From: Bathymodiolus brooksi
Lineage: Eukaryota > Mollusca > Bivalvia > Mytilida > Modiolidae
NCBI GenBank assembly: GCA_963680875.1
Contig: OY804579.1
Location: forward strand, 33,837,804 to 33,901,803
Reading direction: 5' to 3'
Length of the DNA stretch: 64,000 bases
Below, one piece after another: positions 1-64,000 of the stretch. Positions within the stretch are counted from its first letter, which is position 1. Every line of letters starts with the position of its first letter. A program made the position numbers and the translations under genes. The notes beneath the pieces were generated by a model. The model ran no database searches, had not been told where the DNA came from, and saw nothing but the letters and a program-made list of their open reading frames with translations.

Positions 1-3000
1 CAAAACTTATGACCAGTAAAACAGGGTAAAGATTCAACATGTCTAAATAGATGTGACTTACAGGAGCAGGAGAATGTTGACCTACGTGTTGTATACAAAA
101 CTTATGACCAGTAAGACAGGGTATAGATTCAACATGTTTAAATAGATGTGACTTACAGGAGCAGGAGAATGTTGACCTATGTGTTGTATACAAAACTTAT
201 GACCAGTAAGACAGGGTAAAGATTCAACATGTCTACATAGATATGACTTACAGGAGCAGGAGAATGTTGACCTACATGTTGTATACAAAACTTATGACCA
301 GTAAGACAGGGTATAGATTCAACATGTCTACATAAATATGACTTACAGGAGCAGGAGATTGTTGACCTACGTGTTGTATACAAAACTTATGACCAGTAAA
401 ACAAGGTATAGATTCAACATGTCTAAATAGATATGATTTACAGGAGGAGAATGTTGACCTACGTGTTGTATGCAAAACTTATGAACAGTAAGACAGGGTA
501 TAGATTCAACATGTCTAAATAGATATGACTTACAGGAGCAGGAGAATGTTGACCTATGTGTTGTATACAAATCTTAAGACCAGTAAGACAGGGTATAGAT
601 TCAACATGTCTAAATAGATATGACTTACAGGAGCAGGAGAATGTTGACCTACGTGTTGTATACAAAACTTATGACCAGTAAAACAGGGTAAAGATTCAAC
701 ATGTCTAAATAGATATGACTTACAGGAGCAAGAGAATGTTGACCTACGTGTTGTATACAAAACTTATGAACAGTAAAACAGGGTATAGATTCAACATGTC
801 TACATAGATATGACTTACAGGAGCAGGAGAATGTTGACCTACGTGTTGTATACAAAACTTATGACCAGTAAGACAGGGTAAAGATTCAACATGTCTAAAT
901 AGATATGACTTACAGGAGCAGGAGAATGTTGACCTACGTGTGTTGTATACAAAACATATGACCAGTAAAACAGAGTAAAGATTCAACATGTCTACATAGA
1001 CTTACAGGAGCAGGAGAATGTTGACCTACGTGTTGTATACAAAACTTATCACCAGTAAAACAGGGTATAGATTCAACATGTCTACATAGATATGACTTAC
1101 AGGAGCAGGAGAATGTTGACCTACATGTTGTATACAAAACATATGACCAGTAAGACAGGGCATAGATTCAACATGTCTAAATAGATATGACTTACAGGAG
1201 CAGGAGAATGTTGACCTACATGTTGTATACAAAACTTATGACCAGTAAGACAGGGTATAGATTCAACATGTCTACATAGATATGACTTACAGGAGCAGGA
1301 AAATGTTGACCCATGTGTTGTATACAAAACTTATGACCAGTAAAACAGGGTAAAGATTCAACATGTCTAAATAGATGTGACTTACAGGAGCAGGAGAATG
1401 TTGACCTACGTGTTGTATACAAAACTTATGACCAGTAAGACAGGGTATAGATTCAACATGTCTAAATAGATGTGACTTACAGGAGCAGGAGAATGTTGAC
1501 CTATGTGTTGTATACAAAACTTATGACCAGTAAGACAGGGTAAAGATTCAACATGTCTACATAGATATGACTTACAGGAGCAGGAGAATGTTGACCTACA
1601 TGTTGTATACAAAACTTATGACCAGTAAGACAGGGTATAGATTCAACATGTCTACATAAATATGACTTACAGGAGCAGGAGATTGTTGACCTACGTGTTG
1701 TATACAAAACTTATGACCAGTAAAACAAGGTATAGATTCAACATGTCTAAATAGATATGATTTACAGGAGGAGAATGTTGACCTACGTGTTGTATGCAAA
1801 ACTTATGAACAGTAAGACAGGGTATAGATTCAACATGTCTAAATAGATATGACTTACAGGAGCAGGAGAATGTTGACCTATGTGTTGTATACAAATCTTA
1901 AGACCAGTAAGACAGGGTATAGATTCAACATGTCTAAATAGATATGACTTACAGGAGCAGGAGAATGTTGACCTACGTGTTGTATACAAAACTTATGACC
2001 AGTAAAACAGGGTAAAGATTCAACATGTCTACATAGATATGACTTACAGGAGCAAGAGAATGTTGACCTACATGTTGTATAAAAAACTTATGACCAGTAA
2101 AACAGGGTATAGATTCAACATGTCTACATAGATATGACTTACAGGAGCAGGAGAATGTTGACCTACATGTTGTATAGAAAACTTATCACCAGTAAAACAG
2201 GGTATAGATTCAACATGTCTACATAGATATGACTTACAGGAGCAGGAGAATGTTGACCTACATGTTGTATACAAAACATATGACCAGTAAGACAGGGCAT
2301 AGATTCAACATGTCTAAATAGATATGACTTACAGGAGCAGGAGAATGTTGACCTATGTGTTGTGTACAAAACTTATGACCAGTAAAACAGGGTATAGATT
2401 CAACATGTCTACATAGATATGACTTACAGGAGCAGGAGAATATTGACCTACGTGTTGTGTACACAACTTATGACCAGTAAGACAGGGTATAGATTCAACA
2501 TGTCTAAATAGATATGACTTACAGGAGCAGGAGAATGTTGACCTACATGTTGTATACAAAACTTATGACCAGTAAGACAGGGTATAGATTCAACATGTCT
2601 ACATAGATATGACTAACAGGAGCAGGAGAATGTTGACCTATGTGTTGTATACAAAACTTATGACCAGTAAGACAGGGTATAGATTCAACATGTCTAAATA
2701 GATATGACTTACAGGAGCAGGAGAATGTTGACCTACATGTTGTATACAAAACATATGACCAGTAAGACAGGGTATAGATTCAACATGTCTACATAGATAT
2801 GACTTACAGGAGCAGGAGAATGTTGACCTACATGTTGTATACAAAACATATGACCAGTAAGACAGGGCATAGATTCAACATGTCTACATAGATATGACTT
2901 ACAGGAGCAGGAGAATGTTGACCTACGTGTTGTATACAAAACTTATGACCAGTAAGACAGGGTATAGATTCAACATGTCTACATAGATATGACTTACAGG

Positions 3001-6000
3001 AGCAGGAGAATGTTGACCTACGTGTTGTGTACAAAACTTATGACCAGTAAAACAGGGTAAAGATTCAACATGTCTAAATAGATATGACTTACAGGAGCAG
3101 GAGAATGTTGACCTACGTGTTGTGTACAAAACATATGACTAGTAAGACAGGGTATAGATTCAACATGTCTAAATAGATATGACTTACAGGAGCAGGAGAA
3201 TGTTGACCTACGTGTTGTATACAAAACTTATGACCAGTAAGACAGGGTATAGATTCAACATGTCTAAATAGATATGACTTACAGGAGCAGGAGAATGTTG
3301 ACCTACATGTTGTATACAAAACATATGAACAGTAAAACAGGGTATAGATTCAACATGTCTACATAGATATTACTTAGAGGAGCAGGAGAATGTTGACCTA
3401 CGTGTTGTATACAAAACTTATGACCAGTAAGACAGGGTATAGATTCAACATGTCTACATAGATATGACTTACAGGAACAGGAGACTGTTGACCTACATGT
3501 TGTATACAAAACATATGACCAGTAAGACAGGGTATAGATTCAACATGTCTACATAAATATGACTTACAGGAGCAGGAGAATGTTGACCTATATGTTGTAT
3601 ACAAAACATATGACCAGTAAAACAAGGTATAGATTCAACATGTCTAAATAGATATGATTTACAGGAGCAGGAGAATGTTGACCTATGTGTTGTATGCAAA
3701 ACTTATGAACAGTAAGACAGGGTATAGATTCAACATGTCTAAATAGATATGACTTACAGGAGCAGGAGAATGTTGACCTATGTGTTGTGTACAAAACTTA
3801 TGACCAGTAAAACAGGGTATAGATTCAACATGTCTACATAGATATGACTTACAGGAGCAGGAGAATGTTGACCTACGTGTTGTATACAAAACTTATGACC
3901 AGTAAGACAGGGTATAGATTCAACATGTCTACATAGATATGACTTACAGGAGCAGGAGAATGTTGACCTACATGTTGTGTACAAAACTTATGACCAGTAA
4001 AACAGGGTAAAGATTCAACATGTCTAAATAGATATGACTTACAGGAGCAGGAGAATGTTGACCTACGTGTTGTGTACAAAACATATGACTAGTAAGACAG
4101 GGTATAGATTCAACATGTCTAAATAGATATGACTTACAGGAGCAGGAGAATGTTGACCTACGTGTTGTATACAAAACTTATGACCAGTAAGACAGGGTAT
4201 AGATTCAACATGTCTAAATAGATATGACTTACAGGAGCAGGAGAATGTTGACCTACATGTTGTATACAAAACTTATGAACAGTAAAACAGGGTATAGATT
4301 CAACATGTCTACATATATATTACTTAGAGGAGCAGGAGAATGTTGACCTACATGTTGTATACAAAACTTATGACCAGTAAGACAGGGTATAGATTCAACA
4401 TGTCTACATAGATATGACTTACAGGAGCAGGAGAATGTTGACCTACATGTTGTATACAAAACATATGACCAGTAAGACAGGGTATAGATTCAACATGTCT
4501 ACATAAATATGACTTACAGGAGCAGGAGAATGTTGACCTACGTGTTGTATACAAAACATATGACCAGTAAAACAAGGTATAGATTCAACATGTCTAAATA
4601 GATATGATTTACAGGAGCAGGAGAATGTTGACCTATGTGTTGTATGCAAAACTTATGAACAGTAAGACAGGGTATAGATTCAACATGTCTAAATAGATAT
4701 GACTTACAGGAGCAGGAGAATGTTGACCTATGTGTTGTGTACAAAACTTATGACCAGTAAAACAGGGTATAGATTCAACATGTCTACATAGATATGACTT
4801 ACAGGAGCAGGAGAATGTTGACCTACGTGTTGTATACAAAACTTATGACCAGTAAGACAGGGAATAGATTCAACATGTCTACATAGATATGACTTACAGG
4901 AGCAGGAGAATGTTGACCTACGTGTTGTATACAAAACTTATGACCAGTAAGACAGGGTATAGATTCAACATGTCTACATAGATATGACTTACAGGAGCAG
5001 GAGAATGTTGACCTACGTGTTGTGAACAAAACATATGACTAGTAAGACAGGGTATAGATTCAATATGTCTAAATAGATATGATTTACAGGAGCAGGAGAA
5101 TGTTGACCTACGTGTTGTATACAAAACTTATGACCAGTAAGACAGGGTATAGATTCAACATGTCTAAATAGATATGACTTACAGGAGCAGGAGAATGTTG
5201 ACCTACATGTTGTATACAAAACTTATGAACAGTAAAACAGGGTATAAATTCAACATGTCTAAATAGATATGACTTACAGGAGCAGGAGAATGTTGACCTA
5301 CGTGTTGTATACAAAACTTTTGACCAGTAAGACAGGGTAAAGATTCAACATGTCTACATAGATATGACTTACAGGAGCAGGAGAATGTTGACCTACGTGT
5401 TGTATACAAAACTTATGACCAGTAAGACAGGGAATAGATTCAACATATCTACATAAATATGACTTACAGGAGCAGGAGAATGTTGACCTACGTGTTGTAT
5501 ACAAAACATATGACCAGTAAAACAAGGTATAGATTCAACATGTCTAAATAGATATGATTTACAGGAGCAGGAGAATGTTGACCTATGTGTTGTATGCAAA
5601 ACTTATGAACAGTAAGACAGGGTATAGATTCAACATGTCTAAATAGATATGACTTACAGGAGCAGGAGAATGTTGACCTATGTGTTGTGTACAAAACTTA
5701 TGACCAGTAAAACAGGGTATAGATTCAACATGTCTACATAGATATGACTTACAGGAGCAGGAGAATGTTGACCTACGTGTTGTGTACACAACTTATGACC
5801 AGTAAGACAGGGTATAGATTCAACATGTCTACATAGATATGACTTACAGGAGCAGGAGAATGTTGACCTACATGTTGTATACAAAACTTATGACCAGTAA
5901 GACAGGGTATAGATTCAACATGTCTACATAAATATGACTTACAGGAGCAGGAGAATGTTGACCTACGTGTTGTATACAAAACTTATGACCAGTAAAACAA

Positions 6001-9000
6001 GGTATAGATTCAACATGTCTAAATAGATATGATTTACAGGAGCAGGAGAAGGTTGACCTACGTGTTGTATGCAAAACTTATGAACAGTAAGACAGGGTAT
6101 AGATTCAACATGTCTAAATAGATATGTCTTACAGGAGCAGGAGAATGTTGACCTATGTGTTGTGCACAAAACTTATGACCAGTAAAACAGGGTATAGATT
6201 CAACATGTCTACATAGATATGACTTACAGGAGCAGGAGAATGTTGACCTATGTGTTGTGTACAAAACTTATGACCAGTAAGACAGGGTATAGATTCAACA
6301 TGTCTAAATAGATATGACTTACAGGAGCATGAGAATGTTGACCTACATGTTGTATACAAAACTTATGAACAGTAAAACAGGGTATAGATTCAACATGTCT
6401 AAATAGATATGACTTACAGGAGGAGGAGAATGTTGACCTACATGTTGTATACAAAACTTATGACCAGTAAGACAGGGTATAGATTCAACATGCCTACATA
6501 GATATGACTTACAGGAGCAGGAGAATGTTGACCTATGTGTTGTATACAAAACTTATGACCAGTAAGACAGGGTAAAGATTCAACATGTCTAAATAGATAT
6601 GACTTACAGGAGCAGGAGAATGTTGACCTACATGTTGTATACAAAACATATGAACAGTAAAACAGGGTATAGATTCAACATGTCTACATAGATATTACTT
6701 AGAGGAGCAGGAGAATGTTGACCTACGTGTTGTATACAAAACTTATGACCAGTAAGACAGGGTATAGATTCAACATGTCTACATAGATATGACTTACAGG
6801 AACAGGAGACTGTTGACCTACATGTTGTATACAAAACATATGACCAGTAAGACAGGGTATAGATTCAACATGTCTACATAAATATGACTTACAGGAGCAG
6901 GAGAATGTTGACCTACATGTTGTATACAAAACATATGACCAGTAAAACAAGGTATAGATTCAACATGTCTAAATAGATATGATTTACAGGAGCAGGAGAA
7001 TGTTGACCTATGTGTTGTATGCAAAACTTATGAACAGTAAGACAGGGTATAGATTCAACATGTCTAAATAGATATGACTTACAGGAGCAGGAGAATGTTG
7101 ACCTATGTGTTGTGTACAAAACTTATGACCAGTAAAACAGGGTATAGATTCAACATGTCTACATAGATATGACTTACAGGAGCAGGAGAATGTTGACCTA
7201 CGTGTTGTATACAAAACTTATGACCAGTAAGACAGGGTATAGATTCAACATGTCTACATAGATATGACTTACAGGAGCAGGAGAATGTTGACCTACATGT
7301 TGTGTACAAAACTTATGACCAGTAAAACAGGGTAAAGATTCAACATGTCTAAATAGATATGACTTACAGGAGCAGGAGAATGTTGACCTACGTGTTGTGT
7401 ACAAAACATATGACTAGTAAGACAGGGTATAGATTCAACATGTCTAAATAGATATGACTTACAGGAGCAGGAGAATGTTGACCTACGTGTTGTATACAAA
7501 ACTTATGACCAGTAAGACAGGGTATAGATTCAACATGTCTAAATAGATATGACTTACAGGAGCAGGAGAATGTTGACCTACATGTTGTATACAAAACTTA
7601 TGAACAGTAAAACAGGGTATAGATTCAACATGTCTACATATATATTACTTAGAGGAGCAGGAGAATGTTGACCTACATGTTGTATACAAAACTTATGACC
7701 AGTAAGACAGGGTATAGATTCAACATGTCTACATAGATATGACTTACAGGAGCAGGAGAATGTTGACCTACATGTTGTATACAAAACATATGACCAGTAA
7801 GACAGGGTATAGATTCAACATGTCTACATAAATATGACTTACAGGAGCAGGAGAATGTTGACCTACGTGTTGTATACAAAACATATGACCAGTAAAACAA
7901 GGTATAGATTCAACATGTCTAAATAGATATGATTTACAGGAGCAGGAGAATGTTGACCTATGTGTTGTATGCAAAACTTATGAACAGTAAGACAGGGTAT
8001 AGATTCAACATGTCTAAATAGATATGACTTACAGGAGCAGGAGAATGTTGACCTATGTGTTGTGTACAAAACTTATGACCAGTAAAACAGGGTATAGATT
8101 CAACATGTCTACATAGATATGACTTACAGGAGCAGGAGAATGTTGACCTACGTGTTGTATACAAAACTTATGACCAGTAAGACAGGGAATAGATTCAACA
8201 TGTCTACATAGATATGACTTACAGGAGCAGGAGAATGTTGACCTACGTGTTGTATACAAAACTTATGACCAGTAAGACAGGGTATAGATTCAACATGTCT
8301 ACATAGATATGACTTACAGGAGCAGGAGAATGTTGACCTACGTGTTGTGAACAAAACATATGACTAGTAAGACAGGGTATAGATTCAATATGTCTAAATA
8401 GATATGATTTACAGGAGCAGGAGAATGTTGACCTACGTGTTGTATACAAAACTTATGACCAGTAAGACAGGGTATAGATTCAACATGTCTAAATAGATAT
8501 GACTTACAGGAGCAGGAGAATGTTGACCTACATGTTGTATACAAAACTTATGAACAGTAAAACAGGGTATAAATTCAACATGTCTAAATAGATATGACTT
8601 ACAGGAGCAGGAGAATGTTGACCTACGTGTTGTATACAAAACTTTTGACCAGTAAGACAGGGTAAAGATTCAACATGTCTACATAGATATGACTTACAGG
8701 AGCAGGAGAATGTTGACCTACGTGTTGTATACAAAACTTATGACCAGTAAGACAGGGAATAGATTCAACATATCTACATAAATATGACTTACAGGAGCAG
8801 GAGAATGTTGACCTACGTGTTGTATACAAAACATATGACCAGTAAAACAAGGTATAGATTCAACATGTCTAAATAGATATGATTTACAGGAGCAGGAGAA
8901 TGTTGACCTATGTGTTGTATGCAAAACTTATGAACAGTAAGACAGGGTATAGATTCAACATGTCTAAATAGATATGACTTACAGGAGCAGGAGAATGTTG

Positions 9001-12000
9001 ACCTATGTGTTGTGTACAAAACTTATGACCAGTAAAACAGGGTATAGATTCAACATGTCTACATAGATATGACTTACAGGAGCAGGAGAATGTTGACCTA
9101 CGTGTTGTGTACACAACTTATGACCAGTAAGACAGGGTATAGATTCAACATGTCTACATAGATATGACTTACAGGAGCAGGAGAATGTTGACCTACATGT
9201 TGTATACAAAACTTATGACCAGTAAGACAGGGTATAGATTCAACATGTCTACATAAATATGACTTACAGGAGCAGGAGAATGTTGACCTACGTGTTGTAT
9301 ACAAAACTTATGACCAGTAAAACAAGGTATAGATTCAACATGTCTAAATAGATATGATTTACAGGAGCAGGAGAAGGTTGACCTACGTGTTGTATGCAAA
9401 ACTTATGAACAGTAAGACAGGGTATAGATTCAACATGTCTAAATAGATATGTCTTACAGGAGCAGGAGAATGTTGACCTATGTGTTGTGCACAAAACTTA
9501 TGACCAGTAAAACAGGGTATAGATTCAACATGTCTACATAGATATGACTTACAGGAGCAGGAGAATGTTGACCTATGTGTTGTGTACAAAACTTATGACC
9601 AGTAAGACAGGGTATAGATTCAACATGTCTAAATAGATATGACTTACAGGAGCATGAGAATGTTGACCTACATGTTGTATACAAAACTTATGAACAGTAA
9701 AACAGGGTATAGATTCAACATGTCTAAATAGATATGACTTACAGGAGGAGGAGAATGTTGACCTACATGTTGTATACAAAACTTATGACCAGTAAGACAG
9801 GGTATAGATTCAACATGCCTACATAGATATGACTTACAGGAGCAGGAGAATGTTGACCTATGTGTTGTATACAAAACTTATGACCAGTAAGACAGGGTAA
9901 AGATTCAACATGTCTAAATAGATATGACTTACAGGAGCAGGAGAATGTTGACCTATGTGTTGTGTACAAAACATATGACCAGTAAGACAGGGTATAGATT
10001 CAACATGTCTAAATAGATATGACTTACAGGAGCAGGAGAATGTTGACCTATGTGTTGTATACAAAACTTATGACCAGTAAGACAGGGTATAGATTTAACA
10101 TGTCTAAATAGATATGACTTACAGGAGCAGGAGAATGTTGACCTACATGTTGTATACAAAACTTATGAACAGTAAAACAGGGTATAGATTTAACATGTCT
10201 AAATAGATATGACTTACAGGAGCAGGAGAATGTTGACCTACATGTTGTATACAAAACTTATGACCAGTAAGACAGGGTATAGATTCAACATGTCTACATA
10301 GATATGACTTACAGGAGCAGGAGAATGTTGACCTACATGTTGTATACAAAACTTATGACCAGTAAGACAAGGCATAGATTCAACATATCTACATAGATAT
10401 GACTTACAGGAGCAGGAGAATGTTGACCTACATGTTGTATACAAAACTTATGACCAGTAAAACAGGGTATAGATTCAACATGTCTAAATAGATATGACTT
10501 ACAGGAGCAGGAGAATGTTGACCTACATGTTGTATACAAAACTTATGACCAGTAAGACAGGGTATAGATTCAACATGTCTAAATAGATATGACTTACAGG
10601 AGCAGGAGAATGTTGACCTACGTGTTGTATACAAAACATATGACCAGTAAAACAAGGTATAGATTCAACATGTCTAAATAGATATGATTTACAGGAGCAG
10701 GAGAATGTTGACCTATGTGTTGTATACAAAACTTATGACCAGTAAGACACTGTATAGATTCAACATGTCTAAATAGATATGACTTACAGGAGCAGGAGAA
10801 TGTTGACCTACATGTTGTATACAAAACATATGACCAGTAAGACAGGGTATAGATTCAACATGTCTAAATAGATATGACTTACAGGAGCAGGAGAATGTTG
10901 ACCTACGTGTTGTATACAAAACTTATGACCAGTAAGACAGGGTATAGATTCAACATGTCTACATAGATATGACTTACAGGAGCAGGAGAATGTTGACCTA
11001 CATGTTGTATACAAAACTTATGACCAGTAAGACAGGGTATAGATTCAACATGTCTACATAGATATGACTTACAGGAGCAGGAGAATGTTGACCTACGTGT
11101 TGTATACAGAACATATGACCAGTAAAACAGGGTATAGATTCAACATGTCTACATAGATATGACTTACAGGAGCAGGAGAATGTTGACCTACGTGTTGTAT
11201 ACAAAACTTATGACCAGTAAGACAGGGTATAGATTCAACATGTCTAAATAGATATGACTTACAGGAGCAGGAGAATGTTGACCTACGTGTTGTATACAAA
11301 ACTTATGACCAGTAAAACAGGGTATAGATTCAACATGTCTACATAGATATGACTTACAGGAGCAGGAGAATGTTGACCTACGTGTTGTATACAAAACTTA
11401 TGACCAGTAAGACAGGGAATAGATTCAACATGTCTACATAGATATGACTTACAGGAGCAGGAAAATGTTGACCTATGTGTTGTATACAAAACTTATGACC
11501 AGTAAGACAGGGTATAGATTCAACATGTCTAAATAGATATGACTTACAGGAGCAGGAGAATGTTGACCTACGTGTTGTATACAAAACTTATGACCAGTAA
11601 GACAGGGTATAGATTCAACATGTCTACATAGATATGACTTACAGGAGCAGGAGAATGTTGACCTACGTGTTGTATACAAAACTTATGAACAGTAAAACAG
11701 GGTATAGATTCAACATGTCTAAATAGATATGACTTACAGGAGCAGGAGAATGTTGACCTACGTGTTGTATACAAAACTTTTGACCAGTAAGACAGGGTAA
11801 AGATTCAACATGTCTACATAGATATGACTTACAGGAGCAGGAGAATGTTGACCTACGTGTTGTATACAAAACATATGACCAGTAAGACAGGGTATAGATT
11901 CAACATATCTACATAGATATGACTTACAGGAGCAGGAGAATGTTGACCTACGTGTTGTATACAAAACTTATCACCAGTAAAACAGGGTAAAGATTCATCA

Positions 12001-13290
12001 TGTCTACATAGATATGACTTACAGGAGCAGGAGAATGTTGACCTACGTGTTGTATACAAAACTTATGACCAGTAAGACAGGGAATAGATTCAACATGTCT
12101 ACATAGATATGACTTACAGGAGCAGGAGAATGTTGACCTACGTGTTGTATACAAAACTTATGACCAGTAAGACAGGGTATAGATTCAACATGTCTAAATA
12201 GATATGACTTACAGGAGCAGGAGAATGTTGACCTACGTGTTGTATACAAAACTTATGACCAGTAAGACAGGGTATAGATTCAACATGTCTACATAGATAT
12301 GACTTACAGGAGCAGGAGAATGTTGACCTACGTGTTGTATACAAAACTTATGAACAGTAAAACAGGGTATAGATTCAACATGTCTAAATAGATATGACTT
12401 ACAGGAGCAGGAGAATGTTGACCTACATGTTGTATACAAAACTTTTGACCAGTAAGACAGGGTAAAGATTCAACATGTCTACATAGATATGACTTACAGG
12501 AGCAGGAGAATGTTGACCTACGTGTTGTATACAAAACTTATGACCAGTAAGACAGGGTATAGATTCAACATGTCTAAATAGATATGACTTACAGGAGCAG
12601 GAGAATGTTGACCTACGTATTGTATACAAAACATATGACCAGTAAGACAGGGCATAGATTCAACATGTCTATATAGATATGACTTACAGGAGCAGGAGAA
12701 TGTTGACCTACATGTTGCATACAAAACTTATGACCAGTAAGACAGGGTAAAGATTCAACATGTCTACATAGATATGACTTACAGGAGCAGGAGAATGTTG
12801 ACCTACATGTTGTATACAAAACTTATGACCAGTAAGACAGGGTAAAGATTCAACATGTCTACATAGATATGACTTACAGGAGCAGGAGAATGTTGACCTA
12901 CATGTTGCATACAAAACTTATGACCAGTAAGACAGGGTATAGATTCAACATGTCTACATAGATATGACTTACAGGAGCAGGAGAATGTTGACCTACGTGT
13001 TGTATACAAAACTTATGACCAGTAAAACAGGGTAAAGATTCAACATGTCTACATAGATATGACTTACAGGAGCAGGAGAATGTTGACCTACGTGTTGTAT
13101 ACAAAACTTATGACCAGTAAGACAGGGTATAGATTCAACATGTCTACATAGATATGACTTACAGGAGCAGGAGAATGTTGACCTACGTGTTGTATACAAA
13201 ACTTATGAACAGTAAAACAGGGTAAAGATTCAACATGTCTACATAGATATGACTTACAGGAGCAGGAGAATGTTGACCTACGTGTTGTAT
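1..13290 (-). repeat. 95-bp tandem array (about 140 copies) in EXOC7 intron 7, overlapping the end of exon 7
   Basis: A near-uniform 95-bp unit runs from the left edge to 13290. Read on the minus strand, each unit is ATACAACACGTAGGTCAACA continuing to TCTCCTGCTCCT (33 nt identical to the end of EXOC7 exon 7), then GTAAGT and 62 nt of intron. Most variation is single-base. Deviations include a unit of about 92 bp near 430-460 and a shortened one near 995. Higher-order structure is visible: 1324, 950 (10 units), 3325 (35 units) and 665 bp (7 units). Overlapping ORFs of 67-81 codons on the minus strand are by-products of the repeat. The array is longer than the window shows. Confidence 0.97.
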
Positions 13291-13327
13291 TGATGTCCCA
13301 CTGGCTGACTTTAAATGTTCTCTTAAC
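13258..13327 (-). CDS. EXOC7: EXOC7 coding exon 7; its 3' end is the seed of the 95-bp array
   Basis: 70 bp, acceptor TTATAG, donor GTAAGT. It encodes [20 protein letters not shown] then PAP, corresponding to vertebrate GLKEHFHKSSSSSG and YSPA. The last 33 nt ([11 protein letters not shown]) plus the donor recur in every unit of the array that fills the rest of the window to the left. In mammals the coding region just after this point is alternatively spliced. The next exon is outside the window. Confidence 0.9.
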
Positions 13328-16300
13328 CTATAATGAAACATGTCATTGTAAATCTTTCTGAATGACAACCACTCAGATAATTCCAAATTTGATGCAAATT
13401 GATTTTTATTTGAATACATGTAATTGATTTACCAGTATACATATACCTAAAACTCTATTTTATCTGATGGCTTTGTTGTCAATAAACTTTGGAATACAAG
13501 TTTTAGCTTGTACTACAAAATAATTCAAACAGAACATTGCATATACTAGATACAGCAGGTGATTTGTGAGTACAAGTAGGACATTCATGCTCCAAACATT
13601 TATGACTATAATGCCAAATTCACATTTCTGTGTTTAATTTTCATACAAAACATTGAAGAGCAGGACAAAAAGACCAAACTAAAGTTATCTGTGTCTGAGG
13701 GAGATAACTCTTACTCTACCAATAATTTCTAAATTTAAAATAATATCAGTCAATTTCTGAAATAACATCATGCCAACATCAAATAGCATATTATAAATCT
13801 ACACTTTACAATAAACAAATATAAGAAAATACATACACTTGTAGTGATTTTAACATGATGGCTCCTCTCATATTTAAATAATCCTTTGTAAAATCAACAG
13901 TGTTTCCTTTCTTCTCTAACCAGTTGGCTATCTGACCTAAATCCTCTACAATTTTCTCTGGGAAATGTTCTAATGGAATATCAGGGTCAGAAGATGGAAT
14001 ATCTGAAAGTAAATAATTATATTAAATATTTTATTATCAATAAATCTGTTACTTCAAAGGGATAAATATTAATGTTCATTTCTGTCACTTTTATTTAGTT
14101 GCTAGGGAACCCTTACAACCACTAAATAAGATTGATTGATTATTGGTTGCTTCACGTCCATCAGCAAACATTTCATGCATATTCATGATGAAAACAAGTT
14201 CTACAATACATAATATAAAATGATACAGAAATGAGGAAGGATTGGAGAACCCCTCTATTAATGTCAATATATGAGGACAAGATCAATTGTCAATTAACTG
14301 AATTAATGTCCAAGAAAGAAAAATTGTATTTTGAGAACAGTCTGATCTATGATGATTTCTCACGTGACCCCACCTGGCAGATGTATGGAGGTTGAATATG
14401 CACCACATATGTTGATGATGTAAAGATGGCAGAGTTACAGACACGAGGAATTCCCATTTAAAATTTAGAAGTTGCAAACACAAATATTTTTATAAAATAT
14501 TCTTAGTAAAATAATTCTTCCAAAAATGATATTTAAATAAAACTGTTGTAACAATATGAGAATCTTCATATGGTTATAAGCAAGAATGCAGCATTCCATG
14601 AAACTCACAGCTAAAATGTAAGAGGAGATGTGCATACAAACTTTTTTATGACAGACAGGGCAAATACAATATGTCTCCCCTAGAGGGGGAGACATATAAA
14701 TATCAATACATTACAACATTTCTGTAAAGTTTTGCTTACAGAGATTTATATTCCTTTATAATCATCATATCTACAATAAATTGATTGCAGTTGTAATTCA
14801 AGATTTAAAGACAAAACAAATAATAAACTAGAAATATCTCTTGATATAAAATTACCGTCATCTCCAATAAGATCCAGTATCATGATGGCTGGACAGGGAC
14901 GACCATGTCTGTTTAATAACGTACGGAACTCACAACATAACACATCTTTACCCTCCTCAAATACTCTAGTCTGAAAGATAAAAATACCAAAATTATTATA
15001 ATCTAAAAAATCATACCTCAATTTCTCTAGTCTGAAAAAATACCTCAAATTCTCTAGTCTGATAAATTATACTGCTAATCCTCTAGTCTGAAAAATACCT
15101 CAAATTCTCTAGTCTGAAAAATACCTCAAATTCTCTAGTTTGAAAAAATACCTCAAAATTCTCTAGTCTGAAAAATACTTCAAATTCTCTAGTCTGAAAA
15201 ATACCTCAAATTCTCTAGTCTGATAAATTATACTACAAATCCTCTAGTCTGAAAAAATACCTCAAATTCTCTAGTCTGATAAAATACCTCAAATTCTCTA
15301 GTCTGAAAAATACCTAAAATTCTCTAGTCTGCAAATACCTCAAATTCTCTAGTCTGATAAAATACCTCAAATTCTCTAGTCTGAAAAAATACCTCAAATT
15401 CTCTAGTCTGAAAAATACCTCAAATTCTCTAGTCTGAAAAAATGCCTCAAATTCTCTAGACTGAAAAATACCTCAAATTCTCTAGTCTGAAAAATACCTC
15501 AAATTCTCTAGTCTGAAAAATACCTCAAATTCTCTAGTCTGAAAAACACCTCAAATTCTGTAGTCTGAAAAATACCTCAAATTCTCTAGTCTGAAAAATA
15601 CCTCAAATTCTCATGTCTGAAAAATACCTCAAATTCTCTAGTCTGAAAAAATGCCTCAAATTCTCTAGTCTGAAAAATACCTCAAATTCTCTAGTCTGAA
15701 AAATACCTCAAATTCTCTAGTCTGAAAAACACCTCAAATTCTCTAGTCTGAAAAACACCTCAAATTCTCTAGTCTGAAAAATACCTCAAATTCTCTAGGC
15801 TGAAAAATACCTCAAATTCTCATGTCTGAAAAATATCTTAAATTTCTCTAGTCTGAAAAATACCTCAAATTCTCTAGTCTGAAAAATACCTCAAATTCTC
15901 TAGTCTGAAACATACCTCAAATTCTCTAGTCTGAAAAATACCTCAGATTCTCTAGTCTGAAAAATATTTTAAATTTCTCTAGTCTGAAAAATACCTCAAA
16001 TTCTCTAGTCTGAAAAATATCTCAAATTCTCTAGTCTGAAAAATATCTTAAATTTCTCTAGTCTGAAAAATACCTCAATCACTCAAATCTAAAATAATGC
16101 CATGATAGTACAATCCATAAAAATTGTTCAATAAACTTATAATAGTTTACTGACTGATGACAGACAACATATGACTGACATCAAGTCATGGAAACAACTC
16201 ACATGGACCTTTAAAGGTTCAGGTGAGCTAAAAACACTAGCAAGTTAAGATACGATGCGATCTTTACATTTCATTTTTAGTAAAAATATATACATGTACT

Positions 16301-19300
16301 GCTTTTAATTTTTAATTTCAAACATGTAGAGATGGGCCGTAGTCGTGATCACATGGATTTACAACTACCTATACAATCAGTGCCTATCACCACTAACTTC
16401 AAACCCTGTTCATGGCGAGGTGTACTCAATACAACATTATGTTATAAAGTTTGTCAGTGACTTATGGCAGGTCTGTGGTTTTCATCGTGTACTCCCATTT
16501 CCTCCACCAACAAAACTGACTGCCACGATATAACTAAAATATTGTTGAAAGTGGCATTAAACACCATAAACCAACCAACCAACCAATCAAACATGTTGCT
16601 GCACATAGATTCTATTATACTTACAACATCCAATAACTCTAAACTAGAACTATTATGACTTTCAAAATATATAATGGCTTGTTTCAATCTGTCCATCTGT
16701 AAAAGGTATCTGTCTAAACCACAAGATGACGGGCTGAAATAAAATATACAAAATATGCATCTGTAACAGCCATATTTTCAGGTAGAATATTATAAATAAA
16801 AGATTACATACAAATATCTACTTAAACTGGGACCGTGGATATAAATAGCTGTGGGCGGAGCAAACTTTCAGATTGTTCATTATTTTGACCACGGTTATCT
16901 CAAGGAGGAAAAATCAATAATACATAGTTTCAGTTACTGTTGGAGCAAAATATTTGACAGGCATGGTCACAAGTGTTCCTCCCTACGAAAATTTCAGTCT
17001 TATTAAAAATGTTCTTCATCAATCTAAAATCTACAAATCACTTTGAAAATTCAAATTTCTAAGGTATTTCACGTGACCTAAAGGTCACATTGGTCATGTG
17101 ACATACAGTTTCAAAATTATGCTGTTCATATCAACGGGGATTTTTGATGATAAGCTCCGCCCACAAATTGTGTCCGTAGTGCCTACTGCAAATGCCCCTT
17201 TAACATGTTTTGTTATAATAAATTGCTTCATGAAGTCCTTGTATTTTTACACTCATAAAAAAGTACAAAGTTTTACGGTCGGTACATTCAGTTCTAATAT
17301 TTTTATCATATATATTCGAACTCTGCAAAAAATGTACCCTATGTTGTTTGCATGGACTAAATTAAAGGTTTACTACAAGGAACTTATATAACTACTTACT
17401 TTACCAAAAGTAATAAAAGTTGTTTCATTTTACTTACAATGTATCACATGATAATTATATGTGTTCAGTCAAACTCAACATTCAGTTCAAATTCAAATGT
17501 CTCCATCTGTAATACATTTTTTAACCATACCACAACAAAGACTTATCCTTAATTAACAGTACAATGTATTGTTTATACTCAAAACTTTTTGCAACCATGG
17601 TAACAATAGATATCAAATTATTTGAAACTTATTAATCTTTGATTGGTTGAGATTGGCTTATTGCTTATTTAAAGACATCTTTAATACTTTTTCAGTTATA
17701 TTCTGCCTACCAATCTCATTGATGGAGGAAAACCTGGACAGTTATAATGAACTGACAGTTGTCTCCCTTGGCCTTGGCTAGGTGTGTGTGTGGCTTAGGA
17801 TTAGGCTTATGGTGTTTAACACAACTTTCAACAATATTTCAGTTATATCGTGGCGGGCAGTTTTATTGGTGGAGGAAACCGGAGTATCCAGTGAAAACCA
17901 CTGACCTGTCTCAAGTCACTGACAAACTTTATCACATAATGTTGTATCAAGTACACCTCGCCCGAGCAGTATTTGAACTCACAACATTAGTGGTGATAGG
18001 CACTGATTGCACAGGAAGTTGGATACCAACTACCATACGATCAAGACCATGACAGCCCCTAGGTGTGTGCAAAACCCATAACACTTCAGGAGAAAACTCA
18101 TGTTAGTGGTGTTGGGCTTGGATCAAAAGTAAACAGCCTAAAGCATGCGGACACCCAAGCCCACTCAACAAAGTCTCTCTATGTCTTTTCTTTCATGGTA
18201 ATAATCAACTTACCCATCTTTAATCATGGTCTCTACATCTTTTGCTACATGGTAATAATCAACTTACCCATCTTTAATCACAGTCTCTACATCTTTTGCT
18301 ACATGGTAATAATCAACTTACCCATCTTTAATCACGGTCTCTACATCTTTTGCTACATGGTAATAATCAACTTACCCATCTTTAATCATGGTCTCTACAT
18401 CTTTTGCTACATGGTAATAATCAACTTACCCATCTTTAATCACGGTCTCTACATCTTTTGCTACATGGTAATAATCGACTTACCCATCTTTAATCACGGT
18501 CTCTACATCTTTTGCTACATGGTAATAATCGACTTACCCATCTTTAATCACGGTCTCTACATCTTTTGCTACATGGTAATAATCAACTTACCCATCTTTA
18601 ATCACGGTCTCTACATCTTTTGCTACATGGTAATAATCGACTTACCCATCTTTAATCACAGTCTCTACATCTTTTGCTACATGGTAATAATCAACTTACC
18701 CATCTTTAATCACGGTCTCTACATCTTTTGCTACATGGTAATAATCAACTTACCCATCTTTAATCACGGTCTCTACATCTTTTGCTACATGGTAATAATC
18801 AACTTACCCATCTTTAATCACGGTCTCTACATCTTTTGCTACATGGTAATAATCAACTTACCCATCTTTAATCACGGTCTCTACATCTTTTGCTACATGG
18901 TAATAATCAACTTACCCATCTTTAATCACAGTCTCTACATCTTTTGCTACATGGTAATAATCAACTTACCCATCTTTAATCACGGTCTCTACATCTTTTG
19001 CTACATGGTAATAATCAACTTACCCATCTTTAATCAGGGTCTCTACATCTTTTGCTACATGGTAATAACCAACTTACCCATCTTTAATCAGGGTCTCTAC
19101 ATCTTTTGCTACATGGTAATAATCAACTTACCCATCTTTAATCACGGTCTCTACATCTTTTGCTACATGGTAATAATCAACTTACCCATCTTTAATCACG
19201 GTCTCTACATCTTTTGCTACATGGTAATAATCAACTTACCCATCTTTAATCACGGTCTCTACATCTTTTGCTACATGGTAATAATCAACTTACCCATCTT

Positions 19301-22300
19301 TAATCATGGTCTCTACATCTTTTGCTACATGGTAATAATCAACTTACCCATCTTTAATCACGGTCTCTACATCTTTTGCTACATGGTAATAATCGACTTA
19401 CCCATCTTTAATCACGGTCTCTACATCTTTTGCTACATGGTAATAATCGACTTACCCATCTTTAATCACGGTCTCTACATCTTTTGCTACATGGTAATAA
19501 TCAACTTACCCATCTTTAATCACGGTCTCTACATCTTTTGCTACATGGTAATAATCGACTTACCCATCTTTAATCACGGTCTCTACATCTTTTGCTACAT
19601 GGTAATAATCAACTTACCCATCTTTAATCACGGTCTCTACATCTTTTGCTACATGGTAATAATCAACTTACCCATCTTTAATCACGGTCTCTACATCTTT
19701 TGCTACATGGTAATAATCAACTTACCCATCTTTAATCACGGTCTCTACATCTTTTGCTACATGGTAATAATCAACTTACCCATCTTTAATCACGGTCTCT
19801 ACATCTTTTGCTACATGGTAATAATCAACTTACCCATCTTTAATCACAGTCTCTACATCTTTTGCTACATGGTAATAATCAACTTACCCATCTTTAATCA
19901 CGGTCTCTACATCTTTTGCTACATGGTAATAATCAACTTACCCATCTTTAATCAGGGTCTCTACATCTTTTGCTACATGGTAATAATCAACTTACCCATC
20001 TTTAATCAGGGTCTCTACATCTTTTGCTACATGGTAATAATCAACTTACCCATCTTTAATCATGGTCTCTACATCTTTTGCTACATGGTAATAATCAACT
20101 TACCCATCTTTAATCACGGTCTCTACATCTTTTGCTACATGGTAATAATCAACTTACCCATCTTTAATCACGGTCTCTACATCTTTTGCTACATGGTAAT
20201 AACCTAGTACAGTATCTAGTGTCACTGTTGTTTTCTCAATGTCTTAATTTATTAAGGAAATTATTGTTAACTACAGGTGCCTGTATGAAGTCATGAACTT
20301 GAAACAAAACCTGGGTTATCTTTAAAAAAAAACCTCACAAAACTGATGTCAACTTTTTTTTATATGAGCTATAACATTTAAACATAAAATATCCATCAAT
20401 AAAGGCATATAAAATCTATTTCATTGGTGGACCCTACAAAATTGGCATCAAGCAAATGTCTAATTCATATTTATGGGTGGTACATATTAAAAATATCTGT
20501 CTTCCTTGAGTGGAGATACATTGTACGTGTAAATGGAATGACCATAAGAGAAAATGACATTTAACTAGAAAAATACAAACAAAGGGTAATTGTTATAAGC
20601 TGAGGAATTTCCATAAATTATAACTGACATATAAATTTTAATTTCCAAACCAATATTTTTATTTTTCAATTTTGTCTCTTAAAAGTGTTTAAATAGAATA
20701 ATAGAATAAAATGTCAATGAGTAATTTATGATAATTATGCAGTTTGAAAAACAGTTTTGGCATTTTTTATATGACTGCTTATCTTCCTTTACACATATGT
20801 ACAAGGTTCTTACACATGTGTCTTCCTTTACACATATGTACATGGTTCTTACACATGTGTCTTCCTTTACACATATGTACAAGGTTCTTACACATGTATC
20901 TTCCTTTACACATATGTACAAGGTTCTTACACATGTGTCTTCCTTTACACATATGTACAAGGTTCTTACACATGTGTCTTCCTTTACACATATGTACAAG
21001 GTTCTTACACATGTATCATCCTTTACACATATGTACAAGGTTCTTACACATGTGTTTTCCTTTACACATATGTACAAGGTTCTTACACATGTATCATCCT
21101 TTACACATATGTACAAGGTTCTTACACATGTGTCTTCTTTTACACATGTACAAGGTTCTTACACATGTATCATCCTTTACACATATGTACAAGGTTCTTA
21201 TAGTTACATGTGTCTTCCTTTACACATATGTACAAGGTTCTTACACATGCATCATCCTTTGCACATATGTACAAAGTTCTTACACATGTGTCTTCCTACA
21301 TAGCATGAAACCATCCGTGGAATGAATGTGAGCACTTGATTTATTTTGCTACTCATCATTGGAAGACAGAACTTTCATTAAACAACTTATTGCAACACAA
21401 CAAAGAGTTGTGGTTATGGTGTTTAATGCCACTTTCAACACTATTTCAGTTATATCGTGGTGGTCGGTTTATTGGTGGAGAGAACCGGAGTACCCTGAGA
21501 AAATCACTGACCTGTAGCAAGTCATTGACAAGTTTTAAATATACATAATGTTGTATCGAGTACACCTCATCATGAAGGGGATTCGAACTTGTGATAGGCA
21601 CTGATGCATAGATAGTTGTATATCCAACTACCATACGTATATACGTTCATGACCATGACAGTCCCTGCAACATAATAAACGATAAAGGATACTTTCTTGT
21701 CGTCTTCTCAACATTTCTGTTTCATTGTAGACTGGTTCTATAGTACTCTCTAATTTCTGTAGACGATTCTCAAAACTATTCAGAATTCCTAACATACTGT
21801 GTGTGTTCGTTCTACTTTTGTTCATTGCATCCTTTAGAATGGCAAGGTTGTGTTTTTCCTGTAAAAAAAAACAAAATATTTACAGTAGGATGCCAGCTGC
21901 ACAAACATTCTCAAACCTTATTTGAAGTAAACCAATTATGCAAGCCTTCATTAACAGTGAACAATTGATAAGCTGATGTGCAAATGTACAAAACTAGTAT
22001 TTTAAGCAGATGTAATAGTACCAAGATCTATTTGGGTTTTTTTTTTCTGAATTATTGACCAACACAATTTACCGATAATATTCAAGAAATGTATTGTGAC
22101 AAACAGTCTAATTTTCTCCATGCATTTGAAATATCAACAAAACAAAAAATCATAAATGATGTTCATGTTTGTTCAGCATTAATCTTTCCAGGTCTAATAC
22201 CAAATATTTAAAGCAGCACATTTTTCTTGTAGTTAAATATTGCATTATATAAACAGTACTAGTAGTGGAAATTTAATTGAAATTTGACCCACATAATAAG

Positions 22301-25300
22301 GGAAGCTACTTTAAAAATCTGTGTGGCATTTTTTTTCTGTTTCATCAAACACAAGTTGATTCTGGCCTTTATAAATAAGACATGACTTTTGCCTGGTTTT
22401 GTCAGCCCTGTAATATTAATATGCAAGCAACAGTTTGGTCTTGACTGTTTCAAGTGTTGGAAAAATAAAAATATCGCTATCAATCTTTTGTTCATTTTCA
22501 TCACAAAATTAATTTTCTTACACTGTATTATTGTAAAGTAGAAATGTTTGAACTTACTGGCCCAAATTTGGATATAAACTGTAATTGTAAACTTAATCTA
22601 CTTTATTCAATATTGATAAGAAATTATCAATAAATAAAAAACCTAAAAAAAATGAAAACCAGCTTCATGTAAGAGGAGGTCTTCAACATGTTTAATAAAC
22701 AGGGTTACCGTATAATTTTGATTTGTTTTATCGTAAGACCATGATCATCGTACACAGTAAAATTGTCACAGATTTTTTTTACTTTTAAATGATTGCAAAT
22801 GTCATTTATATTACTTCAGAGGTGTTCATTGGTGTTTTTAAAGTGATCACTATGTCTTAAAAAAATACTGTAAAACAGTAGATATTTGTAAAAATGCTGA
22901 GATCACTATTTTTTGCAACACTGAAAACTCAAATGAGATATATTGTCGTGTGATCTAATGTTCAACTGCATAACCCAGATAAACATCTGTGAACAAATGA
23001 TCCCAACTGAGTAAAGGAGCTATTAACAAGGAGTATAACAATTTAACTGGTGGCTAAAACATCATGTCAATTCAGATGTTTATTTAGTTGCTTACCTGTA
23101 ACTGATTAATATGAACACATGCACATCGATCATCATATTACTTGAACAGTCTGTTCATTAGATAATTATAAAAGTGACCCACCTAGGCCACCTGGGCACC
23201 TCTAGGTTTTTCACAAAAGTAAATTAAAGTCCATAATATGTGGGAAAACATGAGGACAAGGGACATACATATTAAACATTATGATGACAATTGAGTATTG
23301 CACAGCACCATCATAATAAAGAAATTGAAGTGTTCAAAAATAGACGACTGCATTTCTTTAGAAATGCCTGTACCAAGTCAGGGTCATTACGGTTTTCACA
23401 GTTTTCCGGTTGTTGACTGATTTTGTCTGTTTATATACTTATGAATTTTGACTTTCCCTTTGGAACATTGTTCGGAAATTTTGTTATTACCCTTATTTAC
23501 TTATATAACATAACAGAACGACAACAGATCTGCACAAATTTCTGAGTTATAAATAGCATTAATCTATCACAAAACAGATTGCGTTTTACGCATTATTATA
23601 CAATATATACAACAACACTCCTCTGCCAAAAAAACAACCCTATCAATGTCTATTTTTGTACTACATACTTTTCATAATCTATATATACCTCACCAGACGC
23701 AATTACAAACAATTTCGATGATATTTACATTTGATAATAAATTTGGCCAAACTGATGAAGCTGATTACAAATGTACATGTTTCATATTTCAGATTAAACA
23801 CTAATATTCCTTTTGAATCATAGCCCATATATTATTCAATGCATTGTTATGGGTTTTAAACAGATTTTCACGACCCCGTTTTAGTCACTCTGTGACCTAG
23901 ATCTGGACACAATTTCCAACGACATAATAAAAACCTTTCTAGTGTAAATTATTTGATGACAACTACTAAAATGAAAGAGCATTCATTCATTTACGTTCAC
24001 ATATCTTTTAATTATGTTATTCGGTGTAAAACCATAAAAATTTCACAAATACGTACATGTTGTTTTGCAGACGAAAAGACTGTCATTATTTCCTGTCATA
24101 CGTAAAACCTGTCGTCTACAACATTCAACAAATGCGCATGAATAATTCTCAAAACACGAGTAATTTAGTGGGGTATCTATTTATAAAAACATTTTTTTAA
24201 TTCATGTTTTGAAGGAACAAATAGGGGACATAAATTTTATTCTGTTCGTTATTTTGTCCATTCGTAATATCGCGTCCGTAAAGGCTATGCAAGTTATTAA
24301 ATTTTCATGCCAATCTTGCATGCATTTTATGCCAGCGTCAGTTGGATCTGCATGAGAATCTCAAAAAATTGCATGTAAAAAGGTGAATTTTGTGTTAACA
24401 TAACCTCTGAAAAATTCTGTAAACCTAAAGCAGACATGCTCAACTACAGAGGCAGTCAGAGCATTTACTTTCAAAAATGTGCCTCCAGTTAATAGAGTTG
24501 TCTTACAATGCAAGAGGTGATAAGATTGAATCTTCTTCTTCTTCTTCCCGGATACGAGTCGGACTCTGTAGTTACTGAGTGTGTGTGTGAAACAATCAGA
24601 CAGGTGGCCCCTCCAAAACAGGTAAAAGTCCAAAGAGATGGATGGTATATACAAATAAAAATCATGTACAATATATACATCGTACGGCTGCCCTGTCGTT
24701 TATCTGTGTAGTGATGAAGGACAGGGGATGGAATTCAACCTGACCTTAAAGTCCTCTAGGGAACCAGCATCTACAACTGAAGATGGTACTCGGTTCCATT
24801 CCCTGATGGATCTCGGGAAGAAGGAATGTTGGTATGTGTCCTTCTTGGCTTTGATCTGTCTGAGTCTATGGTTTCCTCTTGTTCTGGAATCCCCTGCTAT
24901 GTAATAGTTGGCTGGTTCAATGGCAATCAGCTGATGGTGGATCTTGTAGCACATTACAAGGGTTTGTTTCCATCGTCTTTGCTGAAGGGATTCCCATTGA
25001 AGACTGTTTAGCAGGTTTGTTACACAGCCTGGGGAGTTGTCCTGGTAACAGTTATAGGCAAAGCGAGCTGCCCGCCTTTTGTACTTGCTCTATGTCTCTT
25101 GTGGTGGTAATCTGGTGTGGGTCCCATACTGGGGAAGCATACTCCAAAACAGGTCGCACTAGAGTGGTGTGGGCTGTTGCTTTGGTTTTGGTAGTGGATC
25201 TTCCCAGATTTCTCCTGAGGAAGCCAAGAGTCTTAGAGGCTTTCACTATTGTCTGGTTGATGTGTTTCGTCCAGGTCGGGTCTTTGTTGATGGTGACTCC

Positions 25301-26208
25301 AAGGTATCTCCCACTATCAACTACATCAAGAGTGTGTCCGTGCAATGTGCATGACGTCTGGTGGAACTGACATTTGCCAGGAACTCTGATTACAATGCAT
25401 TTTTCAGGATGGAAACACATTTGCCATTTTCTCTACTTTTGAATACTCCAGCGACGGTTGGCACGACATTGAGGTGCAGGCGTAATTCACGCCAGTTCGA
25501 GGCAGGGGTACCTGAAAAAAAATTTCCGAATAGAACTATGCATGGTTGATAAGGGATTCGGAGGCAGGCAATATCGGAAAACAACTCTGGCTTCGAATCC
25601 CAAAAGGGATTAAAAGTCTGGCACTTGAGGATGTTGCTTCAGGTAAGTCATTTATGTATGCCAGGAACAATAGCGGACCCATCACGGTACTTTGAGGAAC
25701 TCCGGAGACAACGTCAAGTGGATCTGACTTGTGGTTCTCAAGTATTACGGACTGAGTTCTGTTGGTCAGGAATTGTTTGATCCATTCAAGGGTATTCTGT
25801 CGTGCTCCGTAGAATTCCATTTTATGCAATAGCCTGTCATGGGGGACCTTCTTCTTCTTCTTCTTCTTCCTGGTATAGTACAGGACTCATCTTGAGTGTA
25901 CATGTAATTTTGCACTGACGCCTCAAAGACGACTAAAAACCCTTCCGAATATGTCGAAAGCTTTGGCGAAATCTAGCAATATGATGTCTGTCACATCATT
26001 GACAGTAAATTTATCTCACAGACAAATCAAAACCTGCTCTACTGTTAAAAAAAAATGAAGAATTGACACCACAAATAATGAAATATGAACACCGGAAAAT
26101 GGGCGTATGCGCTTTCTCAGTTTCTTTTCTTTTTACAGTTTAACAATCACAAATTACTTTTTCAAGTTTCATATCAATATCAGCTTTGAAAATCTTTGTT
26201 AGTTCCAT
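13258..26208 (-). CDS. EXOC7: EXOC7 (Exo70), exocyst complex component 7; 5' part of gene, seven coding exons
   Basis: Exo70 is the exocyst subunit that binds PI(4,5)P2 and tethers secretory vesicles to the plasma membrane. Joining seven minus-strand exons (26208-26158, 21858-21693, 20242-20158, 16733-16625, 14970-14856, 14002-13837, 13327-13258) gives 762 bases, 254 residues, with all six internal junctions GT-AG and in phase. The product matches the vertebrate protein from memory along its length: [17 protein letters not shown], then [70 protein letters not shown] and [10 protein letters not shown]. This is the N-terminal coiled-coil and start of the helical rod; the C-terminal membrane-binding part lies beyond the left edge. 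Introns 2, 3, 4 and 7 carry tandem arrays. It is divergently paired with WBP11. The identity is firm; the first exon is the least certain. Confidence 0.93.
13328..13836 (-). other. EXOC7 intron 6
   Basis: 509 bp of AT-rich intron between exons 6 and 7. I recognise no repeat, RNA gene or coding potential in it. Confidence 0.8.
13837..14002 (-). CDS. EXOC7: EXOC7 coding exon 6
   Basis: 166 bp, acceptor CTTTCAG, donor GTATGT. It encodes [21 protein letters not shown] then [20 protein letters not shown] and [14 protein letters not shown], aligning with vertebrate VTLEHLPESVLQDV and ISRWLVEYGRNQDF. Two GT sites lie side by side at the 3' end (GTGTAT and GTATGT); only the second gives phase 2, as exon 7 needs. 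Confidence 0.9.
14003..14855 (-). repeat. EXOC7 intron 5 with a dispersed repeat fragment and a short palindrome
   Basis: From about 14127 to 14480 the sequence (TGATTGATTATTGGTTGCTT followed by CACGTCCATC) resembles a dispersed repeat I recall from mollusc introns. At 14670-14698 a palindrome pairs ATATGTCTCCCC with GGGGGAGACATAT around TAGA; it may be an element terminus. The ORFs here look like chance. Confidence is low for family identity. Confidence 0.4.
14856..14970 (-). CDS. EXOC7: EXOC7 coding exon 5; its 3' splice site is the seed of the 26-bp array
   Basis: 115 bp, acceptor CTTTCAG, donor GTAATT. It encodes [19 protein letters not shown], then [19 protein letters not shown], aligning with vertebrate LFERGKEALESEFRSLM and VLILDLI. 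The first 19 nt and the CAG acceptor are nearly identical to the unit repeated about 40 times just upstream in intron 4. Confidence 0.92.
15000..16078 (-). repeat. 26-27-bp tandem array (about 40 copies) in EXOC7 intron 4, each unit a copy of the exon 5 3' splice site
   Basis: Plus-strand unit: AAAAATACCTCAAATTCTCT then AGTCTG. On the minus strand this is TTTTTCAG followed by ACTAGAGAATTTGAGGTA. The true junction of exon 5 is CTTTCAG then ACTAGAGTATTTGAGG, one difference over 16 exon bases. Each unit therefore holds a pyrimidine run, a CAG acceptor and the first exon bases. Homopolymer length varies (4-6 A) and a few units have ATAAATTATACT in place of AAAATACCTC. The array sits immediately upstream of the real exon. 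Confidence 0.95.
16334..16590 (+). mobile_element. SINE family A, copy 1 (EXOC7 intron 4)
   Basis: The head GGGCCGTAGTCGTGATCACA, the middle GGCGAGGTGTACTCAATACA and the tail TTAAACACCATAAACCAACC followed by further CAAC units match seven other copies in the window. Better-preserved copies show a box-B-like GTTCGAATCC (seen inverted near 32952 and 21580), so this looks tRNA-derived. It is inserted antisense to EXOC7. Confidence 0.75.
16625..16733 (-). CDS. EXOC7: EXOC7 coding exon 4
   Basis: 109 bp, acceptor TTTCAG, donor GTAAGT. It completes the split glycine codon and encodes [20 protein letters not shown] and [15 protein letters not shown]. This matches vertebrate Exo70 GRLEEYLGSMAKIQKAVEYF. 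It ends in phase 0. Confidence 0.92.
16734..17790. other. EXOC7 intron 3, distal part, no gene recognised
   Basis: About 1 kb of intron. GCTGTGGGCGGAGCAAAC near 16850 and AAGCTCCGCCCACAAATTGT near 17150 form an inverted pair about 300 bp apart, and AATGCCCCTTTAA at 17190-17203 resembles the end of the terminal-repeat element at 47556-48126. This may be a degraded inverted-repeat element. The short ORFs show no family resemblance. Confidence 0.4.
17805..18059 (-). mobile_element. SINE family A, copy 2 (EXOC7 intron 3)
   Basis: Inverted copy: tail TATGGTGTTTAACACAACTT at the left, TTATATCGTGGCGGGCAG and CTCAAGTCACTGACAAAC inside, head CATACGATCAAGACCATGAC at the right. It includes the box-B-like stretch AGTATTTGAACTCAC (inverted). 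The ORF across it is not a gene. Confidence 0.8.
18195..20202 (-). repeat. 54-bp tandem array (about 37 copies) made of the EXOC7 exon 3 end plus its 5' splice site
   Basis: On the minus strand each unit is ATTACCATGTAGCAAAAGAT, GTAGAGACCGTGATTAAAGA, TGG (43 nt of exon 3) then GTAAGTTGATT (11 nt of intron). Variation is confined to a few sites (CACGG, CATGG, CACAG or CAGGG; CAACTT or CGACTT). Because 54 is a multiple of three, the plus strand carries a 714-codon open frame with an 18-residue period; that frame is a by-product and has no homologue I know. The rightmost copy is the true exon 3 end. Confidence 0.97.
20158..20242 (-). CDS. EXOC7: EXOC7 coding exon 3; its 3' end is the seed of the 54-bp array
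   Basis: 85 bp starting after TTAAG and ending GATGG before GTAAGT. With the split codon from exon 2 it reads [19 protein letters not shown] then [10 protein letters not shown], aligning with vertebrate NVEKTLSCLDHVISYYHVA. The last 43-45 nt and the donor recur about 36 more times downstream in intron 3. I place the functional donor at the first copy, because only there is the repeat preceded by unique exon sequence, and the phase (2) fits exon 4. Confidence 0.9.
20243..20789 (-). other. EXOC7 intron 2, part nearest exon 3
   Basis: About 550 bp of AT-rich intron between exon 3 and the 39-bp minisatellite. Nothing recognisable. Confidence 0.7.
20790..21298. repeat. 39-bp minisatellite (about 13 copies) in EXOC7 intron 2
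   Basis: Unit CTTCCTTTACACATATGTAC then AAGGTTCTTACACATGTGT. It contains the palindromes ACACATGTGT and ACATATGT. Some units carry small indels (near 21146 and 21199). As 39 is divisible by three, long open frames appear on both strands (up to 193 codons); none has a real start context or known relative. It does not include exon sequence, unlike the neighbouring arrays. Confidence 0.93.
21411..21665 (-). mobile_element. SINE family A, copy 3 (EXOC7 intron 2)
   Basis: Inverted copy with tail GGTTATGGTGTTTAATGCC, internal GTTATATCGTGGTGGTCGG, box-B-like GGATTCGAACTTGTGATAG and head ATGACCATGACAGTCCC. It ends about 30 bp from exon 2. Confidence 0.8.
21693..21858 (-). CDS. EXOC7: EXOC7 coding exon 2
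   Basis: 166 bp, residues 18-72 plus one base. The acceptor is a T-run ending in ACAG; the donor is GTATCC. It encodes [15 protein letters not shown] followed by [17 protein letters not shown] and [15 protein letters not shown], closely matching the vertebrate Exo70 segment that runs MVGILSSFESRLMKLE. This is the N-terminal coiled coil, reported in mammals to contact small GTPases and other exocyst subunits. Confidence 0.93.
21859..24530. other. EXOC7 intron 1, proximal part, no feature recognised
   Basis: About 2.7 kb of AT-rich, non-repetitive intron. The ORFs here are short and unlike known proteins. I see no tRNA, snRNA or conserved element by eye. Confidence 0.6.
24531..26010 (-). mobile_element. 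Degenerate non-LTR retrotransposon (reverse transcriptase remains) in EXOC7 intron 1
   Basis: Minus-strand pieces in order from the 5' side: [12 protein letters not shown] (about 26003-25950), an interruption, [17 protein letters not shown] and [20 protein letters not shown] (25850-25620), a ~185-bp interruption, [11 protein letters not shown] and [18 protein letters not shown] (25420-25050), then [18 protein letters not shown] near 24780. These are RT domain blocks and the C-terminal region of a Jockey/CR1-type LINE. The A/FADD core is lost in the second interruption. The 3' end is a GAAGAAGAAG tail at 24531-24550. A pseudogene, not a host gene. Confidence 0.88.
25847..25948 (-). mobile_element. 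Nested LINE 3'-end fragment with (GAA)n tail
   Basis: About 100 bp splits the RT reading frame of the surrounding LINE between DFAKAFD and VPHDRLL. It ends in CCAGGAAGAAGAAGAAGAAG, the same kind of terminus as the outer element (CCGGGAAGAAGAAGAAGA) and the LINE at 31540 (ATACCGAAAGAAGAAGAAG). A 5'-truncated insertion of the same family is the simplest reading. Confidence 0.6.
26158..26208 (-). CDS. EXOC7: EXOC7 coding exon 1 (start codon)
   Basis: The 17 codons read [17 protein letters not shown] and stop at a GTAATT donor in phase 0, which matches the phase of exon 2. The start has A at -3 and G at +4. Joined to exon 2 it reads [19 protein letters not shown], a charged coiled-coil start typical of Exo70. 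It was chosen over other short ORFs because phase, distance from WBP11 and sequence character all fit; a cDNA would settle it. Confidence 0.75.
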
Positions 26209-26746
26209 CTTTGCCTCCTAACTATTTTCTAAGTCATACGTCATTTAAAACAATAGCTTAGCATCTATTTAAAAATCCAGAGAGCTCGGTTCTTTTTTTA
26301 TTTTGTGTGAAAAAAATATCTTGGGTGTCTACGAAAAAAACTTCGCTTTTAAAACGTTGCAAAGATTTAAAATGTCGTAATAAAGTAAATTTTAGTTAAT
26401 TGTATTTTGGCAACCAATCTACCTTTCTTGACATGATAATAATTATCTTAACTTATTCAGCAATTAAAAAAAATAATTCTAAAAAATAAGTAAGCTAAAA
26501 AATACAGTAATTTACGACAATTTATAGCGAATTACGGTAGCCAACAAAAATGGATTCCAAATTTTCATGCTTCTCGAAGTTGAATGTTGATTTGATCTGT
26601 ATGGTCGACTAGATCAATAATTATTCATATCACATCGAGAAAATACTTGATCGTTTTCAATTCTATTGAAATTTTCCATTAAGTTAGCTCCTGATATTTG
26701 CATATCTCCAAATTCAGAGTTGTAAAGATACCAGTTTAGCGTCAAC
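26209..26746. promoter_or_regulatory. Bidirectional promoter interval between EXOC7 and WBP11
   Basis: Only 538 bp separate the two divergent start codons. It is AT-rich and shows no clear TATA box at a sensible distance. By eye: a TGACGTAT (CRE-like) sequence on the minus strand at 26236-26243, close to the EXOC7 start, and an octamer ATTTGCAT at 26696-26703, 44 bp before the WBP11 ATG. Motif function is inference; the head-to-head geometry is observed. Confidence 0.6.
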
Positions 26747-26810
26747 ATGGGTCGACGATCAATCAACACCACCAAGAGTGGGAAATATATGAATCCTACT
26801 GATCAAGCCA
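26747..26810 (+). CDS. WBP11: WBP11 coding exon 1
   Basis: 64 bp, residues 1-21 plus one base ([21 protein letters not shown]), donor GTATGT. Near-identical to the vertebrate N-terminus, which fixes the start codon. Confidence 0.97.
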
Positions 26811-29800
26811 GTATGTAGCAAAACATAAATAATCAAAGTAGTCTGTTATATTGATATGGTTTGTCCTTTTTGAGATTTCGGATTTATTAGTAACAAAATT
26901 TGCAGGCCAATTTGGGTCTTGTTTAGTTATTATATTATGTTGAGAGTTGATAGTGTTGACATTGTTGTGTCATCTTCCTTGGATCGAAGTTGATGAATGT
27001 CGAAGGAGTAGGGGCAGAATTAGCATAGGTCCTGCAGAGCCAACATTGGTGACAGACCGAATGTTTGACATGATCTTGTGGCACAAGGCTAAAGGTGTCA
27101 TGCGTGGATCAAGGAAGACGTTCCTCTTTTGGCTCTAGAAAAAAGTGAAATTTCCTAAATATTAGAATCATTTATGACAAATTTATAATAAGAATCATCA
27201 TTATTGTGGTAAAAGTACATAACCAACTCAAAATTCCCCATTTAAACCCAGTAAACAAGATAAACACAACATTAAAAAATCAATGAATCAGAATGATAAC
27301 ATTGCCGGTAAAACAGTCACATGACAAAGTATATCGGAAGTAAACAAACATTTTTACTTTCAATAGTTTCATGCTGTCTAGACTTTATACTAACCAGGCT
27401 TTTCGATAAACCTGAACTCCTGAGTTGCCCAGGAGACGAAGATTTAACTAGTCTACTCTGCTAATATGAACTATTCCCACCTTTTCACAATTCCATATTC
27501 GAGCACAGATAAAGCTTTAAAGAGAAAGAAAAAAAAGATCAGGTATGTGGAAAATTTGTTTTTGTATTTTGGCAATAACAAGCTCTGTATTTAACATACT
27601 ACACTCACCAAGTAGCACTTTGTCTACTGAAAACATACTGCTCAGATGTCTGACAGAACATTTTCCTTTTGTTGCCATTTCCAAGGCCCTACACCATCCA
27701 AATAAAAACTGTAACCTGTATAACAGCCTAAGAGTTACCAAATACCTCAAATATAGTCCTAATAGAAAGGTACAACTATATCTGTGCCTATTACTTTTTG
27801 CAAACTCTTCAGACACTGAAGCAAATCCTGGCCCTAGAACTCCTAAATGGCCATGTGGTACATGCCAAAAAGCAGTAACAACAAAAAATAAAGCTATATG
27901 TTGTGATAGCTGTAACACCTGGTATCACATAAGACTGTCAAAATGTACACCCTCATATCTATGAATGTATGAATGCTAGTAACATCAGCTGGGAGTGCAT
28001 ACAATGTGGAATGCCCAACATTTCTACGTCAATTTTTAATAATTATTCGTTTGTGTCACCCAATCCATTTGACAAACTGAATAACTTGGGGAAAACCATT
28101 AACAATAACAATGATGTACATGTACCAAGTAAAAGCTTATTACCACCAACAAGCATAGAAAGAATTAATTCAACAACTCCTACAAACCAACAAAAGAGAA
28201 ACAAAATCACACGATGGCCATGTGGCACTTGCCAGAGGGCAGTAACATGGAAGCAAAAAGCACTTTGCTGTGACAGTTGTGATACTTGGTACCACATACA
28301 CTGTCAGGGTATGACATCTCACAACTGAATGTATGAATGCCAGTAACATAAACTGGGAATGTACCAACTGTGGAATGCCAAACTTTTCCACCAGCTTATT
28401 TAATAATCAAACCGACATATCATTTAATACCACAAATAACTGGAGCTTGATGAATGATACATCTCTTAATAATAGCTTAGGAGCTCCACAGGCATCTTCA
28501 TCGCCTATGACTAAGGTTAAACTAAATTCTAAACCACCAAAGAAAACTCCAAATAAAGATCGTAAACCAATTAGAATCTTGAACATTAATTTTCAATCAA
28601 TAAAAAATAAGAAAGAAGACCTTAACCAAATTATTGACTCTGCTAAACCTGATATAATCTTAGGAACAGAGACATGGTTATATAAAGATACGTCATCGTA
28701 CAAGTTCTTTCCATCAGAATTATTCAATGTCTACAGGTCAGACAGGAAACCAAATAAAAACAACCAAAGTTATGGAGGAGTGCTTATTGCCATCAACAAA
28801 GAATTTATTAGTTCTGAAGTAAGCGAACTCAAAACTGATTGCGAAATAGTTTGGTCTCAAATAAACATGTCTGGAAGTAAGAACTTACTAATAGGTGCAT
28901 ACTATAGACCACCATCTGATAAGGGAACATCTCTACAACAGCTTGAATTATCCCTCAGTAGAATAAATCATGCATCCAATACCAATATTATTTTAGGAGG
29001 AGACTTTAATCTGGGTCACATCGACTGGTCTATACCACAAGTTATACCAGGTAAACCAGAAACAGAACTTGACATCAAACTCTTAGATATCATCGATGAA
29101 TACAATCTCCATCAATTAGTAAATGTTCCAACTAGAAAAGAGCGAACTCTTGATCTCATTTTAGTAATCAATCCATCTATCATCAATAAAGTTCATACAT
29201 TACCACCTCTTGGGCTTAGTGACCATGATGTTGTTTAAATAGAAGCAGACATATGGCTGCGTAAAGTACGTCAACAACCCAGAAAAATCCTTAGTTATGA
29301 CAAAGCAAACTGGGATAACATCAAATCTGATTTAGAAGACACACTTAAAAAGATAATAAACATAAACAATGATGCAAAAATTACTGTAAATGAAATGTGG
29401 AACTTATTTAAGAACAATCTTGCAAAATCAATTAATAAAAACATCCCACATAAAATGCTAACATACAAACATCGACTACCCTGGATCCATAATAAACTAA
29501 GAAAGATGATTAATAAAAAGAACAAAAAATATAAAGAGAAATATAAACAGCTGAAACATCAGGTCCAGAAAGAACAAAGACATGCTTACAACACCTATAT
29601 CGAAAAATTAATCCTAAACCTTCCAACAAATAATCCAGATCAAAGTTTTAATAATCAATCGAAACCAAAAAAACTCTTCTCCTTCATAAAGTCACTCAGA
29701 ACTGACAACAGTGGAGTTGCTCCCTTGAAAAAAGAAGGACAACTAATTGCCGACACTAAACAAAAGGCAAACATCTTAAACGAACAATTTAAATCTGTAT

Positions 29801-32800
29801 TTACCACTGAATCAATAGATAACATTCCTAACAAGGGTGTGAGTCCACATCCAGATATACCACCACTTACCATCACAACACCTGGCATCCGAAAACTACT
29901 TGACAACATCAACCCGCATAAGGCCAGTGGCCCAGACAACATCAGCGGCAGAATACTAAAAGATCTTCAAAATTTTACAGCTCCAATCTTAACCATTATT
30001 TTTCAAAAATCACTTCAAACTGGCTGCATACCATCTGACTGGAAACATGCAAATGTTGCACCAGCATACAAAAAAGGTGAAAAATACAACGCAGCAAATT
30101 ACAGACCAATCTCTCTCACTTGTATCAGCTGTAAAATTATGGAACATGTCATTACAAAACACATACTTAACCATCTGGAAAGCAACAGTTTATTATATGA
30201 TCTTCAACATGGCTTCAGACATTCTAGATCCTGTGAAACCCAACTACTGTCCTTTGTTCAAGAACTTGCTGCAAATTCAGATAAAAATATTCAAACTGAT
30301 CTCATTATCATGGACTTTGCCAAAGCCTTTGACAAAGTTCCACATCAACGACTTCTATACAAACTCAAATTTTATGGAATCAAGAATCAAACATTAAACT
30401 GGATCTCTGCCTTTTTATCAAACCGTACACAAACAGTGGTTCTGGATGGAGAGTCATCAGATATTGCTCCGGTCACTTCTGGTGTCCCTCAGGGAACAGT
30501 TCTGGATCCTGTTTTTTTCTGGTATATATTAATGACTTATCAGAATATATGAAATCCAGCCAACTCAGACTGTTCGCCGACGACAGCATCATCTACAAGA
30601 CTATCAAATCCCAAAAAGATTGTGATAGTCTCCAAGAATACCTTGATGCTGCCGCAAGATGGGAAAGTGACTGGCTGATGACTTTCCACCCAGACAAATG
30701 CTCAGTCCTTACAATAACAAACAAGAAAAATCCTGTAAAACATAACTACTTGCTACACAATCATACTTTGGAATCACTCTTCAATCCGACTTAAAATGGA
30801 CACAGCATGCTAACAACATAGTAGCCAATGCAAATAAAAGTCTTGGATTCTTGAAAAGAAACCTTAAAACCTCCAACACAAATATAAAGTCGCAGGCATA
30901 CCTATCTCTTGTCCGTCCAAAACTAGAGTATGCATGCTCAGTTTGGAACCCTCACACTGCAGAACATTGCAATAAAATTGAGATGGTCCAACGACGGGGC
31001 AGCTAGGCATGCCTGCAACAGATACCATAATACTAGCAGCGTCACAAACATGCTACAAACTCTCACCTGGCCTACATTACAACAACGTTGACTCAAAACA
31101 AAACTTATCATGTTCTACAAGATTGTTCACCATATAGTTGCAGTTCCTACAACAATATTAATACCTACAGACCCAACAATCAGACAATTTCATCCATTTA
31201 GATACAGACATCTTCATGCATTCAAAGATCTGTACAAGTACTCATTCTTTCCGAACACAATCATTCACTGGAATTTACTACCTCAAACTATAGTTCTATG
31301 CCCAACAGTCAACACGTTTAGAGAACAGCTAACACCAACTGTTCTCAGCCATCTACAATCACAAATTTAAATAAAAATGAAATTGTAAATAGTTTTAACC
31401 ACAAATTTATTTCTGTTGGCACCACTTGTAAATATGTTATAAACTGTCTGAATTTATTATTATTTCTTATTCCCACGCATGCGCAACAGCTAGTGATCAT
31501 CCAGTGGATGGATAGCTGTATACCGAAAGAAGAAGAAGTGTCTAGTGATAGAAATCGGTCACATTTCAAAAGTGATGATCGTTAAACCAGCATTGACCGA
31601 TGATCAATCATGATTACTCAAATGTGAATAGTCTTATTTCAAGTGTATGTTTGTCAAAATAAAGAGTTGTAATCATATAATGTACACAGATTAATATATT
31701 TTTCAGAATCGATCATCGTATCGGACCACGACATCCCACCAATTAGTCCATGTTTATGATGATCGGTGCACCACTGCACAAAAGGTCGTGAGTCCCACTA
31801 CTGGCCACTAATGCATTCTTTGTTATTATGTGCAAAAAATGAGTCCCAAACAAATGTGATGAGTCAGAGATCACTTTGGGCCGTGCAATAATGCTAAAAT
31901 TTGATATGGCCCATTAAAAAATTATGTGTGCGCCAGTAGGGCGCATTACCGTCACACATGGCCCATACAATTGTACATCGTGCGCCGGTAACCGGATCTG
32001 CATACTTATTTTGCTTTGACTGGTTCTTAATTTATGTTTCATCCCACGAACGTAGTCAGGCGAAAAAGTAAACCAGTCGTATAATCATCTGATACTCTGT
32101 ATTTTTCATACTCGGGTCTCGATTATAACGAAAACTGTCGAATGACAACAAAATGCCTCCCAAAAAGGCAAGATCTGAAAAAAATCAACCGAAAATATCA
32201 TTTTTCACGACGTCAGAGAAGGAAAATCCTTGGTCAGCAGATGAAACGGACACAGGTACAACCACAGAGGCGAATGAGCCTATTGAGGTCGATGATGACG
32301 TATCACACAAAGCCAGCGAAAACAAGGAACAAGGAAAGTTTCAGTCCCGTTGGGCCAGTTTATACACATGGTTAACATACGACAAAGATAAAAACAAATT
32401 GTACTGCAGTAAATGCATTAGCATTGGAGCAAACAATACTATGACAGCTGGTTGTGATAATTTTAAAATATCATCACTCACTATTGGCATGCAGCTAGTG
32501 CAAATTACAAGGTTTATTGCCTCTAGAATTGCTCAGAATTGCTTAAATTGCTGAAAATCGTTTTCGGGCCAGGGGGGCCCCATACCCCGGCCTAATGGCC
32601 CATTACTTTTGATGATGATGGGCCTTCATCATCTTCAAAAGCTAGGGTGATCTCTGTGAGTTGCAGGTTTCTCTGACTGATATTTTTTTACATATAATCT
32701 TTTATTATTTTAGGAAAAGAAGCAAGAAAAAGAGAGCTGAAAAAGGTAAAATTCTTTCTTAAAAAGTAATGGTTGTATTTTAGGGGTTATGGTGTTTAAT

Positions 32801-35800
32801 ATCACTTTCAACAATATTCAGTTATATTGTGGCAGTCAGCTTTATTGGTGGAGGAAACCAGAATACTTGGAGAACACCACCCACCAGCTGCTGCAATTCA
32901 CTGACAAACTTCATTATATAATGTTATATCGAGCCCACCTCGCCATGAGCAGGATTCGAGCTCACAACATTAGTGGTGATAGGCACTGATAACACAGGTA
33001 GTTGTAAATCCAATTACCATATGACCATGACAGCCCCAGTTTTATCTTATATATTAACAGATAATATTACAATTATAAAAATTACAGATAATAATTTTCT
33101 TCATGTTCTTAAAAGACATTGCTGCACAAGTAACTTTACTATATGGATTTGGGGCTTGATTTTCCTATTTTAAAGTGAAACATGTTATACAGCTATTTAT
33201 ATAAAATCCAGAATAAACCATAACCAGGTGAATAGCATAGGTGGTGTAATGGTTAGCGTGCTCTCCTTGAATGCTGTAGACTATGGGTTCGTGACCCTGT
33301 CAAGCAAACCAAAGACTATGAAATAGGTATTTGCTGCTTCTCTGCTAGCATGTGCAGCATTAAGGAGTTAAAAGCCAAGATAGGTTGGCTCAGAATCACG
33401 ATAATATGTCATAGTGGAGCGGCATGTATATTTTTTTTACTTTTATTTCAGTGAATAGCCCTATAAACAGCCAGTTAAACGTGGTTGTCTATTAGCAGAA
33501 AAGTTGCTCACATGGCGTTAAACAATATTAATGACTTGTGGACACAATTAAGTTTCTATATAAGTGACTTTTTGTGTATATGTAGCAGCAGATTTATCAT
33601 TTCTGTTGAAAACAGTAAAATTGTTATTTAAAAAAAAATTAATTTCAATCTCTCTACTGTACTACACATATTGATGACATATATAAACAGAAAGTTCACC
33701 AACAGTACATATATATATATATTACAGAACAAGAAGCAGCGTATGCTGGTGAGACAAGCTGTCCTGAAAGGAAAAGATCCAGTACAATTACTTACAGAGA
33801 TGGAAATTATAGATCAAATGGGTAAGATTAAAGTGTGTTTGAAGACTTGATCGTTTGAAGATTAGAAGATGAACCGTTAACATTCTTTGTATATTTTTTT
33901 ATATAACCACAAAAATTGTGTCGTATTATGGTATGGCACAATATTTCCACCAATTTCAACAAACGATCAACTACCTCTCACCTGAAATCATTAAACACAG
34001 GAATGACAGTGACATATGTCGATGGAAATCCAGCTCCTGTCTTGGAACAGTCTCACAAATGTGGTGGGTTTAAATCGAGTCAATGAGATCCCAACTCTCA
34101 CCTTCTTGATAATTGGATCACCAAAGACAATACAGATATAAGGAAACAATTAAAAAAACCTGCACATATTCATTTCCACACAAATGGACAGTGTTTGGTT
34201 TATGGTGTTTAACGACATTTTCAACAGTATTTCAGTTATATCGTGGCAGTCAGTTTTATTGCTGGAAGTACCCAGAGAAAACCACCGACCTGTCGCAAGT
34301 CACTGACAAACTTTTTCCCATAATGTTGCATCAAGTACACTTTGCAATAAACAGAGTTCAAACTCACAACTTTAGTGGTGATAGGCACTGATTGCACATG
34401 TAGTTGTAAATCCAAGTACCATCATGGATACAAAAATGAACAGTGTAAATATGTACAGTAGCAGAGACAATATTTTCTTGTAGTATAGTTGTTACAGTGT
34501 TATTTTTATTCTGTTTTGTATTGGTAAATATTTACATTTCTAATTATATCACAGCGATAAAACTTATCAGGGGCTTGGCTACTAAGATTGTTATTTTAGG
34601 GAGCCCAGATGGCAACTGTAGCAAAAATGTGAAGTTATGTTCCTGTTGTATGTACCAAAGATTTACAAAAATGTGAAGTTTTGTCCCTGTTGTATGTACC
34701 AAAGATTTACAAATATGACTGAAATAGAATACTATTGTTACTTTTAAGGATGGTCATGATTTCTGTGGATTTGTCTTCTTTTGCCTCAAGACTGTCTAAA
34801 TATACCACCAAGATGTATCTGTCTTGATTACAATAAATAATACTAGAGTTTCACCATACAATAATGTGTATTGGGTGTAGTTAACTTAAATATTTTTTTC
34901 CTGATTGTAGAATTTTACCATTTTTTTTAACAGAATACAATCCTGTGGAAGCTCCAAAACTGAATGAGAAAGTGTTAAAAGACAAGCGTAGAAAATTAAA
35001 GGAGACTTTTCAGAGAGTTCTGAGACTTTATGTAAGTAGAGTATTATTGAACATTTGTTAAGCATGTTTTAGACAAGCTTGATATGAACACTATATAAAA
35101 AGGGATATTACACCATATTTTTATATGATATGATACATTTTCTTGAAAGACGTAACATTTTAAGTATGAAAATTTAGAAATCTAATTTTATGTGTTTGAT
35201 CTTGTGTTTATATATTCACGTAAGAGTCCTCATCCATGTCATTGTGCTTATGTTTACCATTATCAGCTGTTTTTTATCAGTAACTCTCCCAGCCCACTTT
35301 CAGGGTTTTCAAAATGTGCCAGCAACCGGCGATTTTGTCGTTTACTTTCACATTTTCGGCGGTTAAAAATTTATCGAGTATGGGTTTTCCAACAATTTTT
35401 ATGTTTATGTGAATTGTCGTTATCGTGTTTTGTTGATCTATATCTTCTTATCGATTACTTTTACTATTGCAATCAACTGAAGGAATAAACGTCTGTGCGA
35501 CCCCGGATTTACATTCAGTTCCATTTCCGAAAGTGGAAAATTTAGAATCATCATTACACTTCCATCGCCTCATGTCTGACTACATGCCAGTACATAAACA
35601 AAGAAAAATTTCGGCTTTTTTTACTCAAAAGGGTAAGTAATCCATAGAAGAATTCAATTTAAGTACAGGAGCATGAAATATACAATTTATTTGATTGTAA
35701 AACATGCCAGACTCCAATACTCGAGGTTTAAATCCCGTTCATGCATAGACTATGACATTCCCCATTTCCTTTTTACTTCTATTTCAATTTGAAATTAGAA

Positions 35801-38800
35801 ACAACTAATTTTTTAACAGATTTACAATCCAAATGAAACATCGTCGGTCCTCAGGTCCTGTCCTGACCTGTAAAAATTTGCAAAGACCGATGATTACGAA
35901 AAGATTACTGGACGTTGTGTCCTGTGAATTTAAAAAAAAATGTTTAAAAAAAGGAGGTCCTGTGGAAGCAATGAAGATTCAATGAAATTTTTATCTACAC
36001 AGGACCTTCCGTCCTGTTAAAAAAAGTTAAGTTTCACTGGGACTGGATTTAAGCCAACATTCCTTGTGGCCAAAAGTGATATTCTAATCTTAGCACAGAT
36101 GGTTATTCAGAAAAAAATATGAGACCTCTAGTTATTTATAGTTATATATTACAACATTTTTCAATTCTTCTTGCAGAAGAGATATTCTGAGGTTGATTTT
36201 GTCATGAAAGTTGCCTGGAAAATTGCTTTGTATAACCTTGTTTTTCACCAGCTGCCACTGATACAACATTGTAGTATATTTTACAAAACAAATGCCTTTC
36301 AGAGTACCAAAATTTTTAGGAGAATTCAATGGCAAAATATGCTCAGAATGGCCTCAGAATGCATCTCCTGCAATCTAGAATTTCTGTATTGAGACTCAGT
36401 ATTATTCTTATCTTGTGTGGAAAGTTGACTTGTTAGCTCACCTTTGTCGTCCGTCATCCGTCGTAGAGGGGGGAAACCCTCCTCTCGGGCTCTCCCCTCC
36501 CTCTTGCACCTGCATCGCTGGGTTCATGCCTCTGACACTCAATTCTCCCACTACTTTCTAAATTGAGACTCCTACTTCAATTCTTTTTGAGAATCCTGAC
36601 TTTACTATAAATAATGACATTTTAATGTGCATGTCTCTCGATCAGACTGATCGGATGTTACGTCTTTAAGATTAGATCTTTAGCATTAATTTTACTACTA
36701 GTACTTCACATAGACGACACATCATATATGATATATCTAAGTCTCCCTAACATAGTGTGGAACACTTATACTTTTTGCTCAGTTTCTGATTAATATTGCC
36801 ATTATCGTAGCAATTCAGAAACTTCAGTGTTAAGCAATGTTGTCCCAAAATACTTTTCAGTAACATCTTTGGTAAAATGGAAAATTTTTAAAGTAGAAAT
36901 TTTCAAATGAAATCTTAAAGGAATTGATGGATGTAATCATGGGAAGGAAAATCTACCCTGGTACTAAATTAATGTGTTTAGAATATTGAATAGAATTACC
37001 CAATGAAAATGTCTGAATTAGGAAGCCAAGTATCTGGGTATGTTGTATTTTGTTGTTGAGGAAAGAGAAGTTTGTCATAGAAAAAAAACAGGAAAGTTTT
37101 AACAACATTTCTGTATTGAGACTTGGTATTATTCTTATCTTGTGTGGAAAGTTGACTAGTTAGCTCACCTTGCCAAAGGCAATGTGAGCTTTTGCCATCA
37201 CTTGGCGTCCGTTAACTTTTCACATTTTAATCTTCTCCTCTGAAACCCCTAAGCCAACTGAACTGAAACTTGGTAGAAAGCATATATGGGAGGTCCTCTA
37301 TAAAGATTGCTCATTTCGTCCCGATTCATTAACAAACATGGCCACCACAGGCAATTCTTGTTTCTGATTGGACGATTCAAAAAAATCTTCTCCTCTGAAA
37401 CCACTTGGCCAAATGAACCGAAACTTGGTAAGAAGCATCTATGGAAGGTCCTCTGTAAAGATTGCTCATTTCGTCCCGATCCGTTAACAAACATGACCGC
37501 CACAGGCAACTTGTTTCTGATTGACTGATTTTTTTAATTCTTCTCCTCTGAAACCGTTTGGCCAAATGAACCGAAACTTGGTAGGAATAATCTATGGGCG
37601 GTCCTCTCTAAAGATGGCACATTTTGTCCCGATCCATTAACAAACATGGCCGCCACAGGCAATTCTTGTTTCTGATTGGCTGATTTTTTTTAATTTTCTC
37701 CTCTAAAACTGCTTGGCCAAATGAACCGAAACTTGGTAGGAAGCATCTATGGAAGGTCCTCTATAAAAATTGCTCATTTTGTCCCGATCGGTTAACAAAC
37801 ATGGCCACCACAGGCAATTCTTGTTTCTGATTGGTTGATTTCTAAAAAATCTTCTCCTCTGTTAAAAGAAAGATAACTCTTGCCATTATCTCCCTTAGAA
37901 ATTAAACTAATGCTGATATAGTGTAACATGTTTATTCTATACATTACAAATAGGTATTCACATTTTTATATTCTTTTTAGCAAACCTTGCCAAAGGCAAT
38001 ATGAGCTTTTGCCATCACTTGGTGTCCGTCGTCTGTCATCTGCTTACTTTTCACATTTTAATCTTCTCCTCTGAAAACCCTCGGACAAATGAACTGAAAC
38101 TTGGTAGGAAGCATCTATGGAAGATCCTCTCTAAAGAGTACACATTTTGTTATGATCCATTACCAAACATGGCCGCCACAGGCAATTCTTGTTTCTGATT
38201 GGCCGATTTTTTTAAATCTTCTCCTCTGAAACCGCTTGGCCAAATGAACCGAAACTTGGTAGGAAGCATCTATGGAAGGTCCTCTATGAAGATTGCTCAT
38301 TTCGTCCCGATCGGTTATCAAACATGGCTACCACCGAAACTTGATAGGGATCATCTATGGAAGGTCCTCTATGAAGATTGCTCATTTCGTCCCGATTGAT
38401 TAGCAAACATGGCCACCACATGCAATTCTTGTTTCTGATTGGTCGATTTCTAAAAAATCTTCTCCTTTGAAACTGCTTAGCCATATGAACCGAAACTTGG
38501 TAGGAAGCATCTACATGTATGGAAGGTTCTGTATTAAGTTTCCTCAAAGCAGAATGAAAGGTAAGCGACACAGACTCAGCCCACTTAGCCTCTAGTTATT
38601 ACTTGTTAAAAGTTTGTAAGTTCCCTCTGACATTCTGTATCAAACCATTAATAATGCAGCTGATATATTACTGTAAATGTCACCAAAATAATATTATCTT
38701 GTATATCTGTTGTAGGAGAAAGAAAATCCAGAATATGGGAAGGAATTACAAAAAGCAGAAAATGACTATGAAAAGAAACGTCTCAAACTTCAGCTTTACT

Positions 38801-41800
38801 TTGGTATAAAAATTGTTTTAAATTTATAAATATGAATCTAGTGTCTTGATGCATAATTACATTAATTATGATACAAAATGTAAGAAGATAGATGTAATAT
38901 CATATTCTTAAAAGGATAGTTTAAACATTCTAAGACAACACCTATATATTCTGAAATTTTTGTTTAAAAAAATGTCCAAATTTTTTCACTACAATTGTTA
39001 ATTGAATATATTGAGTAAATTTCATAACAATGTTAAGGAAGAAATAATGTATGTTACTCTATTATTGGTATACTTTAGACAATGCAATACACAGAAGAAA
39101 TAATGTGTGTTACTCTATTATTGGTATAGTTAAGACAATGCAATACACATTGAAGAAATTTAGTAATTCAGAATTATTCAACTACATGTGGATCTTTTGT
39201 ATTCATATATTGACTAATATTCAGTCTTATGTAGTCCACATCTGCAATTTTAGTTCTCATATGTATGATGTCACACACGAGACTTATGAGAATTGCAAAT
39301 TTGAACTGTATAAGCATAATGATGAACTTTTTAACATATATTACGGGATTTTTTATGAACTTTGAACTTTTGCCTATTTTGACCAATTATGCAAATTAGA
39401 AAAAAGGGGGGATGAAATTGAAAAAAAAATCTTCTCCTCTGAAACTACTGAGCCAATCTCAACCAAACTTTGCTGAAATGATCCTTGGGTGGTCCCCTTT
39501 CAAAATTGTGTCCGTCAGCACCGTCTTGTATCCAAGATGGCCGCCATTACTAAAAATAGAAATTTCTTCAAATGGCCAAAAACGGCTCTATTTTAAGCCA
39601 GAAAGTGCCCAAATTTGAACTGTATAAGCATAATGATGAGCTTTTTAACATATATTATGGGATTTTTTTATGAACTTTGAACTTTTGCCTATTTTGACCG
39701 ATTATGCAAATTAGAAAAAAGGGGGGATGAAATTTTAAAAAAATTCTCTCCTCTGAAACTTCTGTGCCAATCTCAACCAAACTTTGCTGAAATGATCCTT
39801 GGGTGGTCCCCTTTCAAAATTGTGTCCGTCAGCACTGTCTTGTATCCAAGATGGCCGCCATTACTAAAAATAGAAATTTCTTCAAATGGCCAAAAACGGC
39901 TCTATTTTAAGCCAGAAAGTGCCCAAATTTGAACTGTATAAGCATAATGATGAACTTTTTAACATATATTACGGGATTTTTTATGAACTTTGAACTTTTG
40001 CCGATTATGCAAATTAGAAAAAAGGGGGATGAAATTAAAAAAAAATCCTCTCCTCTGAAACTACTGTGCCAATCTCAACCAAACTTTGCTGAAATGATCC
40101 TTGGGTGGTCCCCTTTCAAAATTGTGTCCGTCAGCACCGTCTTGTATCCAAGATGGCCGCCATTACTAAAAATAGAAATTTCTTCAAATGGCCAAAAACG
40201 GCTCTATTTTAAGCCAGAAAGTGCCCAAATTTGAACTGTATAAGCATAATGATGAGCTTTTTAACATATATTACGGGATTTTTTATGAACTTTGAACTTT
40301 TGCCTATTTTGACCGATTATGCAAATTAGAAAAAAGGGGGGATGAAATTTTAAAAAATTCTTCTCCTCTGAAACTACTGAGCCAATCTCAACCAAACTTT
40401 GCTGAAATGATCCTTGGGTGGTCCCCTTTCAAATTTGTGTCCGTCAGCGCCGTCCTGTTTTCAAGATGGCCGCCATTACTAAAAATAGAAATTTCTTCAA
40501 ATGGCCAAAACTGCTCTATTTTAAGCCAGAAAGTGCCCAAATTTGAACTGTATAAGCATAATGATGAGCTTTTTAACATATATTACGGGATTTTTTATGA
40601 ACTTTGAACTTTTGCCTATTTTGACCGATTATGCAAATTAGAAAAAAGGGGGATGAAATTTAAAAAAAATCCTCTCCTCTGAAACTACTGTGCCAATCTC
40701 AACAAAACTCTGCTGAAATGATCCTTGGGTGGTCCCCTTTCAAAATTGTGTCCGTCAGTGCCGTCCTGTATCCAAGATGGCCGCCATTACTAAAAATTTA
40801 AATTTCTTCAAATGGCCAAAACTGCTCTATTTTAAGCCAGAAAGTGCCCAAATTTGAACTGTATAAGCATAATGATGAGCTTTTTAACATATATTACGGG
40901 ATTTTTTATGAACTTTGAACTTTTGCCTATTTTGACCGATTATGCAAATTAGAAAAAAGGGGGGATGAAATTTTTAAAAAATCTTCTCCTCTGAAACTAC
41001 TGTGCCAATCTCAACAAAACTCTGCTGAAATGATCCTTGGGTGGTCCCCTTTCAAAATTGTGTCCGTCAGCACCGTCTTGTATCCAAGATGGCCGCCATT
41101 ACTAAAAATAGAAATTTCTTCAAATGGCCAGAAACTGCTCTATTTTAAGCCAGAAAGTGCCCAAATTTGAACTGTATAAGCATAATGATGAGCTTTTTAA
41201 CATATATTACGGGATTTTTTATGAACTTTGAACTTTTGCCTATTTTGACCGATTATGCAAATTAGAAAAAAGGGGGGATGAAATTTTAAAAAATCCTCTC
41301 CTCTGAAACTACTGAGTCAATCTCAACCAAACTTTGCTGAAATGATCCTTGGTTGGTCCCCTTTCAAATTTGTGTCCGTCAGCACCGTCTTGTATCCAAG
41401 ATGGCCGCCATCACTAAAAATAGAAATTTCTTCAAATGGCCAAAAACGGCTCTATTTTAAGCCAGAAAGTGCCAAAATTTGAACTGTATAAGCATATTGA
41501 TGAGCTTTTTAACATATATTACGGAATTTTTTATGAACTTTGAACTTTTGCCTATTTTGACCGATTATGCAAATTAGAAAAAAGGGGGGATGCAATTTAA
41601 AAAAAATCTTCTCCTCTGAAACTACTGAGCCAATCTCAACCAAACTTTGCTGAAATGATCCTTGGGTGGTCCCCTTTCAAAATTGTGTCCGTCAGCACCG
41701 TCTGGTATCCAAGATGGCCGCCATTACTAAAAATAGAAATTTCTTCAAATGGCCAAAACTGCTCTATTTTAAGCCAGAAAGTGCCCAAATTTGAACTGTA

Positions 41801-44800
41801 TAAGCATAATGATGAGCTTTTTAACCTATATTACGGGATTTTTTATGAACTTTGAACTTTTGCCTATTTTGACCGATTATGCAAATTAGAAAAAAGGGGG
41901 GATGAAATTAAAAAAAAAATCTTCTCTGAAACTACTGTGCCAATCTCAACCAAACTTTGCTGAAATGATCCTTGGGTGGTCCCCTTTCAAAATTGTGTCC
42001 GTCAGCACCGTCTTGTATCCAAGATGGCCGCCATTACTAAAAATAGAAATTTCTTCAAATGGCCAAAACTGCTCTATTTTAAGCCAGAAAGTGCCCAAAT
42101 TTGAACTGTATAAGCATAATGATGAGCTTTTTAACATATATTACGGGATTTTTTATGAACTTTGAACTTTTGCCTATTTTGACCGATTATGCAAATTAGA
42201 AAAAAGGGGGATGAAATTTAAAAAAAATCTTCTCCTCTGAAACTACTGAGCCAATCTCAACCAAACTTTGCTGAAATGATCCTTGGATGGTCCCCTTTCA
42301 AAATTGTGTCCGTCAGCGCCGTCCTGTATCCAAGATGGCCGCCATTACTAAAAATAGAAATTTCTTCAAATGGCCAAAACTGCTCTATTTTAAGCCAGAA
42401 AGTGCCCAAATTTGAACTGTAGAAGCATAATGATGAGCTTTTTAACATTATTAAGGGATTTTTTATGAACTTTGAACTTTTGTCTATTTTGACCGATTAT
42501 GCAAATTAGAAAAAAGGGGGGATGAAATTTAAAAAAAATCTTCTCCTCTGAAACTATTGAGCCAATCTCAACCAAACTTTGCTGAAATGATCCTTGGGTG
42601 GTCCTCTTCCAAAATTGTGTCCCGCATTTCAGAACACTGACCAAGATGGCCGCCACAGCCGAACTTAATTTAACATAGGACCCTAAGGGAAATTCCCATA
42701 AACATCTTCTTGTCTGAAACCATTTGCTCAATAAGAACAAAATTTTGATGAAATAGTCATTGGATGGTTCTCTTCCAAAAATGTGTCCGGCGGTTCGGCC
42801 CTTCGATCAATTTTTTTTTTTAGTTTTAATACTTTTCGTGTTATATTTCAAAAACTATAAGAGATAGATGTTAAGTTTAAATTGCAAAAATGTGCACCAT
42901 GTCGATATCTACCTACCCTGCAATTTTGAAGTAAATATGATTACCCATCTTGGAGTTCTTGCCCTTTTTTTCATCAAATTAAAAAAAATAATAATACTTT
43001 TCGTCTTATATTTCAAAAACTATAAGAGATAAAGGTTAAGTTTAAATTGCAAAAATTTGCAGCATGTCAAGATCTTCCTACCCTGCAATTTTGAAGTAAA
43101 TCCCATTACCCATTTTGGAGTTATTGCCCTTTTTTCATCAAAATGTTCTCAATTTTAATACTATCATCTTATATCTCAAAAACTATTAGAGATAGAGGGA
43201 AAGTTTAAACTGCAAAAATGTTCAGCATGTCAAGATCTACAAAAAATTTCCCCACAGTTAAAAATGTGTGACAACTGTGTGAAGAGTTATTCCTCTTGAA
43301 ATGCATTTTTTGTTGACTCACTGCTTTTGGTTACTCAAATAATCAAAGGGAAGCAACTCTATTACAAAATGTGAAGTAGGAAAAGCTAAATTTTGAGAAT
43401 CATTGACATATATGGTTTTTTTTACAGCATTTTTGATAACTTACATTAAAGGAGGGAACCCCTGCCCAAATTTTTTTGTAGAAGGGGTCTGCAATGACGA
43501 AGGCTACATTTAATAATTTTTTTCACCGAAGTTATCAAGTTTTATTGACTGATGTTCTTATTATACCCAGGTGAGCTATACAGGCTCCTGGGAGCCTCTA
43601 GTTTCCTTTTGAAATATTACTGTGTTGTGATCCAATACCACACAAATTGTAATAACTCATATTTGTGTTATATAAGTCCTTGTTTCTGGTAAAAAAAATA
43701 TACCAGTATCTAGGTATATTTTTTTTACCAGAAACAAGTGCCTGTGATATAAATAAAGCAAAGTATTTTATTTAAATTCACAGAGAAATAAAATTTTAGT
43801 GGATCTTTTCAACCAGATCCGGAAAAAGCTTGTAATATTTGTCCATTTCAAAGGTTTCAATATTTCCCAAAAGCCTAAATCAAGTCCTCTATCGTATTTT
43901 GCACAAAAGACAAGTTTAAATTTGGCACCAAATTGATATCCGATAATTTTTACGTGTCCGTTCTGGAGTGATTCTTGTTCTTATATTTCAAATATTTATA
44001 TTTCCGTTCATTAAAGCATTTCTGAGATTGCGTCTTTATTTTGTCAATGTCCTTGAACTTCATCAAAGCATGATAAATGATATCAATAAAAGAGTTTTGA
44101 TCTGGCGTTTCACTTTAGTTTTAATCAAAATAAATCATGGACAAATTGGAGATCAAACAGGGCTCTTTTATACAACAAACCCAGTATTTTATACCAGTGG
44201 AAATAGATTTGTCCATTGTACCGGCACGTTTGGGAATCTGATTTTTTCACTTGTCCCGTCGGACAACCGTAATACAAGATGTACTTGTCCGATGTCAGTT
44301 TTCACTGGTATCGGACAAATGTTAATGTCAAGGCCTGGTCTATGTATACTATTCTGCTAGCTAACCATTTAATGATCGTGCACCTTTCACAGTGTTTGAC
44401 TCTTTTTCTCACCCCTTTCTACTGTGTCAATGTTAAACTATAGATTGCTCTCCCTTGTTAGTAATTAACGTAAAGAAAGAAATTACCTCCCTTTGACCAA
44501 ATAAATTTTGTACAGATATTTATAGCTGTTGTAGTAGCATTTATAATGTATTTATAAAATACATTGTATTTTATTATGAAATACATTGAAAATACTCGGG
44601 TCTATATCGATGAATCGACAATTTATTTCAGCAATGGAAAACAATTTTGCGAAAAAACACTCGATGGAATGTAAGCAACACAAAGGTGTTTAGTGACAAA
44701 TAAAATCAAACACCAGAAAAAAGTACAAGATAGGGAAATCTCCGACAACCTTGGTTAAGATTTCAATCATTCTCTCACTCTGCAAGCCTTTTCAGAGAAC

Positions 44801-47800
44801 GATTGAAATCTTACCCTTGGGTGTCAGAGATTTCCCTATCTTGTGCTTCCCCCAGTGTTAGATTCTATATTTCAGTGTTCTTTGTGAAGAATTATGGTAC
44901 AAGATCATTGCATGATAACTGAATGTGATCTTAATGAGTGATCCTACAGTATGATCAAATGGAGTTGTTAATTTCCATATTATCGAGTTCAGTCATTTTT
45001 CTGTGGTTTTGATAATATTTGTTTATACGTAGTTTTAAAATTTAAATGTTTTGTTTATAGAACAAGTAAAGAATGCTGAACGTGTGCAGTTAGATCAGAT
45101 TCCATTACCAGATATACCACAACAACTTACAAGTAGGTTATCTCTAACTAGTGGAGTTGAAAATATAGAATACTAAAGTTATTATTCAATTGACACTGAC
45201 ACACAAAATTAAGAGGAAAAAACAGCCATTAAAAAATTGGGACAAAAAGACAGTTGTTTTATATTGTAAACATTAAACATTTCTTTTGAGTGACTGATTG
45301 TTGCTTAATGCCAAGTGAGTAATTTTTCAGCCATATTATGACGAGAACAACTTGCATTTTGATTAGATAGTGATGATGTCCGCAGGTAGATATGTCACTC
45401 AACTCCAACATTTTATCCTGATTCCGAGCCAACCAGTCTTTCTTCTTACTCCTTAATGATGTGTGCGTAGCAGAGAAGCAGCAAATACCAATTTTATAGT
45501 CTTTGGTTTGACTCGACCAGGTTTCTAATCCACGATCACTCAAGGAGAGCATGATAACTATTATATCACAGATACTGTTAACATTTCTTGTGTAGGACAC
45601 CATTGAAATGTCCAGTTTATCAAAGTCAATGTAAGTTGAGACACATGATAACCACAAGTGGTTTTAAGTGACAAGATTTATTTCATAATAGCAGCTTGCT
45701 TTATTGACAAAGTTAACCTCTATCTCAAACAATGGTGGATTTGTTATTAGGTATCACTTGTGATAATTTATCTTGCTTGATTGCCACTGTGCATTTCAAA
45801 GACTCTAATTCCATTTACAGTTCAATACATTTTGATCTTGTTACATTCCTCATTAAAACTTTATTATTAACCTAAGTGAAGCAAACAAAACAGAAACATG
45901 GAATTATTAATGAAATTATAATATTTTCTTATACCGTATAACCGGTAATTTCTGCAGTTTTGGTCTAAAAAGATGACATTTAATTTTTGCGGATTTTTAT
46001 TTCTGCGGATTGAAAATCTTGGCACCGAAAAAAAGTTGTTTGTATTACAGGAAGCAACAACTGAAGCGATGTTGCGATAAACAACTGGTGCACATTACAG
46101 TGATCATTAGAAGTAAAAACATATTTAGTTCTTTAGAAAGTTTTCAAACGTTACAACTTCTGAATACGGATTTGGTTAACTTCAAATTTGTCTTAAGAAA
46201 CTATTTTTTCACTGTTTTCGCGATCTATTTTGTTGACAGGAAATACGAAGTCAACAGCTGGATCGATATTGGTATAAACTTTGATATATTTCGAATGTAT
46301 ATTTTTAATGTCGAATTTTCATACTTTATCATATAACAATGTTTTTTAAAGAATTATGATTAGAAGCAATTGTATTCAATTCTTTTAGTATAATGTAGAC
46401 ATAAAAACTAGGGTTAACTGGAATTCTACTACCAGTACATTTCTATTTGTTTGGTCTTTAGATGAATCCTGCGATCACGCAGTTTGATATTATTCAATCG
46501 AAGCTAGCTACTACAACAATTAAAAAAAATATCTAATGTTAATTTATGAAATAAAAATTTTAAATATTGCTTTAATAAACTTTATTATGATTGTAAATAT
46601 TTAATCAGGTGATTGTTTCAATTATATTGTCGGTGTCAGCTTGGTACAATCATATTTCTTGATCTGGAGTAATTGTAATTAACAGGTAAAAATCATCATG
46701 CCACAGCTAAATAACCTTTAATTGTTGTGTAAACATTAATATAGTACCAGGTTTTGTTTATCTGGATATAGTAATTACGACTAATTAAATATTTGACACT
46801 TACGGCGGAATCGGAGTTCGAGTTTGAAAATGTATTTTGTACGGGACATTAAACATTTATTTTACATAATATTCTGCGATTTCAATTTCTGCGGTCCGGA
46901 GTTGACCGCAGAAATTACCGGTTATACTGTATTCTTTATCAACTTTTAAATGGTCATGATCGTATGGTAAGTGGATTTACAACTACCTATGCAATCAGTG
47001 GCAGGTTGGTGGCTTTCTCCCTGGGTACTCCGGTTTCCTCTACCAATAAAAACTGACTGCCACAATATAACTGAAGCATTGTTGAAAGTGGCATTAAACA
47101 CCATAACCTTAACCCTCAAATGTCTAACACGAGAAATCAACAGAGGTTTTATACTTAAAATATGATGTTAACCTTGCTTATTTTACAGTACCCTCTATGA
47201 TTCCATTACCTAATGAAATACCCCTACCATCATCACAAGATAATTTACCACATGGAATACTGAAGAAAACATCTGGCTTTAGGTAAGTTGAATCACATTT
47301 ATTTATGCATGTAATATACAAAAAAATAGAAAACATCTGTCTTTAGGTAAGTTGAAGCACATTTATTTATACATGTAATATACAAAAAAATAGAAAACAT
47401 CTGTCTTTAGGTAAGTTGAATCACATTTATTTATACATGTAATATACAAAAAAATAGAAAACATCTGTCTTTAGGTAAGTTGAAGCACATTTATTTATAC
47501 ATGTAATATACAAAAAAATATCATCAAATACACAGGGATTATTATTTTCAGTTATTTAAAGAGGCATTAGCTACGATTTTGACCAAAAAAATTATATGTT
47601 TTGGAAATTGGTAAATAGCTTTAAAATGATGAAATAAAGGTAAATATTTCACATTAAACAGCTTATCGTACCACTTTTCGCCTTCTGAGAACGAAAATTA
47701 CCATCGATTATTATTCCCTTGCAAGCAAATAATTTGACCTCGCTTTCTCCGTATGCAACTGACCTTACTAGTGACAGGTAAAAACGAATAATTTGTATTT

Positions 47801-50800
47801 GGTCGCTTATTAACTGCAAACTTGCATGGTTCTTTGTCCATAATTAACTCCAACTAAAAGCAGATTCACAGAAAATAATAAATAAGTGCATTGTTGTACT
47901 GATTTAATGACGATTCGGGAAACCCCGTAAACAATGCCGATAATTAATAAGATGGCATCCATTTCTTGATCTCAAAACACGAGCAGTTGCACCTTTTCCC
48001 CCCGATGCACGTACATTTCATAACATTTATAAGTTACAGAAACACGTTTTATTAAGGCATCAATCATATCTGATAGTTTTTATGGGTAACAAAAATTTAC
48101 GATTTTGGCAGATAATGCCCCTTTAACTGATTTCAGCTATTTTCCTTTGAAAAATAAATTCTACATGGACATGATCTGAACATGTCAAAAATGGAGGCTT
48201 TGAAAGGGGGTGTAGATGGTTTCAGCAATTTTTCAACTATTTTCACTTTTCTATCTTTGGGGCAGTTTTGGGAATCTGGATAACTAAATCAGCACGAGTG
48301 AAACATAAATACAGATTACAGGAATCAGTGCAAGCAAATCACAACCAGGAAAAACAAACTACCACTAGTGAAAGATAGAATTGAAAATGTAGTAAGATTG
48401 ATATACAATAAAATATTTACTTCTCAGTCTTGTTACATTAATGGGGTATTTTTTTTTATGTACTTTTTATTAGAGAAATAACACTGATGGATGTCGACCA
48501 CGATGCCATAAGAAAGAGAAAACCACCAGGCCCCCCTCCTGGACCACCACCACAACTCAGTGATAGTGAGGACGAGGAATATGACCCAGAAAAGGGTATT
48601 ACTGTAAAAAAAAATGTTCAAATGTTTATTTTTAGGGATATTCAGAGAAATTTATTACTTTATATGTAAACTAGTCTTTTTTTTTTTTAATCTGGTGTAC
48701 TAATATTGTTTATATTTTTTGTATCTTTTATCATATTGGTATCAAATACGAAAATGAAATACTTGATGAAAACATTTTGAACGACATTTTTCTGTCATTT
48801 TCTCTTATTTTTAAAAGTTTGATTTTCAATTTGTATTTCACAATCATGGTCAAAAATAAGTTTGTATGCTGTATTAGAATTTAAAATTATTAAAAACAAA
48901 AACAAAACAAACAGACTTAAGGACATGTGGCTGAAATGTAATGGAAACTTAAGAATTATGAATTATGGTGATATGACAATATTCGATTTTGTTTAAATTA
49001 TTTTCTTAGGTATAGAGGAGAATATAGGAACAGTAGATTTAGATCTAGAACATCCACATGACAGTCCTGATGAAGATGATGATGATCTACCATGTAAGTA
49101 TGAATTATCTCCCTTATCATACCATCCACATGATCACTTCAGTATAGTTTTATCTCCCAGTGTTAGAACATTGTGATATTTGTGTCACATGATGATGAAG
49201 ATGATTTTAATGCATACAATTATCTCACTGTTAAAGCATCTATATAACAGATTAAACATTTTAGATGAAGATTAAAAAATTATCTATTAAGTTGAAATTT
49301 ATATACTCAGCAAGTATGACATTATCTCCCCTGATAAAAATTGGCATGACAGTTGTGGTGAAGCTACAAAGTAAGTAACAGAGGTGTTTACTGCTACGGA
49401 ATTTCCATATTTTACACAGATTTTCGGTTGAAAATACGGGCTACGGATTTGTTCTGGAAACTACAGTTTCTGCTCGAATCCGAATTTTAAAAGCGTTTCA
49501 GCTGTATTAAAAAGTGGATTGACTAAAGCGCTCTGATGATTAAGAAATATTATGATTTCGGAACACCTCTAATTTATCGCTATTTCTTACGAAAAGCGCC
49601 TGTTTCAAAACATTAGAAAATGTCAGCCATGAGGCGTCCACAGCATGTAGCGATTTAGTTGATGATGGGGACAATGACCACCTCACTCCCCCGAAGAAGA
49701 AATAGAAAATCACAATAGAAATACAAGGATTCGTATCACAACCAGTGGCCATGTCTTCATTCATCTCAAAAAGTAGAATGCAGAGTTCACCACTCCATAT
49801 GCAAAACCGACTTTTCATGTAAAATTGAGTCGAAAACGCACCAGCAATTATTGAAAACTAGGTAATCAAACATGTCTATGACTTTGTTTGTTGCAAAATC
49901 GTCAACTGAAGTGGAGCAACAAAGATCGATCACCGGGCTGAGGAAGTGAGGTTATGATGTGCGAAATAAATATCAAATAATTACTGGGCTTAACCTTCCT
50001 ATAGTATAACAGCGGCTGACGTTCTTATTAAAGCTGTAAAAAATATGTTTCCAGATTAAAATATTACTCAAAGTTTGTAAAATCATGATTTAAGTATTAA
50101 AATTCTGTCATAGGCTCAAGATGGTGTATGGTTTCTTATCTTATATATGGAACCTGTTCCAGCACCACTTGTTTTCTCTCTAAATCCCCTCTGTTTGGTC
50201 TGGGACATTGGTTGGGGGGTTGAAAATCACATTTCTTAGGGAGGGGTGCTGCCCAATTTTTTTTTTCCAGTTGTTGGACTTTGTCATTTTTGTCATTGAA
50301 ACATGGTTTAAATATCTAATGCTGCATCATTACAAGATCTGCATCTATTTATCCATAATTTAATAAATGCTACATGTCTACCACTGATAGTCCTCGGATA
50401 GGGTAAACACCTCCGAAGTAAGTACAGCATTGCCTACCTTAAAGTATTTTTTGTAGTTGGATGATCTTCAACAATCCTATAAAGAAATCATGGAGTCCAT
50501 TTGATAGCTTGTATTTGTCTATTTGCCTTGTTTTAATATGGAGTACATTTGATAGCTTGTATTTGTTTATTTGCCTTGTTTTAATATGGAGTACATTTGA
50601 TAGCTTGTATTTGTTTATTTGCCTTGTTTTAATATGGAGTACATTTGATAGCTTGTATTTGTTTATTTGCCTTGTTTTAATATGGAGTACATTTGATAGC
50701 TTGTATTTGTTTATTTGCCTTGTTTTAATATGGAGTACATTTGATAGCTTGTATTTGTTTATTTGCCTTGTTTTAATATGGAGCACATTTGATAGCTTGT

Positions 50801-53800
50801 ATTTGTTTATTTGCCTTGTTTTAATATGGAGTACATTTGATAGCTTGTATTTGTTTATTTGCCTTGTTTTAATATGGAGTACATTTGATAGCTTGTATTT
50901 GTTTATTTGCCTTGTTTTAATATGGAGTACATTTGATAGTTTGTATTTGTTTATTTGCCTTGTTTTAATATGGAGTACATTTGATAGCTTGTATTTGTTT
51001 ATTTGCCTTGTTTTAATATGGAGTCCATTTGATAGCTTGTATTTGTTTATTTGCCTTGTTTTAATATGGAGTCCATTTGATAGCTTGTATTTGTTTATTT
51101 GCCTTGTTTTAATATGGAGTACATTTTGTACTTACTTTTCTTGCTTCTTTACTTTACATTATATTTTCTTGACTTTCTATTTCAGCTTCTAAATCAAGAA
51201 AAATCAGATTTGTTGATGATGACACAAGAGATCCAGATGAAGTAGAAAAGGATACCAGACTGAAATTTAAAGCTCCAAAAGGTGTGACAGCATTACAGGC
51301 TAAAATGTTACAAATGGCTGGACAGGAAATACCAGAGAAAAAGAATGAGGCAGAAAAGAGACGTGAAGTACATGTAAGTGTAAATAACTTGATATTGATG
51401 ATGGTTTTCTTTAGATTAAAACAATTAGAATGTCTGTCATAGGATTATTCCTGACATTTTTTATTAAGATGTATTTTTATTTATATAACGTTTTTCTATT
51501 ACCTACAACATAAATAGGGGAAGCTGAGATATACATATTACTTTTCTATATATTAGCACTTTTTCAGACGAGAATTGTTTTGTCACATGTGGAAGGAGGG
51601 ATATGTATATTGTTTATCCAGTAGTGTTAACACAGATTAGGTCTGTTCTTCCATAAATCATAAGTTCACTATTATTGGTCCACACATTCCATAAATCATA
51701 AGTTCACTATTATTGGTCCACACGTTAATTCTGGAGTGTACTCTGCATGTCAGGAAGGCACATGTTGCCCGACTTTGGCATCATTTTCAGTCCATTGACT
51801 TATGCAGGGCTCCCACTACTTTGAAATCAGAGGGAGAAGTGACTTCTCTTTAAGGTGCTGACAAAAGAGAAGTGAGAGACAACAGGTAGAAGTGGTGAGA
51901 GTACAGGGAGAAGTCAAACTATTTCTCTAATTGTACCACTTTTCACATTCGCGGGTCATTATCGTGGCATTCGTATGTTATAATGTACTTGTTATGCATT
52001 AAGGTATATTCAGTAGTTGTTTAATTCCTTGTTTTTGTTAGCATATCATCTCTCTGATTTACATATGTCCTTGTATTTGTTTTTTGTTTGTATTAAATAA
52101 ACCCTTTTCAGATTCTTTGTTTTTGTGTTGCAGATGATAAAGGCACATATATGATAGTCAACTATTGTCCAATAAATAATAAATAAATAAAATTGAATAA
52201 TAAATTTTATTTCAACATCAGCATTGTTTCAAACAAGTCACACATAGATAAAATGACAAAACATTAGATAAGATAAATATATGCAAAAAAAAACTCAAAC
52301 TCAATGCACTATTTACTTATGTTCTTTGCACTATACTATAATCAATCTAAACATATATTAACAACAATTATACAGATTTAAAACAACATATGCATGTCAA
52401 AAAATGATGAACAAAAAGTAAGTCCAAAACATACACACAGTTCTATATTAAGGACATTCAGTTCACTGAACTGAATAATCATGTTGGTTGGACAACTGAA
52501 ATCATCTATGTAAATAAAGCAGGACATATATATATTACTTTTCATACAGGCTTGGGTGGAAAACATAACCACCTTTGTTCTTTTAAATAAATTTACTCAC
52601 CTTCTTTGATCTACGTATACAAATACAATCAAACAATCGACCAAGCTATATCACATTATCACAAGCTGTGAAATCGCTAATTATTTAATCAAATTTTAAT
52701 GAGTATATATTATTTACATCGCTTCTCTTTAATCACTGATTGATATTAATTAAGAAACTAATCATATCCACAAAGTTAACAATCCCTTTGGATAGCTGCC
52801 ATAAAACCCCAAATAAATGAAATGAAACAATACCGATGTTATTTTCCCGAGTACGGATCTATAGTACAGTTTTTATATTCATAACTGTTTCGATTACGTC
52901 CCTTTACAATGGCGGTTTGAAAAACGGAAATTTAGTGGTAAAAATATACCAATGTTTTACGGTTACCGTTAAAACAGTTAAAATTAGCAAAGCGATTTGG
53001 TAAAATTACAGGGCGACTTCCACTTCTCTTTTGGCACTAGTACAAAGCGAAGTGAGCAGCCACAAGGCGACTTCTTCGCCCGAATCGCCTTCCTACGTGA
53101 GCCCTGCTTATGCTCTTAATCTGGGTGGTTAGGTAATTTACAAATAGTCGACTCGAATAAAATGTATCAAATTATTTTTGTCTGAGATCCTGTACAGTAT
53201 TGTATAAAATAAGCCAGAAAATTTGTGTCACAACTTTCATCAAAGGAATATTTATTTCTCAGATCATTTATTAGACCTTTCCGATAAATTTTTGTTTGAC
53301 AAGTGTCGTAAATGGAAAACAACTAAAACAGAAATTGTATTGATTTATTTAAGCATTGACGAGTAGCGCAATATCTTTGCCCATTCTGCTTTCTCAAGTT
53401 GTAATTATTATCTTGACCTAACATGAAAATTGAAAAATTAGTTCAGTTGAAAAAAAAATCAGTTGGGTTTCTGTTTTGTTTTGTTATCTTTCTGCTGCCA
53501 TTGTTTGATTTACAAATCATGTAAGTTCTGTCAAATTTGCAGATATAGGTAAATAAAAAATAGTAAAAATTTCAAGGGAATTTATAAATTGTATTTGTAA
53601 TTTATAATTATCAAGGTTCTAACTCAATACTTGGAATGAATCTATTTTTATGTTAGAGTTCAGATAGTAGTTCAGATTCTGATAGTGACGAGGAAGACAG
53701 GAGGAAAAGACGACGGAGAAGAGATGAAGAAAGAGATAAAAGGAGGAAAGAAGATGAAGATAAAAAGAAAGCCAGAGACAGCCTACCAGATGGACCTCCT

Positions 53801-56800
53801 GGTGATGATGAAAGACAACAGCAACCTAGACTTATACCCCCAGGTCCTCCCCCAGGGGCACCTCCTGGACTTCCCCCAGGACTTCCACCAGGTAAAAAAT
53901 GTTGACAACTTTGGGGTATTTCATTAACGGTATATGTTCTACCCTATATACCTCCAACTCTCCTCATGTGACCTCTTCTTATCACAAGTTGTCCCCCTTG
54001 ATTCCCACCATCTAAAACGTTTAAATTTGTCAAATAAGTTTCTCTAAATGTGACATCCCTTATGATCGTATGATAGTTGGAATTACAACTATCTGTGCAA
54101 TTGGTGCCTATCACCACTAAGGTTGTGTGTTCGAATGCCAATCGATACAACATTATGTGATAAAGTTTGTCAGTATTTTGCGACAGGTCTGTGGTTTTCT
54201 ATAGGCACTCGGTTTTCCTCCTCCAATAAAACTGACCGTCACTATATAACTGAAATACTGTTGAGAGTGACGTTAAACACCATAACTCTAAACCCTATAG
54301 ATAAAATACTTACAGGACAATGCTCTCCCTATGTAACACCTCTTTTATATAACACATGCTTTACCTTAGATTACCCTATTGATTACCCCATATAAAACCT
54401 TCTGTTCAACAAGAGTACCCCCATATGAACCTCTCTGTATCCCAGGATCTATCCGTTGATTATCTCTGTTAACACATATGTCATACGAGATTCTTTCTGT
54501 ATGATATCCTTTTTACCCCCAGGTTCTAGACCCCTAAGTACTACAGGACTGTACTGCACAGACCGTAATTATATTTAAGTATTAATTAAACTTAATTGAC
54601 ACTTAAAATTACTGAATGAATACACATGAAATTAATTTACACTTAAGGTTTAATTGAAACTTAAAATTTATTGATATTTGTGCAAATGCAGTCCTGGTAC
54701 ATGTATATTAACTATCCCTGTCAACACATTTGTCATACATTATTATCTACCATTAAACACCCAAGATAAAACATTTGACATTTGAAACTTTTATTCCATA
54801 TTTAACTGCTTAAATACTCCTGGTAAAACATGTTTGACTGCAATGACACTTCAGATCTTACCAAGACTGTATTTACCAGATGTTTTACAACTGGGTTTTC
54901 CATTGGTTAAGATCACTGACTTCTGGCCACAACCCTGTGACATGAGTTAGAGCCCAGCACTGGGTTGCACAAACGTTATTTAAATTTAAGTGTCAATTAG
55001 AGCTTGAAATGTACATGGAATTAATTTACACGTAAGGTTTAATTGAGACTTAAATTTAATTGAGGTTTGTGCAACCCAGTCCTACAATATTTGCACAAAT
55101 GTTATTTGTAATTTGTTTTTACTTACCTCATAGTTTCCAGATACCTACCCTTTGGCTTGTGGTCTCCCCTGTCAGTTTGCTATAGCTGCCCTGGCTTTAA
55201 CACTGTCATTTGGGATGTAATTTCTATGAAAATAATGTTCTTTATGTTAAATCTGCATCAACTTGTGGCTTCCATGAATTACTTCTGAATTGATATAAAA
55301 ATAATATTGTAATTTGTTTTTAGGTCCTCCACCCGGTGTTCCTCCTATGATGTTTAGGCCTATGAGAGGACCAATGCCACGAATGTTACCTCCTGGACCA
55401 CCTCCAGGTAGACCATCAGGACTTCCACCTGGACCCCCTCCTGGGCTGCCACCAAATATTAGACTGCCACCAAGAATGCCACCTGGGCCACCAGGTAAGT
55501 GTTTTATTAGTGTAATCTCTGGTCATTGTGAATAGCATTGATTGAATACATGAGATTAGAGGATTGCAATCATCTTGACTAAAATTATTTTATCTTGAAC
55601 TGTCTGTCAGAAGATACCAAGAAGTGATTAAAAAAAACATTAATCAATATAAATAGATATTTGACCAAATAAAAAAGCCAACTAATCATAATCAACATGA
55701 ACTAACACGAAAAACTGAAGATAAGCTACAGGAATCCAACCAATGATTGAACTGTTGCAACTGATGTGTTACTCATGGTACTGTTCAAAATCTAGTAAAT
55801 GTCATAAATGAGATAAAATTGACAGAAAGAGATCATGTCAGTCACCTGAAAGATTAACACTGCATAGTGATCGATGAATTCATCATGAGAACCTGTACAG
55901 TGTTTATTTTCGGCTTTATTATAAGTCTGCAAAATTTTTTCTCCAAAATCATTTAAATTTCTGTACAAAATGTCCTGGTGATAATCTTTTATGTTTATTA
56001 TTACTTGTACATCAATTACAAATTATGATGTAATAAAATATTTTTTCATCAGTGTACCAAATAATATCCACATTGGAAAAAAATTTTGTTTCCAAAGCAT
56101 ATGTAGTAATTAACCCACAGATAATCTGCAGTAGCTAAATTAATAGACATGTCTGGCAGTTAACTATTACAACAGTTGTGGTAGATAGCAAGATTCCTTA
56201 TAGTCAAGTCATGTAACTTATGTTTAAGATTTACTGTGTGGCGGTACTTTTAATGCTTTGTTAAATCCTTTTATCTATTGTATTTATTTATTGTAAAGCA
56301 CTTATATTTAAGGTGTTCCACCTCCCAGAATGCTCCGACCACCAGGAGCACCCCCAGGCATGCCTCCTCTTAGAATGGTTCCACCTGGTACCCAGGCACC
56401 ACAGAATCCTAATGTTATTAGTGCTCAGCCAAGTATTATGAAACCACCACAGATTTCTTCTGAGGAGGAAAAGAAAAACACAGCAACAATAGAAGCTAAA
56501 CCACAAATCAAGAATGTTGTAGGAGATGTCACACGGTTTACACCTGTAGCATTGAAAATCAAAAGAGATCCAAGAGATGCTAAAGGCAGAATTATTAAGA
56601 AAGGTGGGTACATGCAGAATTAAAGATTTTTCTTATGAAAGAATATTATTATTTGACAGACAAGACATATATTTATGTTGTACTGGTATATTTTTCCAGC
56701 ATCAACATTCCCACTGCATGGTCATTTAGGAGGTTTTCATTTTTTGTTATGATCAGAATTCCAAGTTAGTTGACACCTCAGGGCATTGTTTAACTAAGAG

Positions 56801-57245
56801 AATATGAATAAAAGGCTTTTTTTTTTCTCAAAAACTACAAAGTGTTTGAAAACAAACAGTGCATGAATAACTAGATGATCCATACAGGCTCAAATGAGCA
56901 TCTAGTGTGTGTTTACTGCCATGTATGTTGATCAAAACTTTGGAAATCCTATCATTCCTGGTTTAAAAATTTGAGCCATATACATCACATGAAAGAAGTG
57001 AAAAGAAGTAAAAAAAATGTAATCAACACACTGTATGCACATATATGTGACTGCCCACTTTCATGGTTTGGTACAGGAAAAAAGTAAAGAATTGATTATT
57101 GTTTTTGACAATTTTAGCTAAGGAAGAAGAGAAAAGAGTACCAGGAGTGACACCTAAGTCAGCACCAGTGGTGGCAGCAGCTCATACAAAGACAAAAGAT
57201 GATGCTTACGATCAGTTTATGAGAGAAATGGAAGATTTGATATGA
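26747..57245 (+). CDS. WBP11: WBP11, WW domain-binding protein 11 (splicing factor); complete, 14 coding exons
   Basis: WBP11 (NpwBP/SIPP1) is a nuclear pre-mRNA splicing factor that binds WW domains (PQBP1 and others) and protein phosphatase 1. Fourteen GT-AG exons join in phase into 1761 bases, 586 residues (human about 641). N-terminus [20 protein letters not shown] is almost identical to vertebrate WBP11; then [68 protein letters not shown] and [10 protein letters not shown]. Residues 197-206 begin the first PPGPPPG WW ligand; 222-249 are acidic; KIRF at 255-258 fits the PP1-binding RVxF pattern; [10 protein letters not shown] follows. Residues 313-360 are Ser/Asp-rich then basic (RKRRRRR, likely nuclear localisation), 370-480 proline-rich, and the end [18 protein letters not shown] matches vertebrate WBP11. 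Start has A at -3 and G at +4. Confidence 0.97.
27545..31540 (+). mobile_element. Non-LTR retrotransposon (PHD finger - endonuclease - reverse transcriptase), inactivated, in WBP11 intron 1
   Basis: Sense-oriented LINE. Two PHD-like fingers ([11 protein letters not shown]...CCDSC at 27848; [11 protein letters not shown]...CCDSC at 28213) precede an apurinic endonuclease ([45 protein letters not shown]; 28570-29235) and an RT ([51 protein letters not shown], then [11 protein letters not shown] in another frame). Breaks: frameshifts near 27957 and 28326, an in-frame TAA at 29236-29238, a frameshift near 30510-30545 and more to 31110. The 3' end is GTATACCGAAAGAAGAAGAA. Jockey/CR1-like by domain order; the exact clade needs a tree. 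Confidence 0.92.
31700..32640 (+). mobile_element. hAT-like / zinc-finger transposase N-terminal fragment in WBP11 intron 1
   Basis: An open frame at 32153-32554 starts [20 protein letters not shown] and later has [20 protein letters not shown] followed by [22 protein letters not shown]. That pattern (W..Y....LYC..C.........TGC.NFK) is the TTF-type zinc finger of ZNF862/KIAA1586-like, hAT-derived proteins. The frame stops before any catalytic domain, so this is a truncated or non-autonomous relic. Flanking GGCCCAT and CCGGTAACCGG stretches were not resolved into terminal repeats. Confidence 0.6.
32714..32745 (+). CDS. WBP11: WBP11 coding exon 2
   Basis: A 32-bp microexon encoding [11 protein letters not shown] across the split codon; acceptor TTTTAG, donor GTAAAA. 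Basic N-terminal region. Too short to be found as an ORF; fixed by phase and homology. Confidence 0.94.
32783..33038 (-). mobile_element. SINE family A, copy 4 (WBP11 intron 2)
   Basis: Inverted copy: TTATGGTGTTTAATATCAC at the left, TTATATTGTGGCAGTCAGC, box-B-like AGCAGGATTCGAGCTCACAA, head ATGACCATGACAGCCCC at the right. Confidence 0.82.
33236..33530 (+). mobile_element. SINE family B, copy 1, tRNA-derived head (WBP11 intron 2)
   Basis: The head GGTGGTGTAATGGTTAGCGT (box A) and GGGTTCGTGACCC (box B), about 40 bp apart, look like a tRNA promoter. The body contains AAACCAAAGACTATGAAATA, TGCTGCTTCTCTGCTAGC and GTTGGCTCAGAATCACGATA; the end is CATGGCGTTAAACAATATT. The inverted copy at 45297-45572 shares the same blocks. 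Confidence 0.75.
33728..33821 (+). CDS. WBP11: WBP11 coding exon 3
   Basis: 94 bp encoding [20 protein letters not shown] then [11 protein letters not shown]. Acceptor ATTACAG after a TA microsatellite, donor GTAAGA. Aligns with vertebrate NKKQRMMVRAAVLKMKDP. Confidence 0.95.
34198..34424 (-). mobile_element. SINE family A, copy 5 (WBP11 intron 3)
   Basis: Inverted, slightly shortened copy: GTTTATGGTGTTTAACGAC, TTATATCGTGGCAGTCAG, TGTCGCAAGTCACTGACAAA, TTAGTGGTGATAGGCACTGA; the head is truncated. Confidence 0.78.
34934..35031 (+). CDS. WBP11: WBP11 coding exon 4
   Basis: 98 bp encoding [21 protein letters not shown] then [12 protein letters not shown]; acceptor TTAACAG after a T-run, donor GTAAGT. 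One of the most conserved parts of the family ([16 protein letters not shown] in vertebrates). Confidence 0.96.
35032..36430. other. WBP11 intron 4, first part, possible degraded elements
   Basis: No host gene recognised. A short open piece at 35580-35632 reads [18 protein letters not shown] and runs into GTAAGT; the QRKISAFF core resembles the KISFFT start of the hAT-like ORF at 32153, so it may be a relic of a related element. GTCCTGTCCTGACCTG near 35860 and GGACCTTCCGTCCTG near 36003 are partly inverted. Confidence 0.35.
36430..38597 (+). mobile_element. Helitron-like non-autonomous elements with internal ~200-bp repeats (WBP11 intron 4)
   Basis: Two starts TTAGCTCACC lie at 36433 and 37160, each preceded by the same ~60-bp flank (TATTGAGACT ... 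GTGTGGAAAGTTGACT). The second opens with an imperfect palindrome AGCTCACCTTGCC / GGCAATGTGAGCT. Inside, a unit TCTTCTCCTCTGAAACC ... GAACCGAAACTTGGTAGGAA ... AACATGGCCGCCACAGGCAA is repeated about seven times. The end GCCTCTAGTT at 38588-38597 carries CTAG, as Helitron 3' ends do. The class is inference. Confidence 0.55.
38716..38803 (+). CDS. WBP11: WBP11 coding exon 5
   Basis: 88 bp encoding [20 protein letters not shown] then KRLKLQLYF; acceptor TTGTAG, donor GTATAA. Predicted helical, continuing the conserved N-terminal domain. Confidence 0.95.
39270..42640 (+). repeat. ~311-bp satellite array (about 11 copies) in WBP11 intron 5
   Basis: The unit contains GAACTGTATAAGCATAATGA, TATTACGGGATTTTTTATGA, TTATGCAAATTAGAAAAAAG, TCTCAACCAAACTTTGCTGA, CCTTGGGTGGTCCCCTTTCA and TCCAAGATGGCCGCCATTAC. 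GAACTGTATAAGC recurs near 39305, 39617, 39932, 40240, 40545, 40858, 41170, 41480, 41797, 42104 and 42416. It is related to the repeats at 37200-38520 and 62830-64000. Chance ORFs of 60-116 codons arise in it on both strands. Confidence 0.92.
42641..43602 (+). mobile_element. 3' part of Helitron-like element (hairpin plus CTAG end)
   Basis: After the satellite comes a diverged part with three copies of ATTTCAAAAACTATAAGAGA-type sequence (42850, 43008, 43170) and CAAGATCTTCCTACCCTGCA. The terminus at 43583-43602 is the hairpin GGCTCC TG GGAGCC followed by TCTAGTT. A short GC hairpin a few bases before CTAG/CTRR is the hallmark of Helitron 3' ends. No Rep/helicase ORF is present, so it would be non-autonomous. 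Confidence 0.55.
43679..43738. repeat. Perfect 26-bp inverted repeat (hairpin) in WBP11 intron 5
   Basis: The left arm, CTTGTTTCTGGTAAAAAAAA then TATACC, and the right arm (43713-43738) are exact reverse complements around an 8-base loop AGTATCTA. This could be a small inverted-repeat transposon relic or fold as RNA. Confidence 0.9.
44723..44845. repeat. Long imperfect hairpin (~58-bp arms) in WBP11 intron 5
   Basis: The left arm starts GTACAAGATAGGGAAATCTC and runs to about 44778; the right arm ends GAGATTTCCCTATCTTGTGC. I count roughly nine mismatches over 58 paired positions, with a short loop near CTGCAAGCC. It may be a recent inverted duplication or a hairpin RNA source. Confidence 0.8.
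45061..45132 (+). CDS. WBP11: WBP11 coding exon 6
   Basis: 72 bp encoding [21 protein letters not shown] then QLT; acceptor TTATAG, donor GTAGGT (chosen because it restores phase with exon 7). Matches vertebrate AVKNAQHVEVESIPLPDMP. Confidence 0.94.
45297..45572 (-). mobile_element. SINE family B, copy 2 (WBP11 intron 6)
   Basis: Inverted relative to the copy at 33236. Read on the minus strand it has CATGCTCTCCTTGAGTGATC, AACCAAAGACTATAAAATTG, TTGCTGCTTCTCTGCTACGC and ends CTTGGCATTAAGCAACAATC. The box-B region is mutated. The 132-codon ORF across it is not a gene. Confidence 0.72.
45931..46932. mobile_element. Terminal-inverted-repeat DNA element, about 1 kb (WBP11 intron 6)
   Basis: The ends are 25-bp inverted repeats with one mismatch: ATACCGTATAACCGGTAATT plus TCTGC at the left, GCAGAAATTACCGGTTATAC plus TGTAT at the right. 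Secondary pairs (ATTTCTGCGGATTG, CAATTTCTGCGGTCC) sit just inside. The flanks share TCTT. The 108-codon ORF inside resembles nothing I know, so the element is probably non-autonomous. Confidence 0.75.
46951..47114 (+). mobile_element. SINE family A, copy 6, internally deleted (WBP11 intron 6)
   Basis: Head TGGTCATGATCGTATGGTAA, then ACAACTACCTATGCAATCAG, then directly GTGGCAGGTTGGTGGCTTTC (the box-B part is missing) and tail GTGGCATTAAACACCATAAC. It begins about 20 bp after the preceding element. Confidence 0.75.
47189..47282 (+). CDS. WBP11: WBP11 coding exon 7; its 5' splice site is duplicated downstream
   Basis: 94 bp encoding [21 protein letters not shown] then [10 protein letters not shown]; acceptor TTTACAG, donor GTAAGT. 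Matches vertebrate IPLPGAQPPSILKKTSAYG. The last 18 nt plus donor recur three times in intron 7 at a 64-bp spacing. Confidence 0.94.
47264..47520 (+). repeat. 64-bp tandem repeat (4 copies) carrying the WBP11 exon 7 5' splice site
   Basis: Units start at GAAAACATCTGGCTTTAG (true exon end) or GAAAACATCTGTCTTTAG (copies), followed by GTAAGTTGAA and ACATTTATTTATACATGTAA. GTAAGT starts at 47283, 47347, 47411 and 47475, an exact 64-bp period. The copies alternate GAATCAC and GAAGCAC. The last copy lacks a following exon fragment. Confidence 0.95.
47556..48126. mobile_element. Inverted-repeat element with TTAA ends (571 bp, WBP11 intron 7)
   Basis: The left end TTAAAGAGGCATTAGCTACG and the right end, whose reverse complement is TTAAAGGGGCATTATCTGCC, form about 20-bp inverted repeats with few mismatches. 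TTAA at both ends suggests a piggyBac-type target, but no transposase is present. Confidence 0.6.
48474..48595 (+). CDS. WBP11: WBP11 coding exon 8
   Basis: 122 bp encoding [21 protein letters not shown] then [20 protein letters not shown]; acceptor TATTAG, donor GTATTA. Carries the first proline-rich WW ligand ([11 protein letters not shown], as in vertebrate WBP11). Confidence 0.94.
48596..49009 (+). other. WBP11 intron 8
   Basis: 414 bp of AT-rich intron; nothing recognised beyond A/T runs. Confidence 0.7.
49010..49093 (+). CDS. WBP11: WBP11 coding exon 9
   Basis: 84 bp encoding an acidic stretch, [21 protein letters not shown] then EDDDDLP; acceptor TCTTAG, donor GTAAGT. Sequence is divergent from vertebrates but the acidic character and phase are conserved. 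Confidence 0.9.
49094..50484 (+). other. WBP11 intron 9, first part
   Basis: About 1.4 kb. Sequence around 49380-49990 has the look of a degraded dispersed element (AGAGGTGTTTACTG, GGAACACCTCTAATTT are partly inverted). The 92-codon minus-strand ORF is unrecognised. No RNA gene seen. Confidence 0.4.
50485..51127 (+). repeat. 48-bp minisatellite (about 13 copies) in WBP11 intron 9
   Basis: Unit: TATGGAGTACATTTGATAGC, TTGTATTTGTTTATTTGCCT, TGTTTTAA. It is very uniform (rare changes: GTCCAT for GTACAT, GTCTATT, AGCACAT, AGTTTG). It ends 58 bp before exon 10, so it sits in the branch-point and polypyrimidine region of that intron. 48 is divisible by three, hence a 243-codon plus-strand frame and a 115-codon minus-strand frame, both artefacts. 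Confidence 0.95.
51186..51373 (+). CDS. WBP11: WBP11 coding exon 10
   Basis: 188 bp encoding [21 protein letters not shown] and later [20 protein letters not shown]; acceptor TTTCAG, donor GTAAGT. KIRF (residues 255-258) fits the PP1-docking RVxF pattern, where vertebrates have [16 protein letters not shown] matches vertebrate [10 protein letters not shown]. Confidence 0.96.
51805..53106. mobile_element. Non-autonomous DNA transposon with CAGGGCTC ends (1.3 kb, WBP11 intron 10)
   Basis: The left end CAGGGCTCCCAC and right end GTGAGCCCTG are inverted repeats, flanked on both sides by CTTATG (51799-51804 and 53107-53112), a likely target duplication. Sub-terminal GAAGTGACTTCTCTTT and GACTTCCACTTCTCTTTTGG are also related. 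CAGGG termini are usual in hAT elements, though those make 8-bp duplications. No transposase ORF is visible. Confidence 0.7.
53657..53891 (+). CDS. WBP11: WBP11 coding exon 11
   Basis: 235 bp. Starts [20 protein letters not shown], continues with alternating basic/acidic residues to [16 protein letters not shown] and ends [19 protein letters not shown]. Acceptor TGTTAG, donor GTAAAA. Likely contains the nuclear localisation signal and the start of the main WW-binding region. Confidence 0.95.
54059..54292 (+). mobile_element. SINE family A, copy 7 (WBP11 intron 11)
   Basis: Head TATGATCGTATGATAGTTGG, CTATCACCACTAAGGTTGTG, box-B-like GTGTTCGAATGCC, then ACAACATTATGTGATAAAGT and tail GTGACGTTAAACACCATAAC. 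Sense to WBP11. Confidence 0.8.
54552..54697. mobile_element. Degenerate short inverted-repeat element (MITE), relative of 54959-55080
   Basis: ACTGTACTGCACAGACCGTA at the left and TATTTGTGCAAATGCAGTCC at the right, with the interior AATTAATTTACACTTAAGGT shared with the better-kept copy 260 bp downstream. Confidence 0.5.
54959..55080. mobile_element. Short inverted-repeat element (122-bp MITE, WBP11 intron 11)
   Basis: ACTGGGTTGCACAAACGTTA at the left pairs with GAGGTTTGTGCAACCCAGT at the right, and the pairing continues inward through TTAAATTTAAGTGTCAAT / ATTGAGACTTAAATTTAA. Almost the whole element folds on itself. Confidence 0.75.
55324..55494 (+). CDS. WBP11: WBP11 coding exon 12
   Basis: 171 bp, proline/glycine-rich: [20 protein letters not shown] then [20 protein letters not shown]. 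Aligns with vertebrate [20 protein letters not shown]. Acceptor TTTTTAG, donor GTAAGT. Confidence 0.96.
55495..56312 (+). other. WBP11 intron 12
   Basis: 818 bp of AT-rich intron with nothing recognised. Confidence 0.7.
56313..56603 (+). CDS. WBP11: WBP11 coding exon 13
   Basis: 291 bp: [18 protein letters not shown], then [34 protein letters not shown] and [20 protein letters not shown]. Aligns with vertebrate TISAKPQI and ITRFVPTALRVRRE. Acceptor ATTTAAG, donor GTGGGT. Confidence 0.95.
56604..57117 (+). other. WBP11 intron 13
   Basis: 514 bp of AT-rich intron with nothing recognised. Confidence 0.7.
57118..57245 (+). CDS. WBP11: WBP11 coding exon 14 (stop codon)
   Basis: 128 bp: [21 protein letters not shown] then [20 protein letters not shown] and I, TGA stop at 57243-57245. 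Vertebrate WBP11 ends TKDDVYEAFMKEMEGLL. Confidence 0.96.
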
Positions 57246-59050
57246 AGAGCAAACATGGTAAAAATATTTTTTTTATAATTGAAAATTGCTGTATATTTAA
57301 ATATTGTATGATTTTTATTAGGGAAAAAAAACATAATTAAAAGTCAGCACCACAAAGTGTTTATTACAGATATGGCAACTAATGGAAATGAGAGAAAATG
57401 TTTATTTTACACCCAAAAAACTGACTGAGGACATACTACTTGTGTTACTTATCTCACAGTCATACAAGTGAAGGTTAGTTTGGTCATGTTCTGATGTTCC
57501 TCTAGTCTGTAATTCTAGTGATTATGTACTTTATATTTGTAGCTTATTACTGTGACGTCATGTCTACTTCTAGATGTTGATATCATCAGTAACATTATTA
57601 TGTAGGTGACATAATCTTACAAGCAGTCTTCACACTAATTTTTTCAGACCACTTGCCCCATAATAGCCTACTTGTCCAAACCATATTGTACTAGCCGGAA
57701 AAGAAAAAATATATTTTATGGTATTACTTAGCAGCTGAGTTGAAATCTCTTTTCAATCGCCATTTATGTCTGTCACTGACGTCATGGTATTTTATACCGT
57801 CTTGTCTCATCACGGCACTGCCTTTTACAAAAACAGAATCTTTTTCCATCGCCCCATCTTCCTTACATGCCGTACAGAACATGAGCCTGTCTGTATATTT
57901 CGGCCCTGCATCCAGCTGAACTGGAACGACCTTTCCCACGTTTCTTCATATATTTTTTTTACAATCAACAGTCTGCGTGTCATCTTTTATTTTCCGTTTT
58001 TTGCCAGGTATGGCATCTTTGTGATATTTCAGAAACATTTTGAATTTTCAAACTCAACTTTTAACTTTCGGAACGTTTCTATTTAAATCTTTAGCATTTG
58101 TGTAAAATCCGGAACATGTGTTTGTGCGAAAATATGTGCTTACGTCACTTTATGTGTCAATACATAGTACACAAATATGTGACATGTTTTGGAAAATACA
58201 TTGTCAAAAATGTTCGAAATTGTCATTATAAAATTGAATTCTTTTGAAAAAACATTCTGATGATCATGTAAATACAAATCAAGAAGTAAAAAGTTTACTT
58301 GCCCGTTCGGGCTTGTGCCTATGAAATTTCTCTTGTCCAACGGACGAACTACTTGTCCCAGGCTTCAGGCAAGTGGGTTACATCGAAGACTGGCAAGCAA
58401 TGAAACGTGACTCCCATTCTGGAATAACAAAAACAAGTATAAAAACTGGCTTCTGTCAGGTAATTTGTAAGAAACTTTGTAGTTCAAAACAATTTTATGT
58501 TGGAAGATAAATCAGATCACATCTGAGAAGTAAAAGTTTTATCTTTATAATTGTATTAAAATATAGACCATACACATTAAACAGAGAGAACAGAGGTACA
58601 TGTAGGTACGATTTAGACATAAGCTTCAAACTCCATAAAAGTCATGTAAATTTGTATTCAATTAAATTGACCTTTTTCTCTAAATTGCTAAATATAAATA
58701 CTATCTGAAAATCTTAGTATATTTAAAAAGAAGGTGACAGAAGTAAAGTTGAAGAGTAAAATTAGGCAGATTAAAGTATTTAAATAATGTATTAATGTTT
58801 TATAGTTTGTGAATATTGTAGATTATCTCCCATTATTTTGTATAGGTAAACCAGAAATAGTTATCTCCCTTTAAATGTCATTATTTTTATATTTTTGACA
58901 TGTATGAGTTTATACACACACTGACATAGAATAATTGGGAACCTTTTTTTTTATTTCTCCCATAGATCATGTTACATGTTATATTTTTATATGACAGGTT
59001 GTTGTGTCATCAGATGACACCTGTTAGTGTTAAAATTTCACCTTTGAATC
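57246..59050 (+). other. WBP11 3' UTR / downstream region with a possible inserted element
   Basis: ATTAAA at 57336-57341 is a possible polyadenylation signal, but transcripts could run further. From about 57632 to 58410 the ends GTCTTCACACTAATTTTTTC with ACCACTTGCC and GGCAAGTGGGTTACATCGAA with GAC are partly inverted, and internal CTTGTCC blocks resemble those near 44240-44310. A degraded DNA element is likely but not proven. Confidence 0.4.
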
Positions 59051-59057
59051 TTCTTCT

Positions 59058-59275
59058 GGGGCCGCCGTGGTCGTGATCGTATGGTAGTTGGATTTATAAC
59101 TACCTATGCAATCAGTGCCTCTCACCCCCAGGCAAGGTGTATTTGATACAACATTATGTGATGAAGTTTGTCTGTGACTTGCGACAGGGTACTTCGGTTT
59201 CCCCCACCAATAAAACTGACCACCACGATATAACTGAAATATTGTTTAAACTGGTGTTAAATACCATAACCCTCA
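59058..59275 (+). mobile_element. SINE family A, copy 8 (downstream of WBP11)
   Basis: Head GCCGCCGTGGTCGTGATCGT and ATGGTAGTTGGATTTATAAC, then ACAACATTATGTGATGAAGT, CCAATAAAACTGACCACCAC and tail TGGTGTTAAATACCATAACC. Best-kept head of the family. Confidence 0.8.
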
Positions 59276-59446
59276 CTCTCACCCCCTTTAATATTCTTCT
59301 GTAAAATTAAACCAACCTTGACTTGATGGTCCTTTGATTGGTCATGTTTCAAAATTATATTGTATGCTCAACCTCCATTAAAGAAGTCCACAGTTACTAA
59401 AAATAGAAATTTCCATAAAGAGCTCAAATTTCTACATTGAACTGAA

Positions 59447-59545
59447 GATGTGGTCGAGTGGTCTGGGGCACTGGACGTAAGGCTAAGCGAATGGTGCTGC
59501 AGTGTATCAATGGTGTGGGTTCAAATCCTGTCGAGGGAAGAACAA
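59447..59545 (+). repeat. tRNA-like sequence, probably a SINE head
   Basis: Box-A-like TGTGGTCGAGTGGTCTGGGG and box-B-like GGGTTCAAATCC about 55 bp later, the spacing of a long-variable-arm (Ser/Leu-type) tRNA. The 5' and 3' ends do not pair into an acceptor stem, so it is not called as a functional tRNA. A (TA)n run follows at 59558-59593. Confidence 0.55.
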
Positions 59546-59555
59546 AAATTCAGAC

Positions 59556-59557
<2 letters not shown>

Positions 59558-59593
<36 letters not shown>
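59558..59593. repeat. (TA)n microsatellite
   Basis: About 18 uninterrupted TA units. Confidence 0.95.
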
Positions 59594-59595
<2 letters not shown>

Positions 59596-59599
59596 CAGG

Positions 59600-60655
59600 T
59601 TTTTCTTTTAAATTTGTAATTTTGATGATATTTATTAATTATGCAAAAGAGACCTATTTTGACTAAAAACCATTTCAAAATAACCCCATCTGAAAGAAAG
59701 CTGGGTCAAATCCAAACAAACTTGTCTGGTATGGTCTCTGGATGGTGTGGTTTCAAAAATCATTCTTTTACAATTGTCTTTAAGAAAGCCCATTTGGTAA
59801 ATGTATCTGCTAATTTAAGGGTGTAGGCCTGGAGTATGGGAGACAGCTCTATGTTCATTGTCTTCTCAAATATATGGTCATCTGTGCATTTGAAAATCCC
59901 CCCTCAATTCCAAGCTTCTTGGCAACACAGATTGTTTACATTGGATATGGGCAGTTTAAAAAAAATGACTCCTTTTCCTTTTACCTTTCTATAGCTGTGC
60001 TCCTTGTTATTTATATCTTAATGCTGCTAATAAGAGTGTGTTATTATTATATGCTTATGCCCACAAAATATCATTGAAATATCTCTTTCCAGAAAAAATT
60101 GCCATCGAAATATGTTGTTAAAAATGCCAGGAGTGAAACACATTTTGTGTGACAAACTTTTTTCCAATGAATTTCAAGGGTTTGTCAAATAGAAAATATT
60201 AAATATATACACCAACATCTTAGATATTATGAAACTATAGTACAATTGCTTTATTTTTCAGGAAATCACTTACCCCTGGTAATGATTTATAAAATAAAAT
60301 GGCCACATTGAAAAACTTAATACTAAAATATACTGGTATGAAAAATATCAATATATTGAAAAGAAAGTGTCATGTTGGAATAAATGTAGTGTTTTTAGAG
60401 TGTGATATTGAAATTGTATGATGTATGTTTCATGAAAAACATTTTCATTGCCCCCATGAACATGCATGTTTGCACCGTTTTGACCTTCACATAATTATTT
60501 GGTGACCAGAAAATGTCAGAAGGGTAAGCAAGATATATTTACATTGTGGTCATTTTATACATTGTTATACTTTGTTGAATTTTGTATTATTTTTTAGCAC
60601 TTCATGAGTCTGTGACTATTAGTAACAAGATGTAAATTAATTTTATGGTAGTAAC
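59600..60655. other. Intergenic region without a recognised gene
   Basis: About 1 kb. The short ORFs are unlike known proteins. The part around 59690-59740 (TGAAAGAAAGCTGGGTCAAA, GGATGGTGTGGTTTC) is a distant relative of the satellite units nearby. Confidence 0.5.
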
Positions 60656-60659
60656 AAAA

Positions 60660-62330
60660 TGGAAATCTATGTTTGGGGAATTTTTTTTGTAATATCTGAT
60701 CCTCTCGGAAATTCAAGATGGCTGCCATGACTCGACTTAGTTTAACATTGGACCCTATGGGAATTTCACATTTTCATCTTTTTTTCTGAAACCACAAAAG
60801 AGATTTGAACCAAACTTGGCAGAAATGTTCATTGGATGGTCATATACAAGATTTTTGTTTTTGGCGCTGATCGGAAATCCAACATGGCTGCCAGGGCCCA
60901 TAATGTGTTCTGATTGGTCGAAATTTTAAAAATCTTCTTGTTAGAAACCACTAAGCCAATTGAATTGTGACTTTGCAGGAATGATCATTGGGTGGTCCTG
61001 TACTAAATTTGTGAATCGTTTGCCGATCGAAATTCAAGATGGCCGCCATGACTCAACTTAGTTTAACATAGGACCCTATGGGAATTTCACATTTTCATCT
61101 TTTTTTCTGAAACCACAAAACAGATTTGAATCAAACTTGGCAGAAATGTTCATTGGATGGTCATATACAAGATTTTTGTTTTTGGCACTGATCGGAAATC
61201 CAACATGGCTGCCAGGGCCCATAATGTGTTCTGATTGGTTGAAATTTTAAAAATCTTCTTGTTAGAAACCACTAAGCCAATTGAATTGTGACTTTGCAGG
61301 AATGATCATTGGGTGGTCCTGTACTAAACTTGTGAATCGTTTGCCGATCGGAAATTCAAGATGGCCACCATGACTCGACTTAATTTAACATTGGACCCTA
61401 TGGGAATTTCACATTTTCATCTTTTTTTCTGAAACCACAAAACAGATTTGAATCAAACTTGGCAGAAATGTTCATTGGATGGTCATATACAAGATTTTTG
61501 TTTTTGGCACTGATCGGAAATCCAACATGGCTGCCAGGGCCCATAATGTGTTCTGATTGGTCGAAATTTAAAAAATCTTCTTGTTAGAAACCACTAAGCC
61601 AATTGAATTGTGACTTTGCAGGAATGATCATTGGGTGGTCCTGTACTAAACTTGTGAATCGTTTGCCAATCGGAAATTCAAGATGGCCACCATGACTCGA
61701 CTTAGTTTAACATTGGACCCTATGGGAATTTCACATTTTCATCTTTTTTTCTGTATGTTCATTGGATGGCCATATACAAGATTTTTGTTTTTGGCACTGA
61801 TCGGAAATCCAACATGGCTGCCAGGGCCCATAATGTGTTCTGATTGGTCGAAAATTTTAAAAATCTTCTTGTTAAAAAACCACTAAGCCAATTGAATTGT
61901 GACTTTGCATGAATGATCATTGGGTGGTCCTGTACTAAAGTTGTGGATCGTTTGCTGATCGGAAATTCAAGATGGTTGCCATGACTCGACTTAATTTTAA
62001 CATAGGACCCTATGGAAAAAATGTTTAAAAGTCTTCTCCTCTGAAACCAGTAAGTCAATTTAAAGCAAACATGGCATGAATGGTCCTTAGGTGGTCTGGT
62101 CAACTTTCAAAATTATGTCCTGTGACCCCGACCTCCATCCAAGATGGCCGCTCTCAGTGGACATAGAATTAACATAGGACCCTATGGGAAAAATGTTTAA
62201 AAAAAATTCCCTCTGAAACCAGTAAGCCAATTTAAAGCAAACATGGCATGAATGGTCCTTAAATGGTCAACTTTCAAAATTATATCCAGTGACCCAAACC
62301 TCCATCCAAGATGGCCACCATCAGCGGCAG
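60660..62330 (+). repeat. ~321-bp tandem repeat (about 4-5 copies) downstream of WBP11
   Basis: The unit contains GACCCTATGGGAATTTCACA, TTTTTTTCTGAAACCACAAA, ATCGGAAATCCAACATGGCT, GCCAGGGCCCATAATGTGTT and GGAATGATCATTGGGTGGTC. GGGAATTTCAC recurs at about 60759, 61080, 61400 and 61722. The last units (62000-62330) diverge. It is related to, but distinct from, the 311-bp array. Confidence 0.88.
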
Positions 62331-62334
62331 AGCT

Positions 62335-62783
62335 CCAGATAAGCTGCGTATTTGCGTTTTTTACACTATGAAAACGAGTAAAAACGCATGTATTATCAGA
62401 TCAGAGTGTACATTTACGCATACATATTGCTGTGTAAGCATAGTTTCCAAATTCGGAGCGTACTTGTACGCTGTTGACGATAATACATCGTGTACATAAA
62501 CAATACATTTTTGACTTTGAGAAATTCCCCATAATTACTTCTCTTTATACTTTTCGAAAGAGAAAGTGTATACATCCGAGGGGTACTGAATATTTGCCTT
62601 TCTAAGCATCGATGTCAAAAGAGATCTGATTGGATGTTTAGGATAAATCATCCAATCGCGGTCAATATTACAAATAAATGCGGTTTAGTTAAGAACTAAA
62701 ACGAAAGTGAATTTGGGAACACGTTGTTCGTTGAAAATGAGCAAGAACATGAATAAGCGCGCTATGGAAAATTATATACTTTT
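62335..62783. other. Unassigned 450 bp between the 321-bp tandem repeat and the Helitron-like element
   Basis: No gene recognised; contains TTCTCTTTATACTTTTCGAA and AGAGAAAGTGTATACATCCG, which are loosely inverted. Confidence 0.4.
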
Positions 62784-64000
62784 TAGCTCACCTGGCCTTT
62801 AGGCCAGGTGAGCTATTGTCATCACTTTTAGTCCGTCGTCCGTCCGTCAACATTTCACATTTTAATCTTCTCCTCAGAAACCACTGGGCCAATTGCAACC
62901 AAACTTTGGTGGAATGGTCCTTGGATGGCCCCCTTCCAAAATTGTGTCCGGTGATCCCGACTTCCAACCAAGATGGCCGCCAAGCTAAAAATAGAAAAAA
63001 GAAATTTTTTAATTGTCCATTGCTGCTTTAGTGTAAGTCAAAATGAGCTCAAATTTTTGCTGCAGCTACATGGCAAGGAGTAGTTTAACATATATTCCAG
63101 GTTTTTTTGTGAAATTTTTCTTTCAGCCGATATATACCGATTATGCAAATTAGGCATATTTTTATAAAAGATCACATTTAAATTTTCTCCTCTGAAACCC
63201 CTGAACCAAATTAAACCAAACCTGGCAGGGATGGTCCCTTGGTGGGTCCCTTTCAAAATTGTGTCTGACAGCCCAGCCCTCCATTCAAGATGGCTGCTGT
63301 TACTAAAAATAGAAATTTCTTCAATTTTCCATTGCTGCTTTAGTATAAGTCAAAATGAGCTCAAATTTTTACTCCAGCTACATGGCAAGGAGTAGTTTAG
63401 CATATGTTCGGGGTTTTTGTTTGAAATTTTTCTTTCAGCCAATTTATACCGATTATGCAAATTTGGCATATTTTGATAAAAGATCACATTTAAATCTTCT
63501 CCTCTGAAACCGCTGAACCAAATTAAACCAAACCTGGCAGGGATGGTCCCTGGGTGGGTCCCTTTCAAAATTGTGTCCGTCAGTGCCGTCCTGTATCCAA
63601 GATGGCCACCATTACTAAAAATAGAAATTTCTTCAAATGGCCAAAACTGCTCTATTTTAAGCCAGAATGTGCCCAAATTTGAACTGTATAAGCATAATGA
63701 TGAGCTTTTTAGCATATATTACAGGATTTTTTATGAACTTTGAACTTTTGCCGATTTTGACCGATTATGCAAATTAGAAAAAAGGGGGGATGAAATTTTT
63801 AAAAAATCTTCTCCTCTGAAACTACTGAGCCAATCTCAACCAAACTTTGTTGAAATGATTCTTGGATGGTCCCCATCCAAAATTTTGTCCGGTGATCCCG
63901 AATTCCAACCAAGATGGCCGCGAAGCTCAAAATAGAAAAAAGGGGGGATGAAATTTTAATTGTCCATTGCTGCTTTAGTGTAAGTCAAAATGAACTCAAA
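62784..64000 (+). mobile_element. Helitron-like element, 5' end and internal repeats (runs off the right edge)
   Basis: It opens with a perfect 15-bp palindrome, TAGCTCACCTGGCCT / AGGCCAGGTGAGCTA, around TT (62784-62815), then GTCCGTCGTCCGTCCGTCAA. Internal units of ~310 bp follow (AACCAAACTTTGGTGGAATG, CCAAGATGGCCGCCAAGC, CCGATTATGCAAATTAGG). The third unit (63510-63800) is almost identical to the 39270-42640 satellite. The 3' end is outside the window. Confidence 0.6.

Follow-up and report, generated by a model that had tools for sequence, protein, structure and literature searches.

What places tandem arrays with unrelated units on the exon edges of two neighbouring mussel genes: chance, a bias in how duplications arise, or selection that retains the copies as spare splice sites? 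We consider it very probable that the arrays at EXOC7 and WBP11 are mirage-type minisatellites, which would have arisen from splice-site duplications and been tolerated through an intact site at the array edge. Their kind is known and their scale unusual, and a bias in their seeding is unproven.

The window (the whole stretch of DNA analysed, 64,000 nt) holds the two genes head to head, as the first-pass annotation had described: EXOC7 lies on the minus strand, with its start at 26208 and its first coding exon at 26158..26208 (tblastn of P0121), and WBP11 on the plus strand, with its start at 26747 and its first coding exon at 26747..26812, so that 539 bp separate the two starts. Exons of both genes were placed with the closely related proteins P0121 and P0001 (tblastn) and with Pfam, which returned Exo70_C for EXOC7 (8.1e-22) and Wbp11 for WBP11 (1.5e-10), as well as SapB_2 for a saposin-like gene (9.6e-13) and Myosin_head for the myosin genes (1.5e-15) that are considered below. 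Negative coordinates denote flanking DNA before window position 1.

All four arrays listed by that annotation, with units of 95, 26, 54 and 64 bp, were recovered by TRF at the positions it gave. In the 95-, 54- and 64-bp arrays the repeats take in the 3′-terminal bases of a coding exon together with its GT donor, and the authentic exon stands at the 5′ edge of the array. The 95-bp array occupies 1..13290 (minus strand) and continues past the window (-10749..13290), reaching 24 kb and 253 units, each composed of the 3′-terminal 33-35 bp of EXOC7 exon 7, the GT donor and some 60 bp of intron; the intact copy of exon 7 lies at 13258..13327 (minus strand), where P0121 aligns by tblastn with 92% identity over 25 aa, 2 aa of them beyond the exon end. 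The 54-bp array (18176..20202, minus strand) holds 37 donors in register, its unit consisting of 43-47 bp from the end of EXOC7 exon 3, GTAAGT and a few intron bases, and the intact exon 3, also placed by P0121, is at its 5′ edge (20158..20246, minus strand). On the other side of the gene pair, the 64-bp array (47264..47520, plus strand) comprises four copies of a unit made of 19 bp from the end of a WBP11 exon with its GTAAGT donor, 45 bp of the unit being intron; the intact exon (47185..47282, plus strand; 94% to P0001 by tblastn) ends at a donor GT at 47283.

The annotation had held that each of the four arrays begins inside a coding exon, crosses the junction and leaves one intact exon at its edge, which is correct for these three but not for the 26-bp array (15013..16078, minus strand; about 40 copies). 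Its unit, TTTTTCAG|ACTAGAGAATTTGAG followed by GTA, joins 11 bp of intron with an AG acceptor to 15 bp resembling the start of EXOC7 exon 5, and 41 bp separate the end of the TRF array from the intact exon 5 (14860..14972, minus strand; P0121 by tblastn), with no overlap. The further count of six arrays in the window, two of them off the boundaries, stands among arrays of at least 2.9 copies with units of 15-200 bp (95, 26, 54, 39, 64 and 48 bp) but not at a threshold of at least 1.9 copies, where at least 15 arrays of 15-200 bp touch the window. The two that do not span a boundary, both from TRF and without assigned strand, are a 39-bp intronic array at 20782..21297, with the closest exon edge 397 bp away, and a 48-bp intronic array at 50490..51126, 60 bp from a WBP11 exon; TRF also found satellite-like arrays in the window with units of about 155-322 bp. 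Copies carry scattered substitutions, units are unrelated between loci, and within about 354 kb each unit is confined to the arrays of its own gene. Exact-word recounts found CCTGTAAGT in 227 of the 253 units of the 95-bp array, GGGTAAGT in 37 array units, CAGACTAG in 34 of about 41, and ATTACAG in 177 of the approximately 332 units of a 59-bp array in the saposin-like gene.

Outside the window, EXOC7 has three further boundary arrays (54b, 90 and 40 bp), for a total of six, the 26-bp array that stops short of its exon included. Donor arrays with an intact edge exon number seven: EXOC7 54, 95, 54b, 90 and 40 bp, WBP11 64 bp, and a 32-bp array at myosin locus L043. Boundary-derived arrays on the acceptor side are the EXOC7 26-bp array, two 59-bp arrays in the saposin-like gene and a 46-bp array of 2.1 copies at myosin locus L033. 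Unit lengths of all boundary arrays fall within 26-95 bp, and the largest copy numbers are 253 units on the donor side and, in the 59-bp saposin-like array, about 332 on the acceptor side. Several other arrays were considered as mirages and set aside: the 65-bp array at -62565..-16841 (46 kb) begins roughly 30 bp inside an intron and does not span a boundary; nor, judged from their flanks, do the 52-bp (-70596), 20-bp (-73056), 29-bp (-86069), 33-bp (74291), 52-bp (87801) and 48-bp (148645) arrays.

The extra copies are predicted, from sequence, to be spliced out. P0121 is about 85-100% identical where its alignment stays within an exon, and P0001 matches at 96% over 98%; together the two proteins pass once through each of the seven EXOC7/WBP11 junctions with no added segment, and their alignments at these junctions reveal no new intron in either gene. 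GT or AG is kept in nearly all sampled copies (37/37, 19/19, 106/108, 222/222, 38/39, 4/4 and 3/3; the 95-bp array was sampled at 108 of its 253 units, with a 100-base unit, and the 59-bp array at 222 of about 332), which would be expected if selection retained the copies as spare splice sites, as the annotation had proposed. However, diversity in the exon part of the copies did not fall significantly below that in the intron part in any of seven arrays (permutation; lowest P values 0.135 for the 26-bp and 0.266 for the 54-bp array), and in the saposin array the exon part was the more diverse (0.066 versus 0.020), which argues against such selection. In addition, in six of the seven donor arrays a transcript spliced at a later donor would meet a stop before the end of the first extra unit, and we regard retention as spare sites as very unlikely. 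In the EXOC7 54-bp array at -16327..-15297 the reading frame is open across all 19 copies, so an altered splice choice there could add 18-aa repeats to the protein.

An origin of the arrays in assembly or sequencing error is more improbable still: arrays of 24 kb and 46 kb are difficult to assemble exactly, and exact copy numbers are uncertain, but the substitutions scattered among copies, the unrelated units at different loci and the length of the sampled contigs (133-162 Mb) all speak for real arrays.

Placement on exon edges exceeds random expectation at this locus. At EXOC7 and WBP11 together, six of the 18 arrays with at least 2.9 copies run across an exon edge, where random placement would give 0.73 (P=6e-5), in a test that is post hoc, includes the discovery data and owes its excess mainly to one gene; at 1.9 or more copies the figure is 6/30 against 1.30 (P=0.0014). 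In the part of EXOC7 outside the window, 3/12 arrays lie on exon edges at the higher threshold (0.42 expected, P=0.007) and 3/15 at the lower (0.57 expected, P=0.016), so the annotation's suggestion that arrays include exon bases more often than random placement would allow is borne out at the gene pair and again beyond the window. A rougher count that takes the 26-bp array as overlapping gives 7/32 (1.44 expected, P=3e-4), and 3/17 outside the window (0.80 expected, P=0.039). When the 95-bp array is left out, the window itself has 2/5 arrays on exon edges at 2.9 or more copies (0.20 expected, P=0.014), and no significant excess at 1.9 or more (2/14, 0.57 expected, P=0.11).

One reading of these counts is chance: minisatellites are abundant and land anywhere, those at exon edges survive because one intact splice site remains, and this was a lucky window. 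Array density is indeed high: the right flank, 110 kb long, carries 32 arrays (15-200 bp, at least 1.9 copies), and the lower-threshold result just given for the window fits this reading, to which we assign a sizeable probability, though one short of even. Against it stand the overlaps at the higher copy threshold, at the gene pair and in EXOC7 outside the window, and the crowding of arrays near exons, 12 of the 18 with at least 2.9 copies lying within 100 bp of an exon edge (overlaps included), where 3.33 would be expected. The leading idea for the exon-edge excess is instead a putative local bias, in which duplications favour transcribed splice junctions, mostly 5′ splice sites, and make exon ends birth hotspots, perhaps triggered by pausing or R-loops at U1-bound donors; we hold this to be plausible without yet thinking it probable. 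All six exon-overlapping arrays in EXOC7 and WBP11 are donor arrays, five of the seven donor units take in no more than about 5-12 bp of intron (judged by eye), and donor-like sites reached nominal P<0.05 in seven of 36 arrays across a 304-kb stretch, against about 1.8 expected, in a donor-matrix scan that took in the window arrays except the 95-bp one. On the other hand, acceptor arrays occur as well, and a whole-genome test, which compared tandem triples per 100 occurrences of a donor 7-mer with those of three control words, detected no donor-specific excess.

In that test the donor word scored 15.9 and the controls 7.1, 10.4 and, for GGATAGT, 17.0, counts being per copy and dominated by giant arrays. 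Raw counts had favoured the donor word over its reversal (35,370 versus 19,694 tandem triples), a contrast that was lost because GGATAGT reached its high rate, and this result sits comfortably with chance. So does a sample of 20 myosin loci, spanning 23 of the 80 matches listed, in which two boundary arrays were found against 0.84 expected (P=0.20); the sample is not decisive, since the second exon of L043 was found through its array, and the count of 48 exon edges thus falls short of the true number. Neither the word counts nor the myosin loci show a genome-wide junction-duplicating bias.

The course of events that we favour for the mirage-type arrays probably begins with a short tandem duplication across a splice site, perhaps aided by microhomology of a few bases; at some arrays such microhomology can be made out by eye. 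The arrays then probably grew by slippage or unequal exchange. Their tolerance is predicted on the ground that splicing still relies on the one intact site at the array edge; in this animal only the outer site would be used, and the arrays would be neutral.

A stronger claim, that mytilid genomes undergo an active, splice-site-biased duplication that turns exon ends, mostly U1-bound 5′ splice sites, into minisatellites, a process similar in kind to that of lancelets but on a far larger scale, is tentative and in our judgment rather doubtful. If true, mutation in these genomes would continually furnish decoy splice sites, exon repeats that keep the frame, and the seeds of later introns. Mirages in a mollusc, with several in the conserved EXOC7 and hundreds of units, would themselves point to a broader feature of animal genomes. 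They also offer concrete loci for two questions, namely how a tandem duplication gives rise to a new intron and by what means the spliceosome singles out one donor when dozens or hundreds of nearly identical ones are present, and if the extra copies are spliced out as predicted, intron birth and splice-site choice would both be open to direct study.

Several known systems resemble these arrays. Human internal tandem repeats, as described in PMC2812944, are minisatellites at exon-intron boundaries in segmental duplications that alter gene structure; in paralogs of recent origin they are reported to create introns or to cause alternative splicing, whereas the two mussel genes showed no added intron. 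Rogers (as cited in PMC3087553) proposed that introns are gained when AG|GT proto-splice sites are duplicated in tandem, and the potato RdRp gene is presented as a case of this (PMC4974935); in the mussel arrays, too, a splice site has been duplicated in tandem, but that model places a new intron between duplicated splice sites in former coding sequence, unlike what P0121 and P0001 indicate at the seven junctions. The first-pass annotation knew of no named system with these properties, yet the mirages of amphioxus, as described in PMC3087553 and PMC3902484, have the same anatomy. They are minisatellite-like tandem duplications of exon-intron boundaries, on donor and acceptor sides, in Adh3, the BflGb6/BflGb9 globins, TnC and PGBD5, with units of about 10-160 bp; AG/GT is retained in many repeats, splicing is reported to be undisturbed, and an origin for new introns has been suggested (PMC3087553; PMC3902484). 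Mirages were found gene by gene in lancelets and proposed as a general cephalochordate trait (PMC3087553), and the open-licence papers that we searched yielded none in molluscs. As in amphioxus, the unit spans the exon-intron boundary in the seven donor arrays (three of the four window arrays among them), both 5′ and 3′ boundaries are duplicated, and the mussel units, at 26-95 bp, lie inside the amphioxus range. Unlike the amphioxus mirages, those described here have a mytilid-like mollusc as host, extend to 253 donor and 331 acceptor units and to 24 kb, and include six boundary arrays in the single gene EXOC7, one of them short of its exon.

EXOC7, on the minus strand (Pfam matches Exo70_C, 8.1e-22, and Exo70_N, 4.9e-10), and WBP11, on the plus strand (Wbp11, 1.5e-10), host four tandem arrays of unrelated units, and TRF places all four where the first-pass annotation had them. 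As that annotation also held, the genes are arranged head to head: the first coding exon of EXOC7 starts at 26208 and that of WBP11 at 26747, a distance of 539 bp. Protein searches matched WBP11 to Mytilus edulis (84% identity, 100% covered) and EXOC7 to Mytilus californianus (72% identity, 99% covered), which places the animal near the mussels and probably within the mytilids; its genome assembly comprises 2.0 Gb in 136 contigs. By eye, the first intron of EXOC7 contains reverse-transcriptase-like reading frames (24492-25972, minus), likely the remnant of a non-LTR retroelement.

All four arrays had been said to cross a splice junction, and three do. In the 54-bp array of EXOC7 (18176-20202), the unit includes the final 43-47 bp of exon 3 and the adjoining GTAAGT donor. 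The 95-bp array of the same gene (-10749..13290 including flanks, negative coordinates lying left of the window start; 24 kb, 253 units) has a unit made up of the terminal 33-35 bp of exon 7, its donor and some 60 intronic bp. In the 64-bp array of WBP11 (47264-47520), the unit includes the final 19 bp of one exon and the donor next to it. An intact exon forms the 5' edge of each. The unit of the remaining, 26-bp array (15013-16078) consists of an acceptor and 15 bp resembling the start of EXOC7 exon 5: the array ends 41 bp short of that exon, and is thus boundary-derived rather than boundary-overlapping.

Examination of 240 kb of flanking DNA revealed three further donor arrays in EXOC7, with units of 54 bp (-16327..-15297), 90 bp (-86736..-86380) and 40 bp (-89841..-89723). 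To the right of the window, a saposin-like gene (SapB_2, 9.6e-13, Pfam) contains a pair of acceptor arrays with 59-bp units, the first (151674-171272) comprising 331 units in 19.6 kb and the second reaching the end of the stretch examined (173235-174000), both preceding paralogous saposin-domain exons. A sample of 20 myosin loci elsewhere in the genome yielded a 32-bp donor array at locus L043 (1962-2186 in its own coordinates; seven donors in register, exon ending DADFSLGHYAGM), which extends past the edge of the stretch examined, and a 46-bp acceptor duplication of 2.1 copies at locus L033. Several other arrays with splice-like words do not span an exon edge, judging from their flanks. An EXOC7 intron also holds a wholly intronic 65-bp array (-62565..-16841; ~704 units, 46 kb) that begins ~30 bp past a donor, and satellite-like arrays with units of ~155-332 bp, which look alike on both sides of the genes, occur at 39296-42622, 60705-63777 and in the flanks.

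We compared exon-edge overlap with chance by reducing each array to one unit and placing seeds randomly on a gene model of 65 exon edges over 150 kb, for which a closely related protein served as template. Among arrays in EXOC7 and WBP11 with at least 2.9 copies and units of 15-200 bp, 6 of 18 overlapped an exon edge against 0.73 expected (P=6e-5; prompting data included), and 12 of the 18 lay within 100 bp of one, overlaps included (3.33 expected). Lowering the threshold to at least 1.9 copies gave 6/30 (1.30 expected, P=0.0014). Outside the window, EXOC7 had 3/12 (0.42 expected, P=0.007) at the higher threshold and 3/15 (0.57 expected, P=0.016) at the lower; inside the window, with the 95-bp array set aside, the counts were 2/5 (0.20 expected, P=0.014) and 2/14 (0.57 expected, P=0.11), respectively. 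The myosin loci provided two boundary arrays against 0.84 expected (P=0.20), one exon having been located via its own array. Genome-wide, tandem triples (three copies of a word, adjacent ones separated by 20-50 bases) per 100 occurrences numbered 15.9 for the donor GGTAAGT (35,370/221,847), 7.1 for its reversal TGAATGG (19,694/278,642), 17.0 for GGATAGT (28,157/165,438) and 10.4 for its reversal TGATAGG (30,051/287,786), so that this count of four 7-mers shows no donor-specific excess. The excess therefore holds at the EXOC7/WBP11 locus, including EXOC7 outside the window; a genome-wide excess is unproven.

If the copies served as spare splice sites, as had been proposed, their exon bases should be better conserved, but no array of the seven compared showed significantly lower diversity in the exon part than in the intron part, and in the saposin array the exon part was more diverse, which argues against such selection. 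Use of a later donor would bring a stop inside the first extra unit in six of seven donor arrays (54, 95, 64, 90 and 40 bp, and the 32-bp myosin array); the exception, the 54-bp array at -16327..-15297, is open in the exon frame through 19/19 copies and encodes a repeat of 18 aa, which means that splicing at later donors there would insert in-frame repeats. In protein alignments, P0121 (EXOC7; about 85-100% identity for alignment stretches confined to an exon) and P0001 (WBP11; 96% identity over 98%) pass each exon once at 7/7 EXOC7/WBP11 junctions; these proteins testify to a close relative's reading rather than this animal's. Within ~354 kb, each unit is confined to its own gene's arrays, which indicates no dispersed element in that sample. 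Where the far end is readable, unit start and following intron share, by eye, a few bases at some arrays, suggesting that these may have arisen as small microhomology duplications; the similarity of copies points to growth by unequal exchange or slippage.

The first-pass annotation knew of no named system with these properties, yet one had been described: amphioxus mirages, minisatellites that repeat an exon-intron boundary in Adh3, globins, TnC and PGBD5 (PMC3087553; PMC3902484). As described there, mirages have units of 10-160 bp, involve both boundary types, splice normally, are unstable in length and figure in a model for intron gain (PMC3087553). We found no report of them in molluscs in the open-licence literature. 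Also related are the internal tandem repeats situated at exon-intron boundaries in humans (PMC2812944). The arrays here share the anatomical features so described for amphioxus mirages and belong to this known kind, standing out by their host, their size and their number in one gene.
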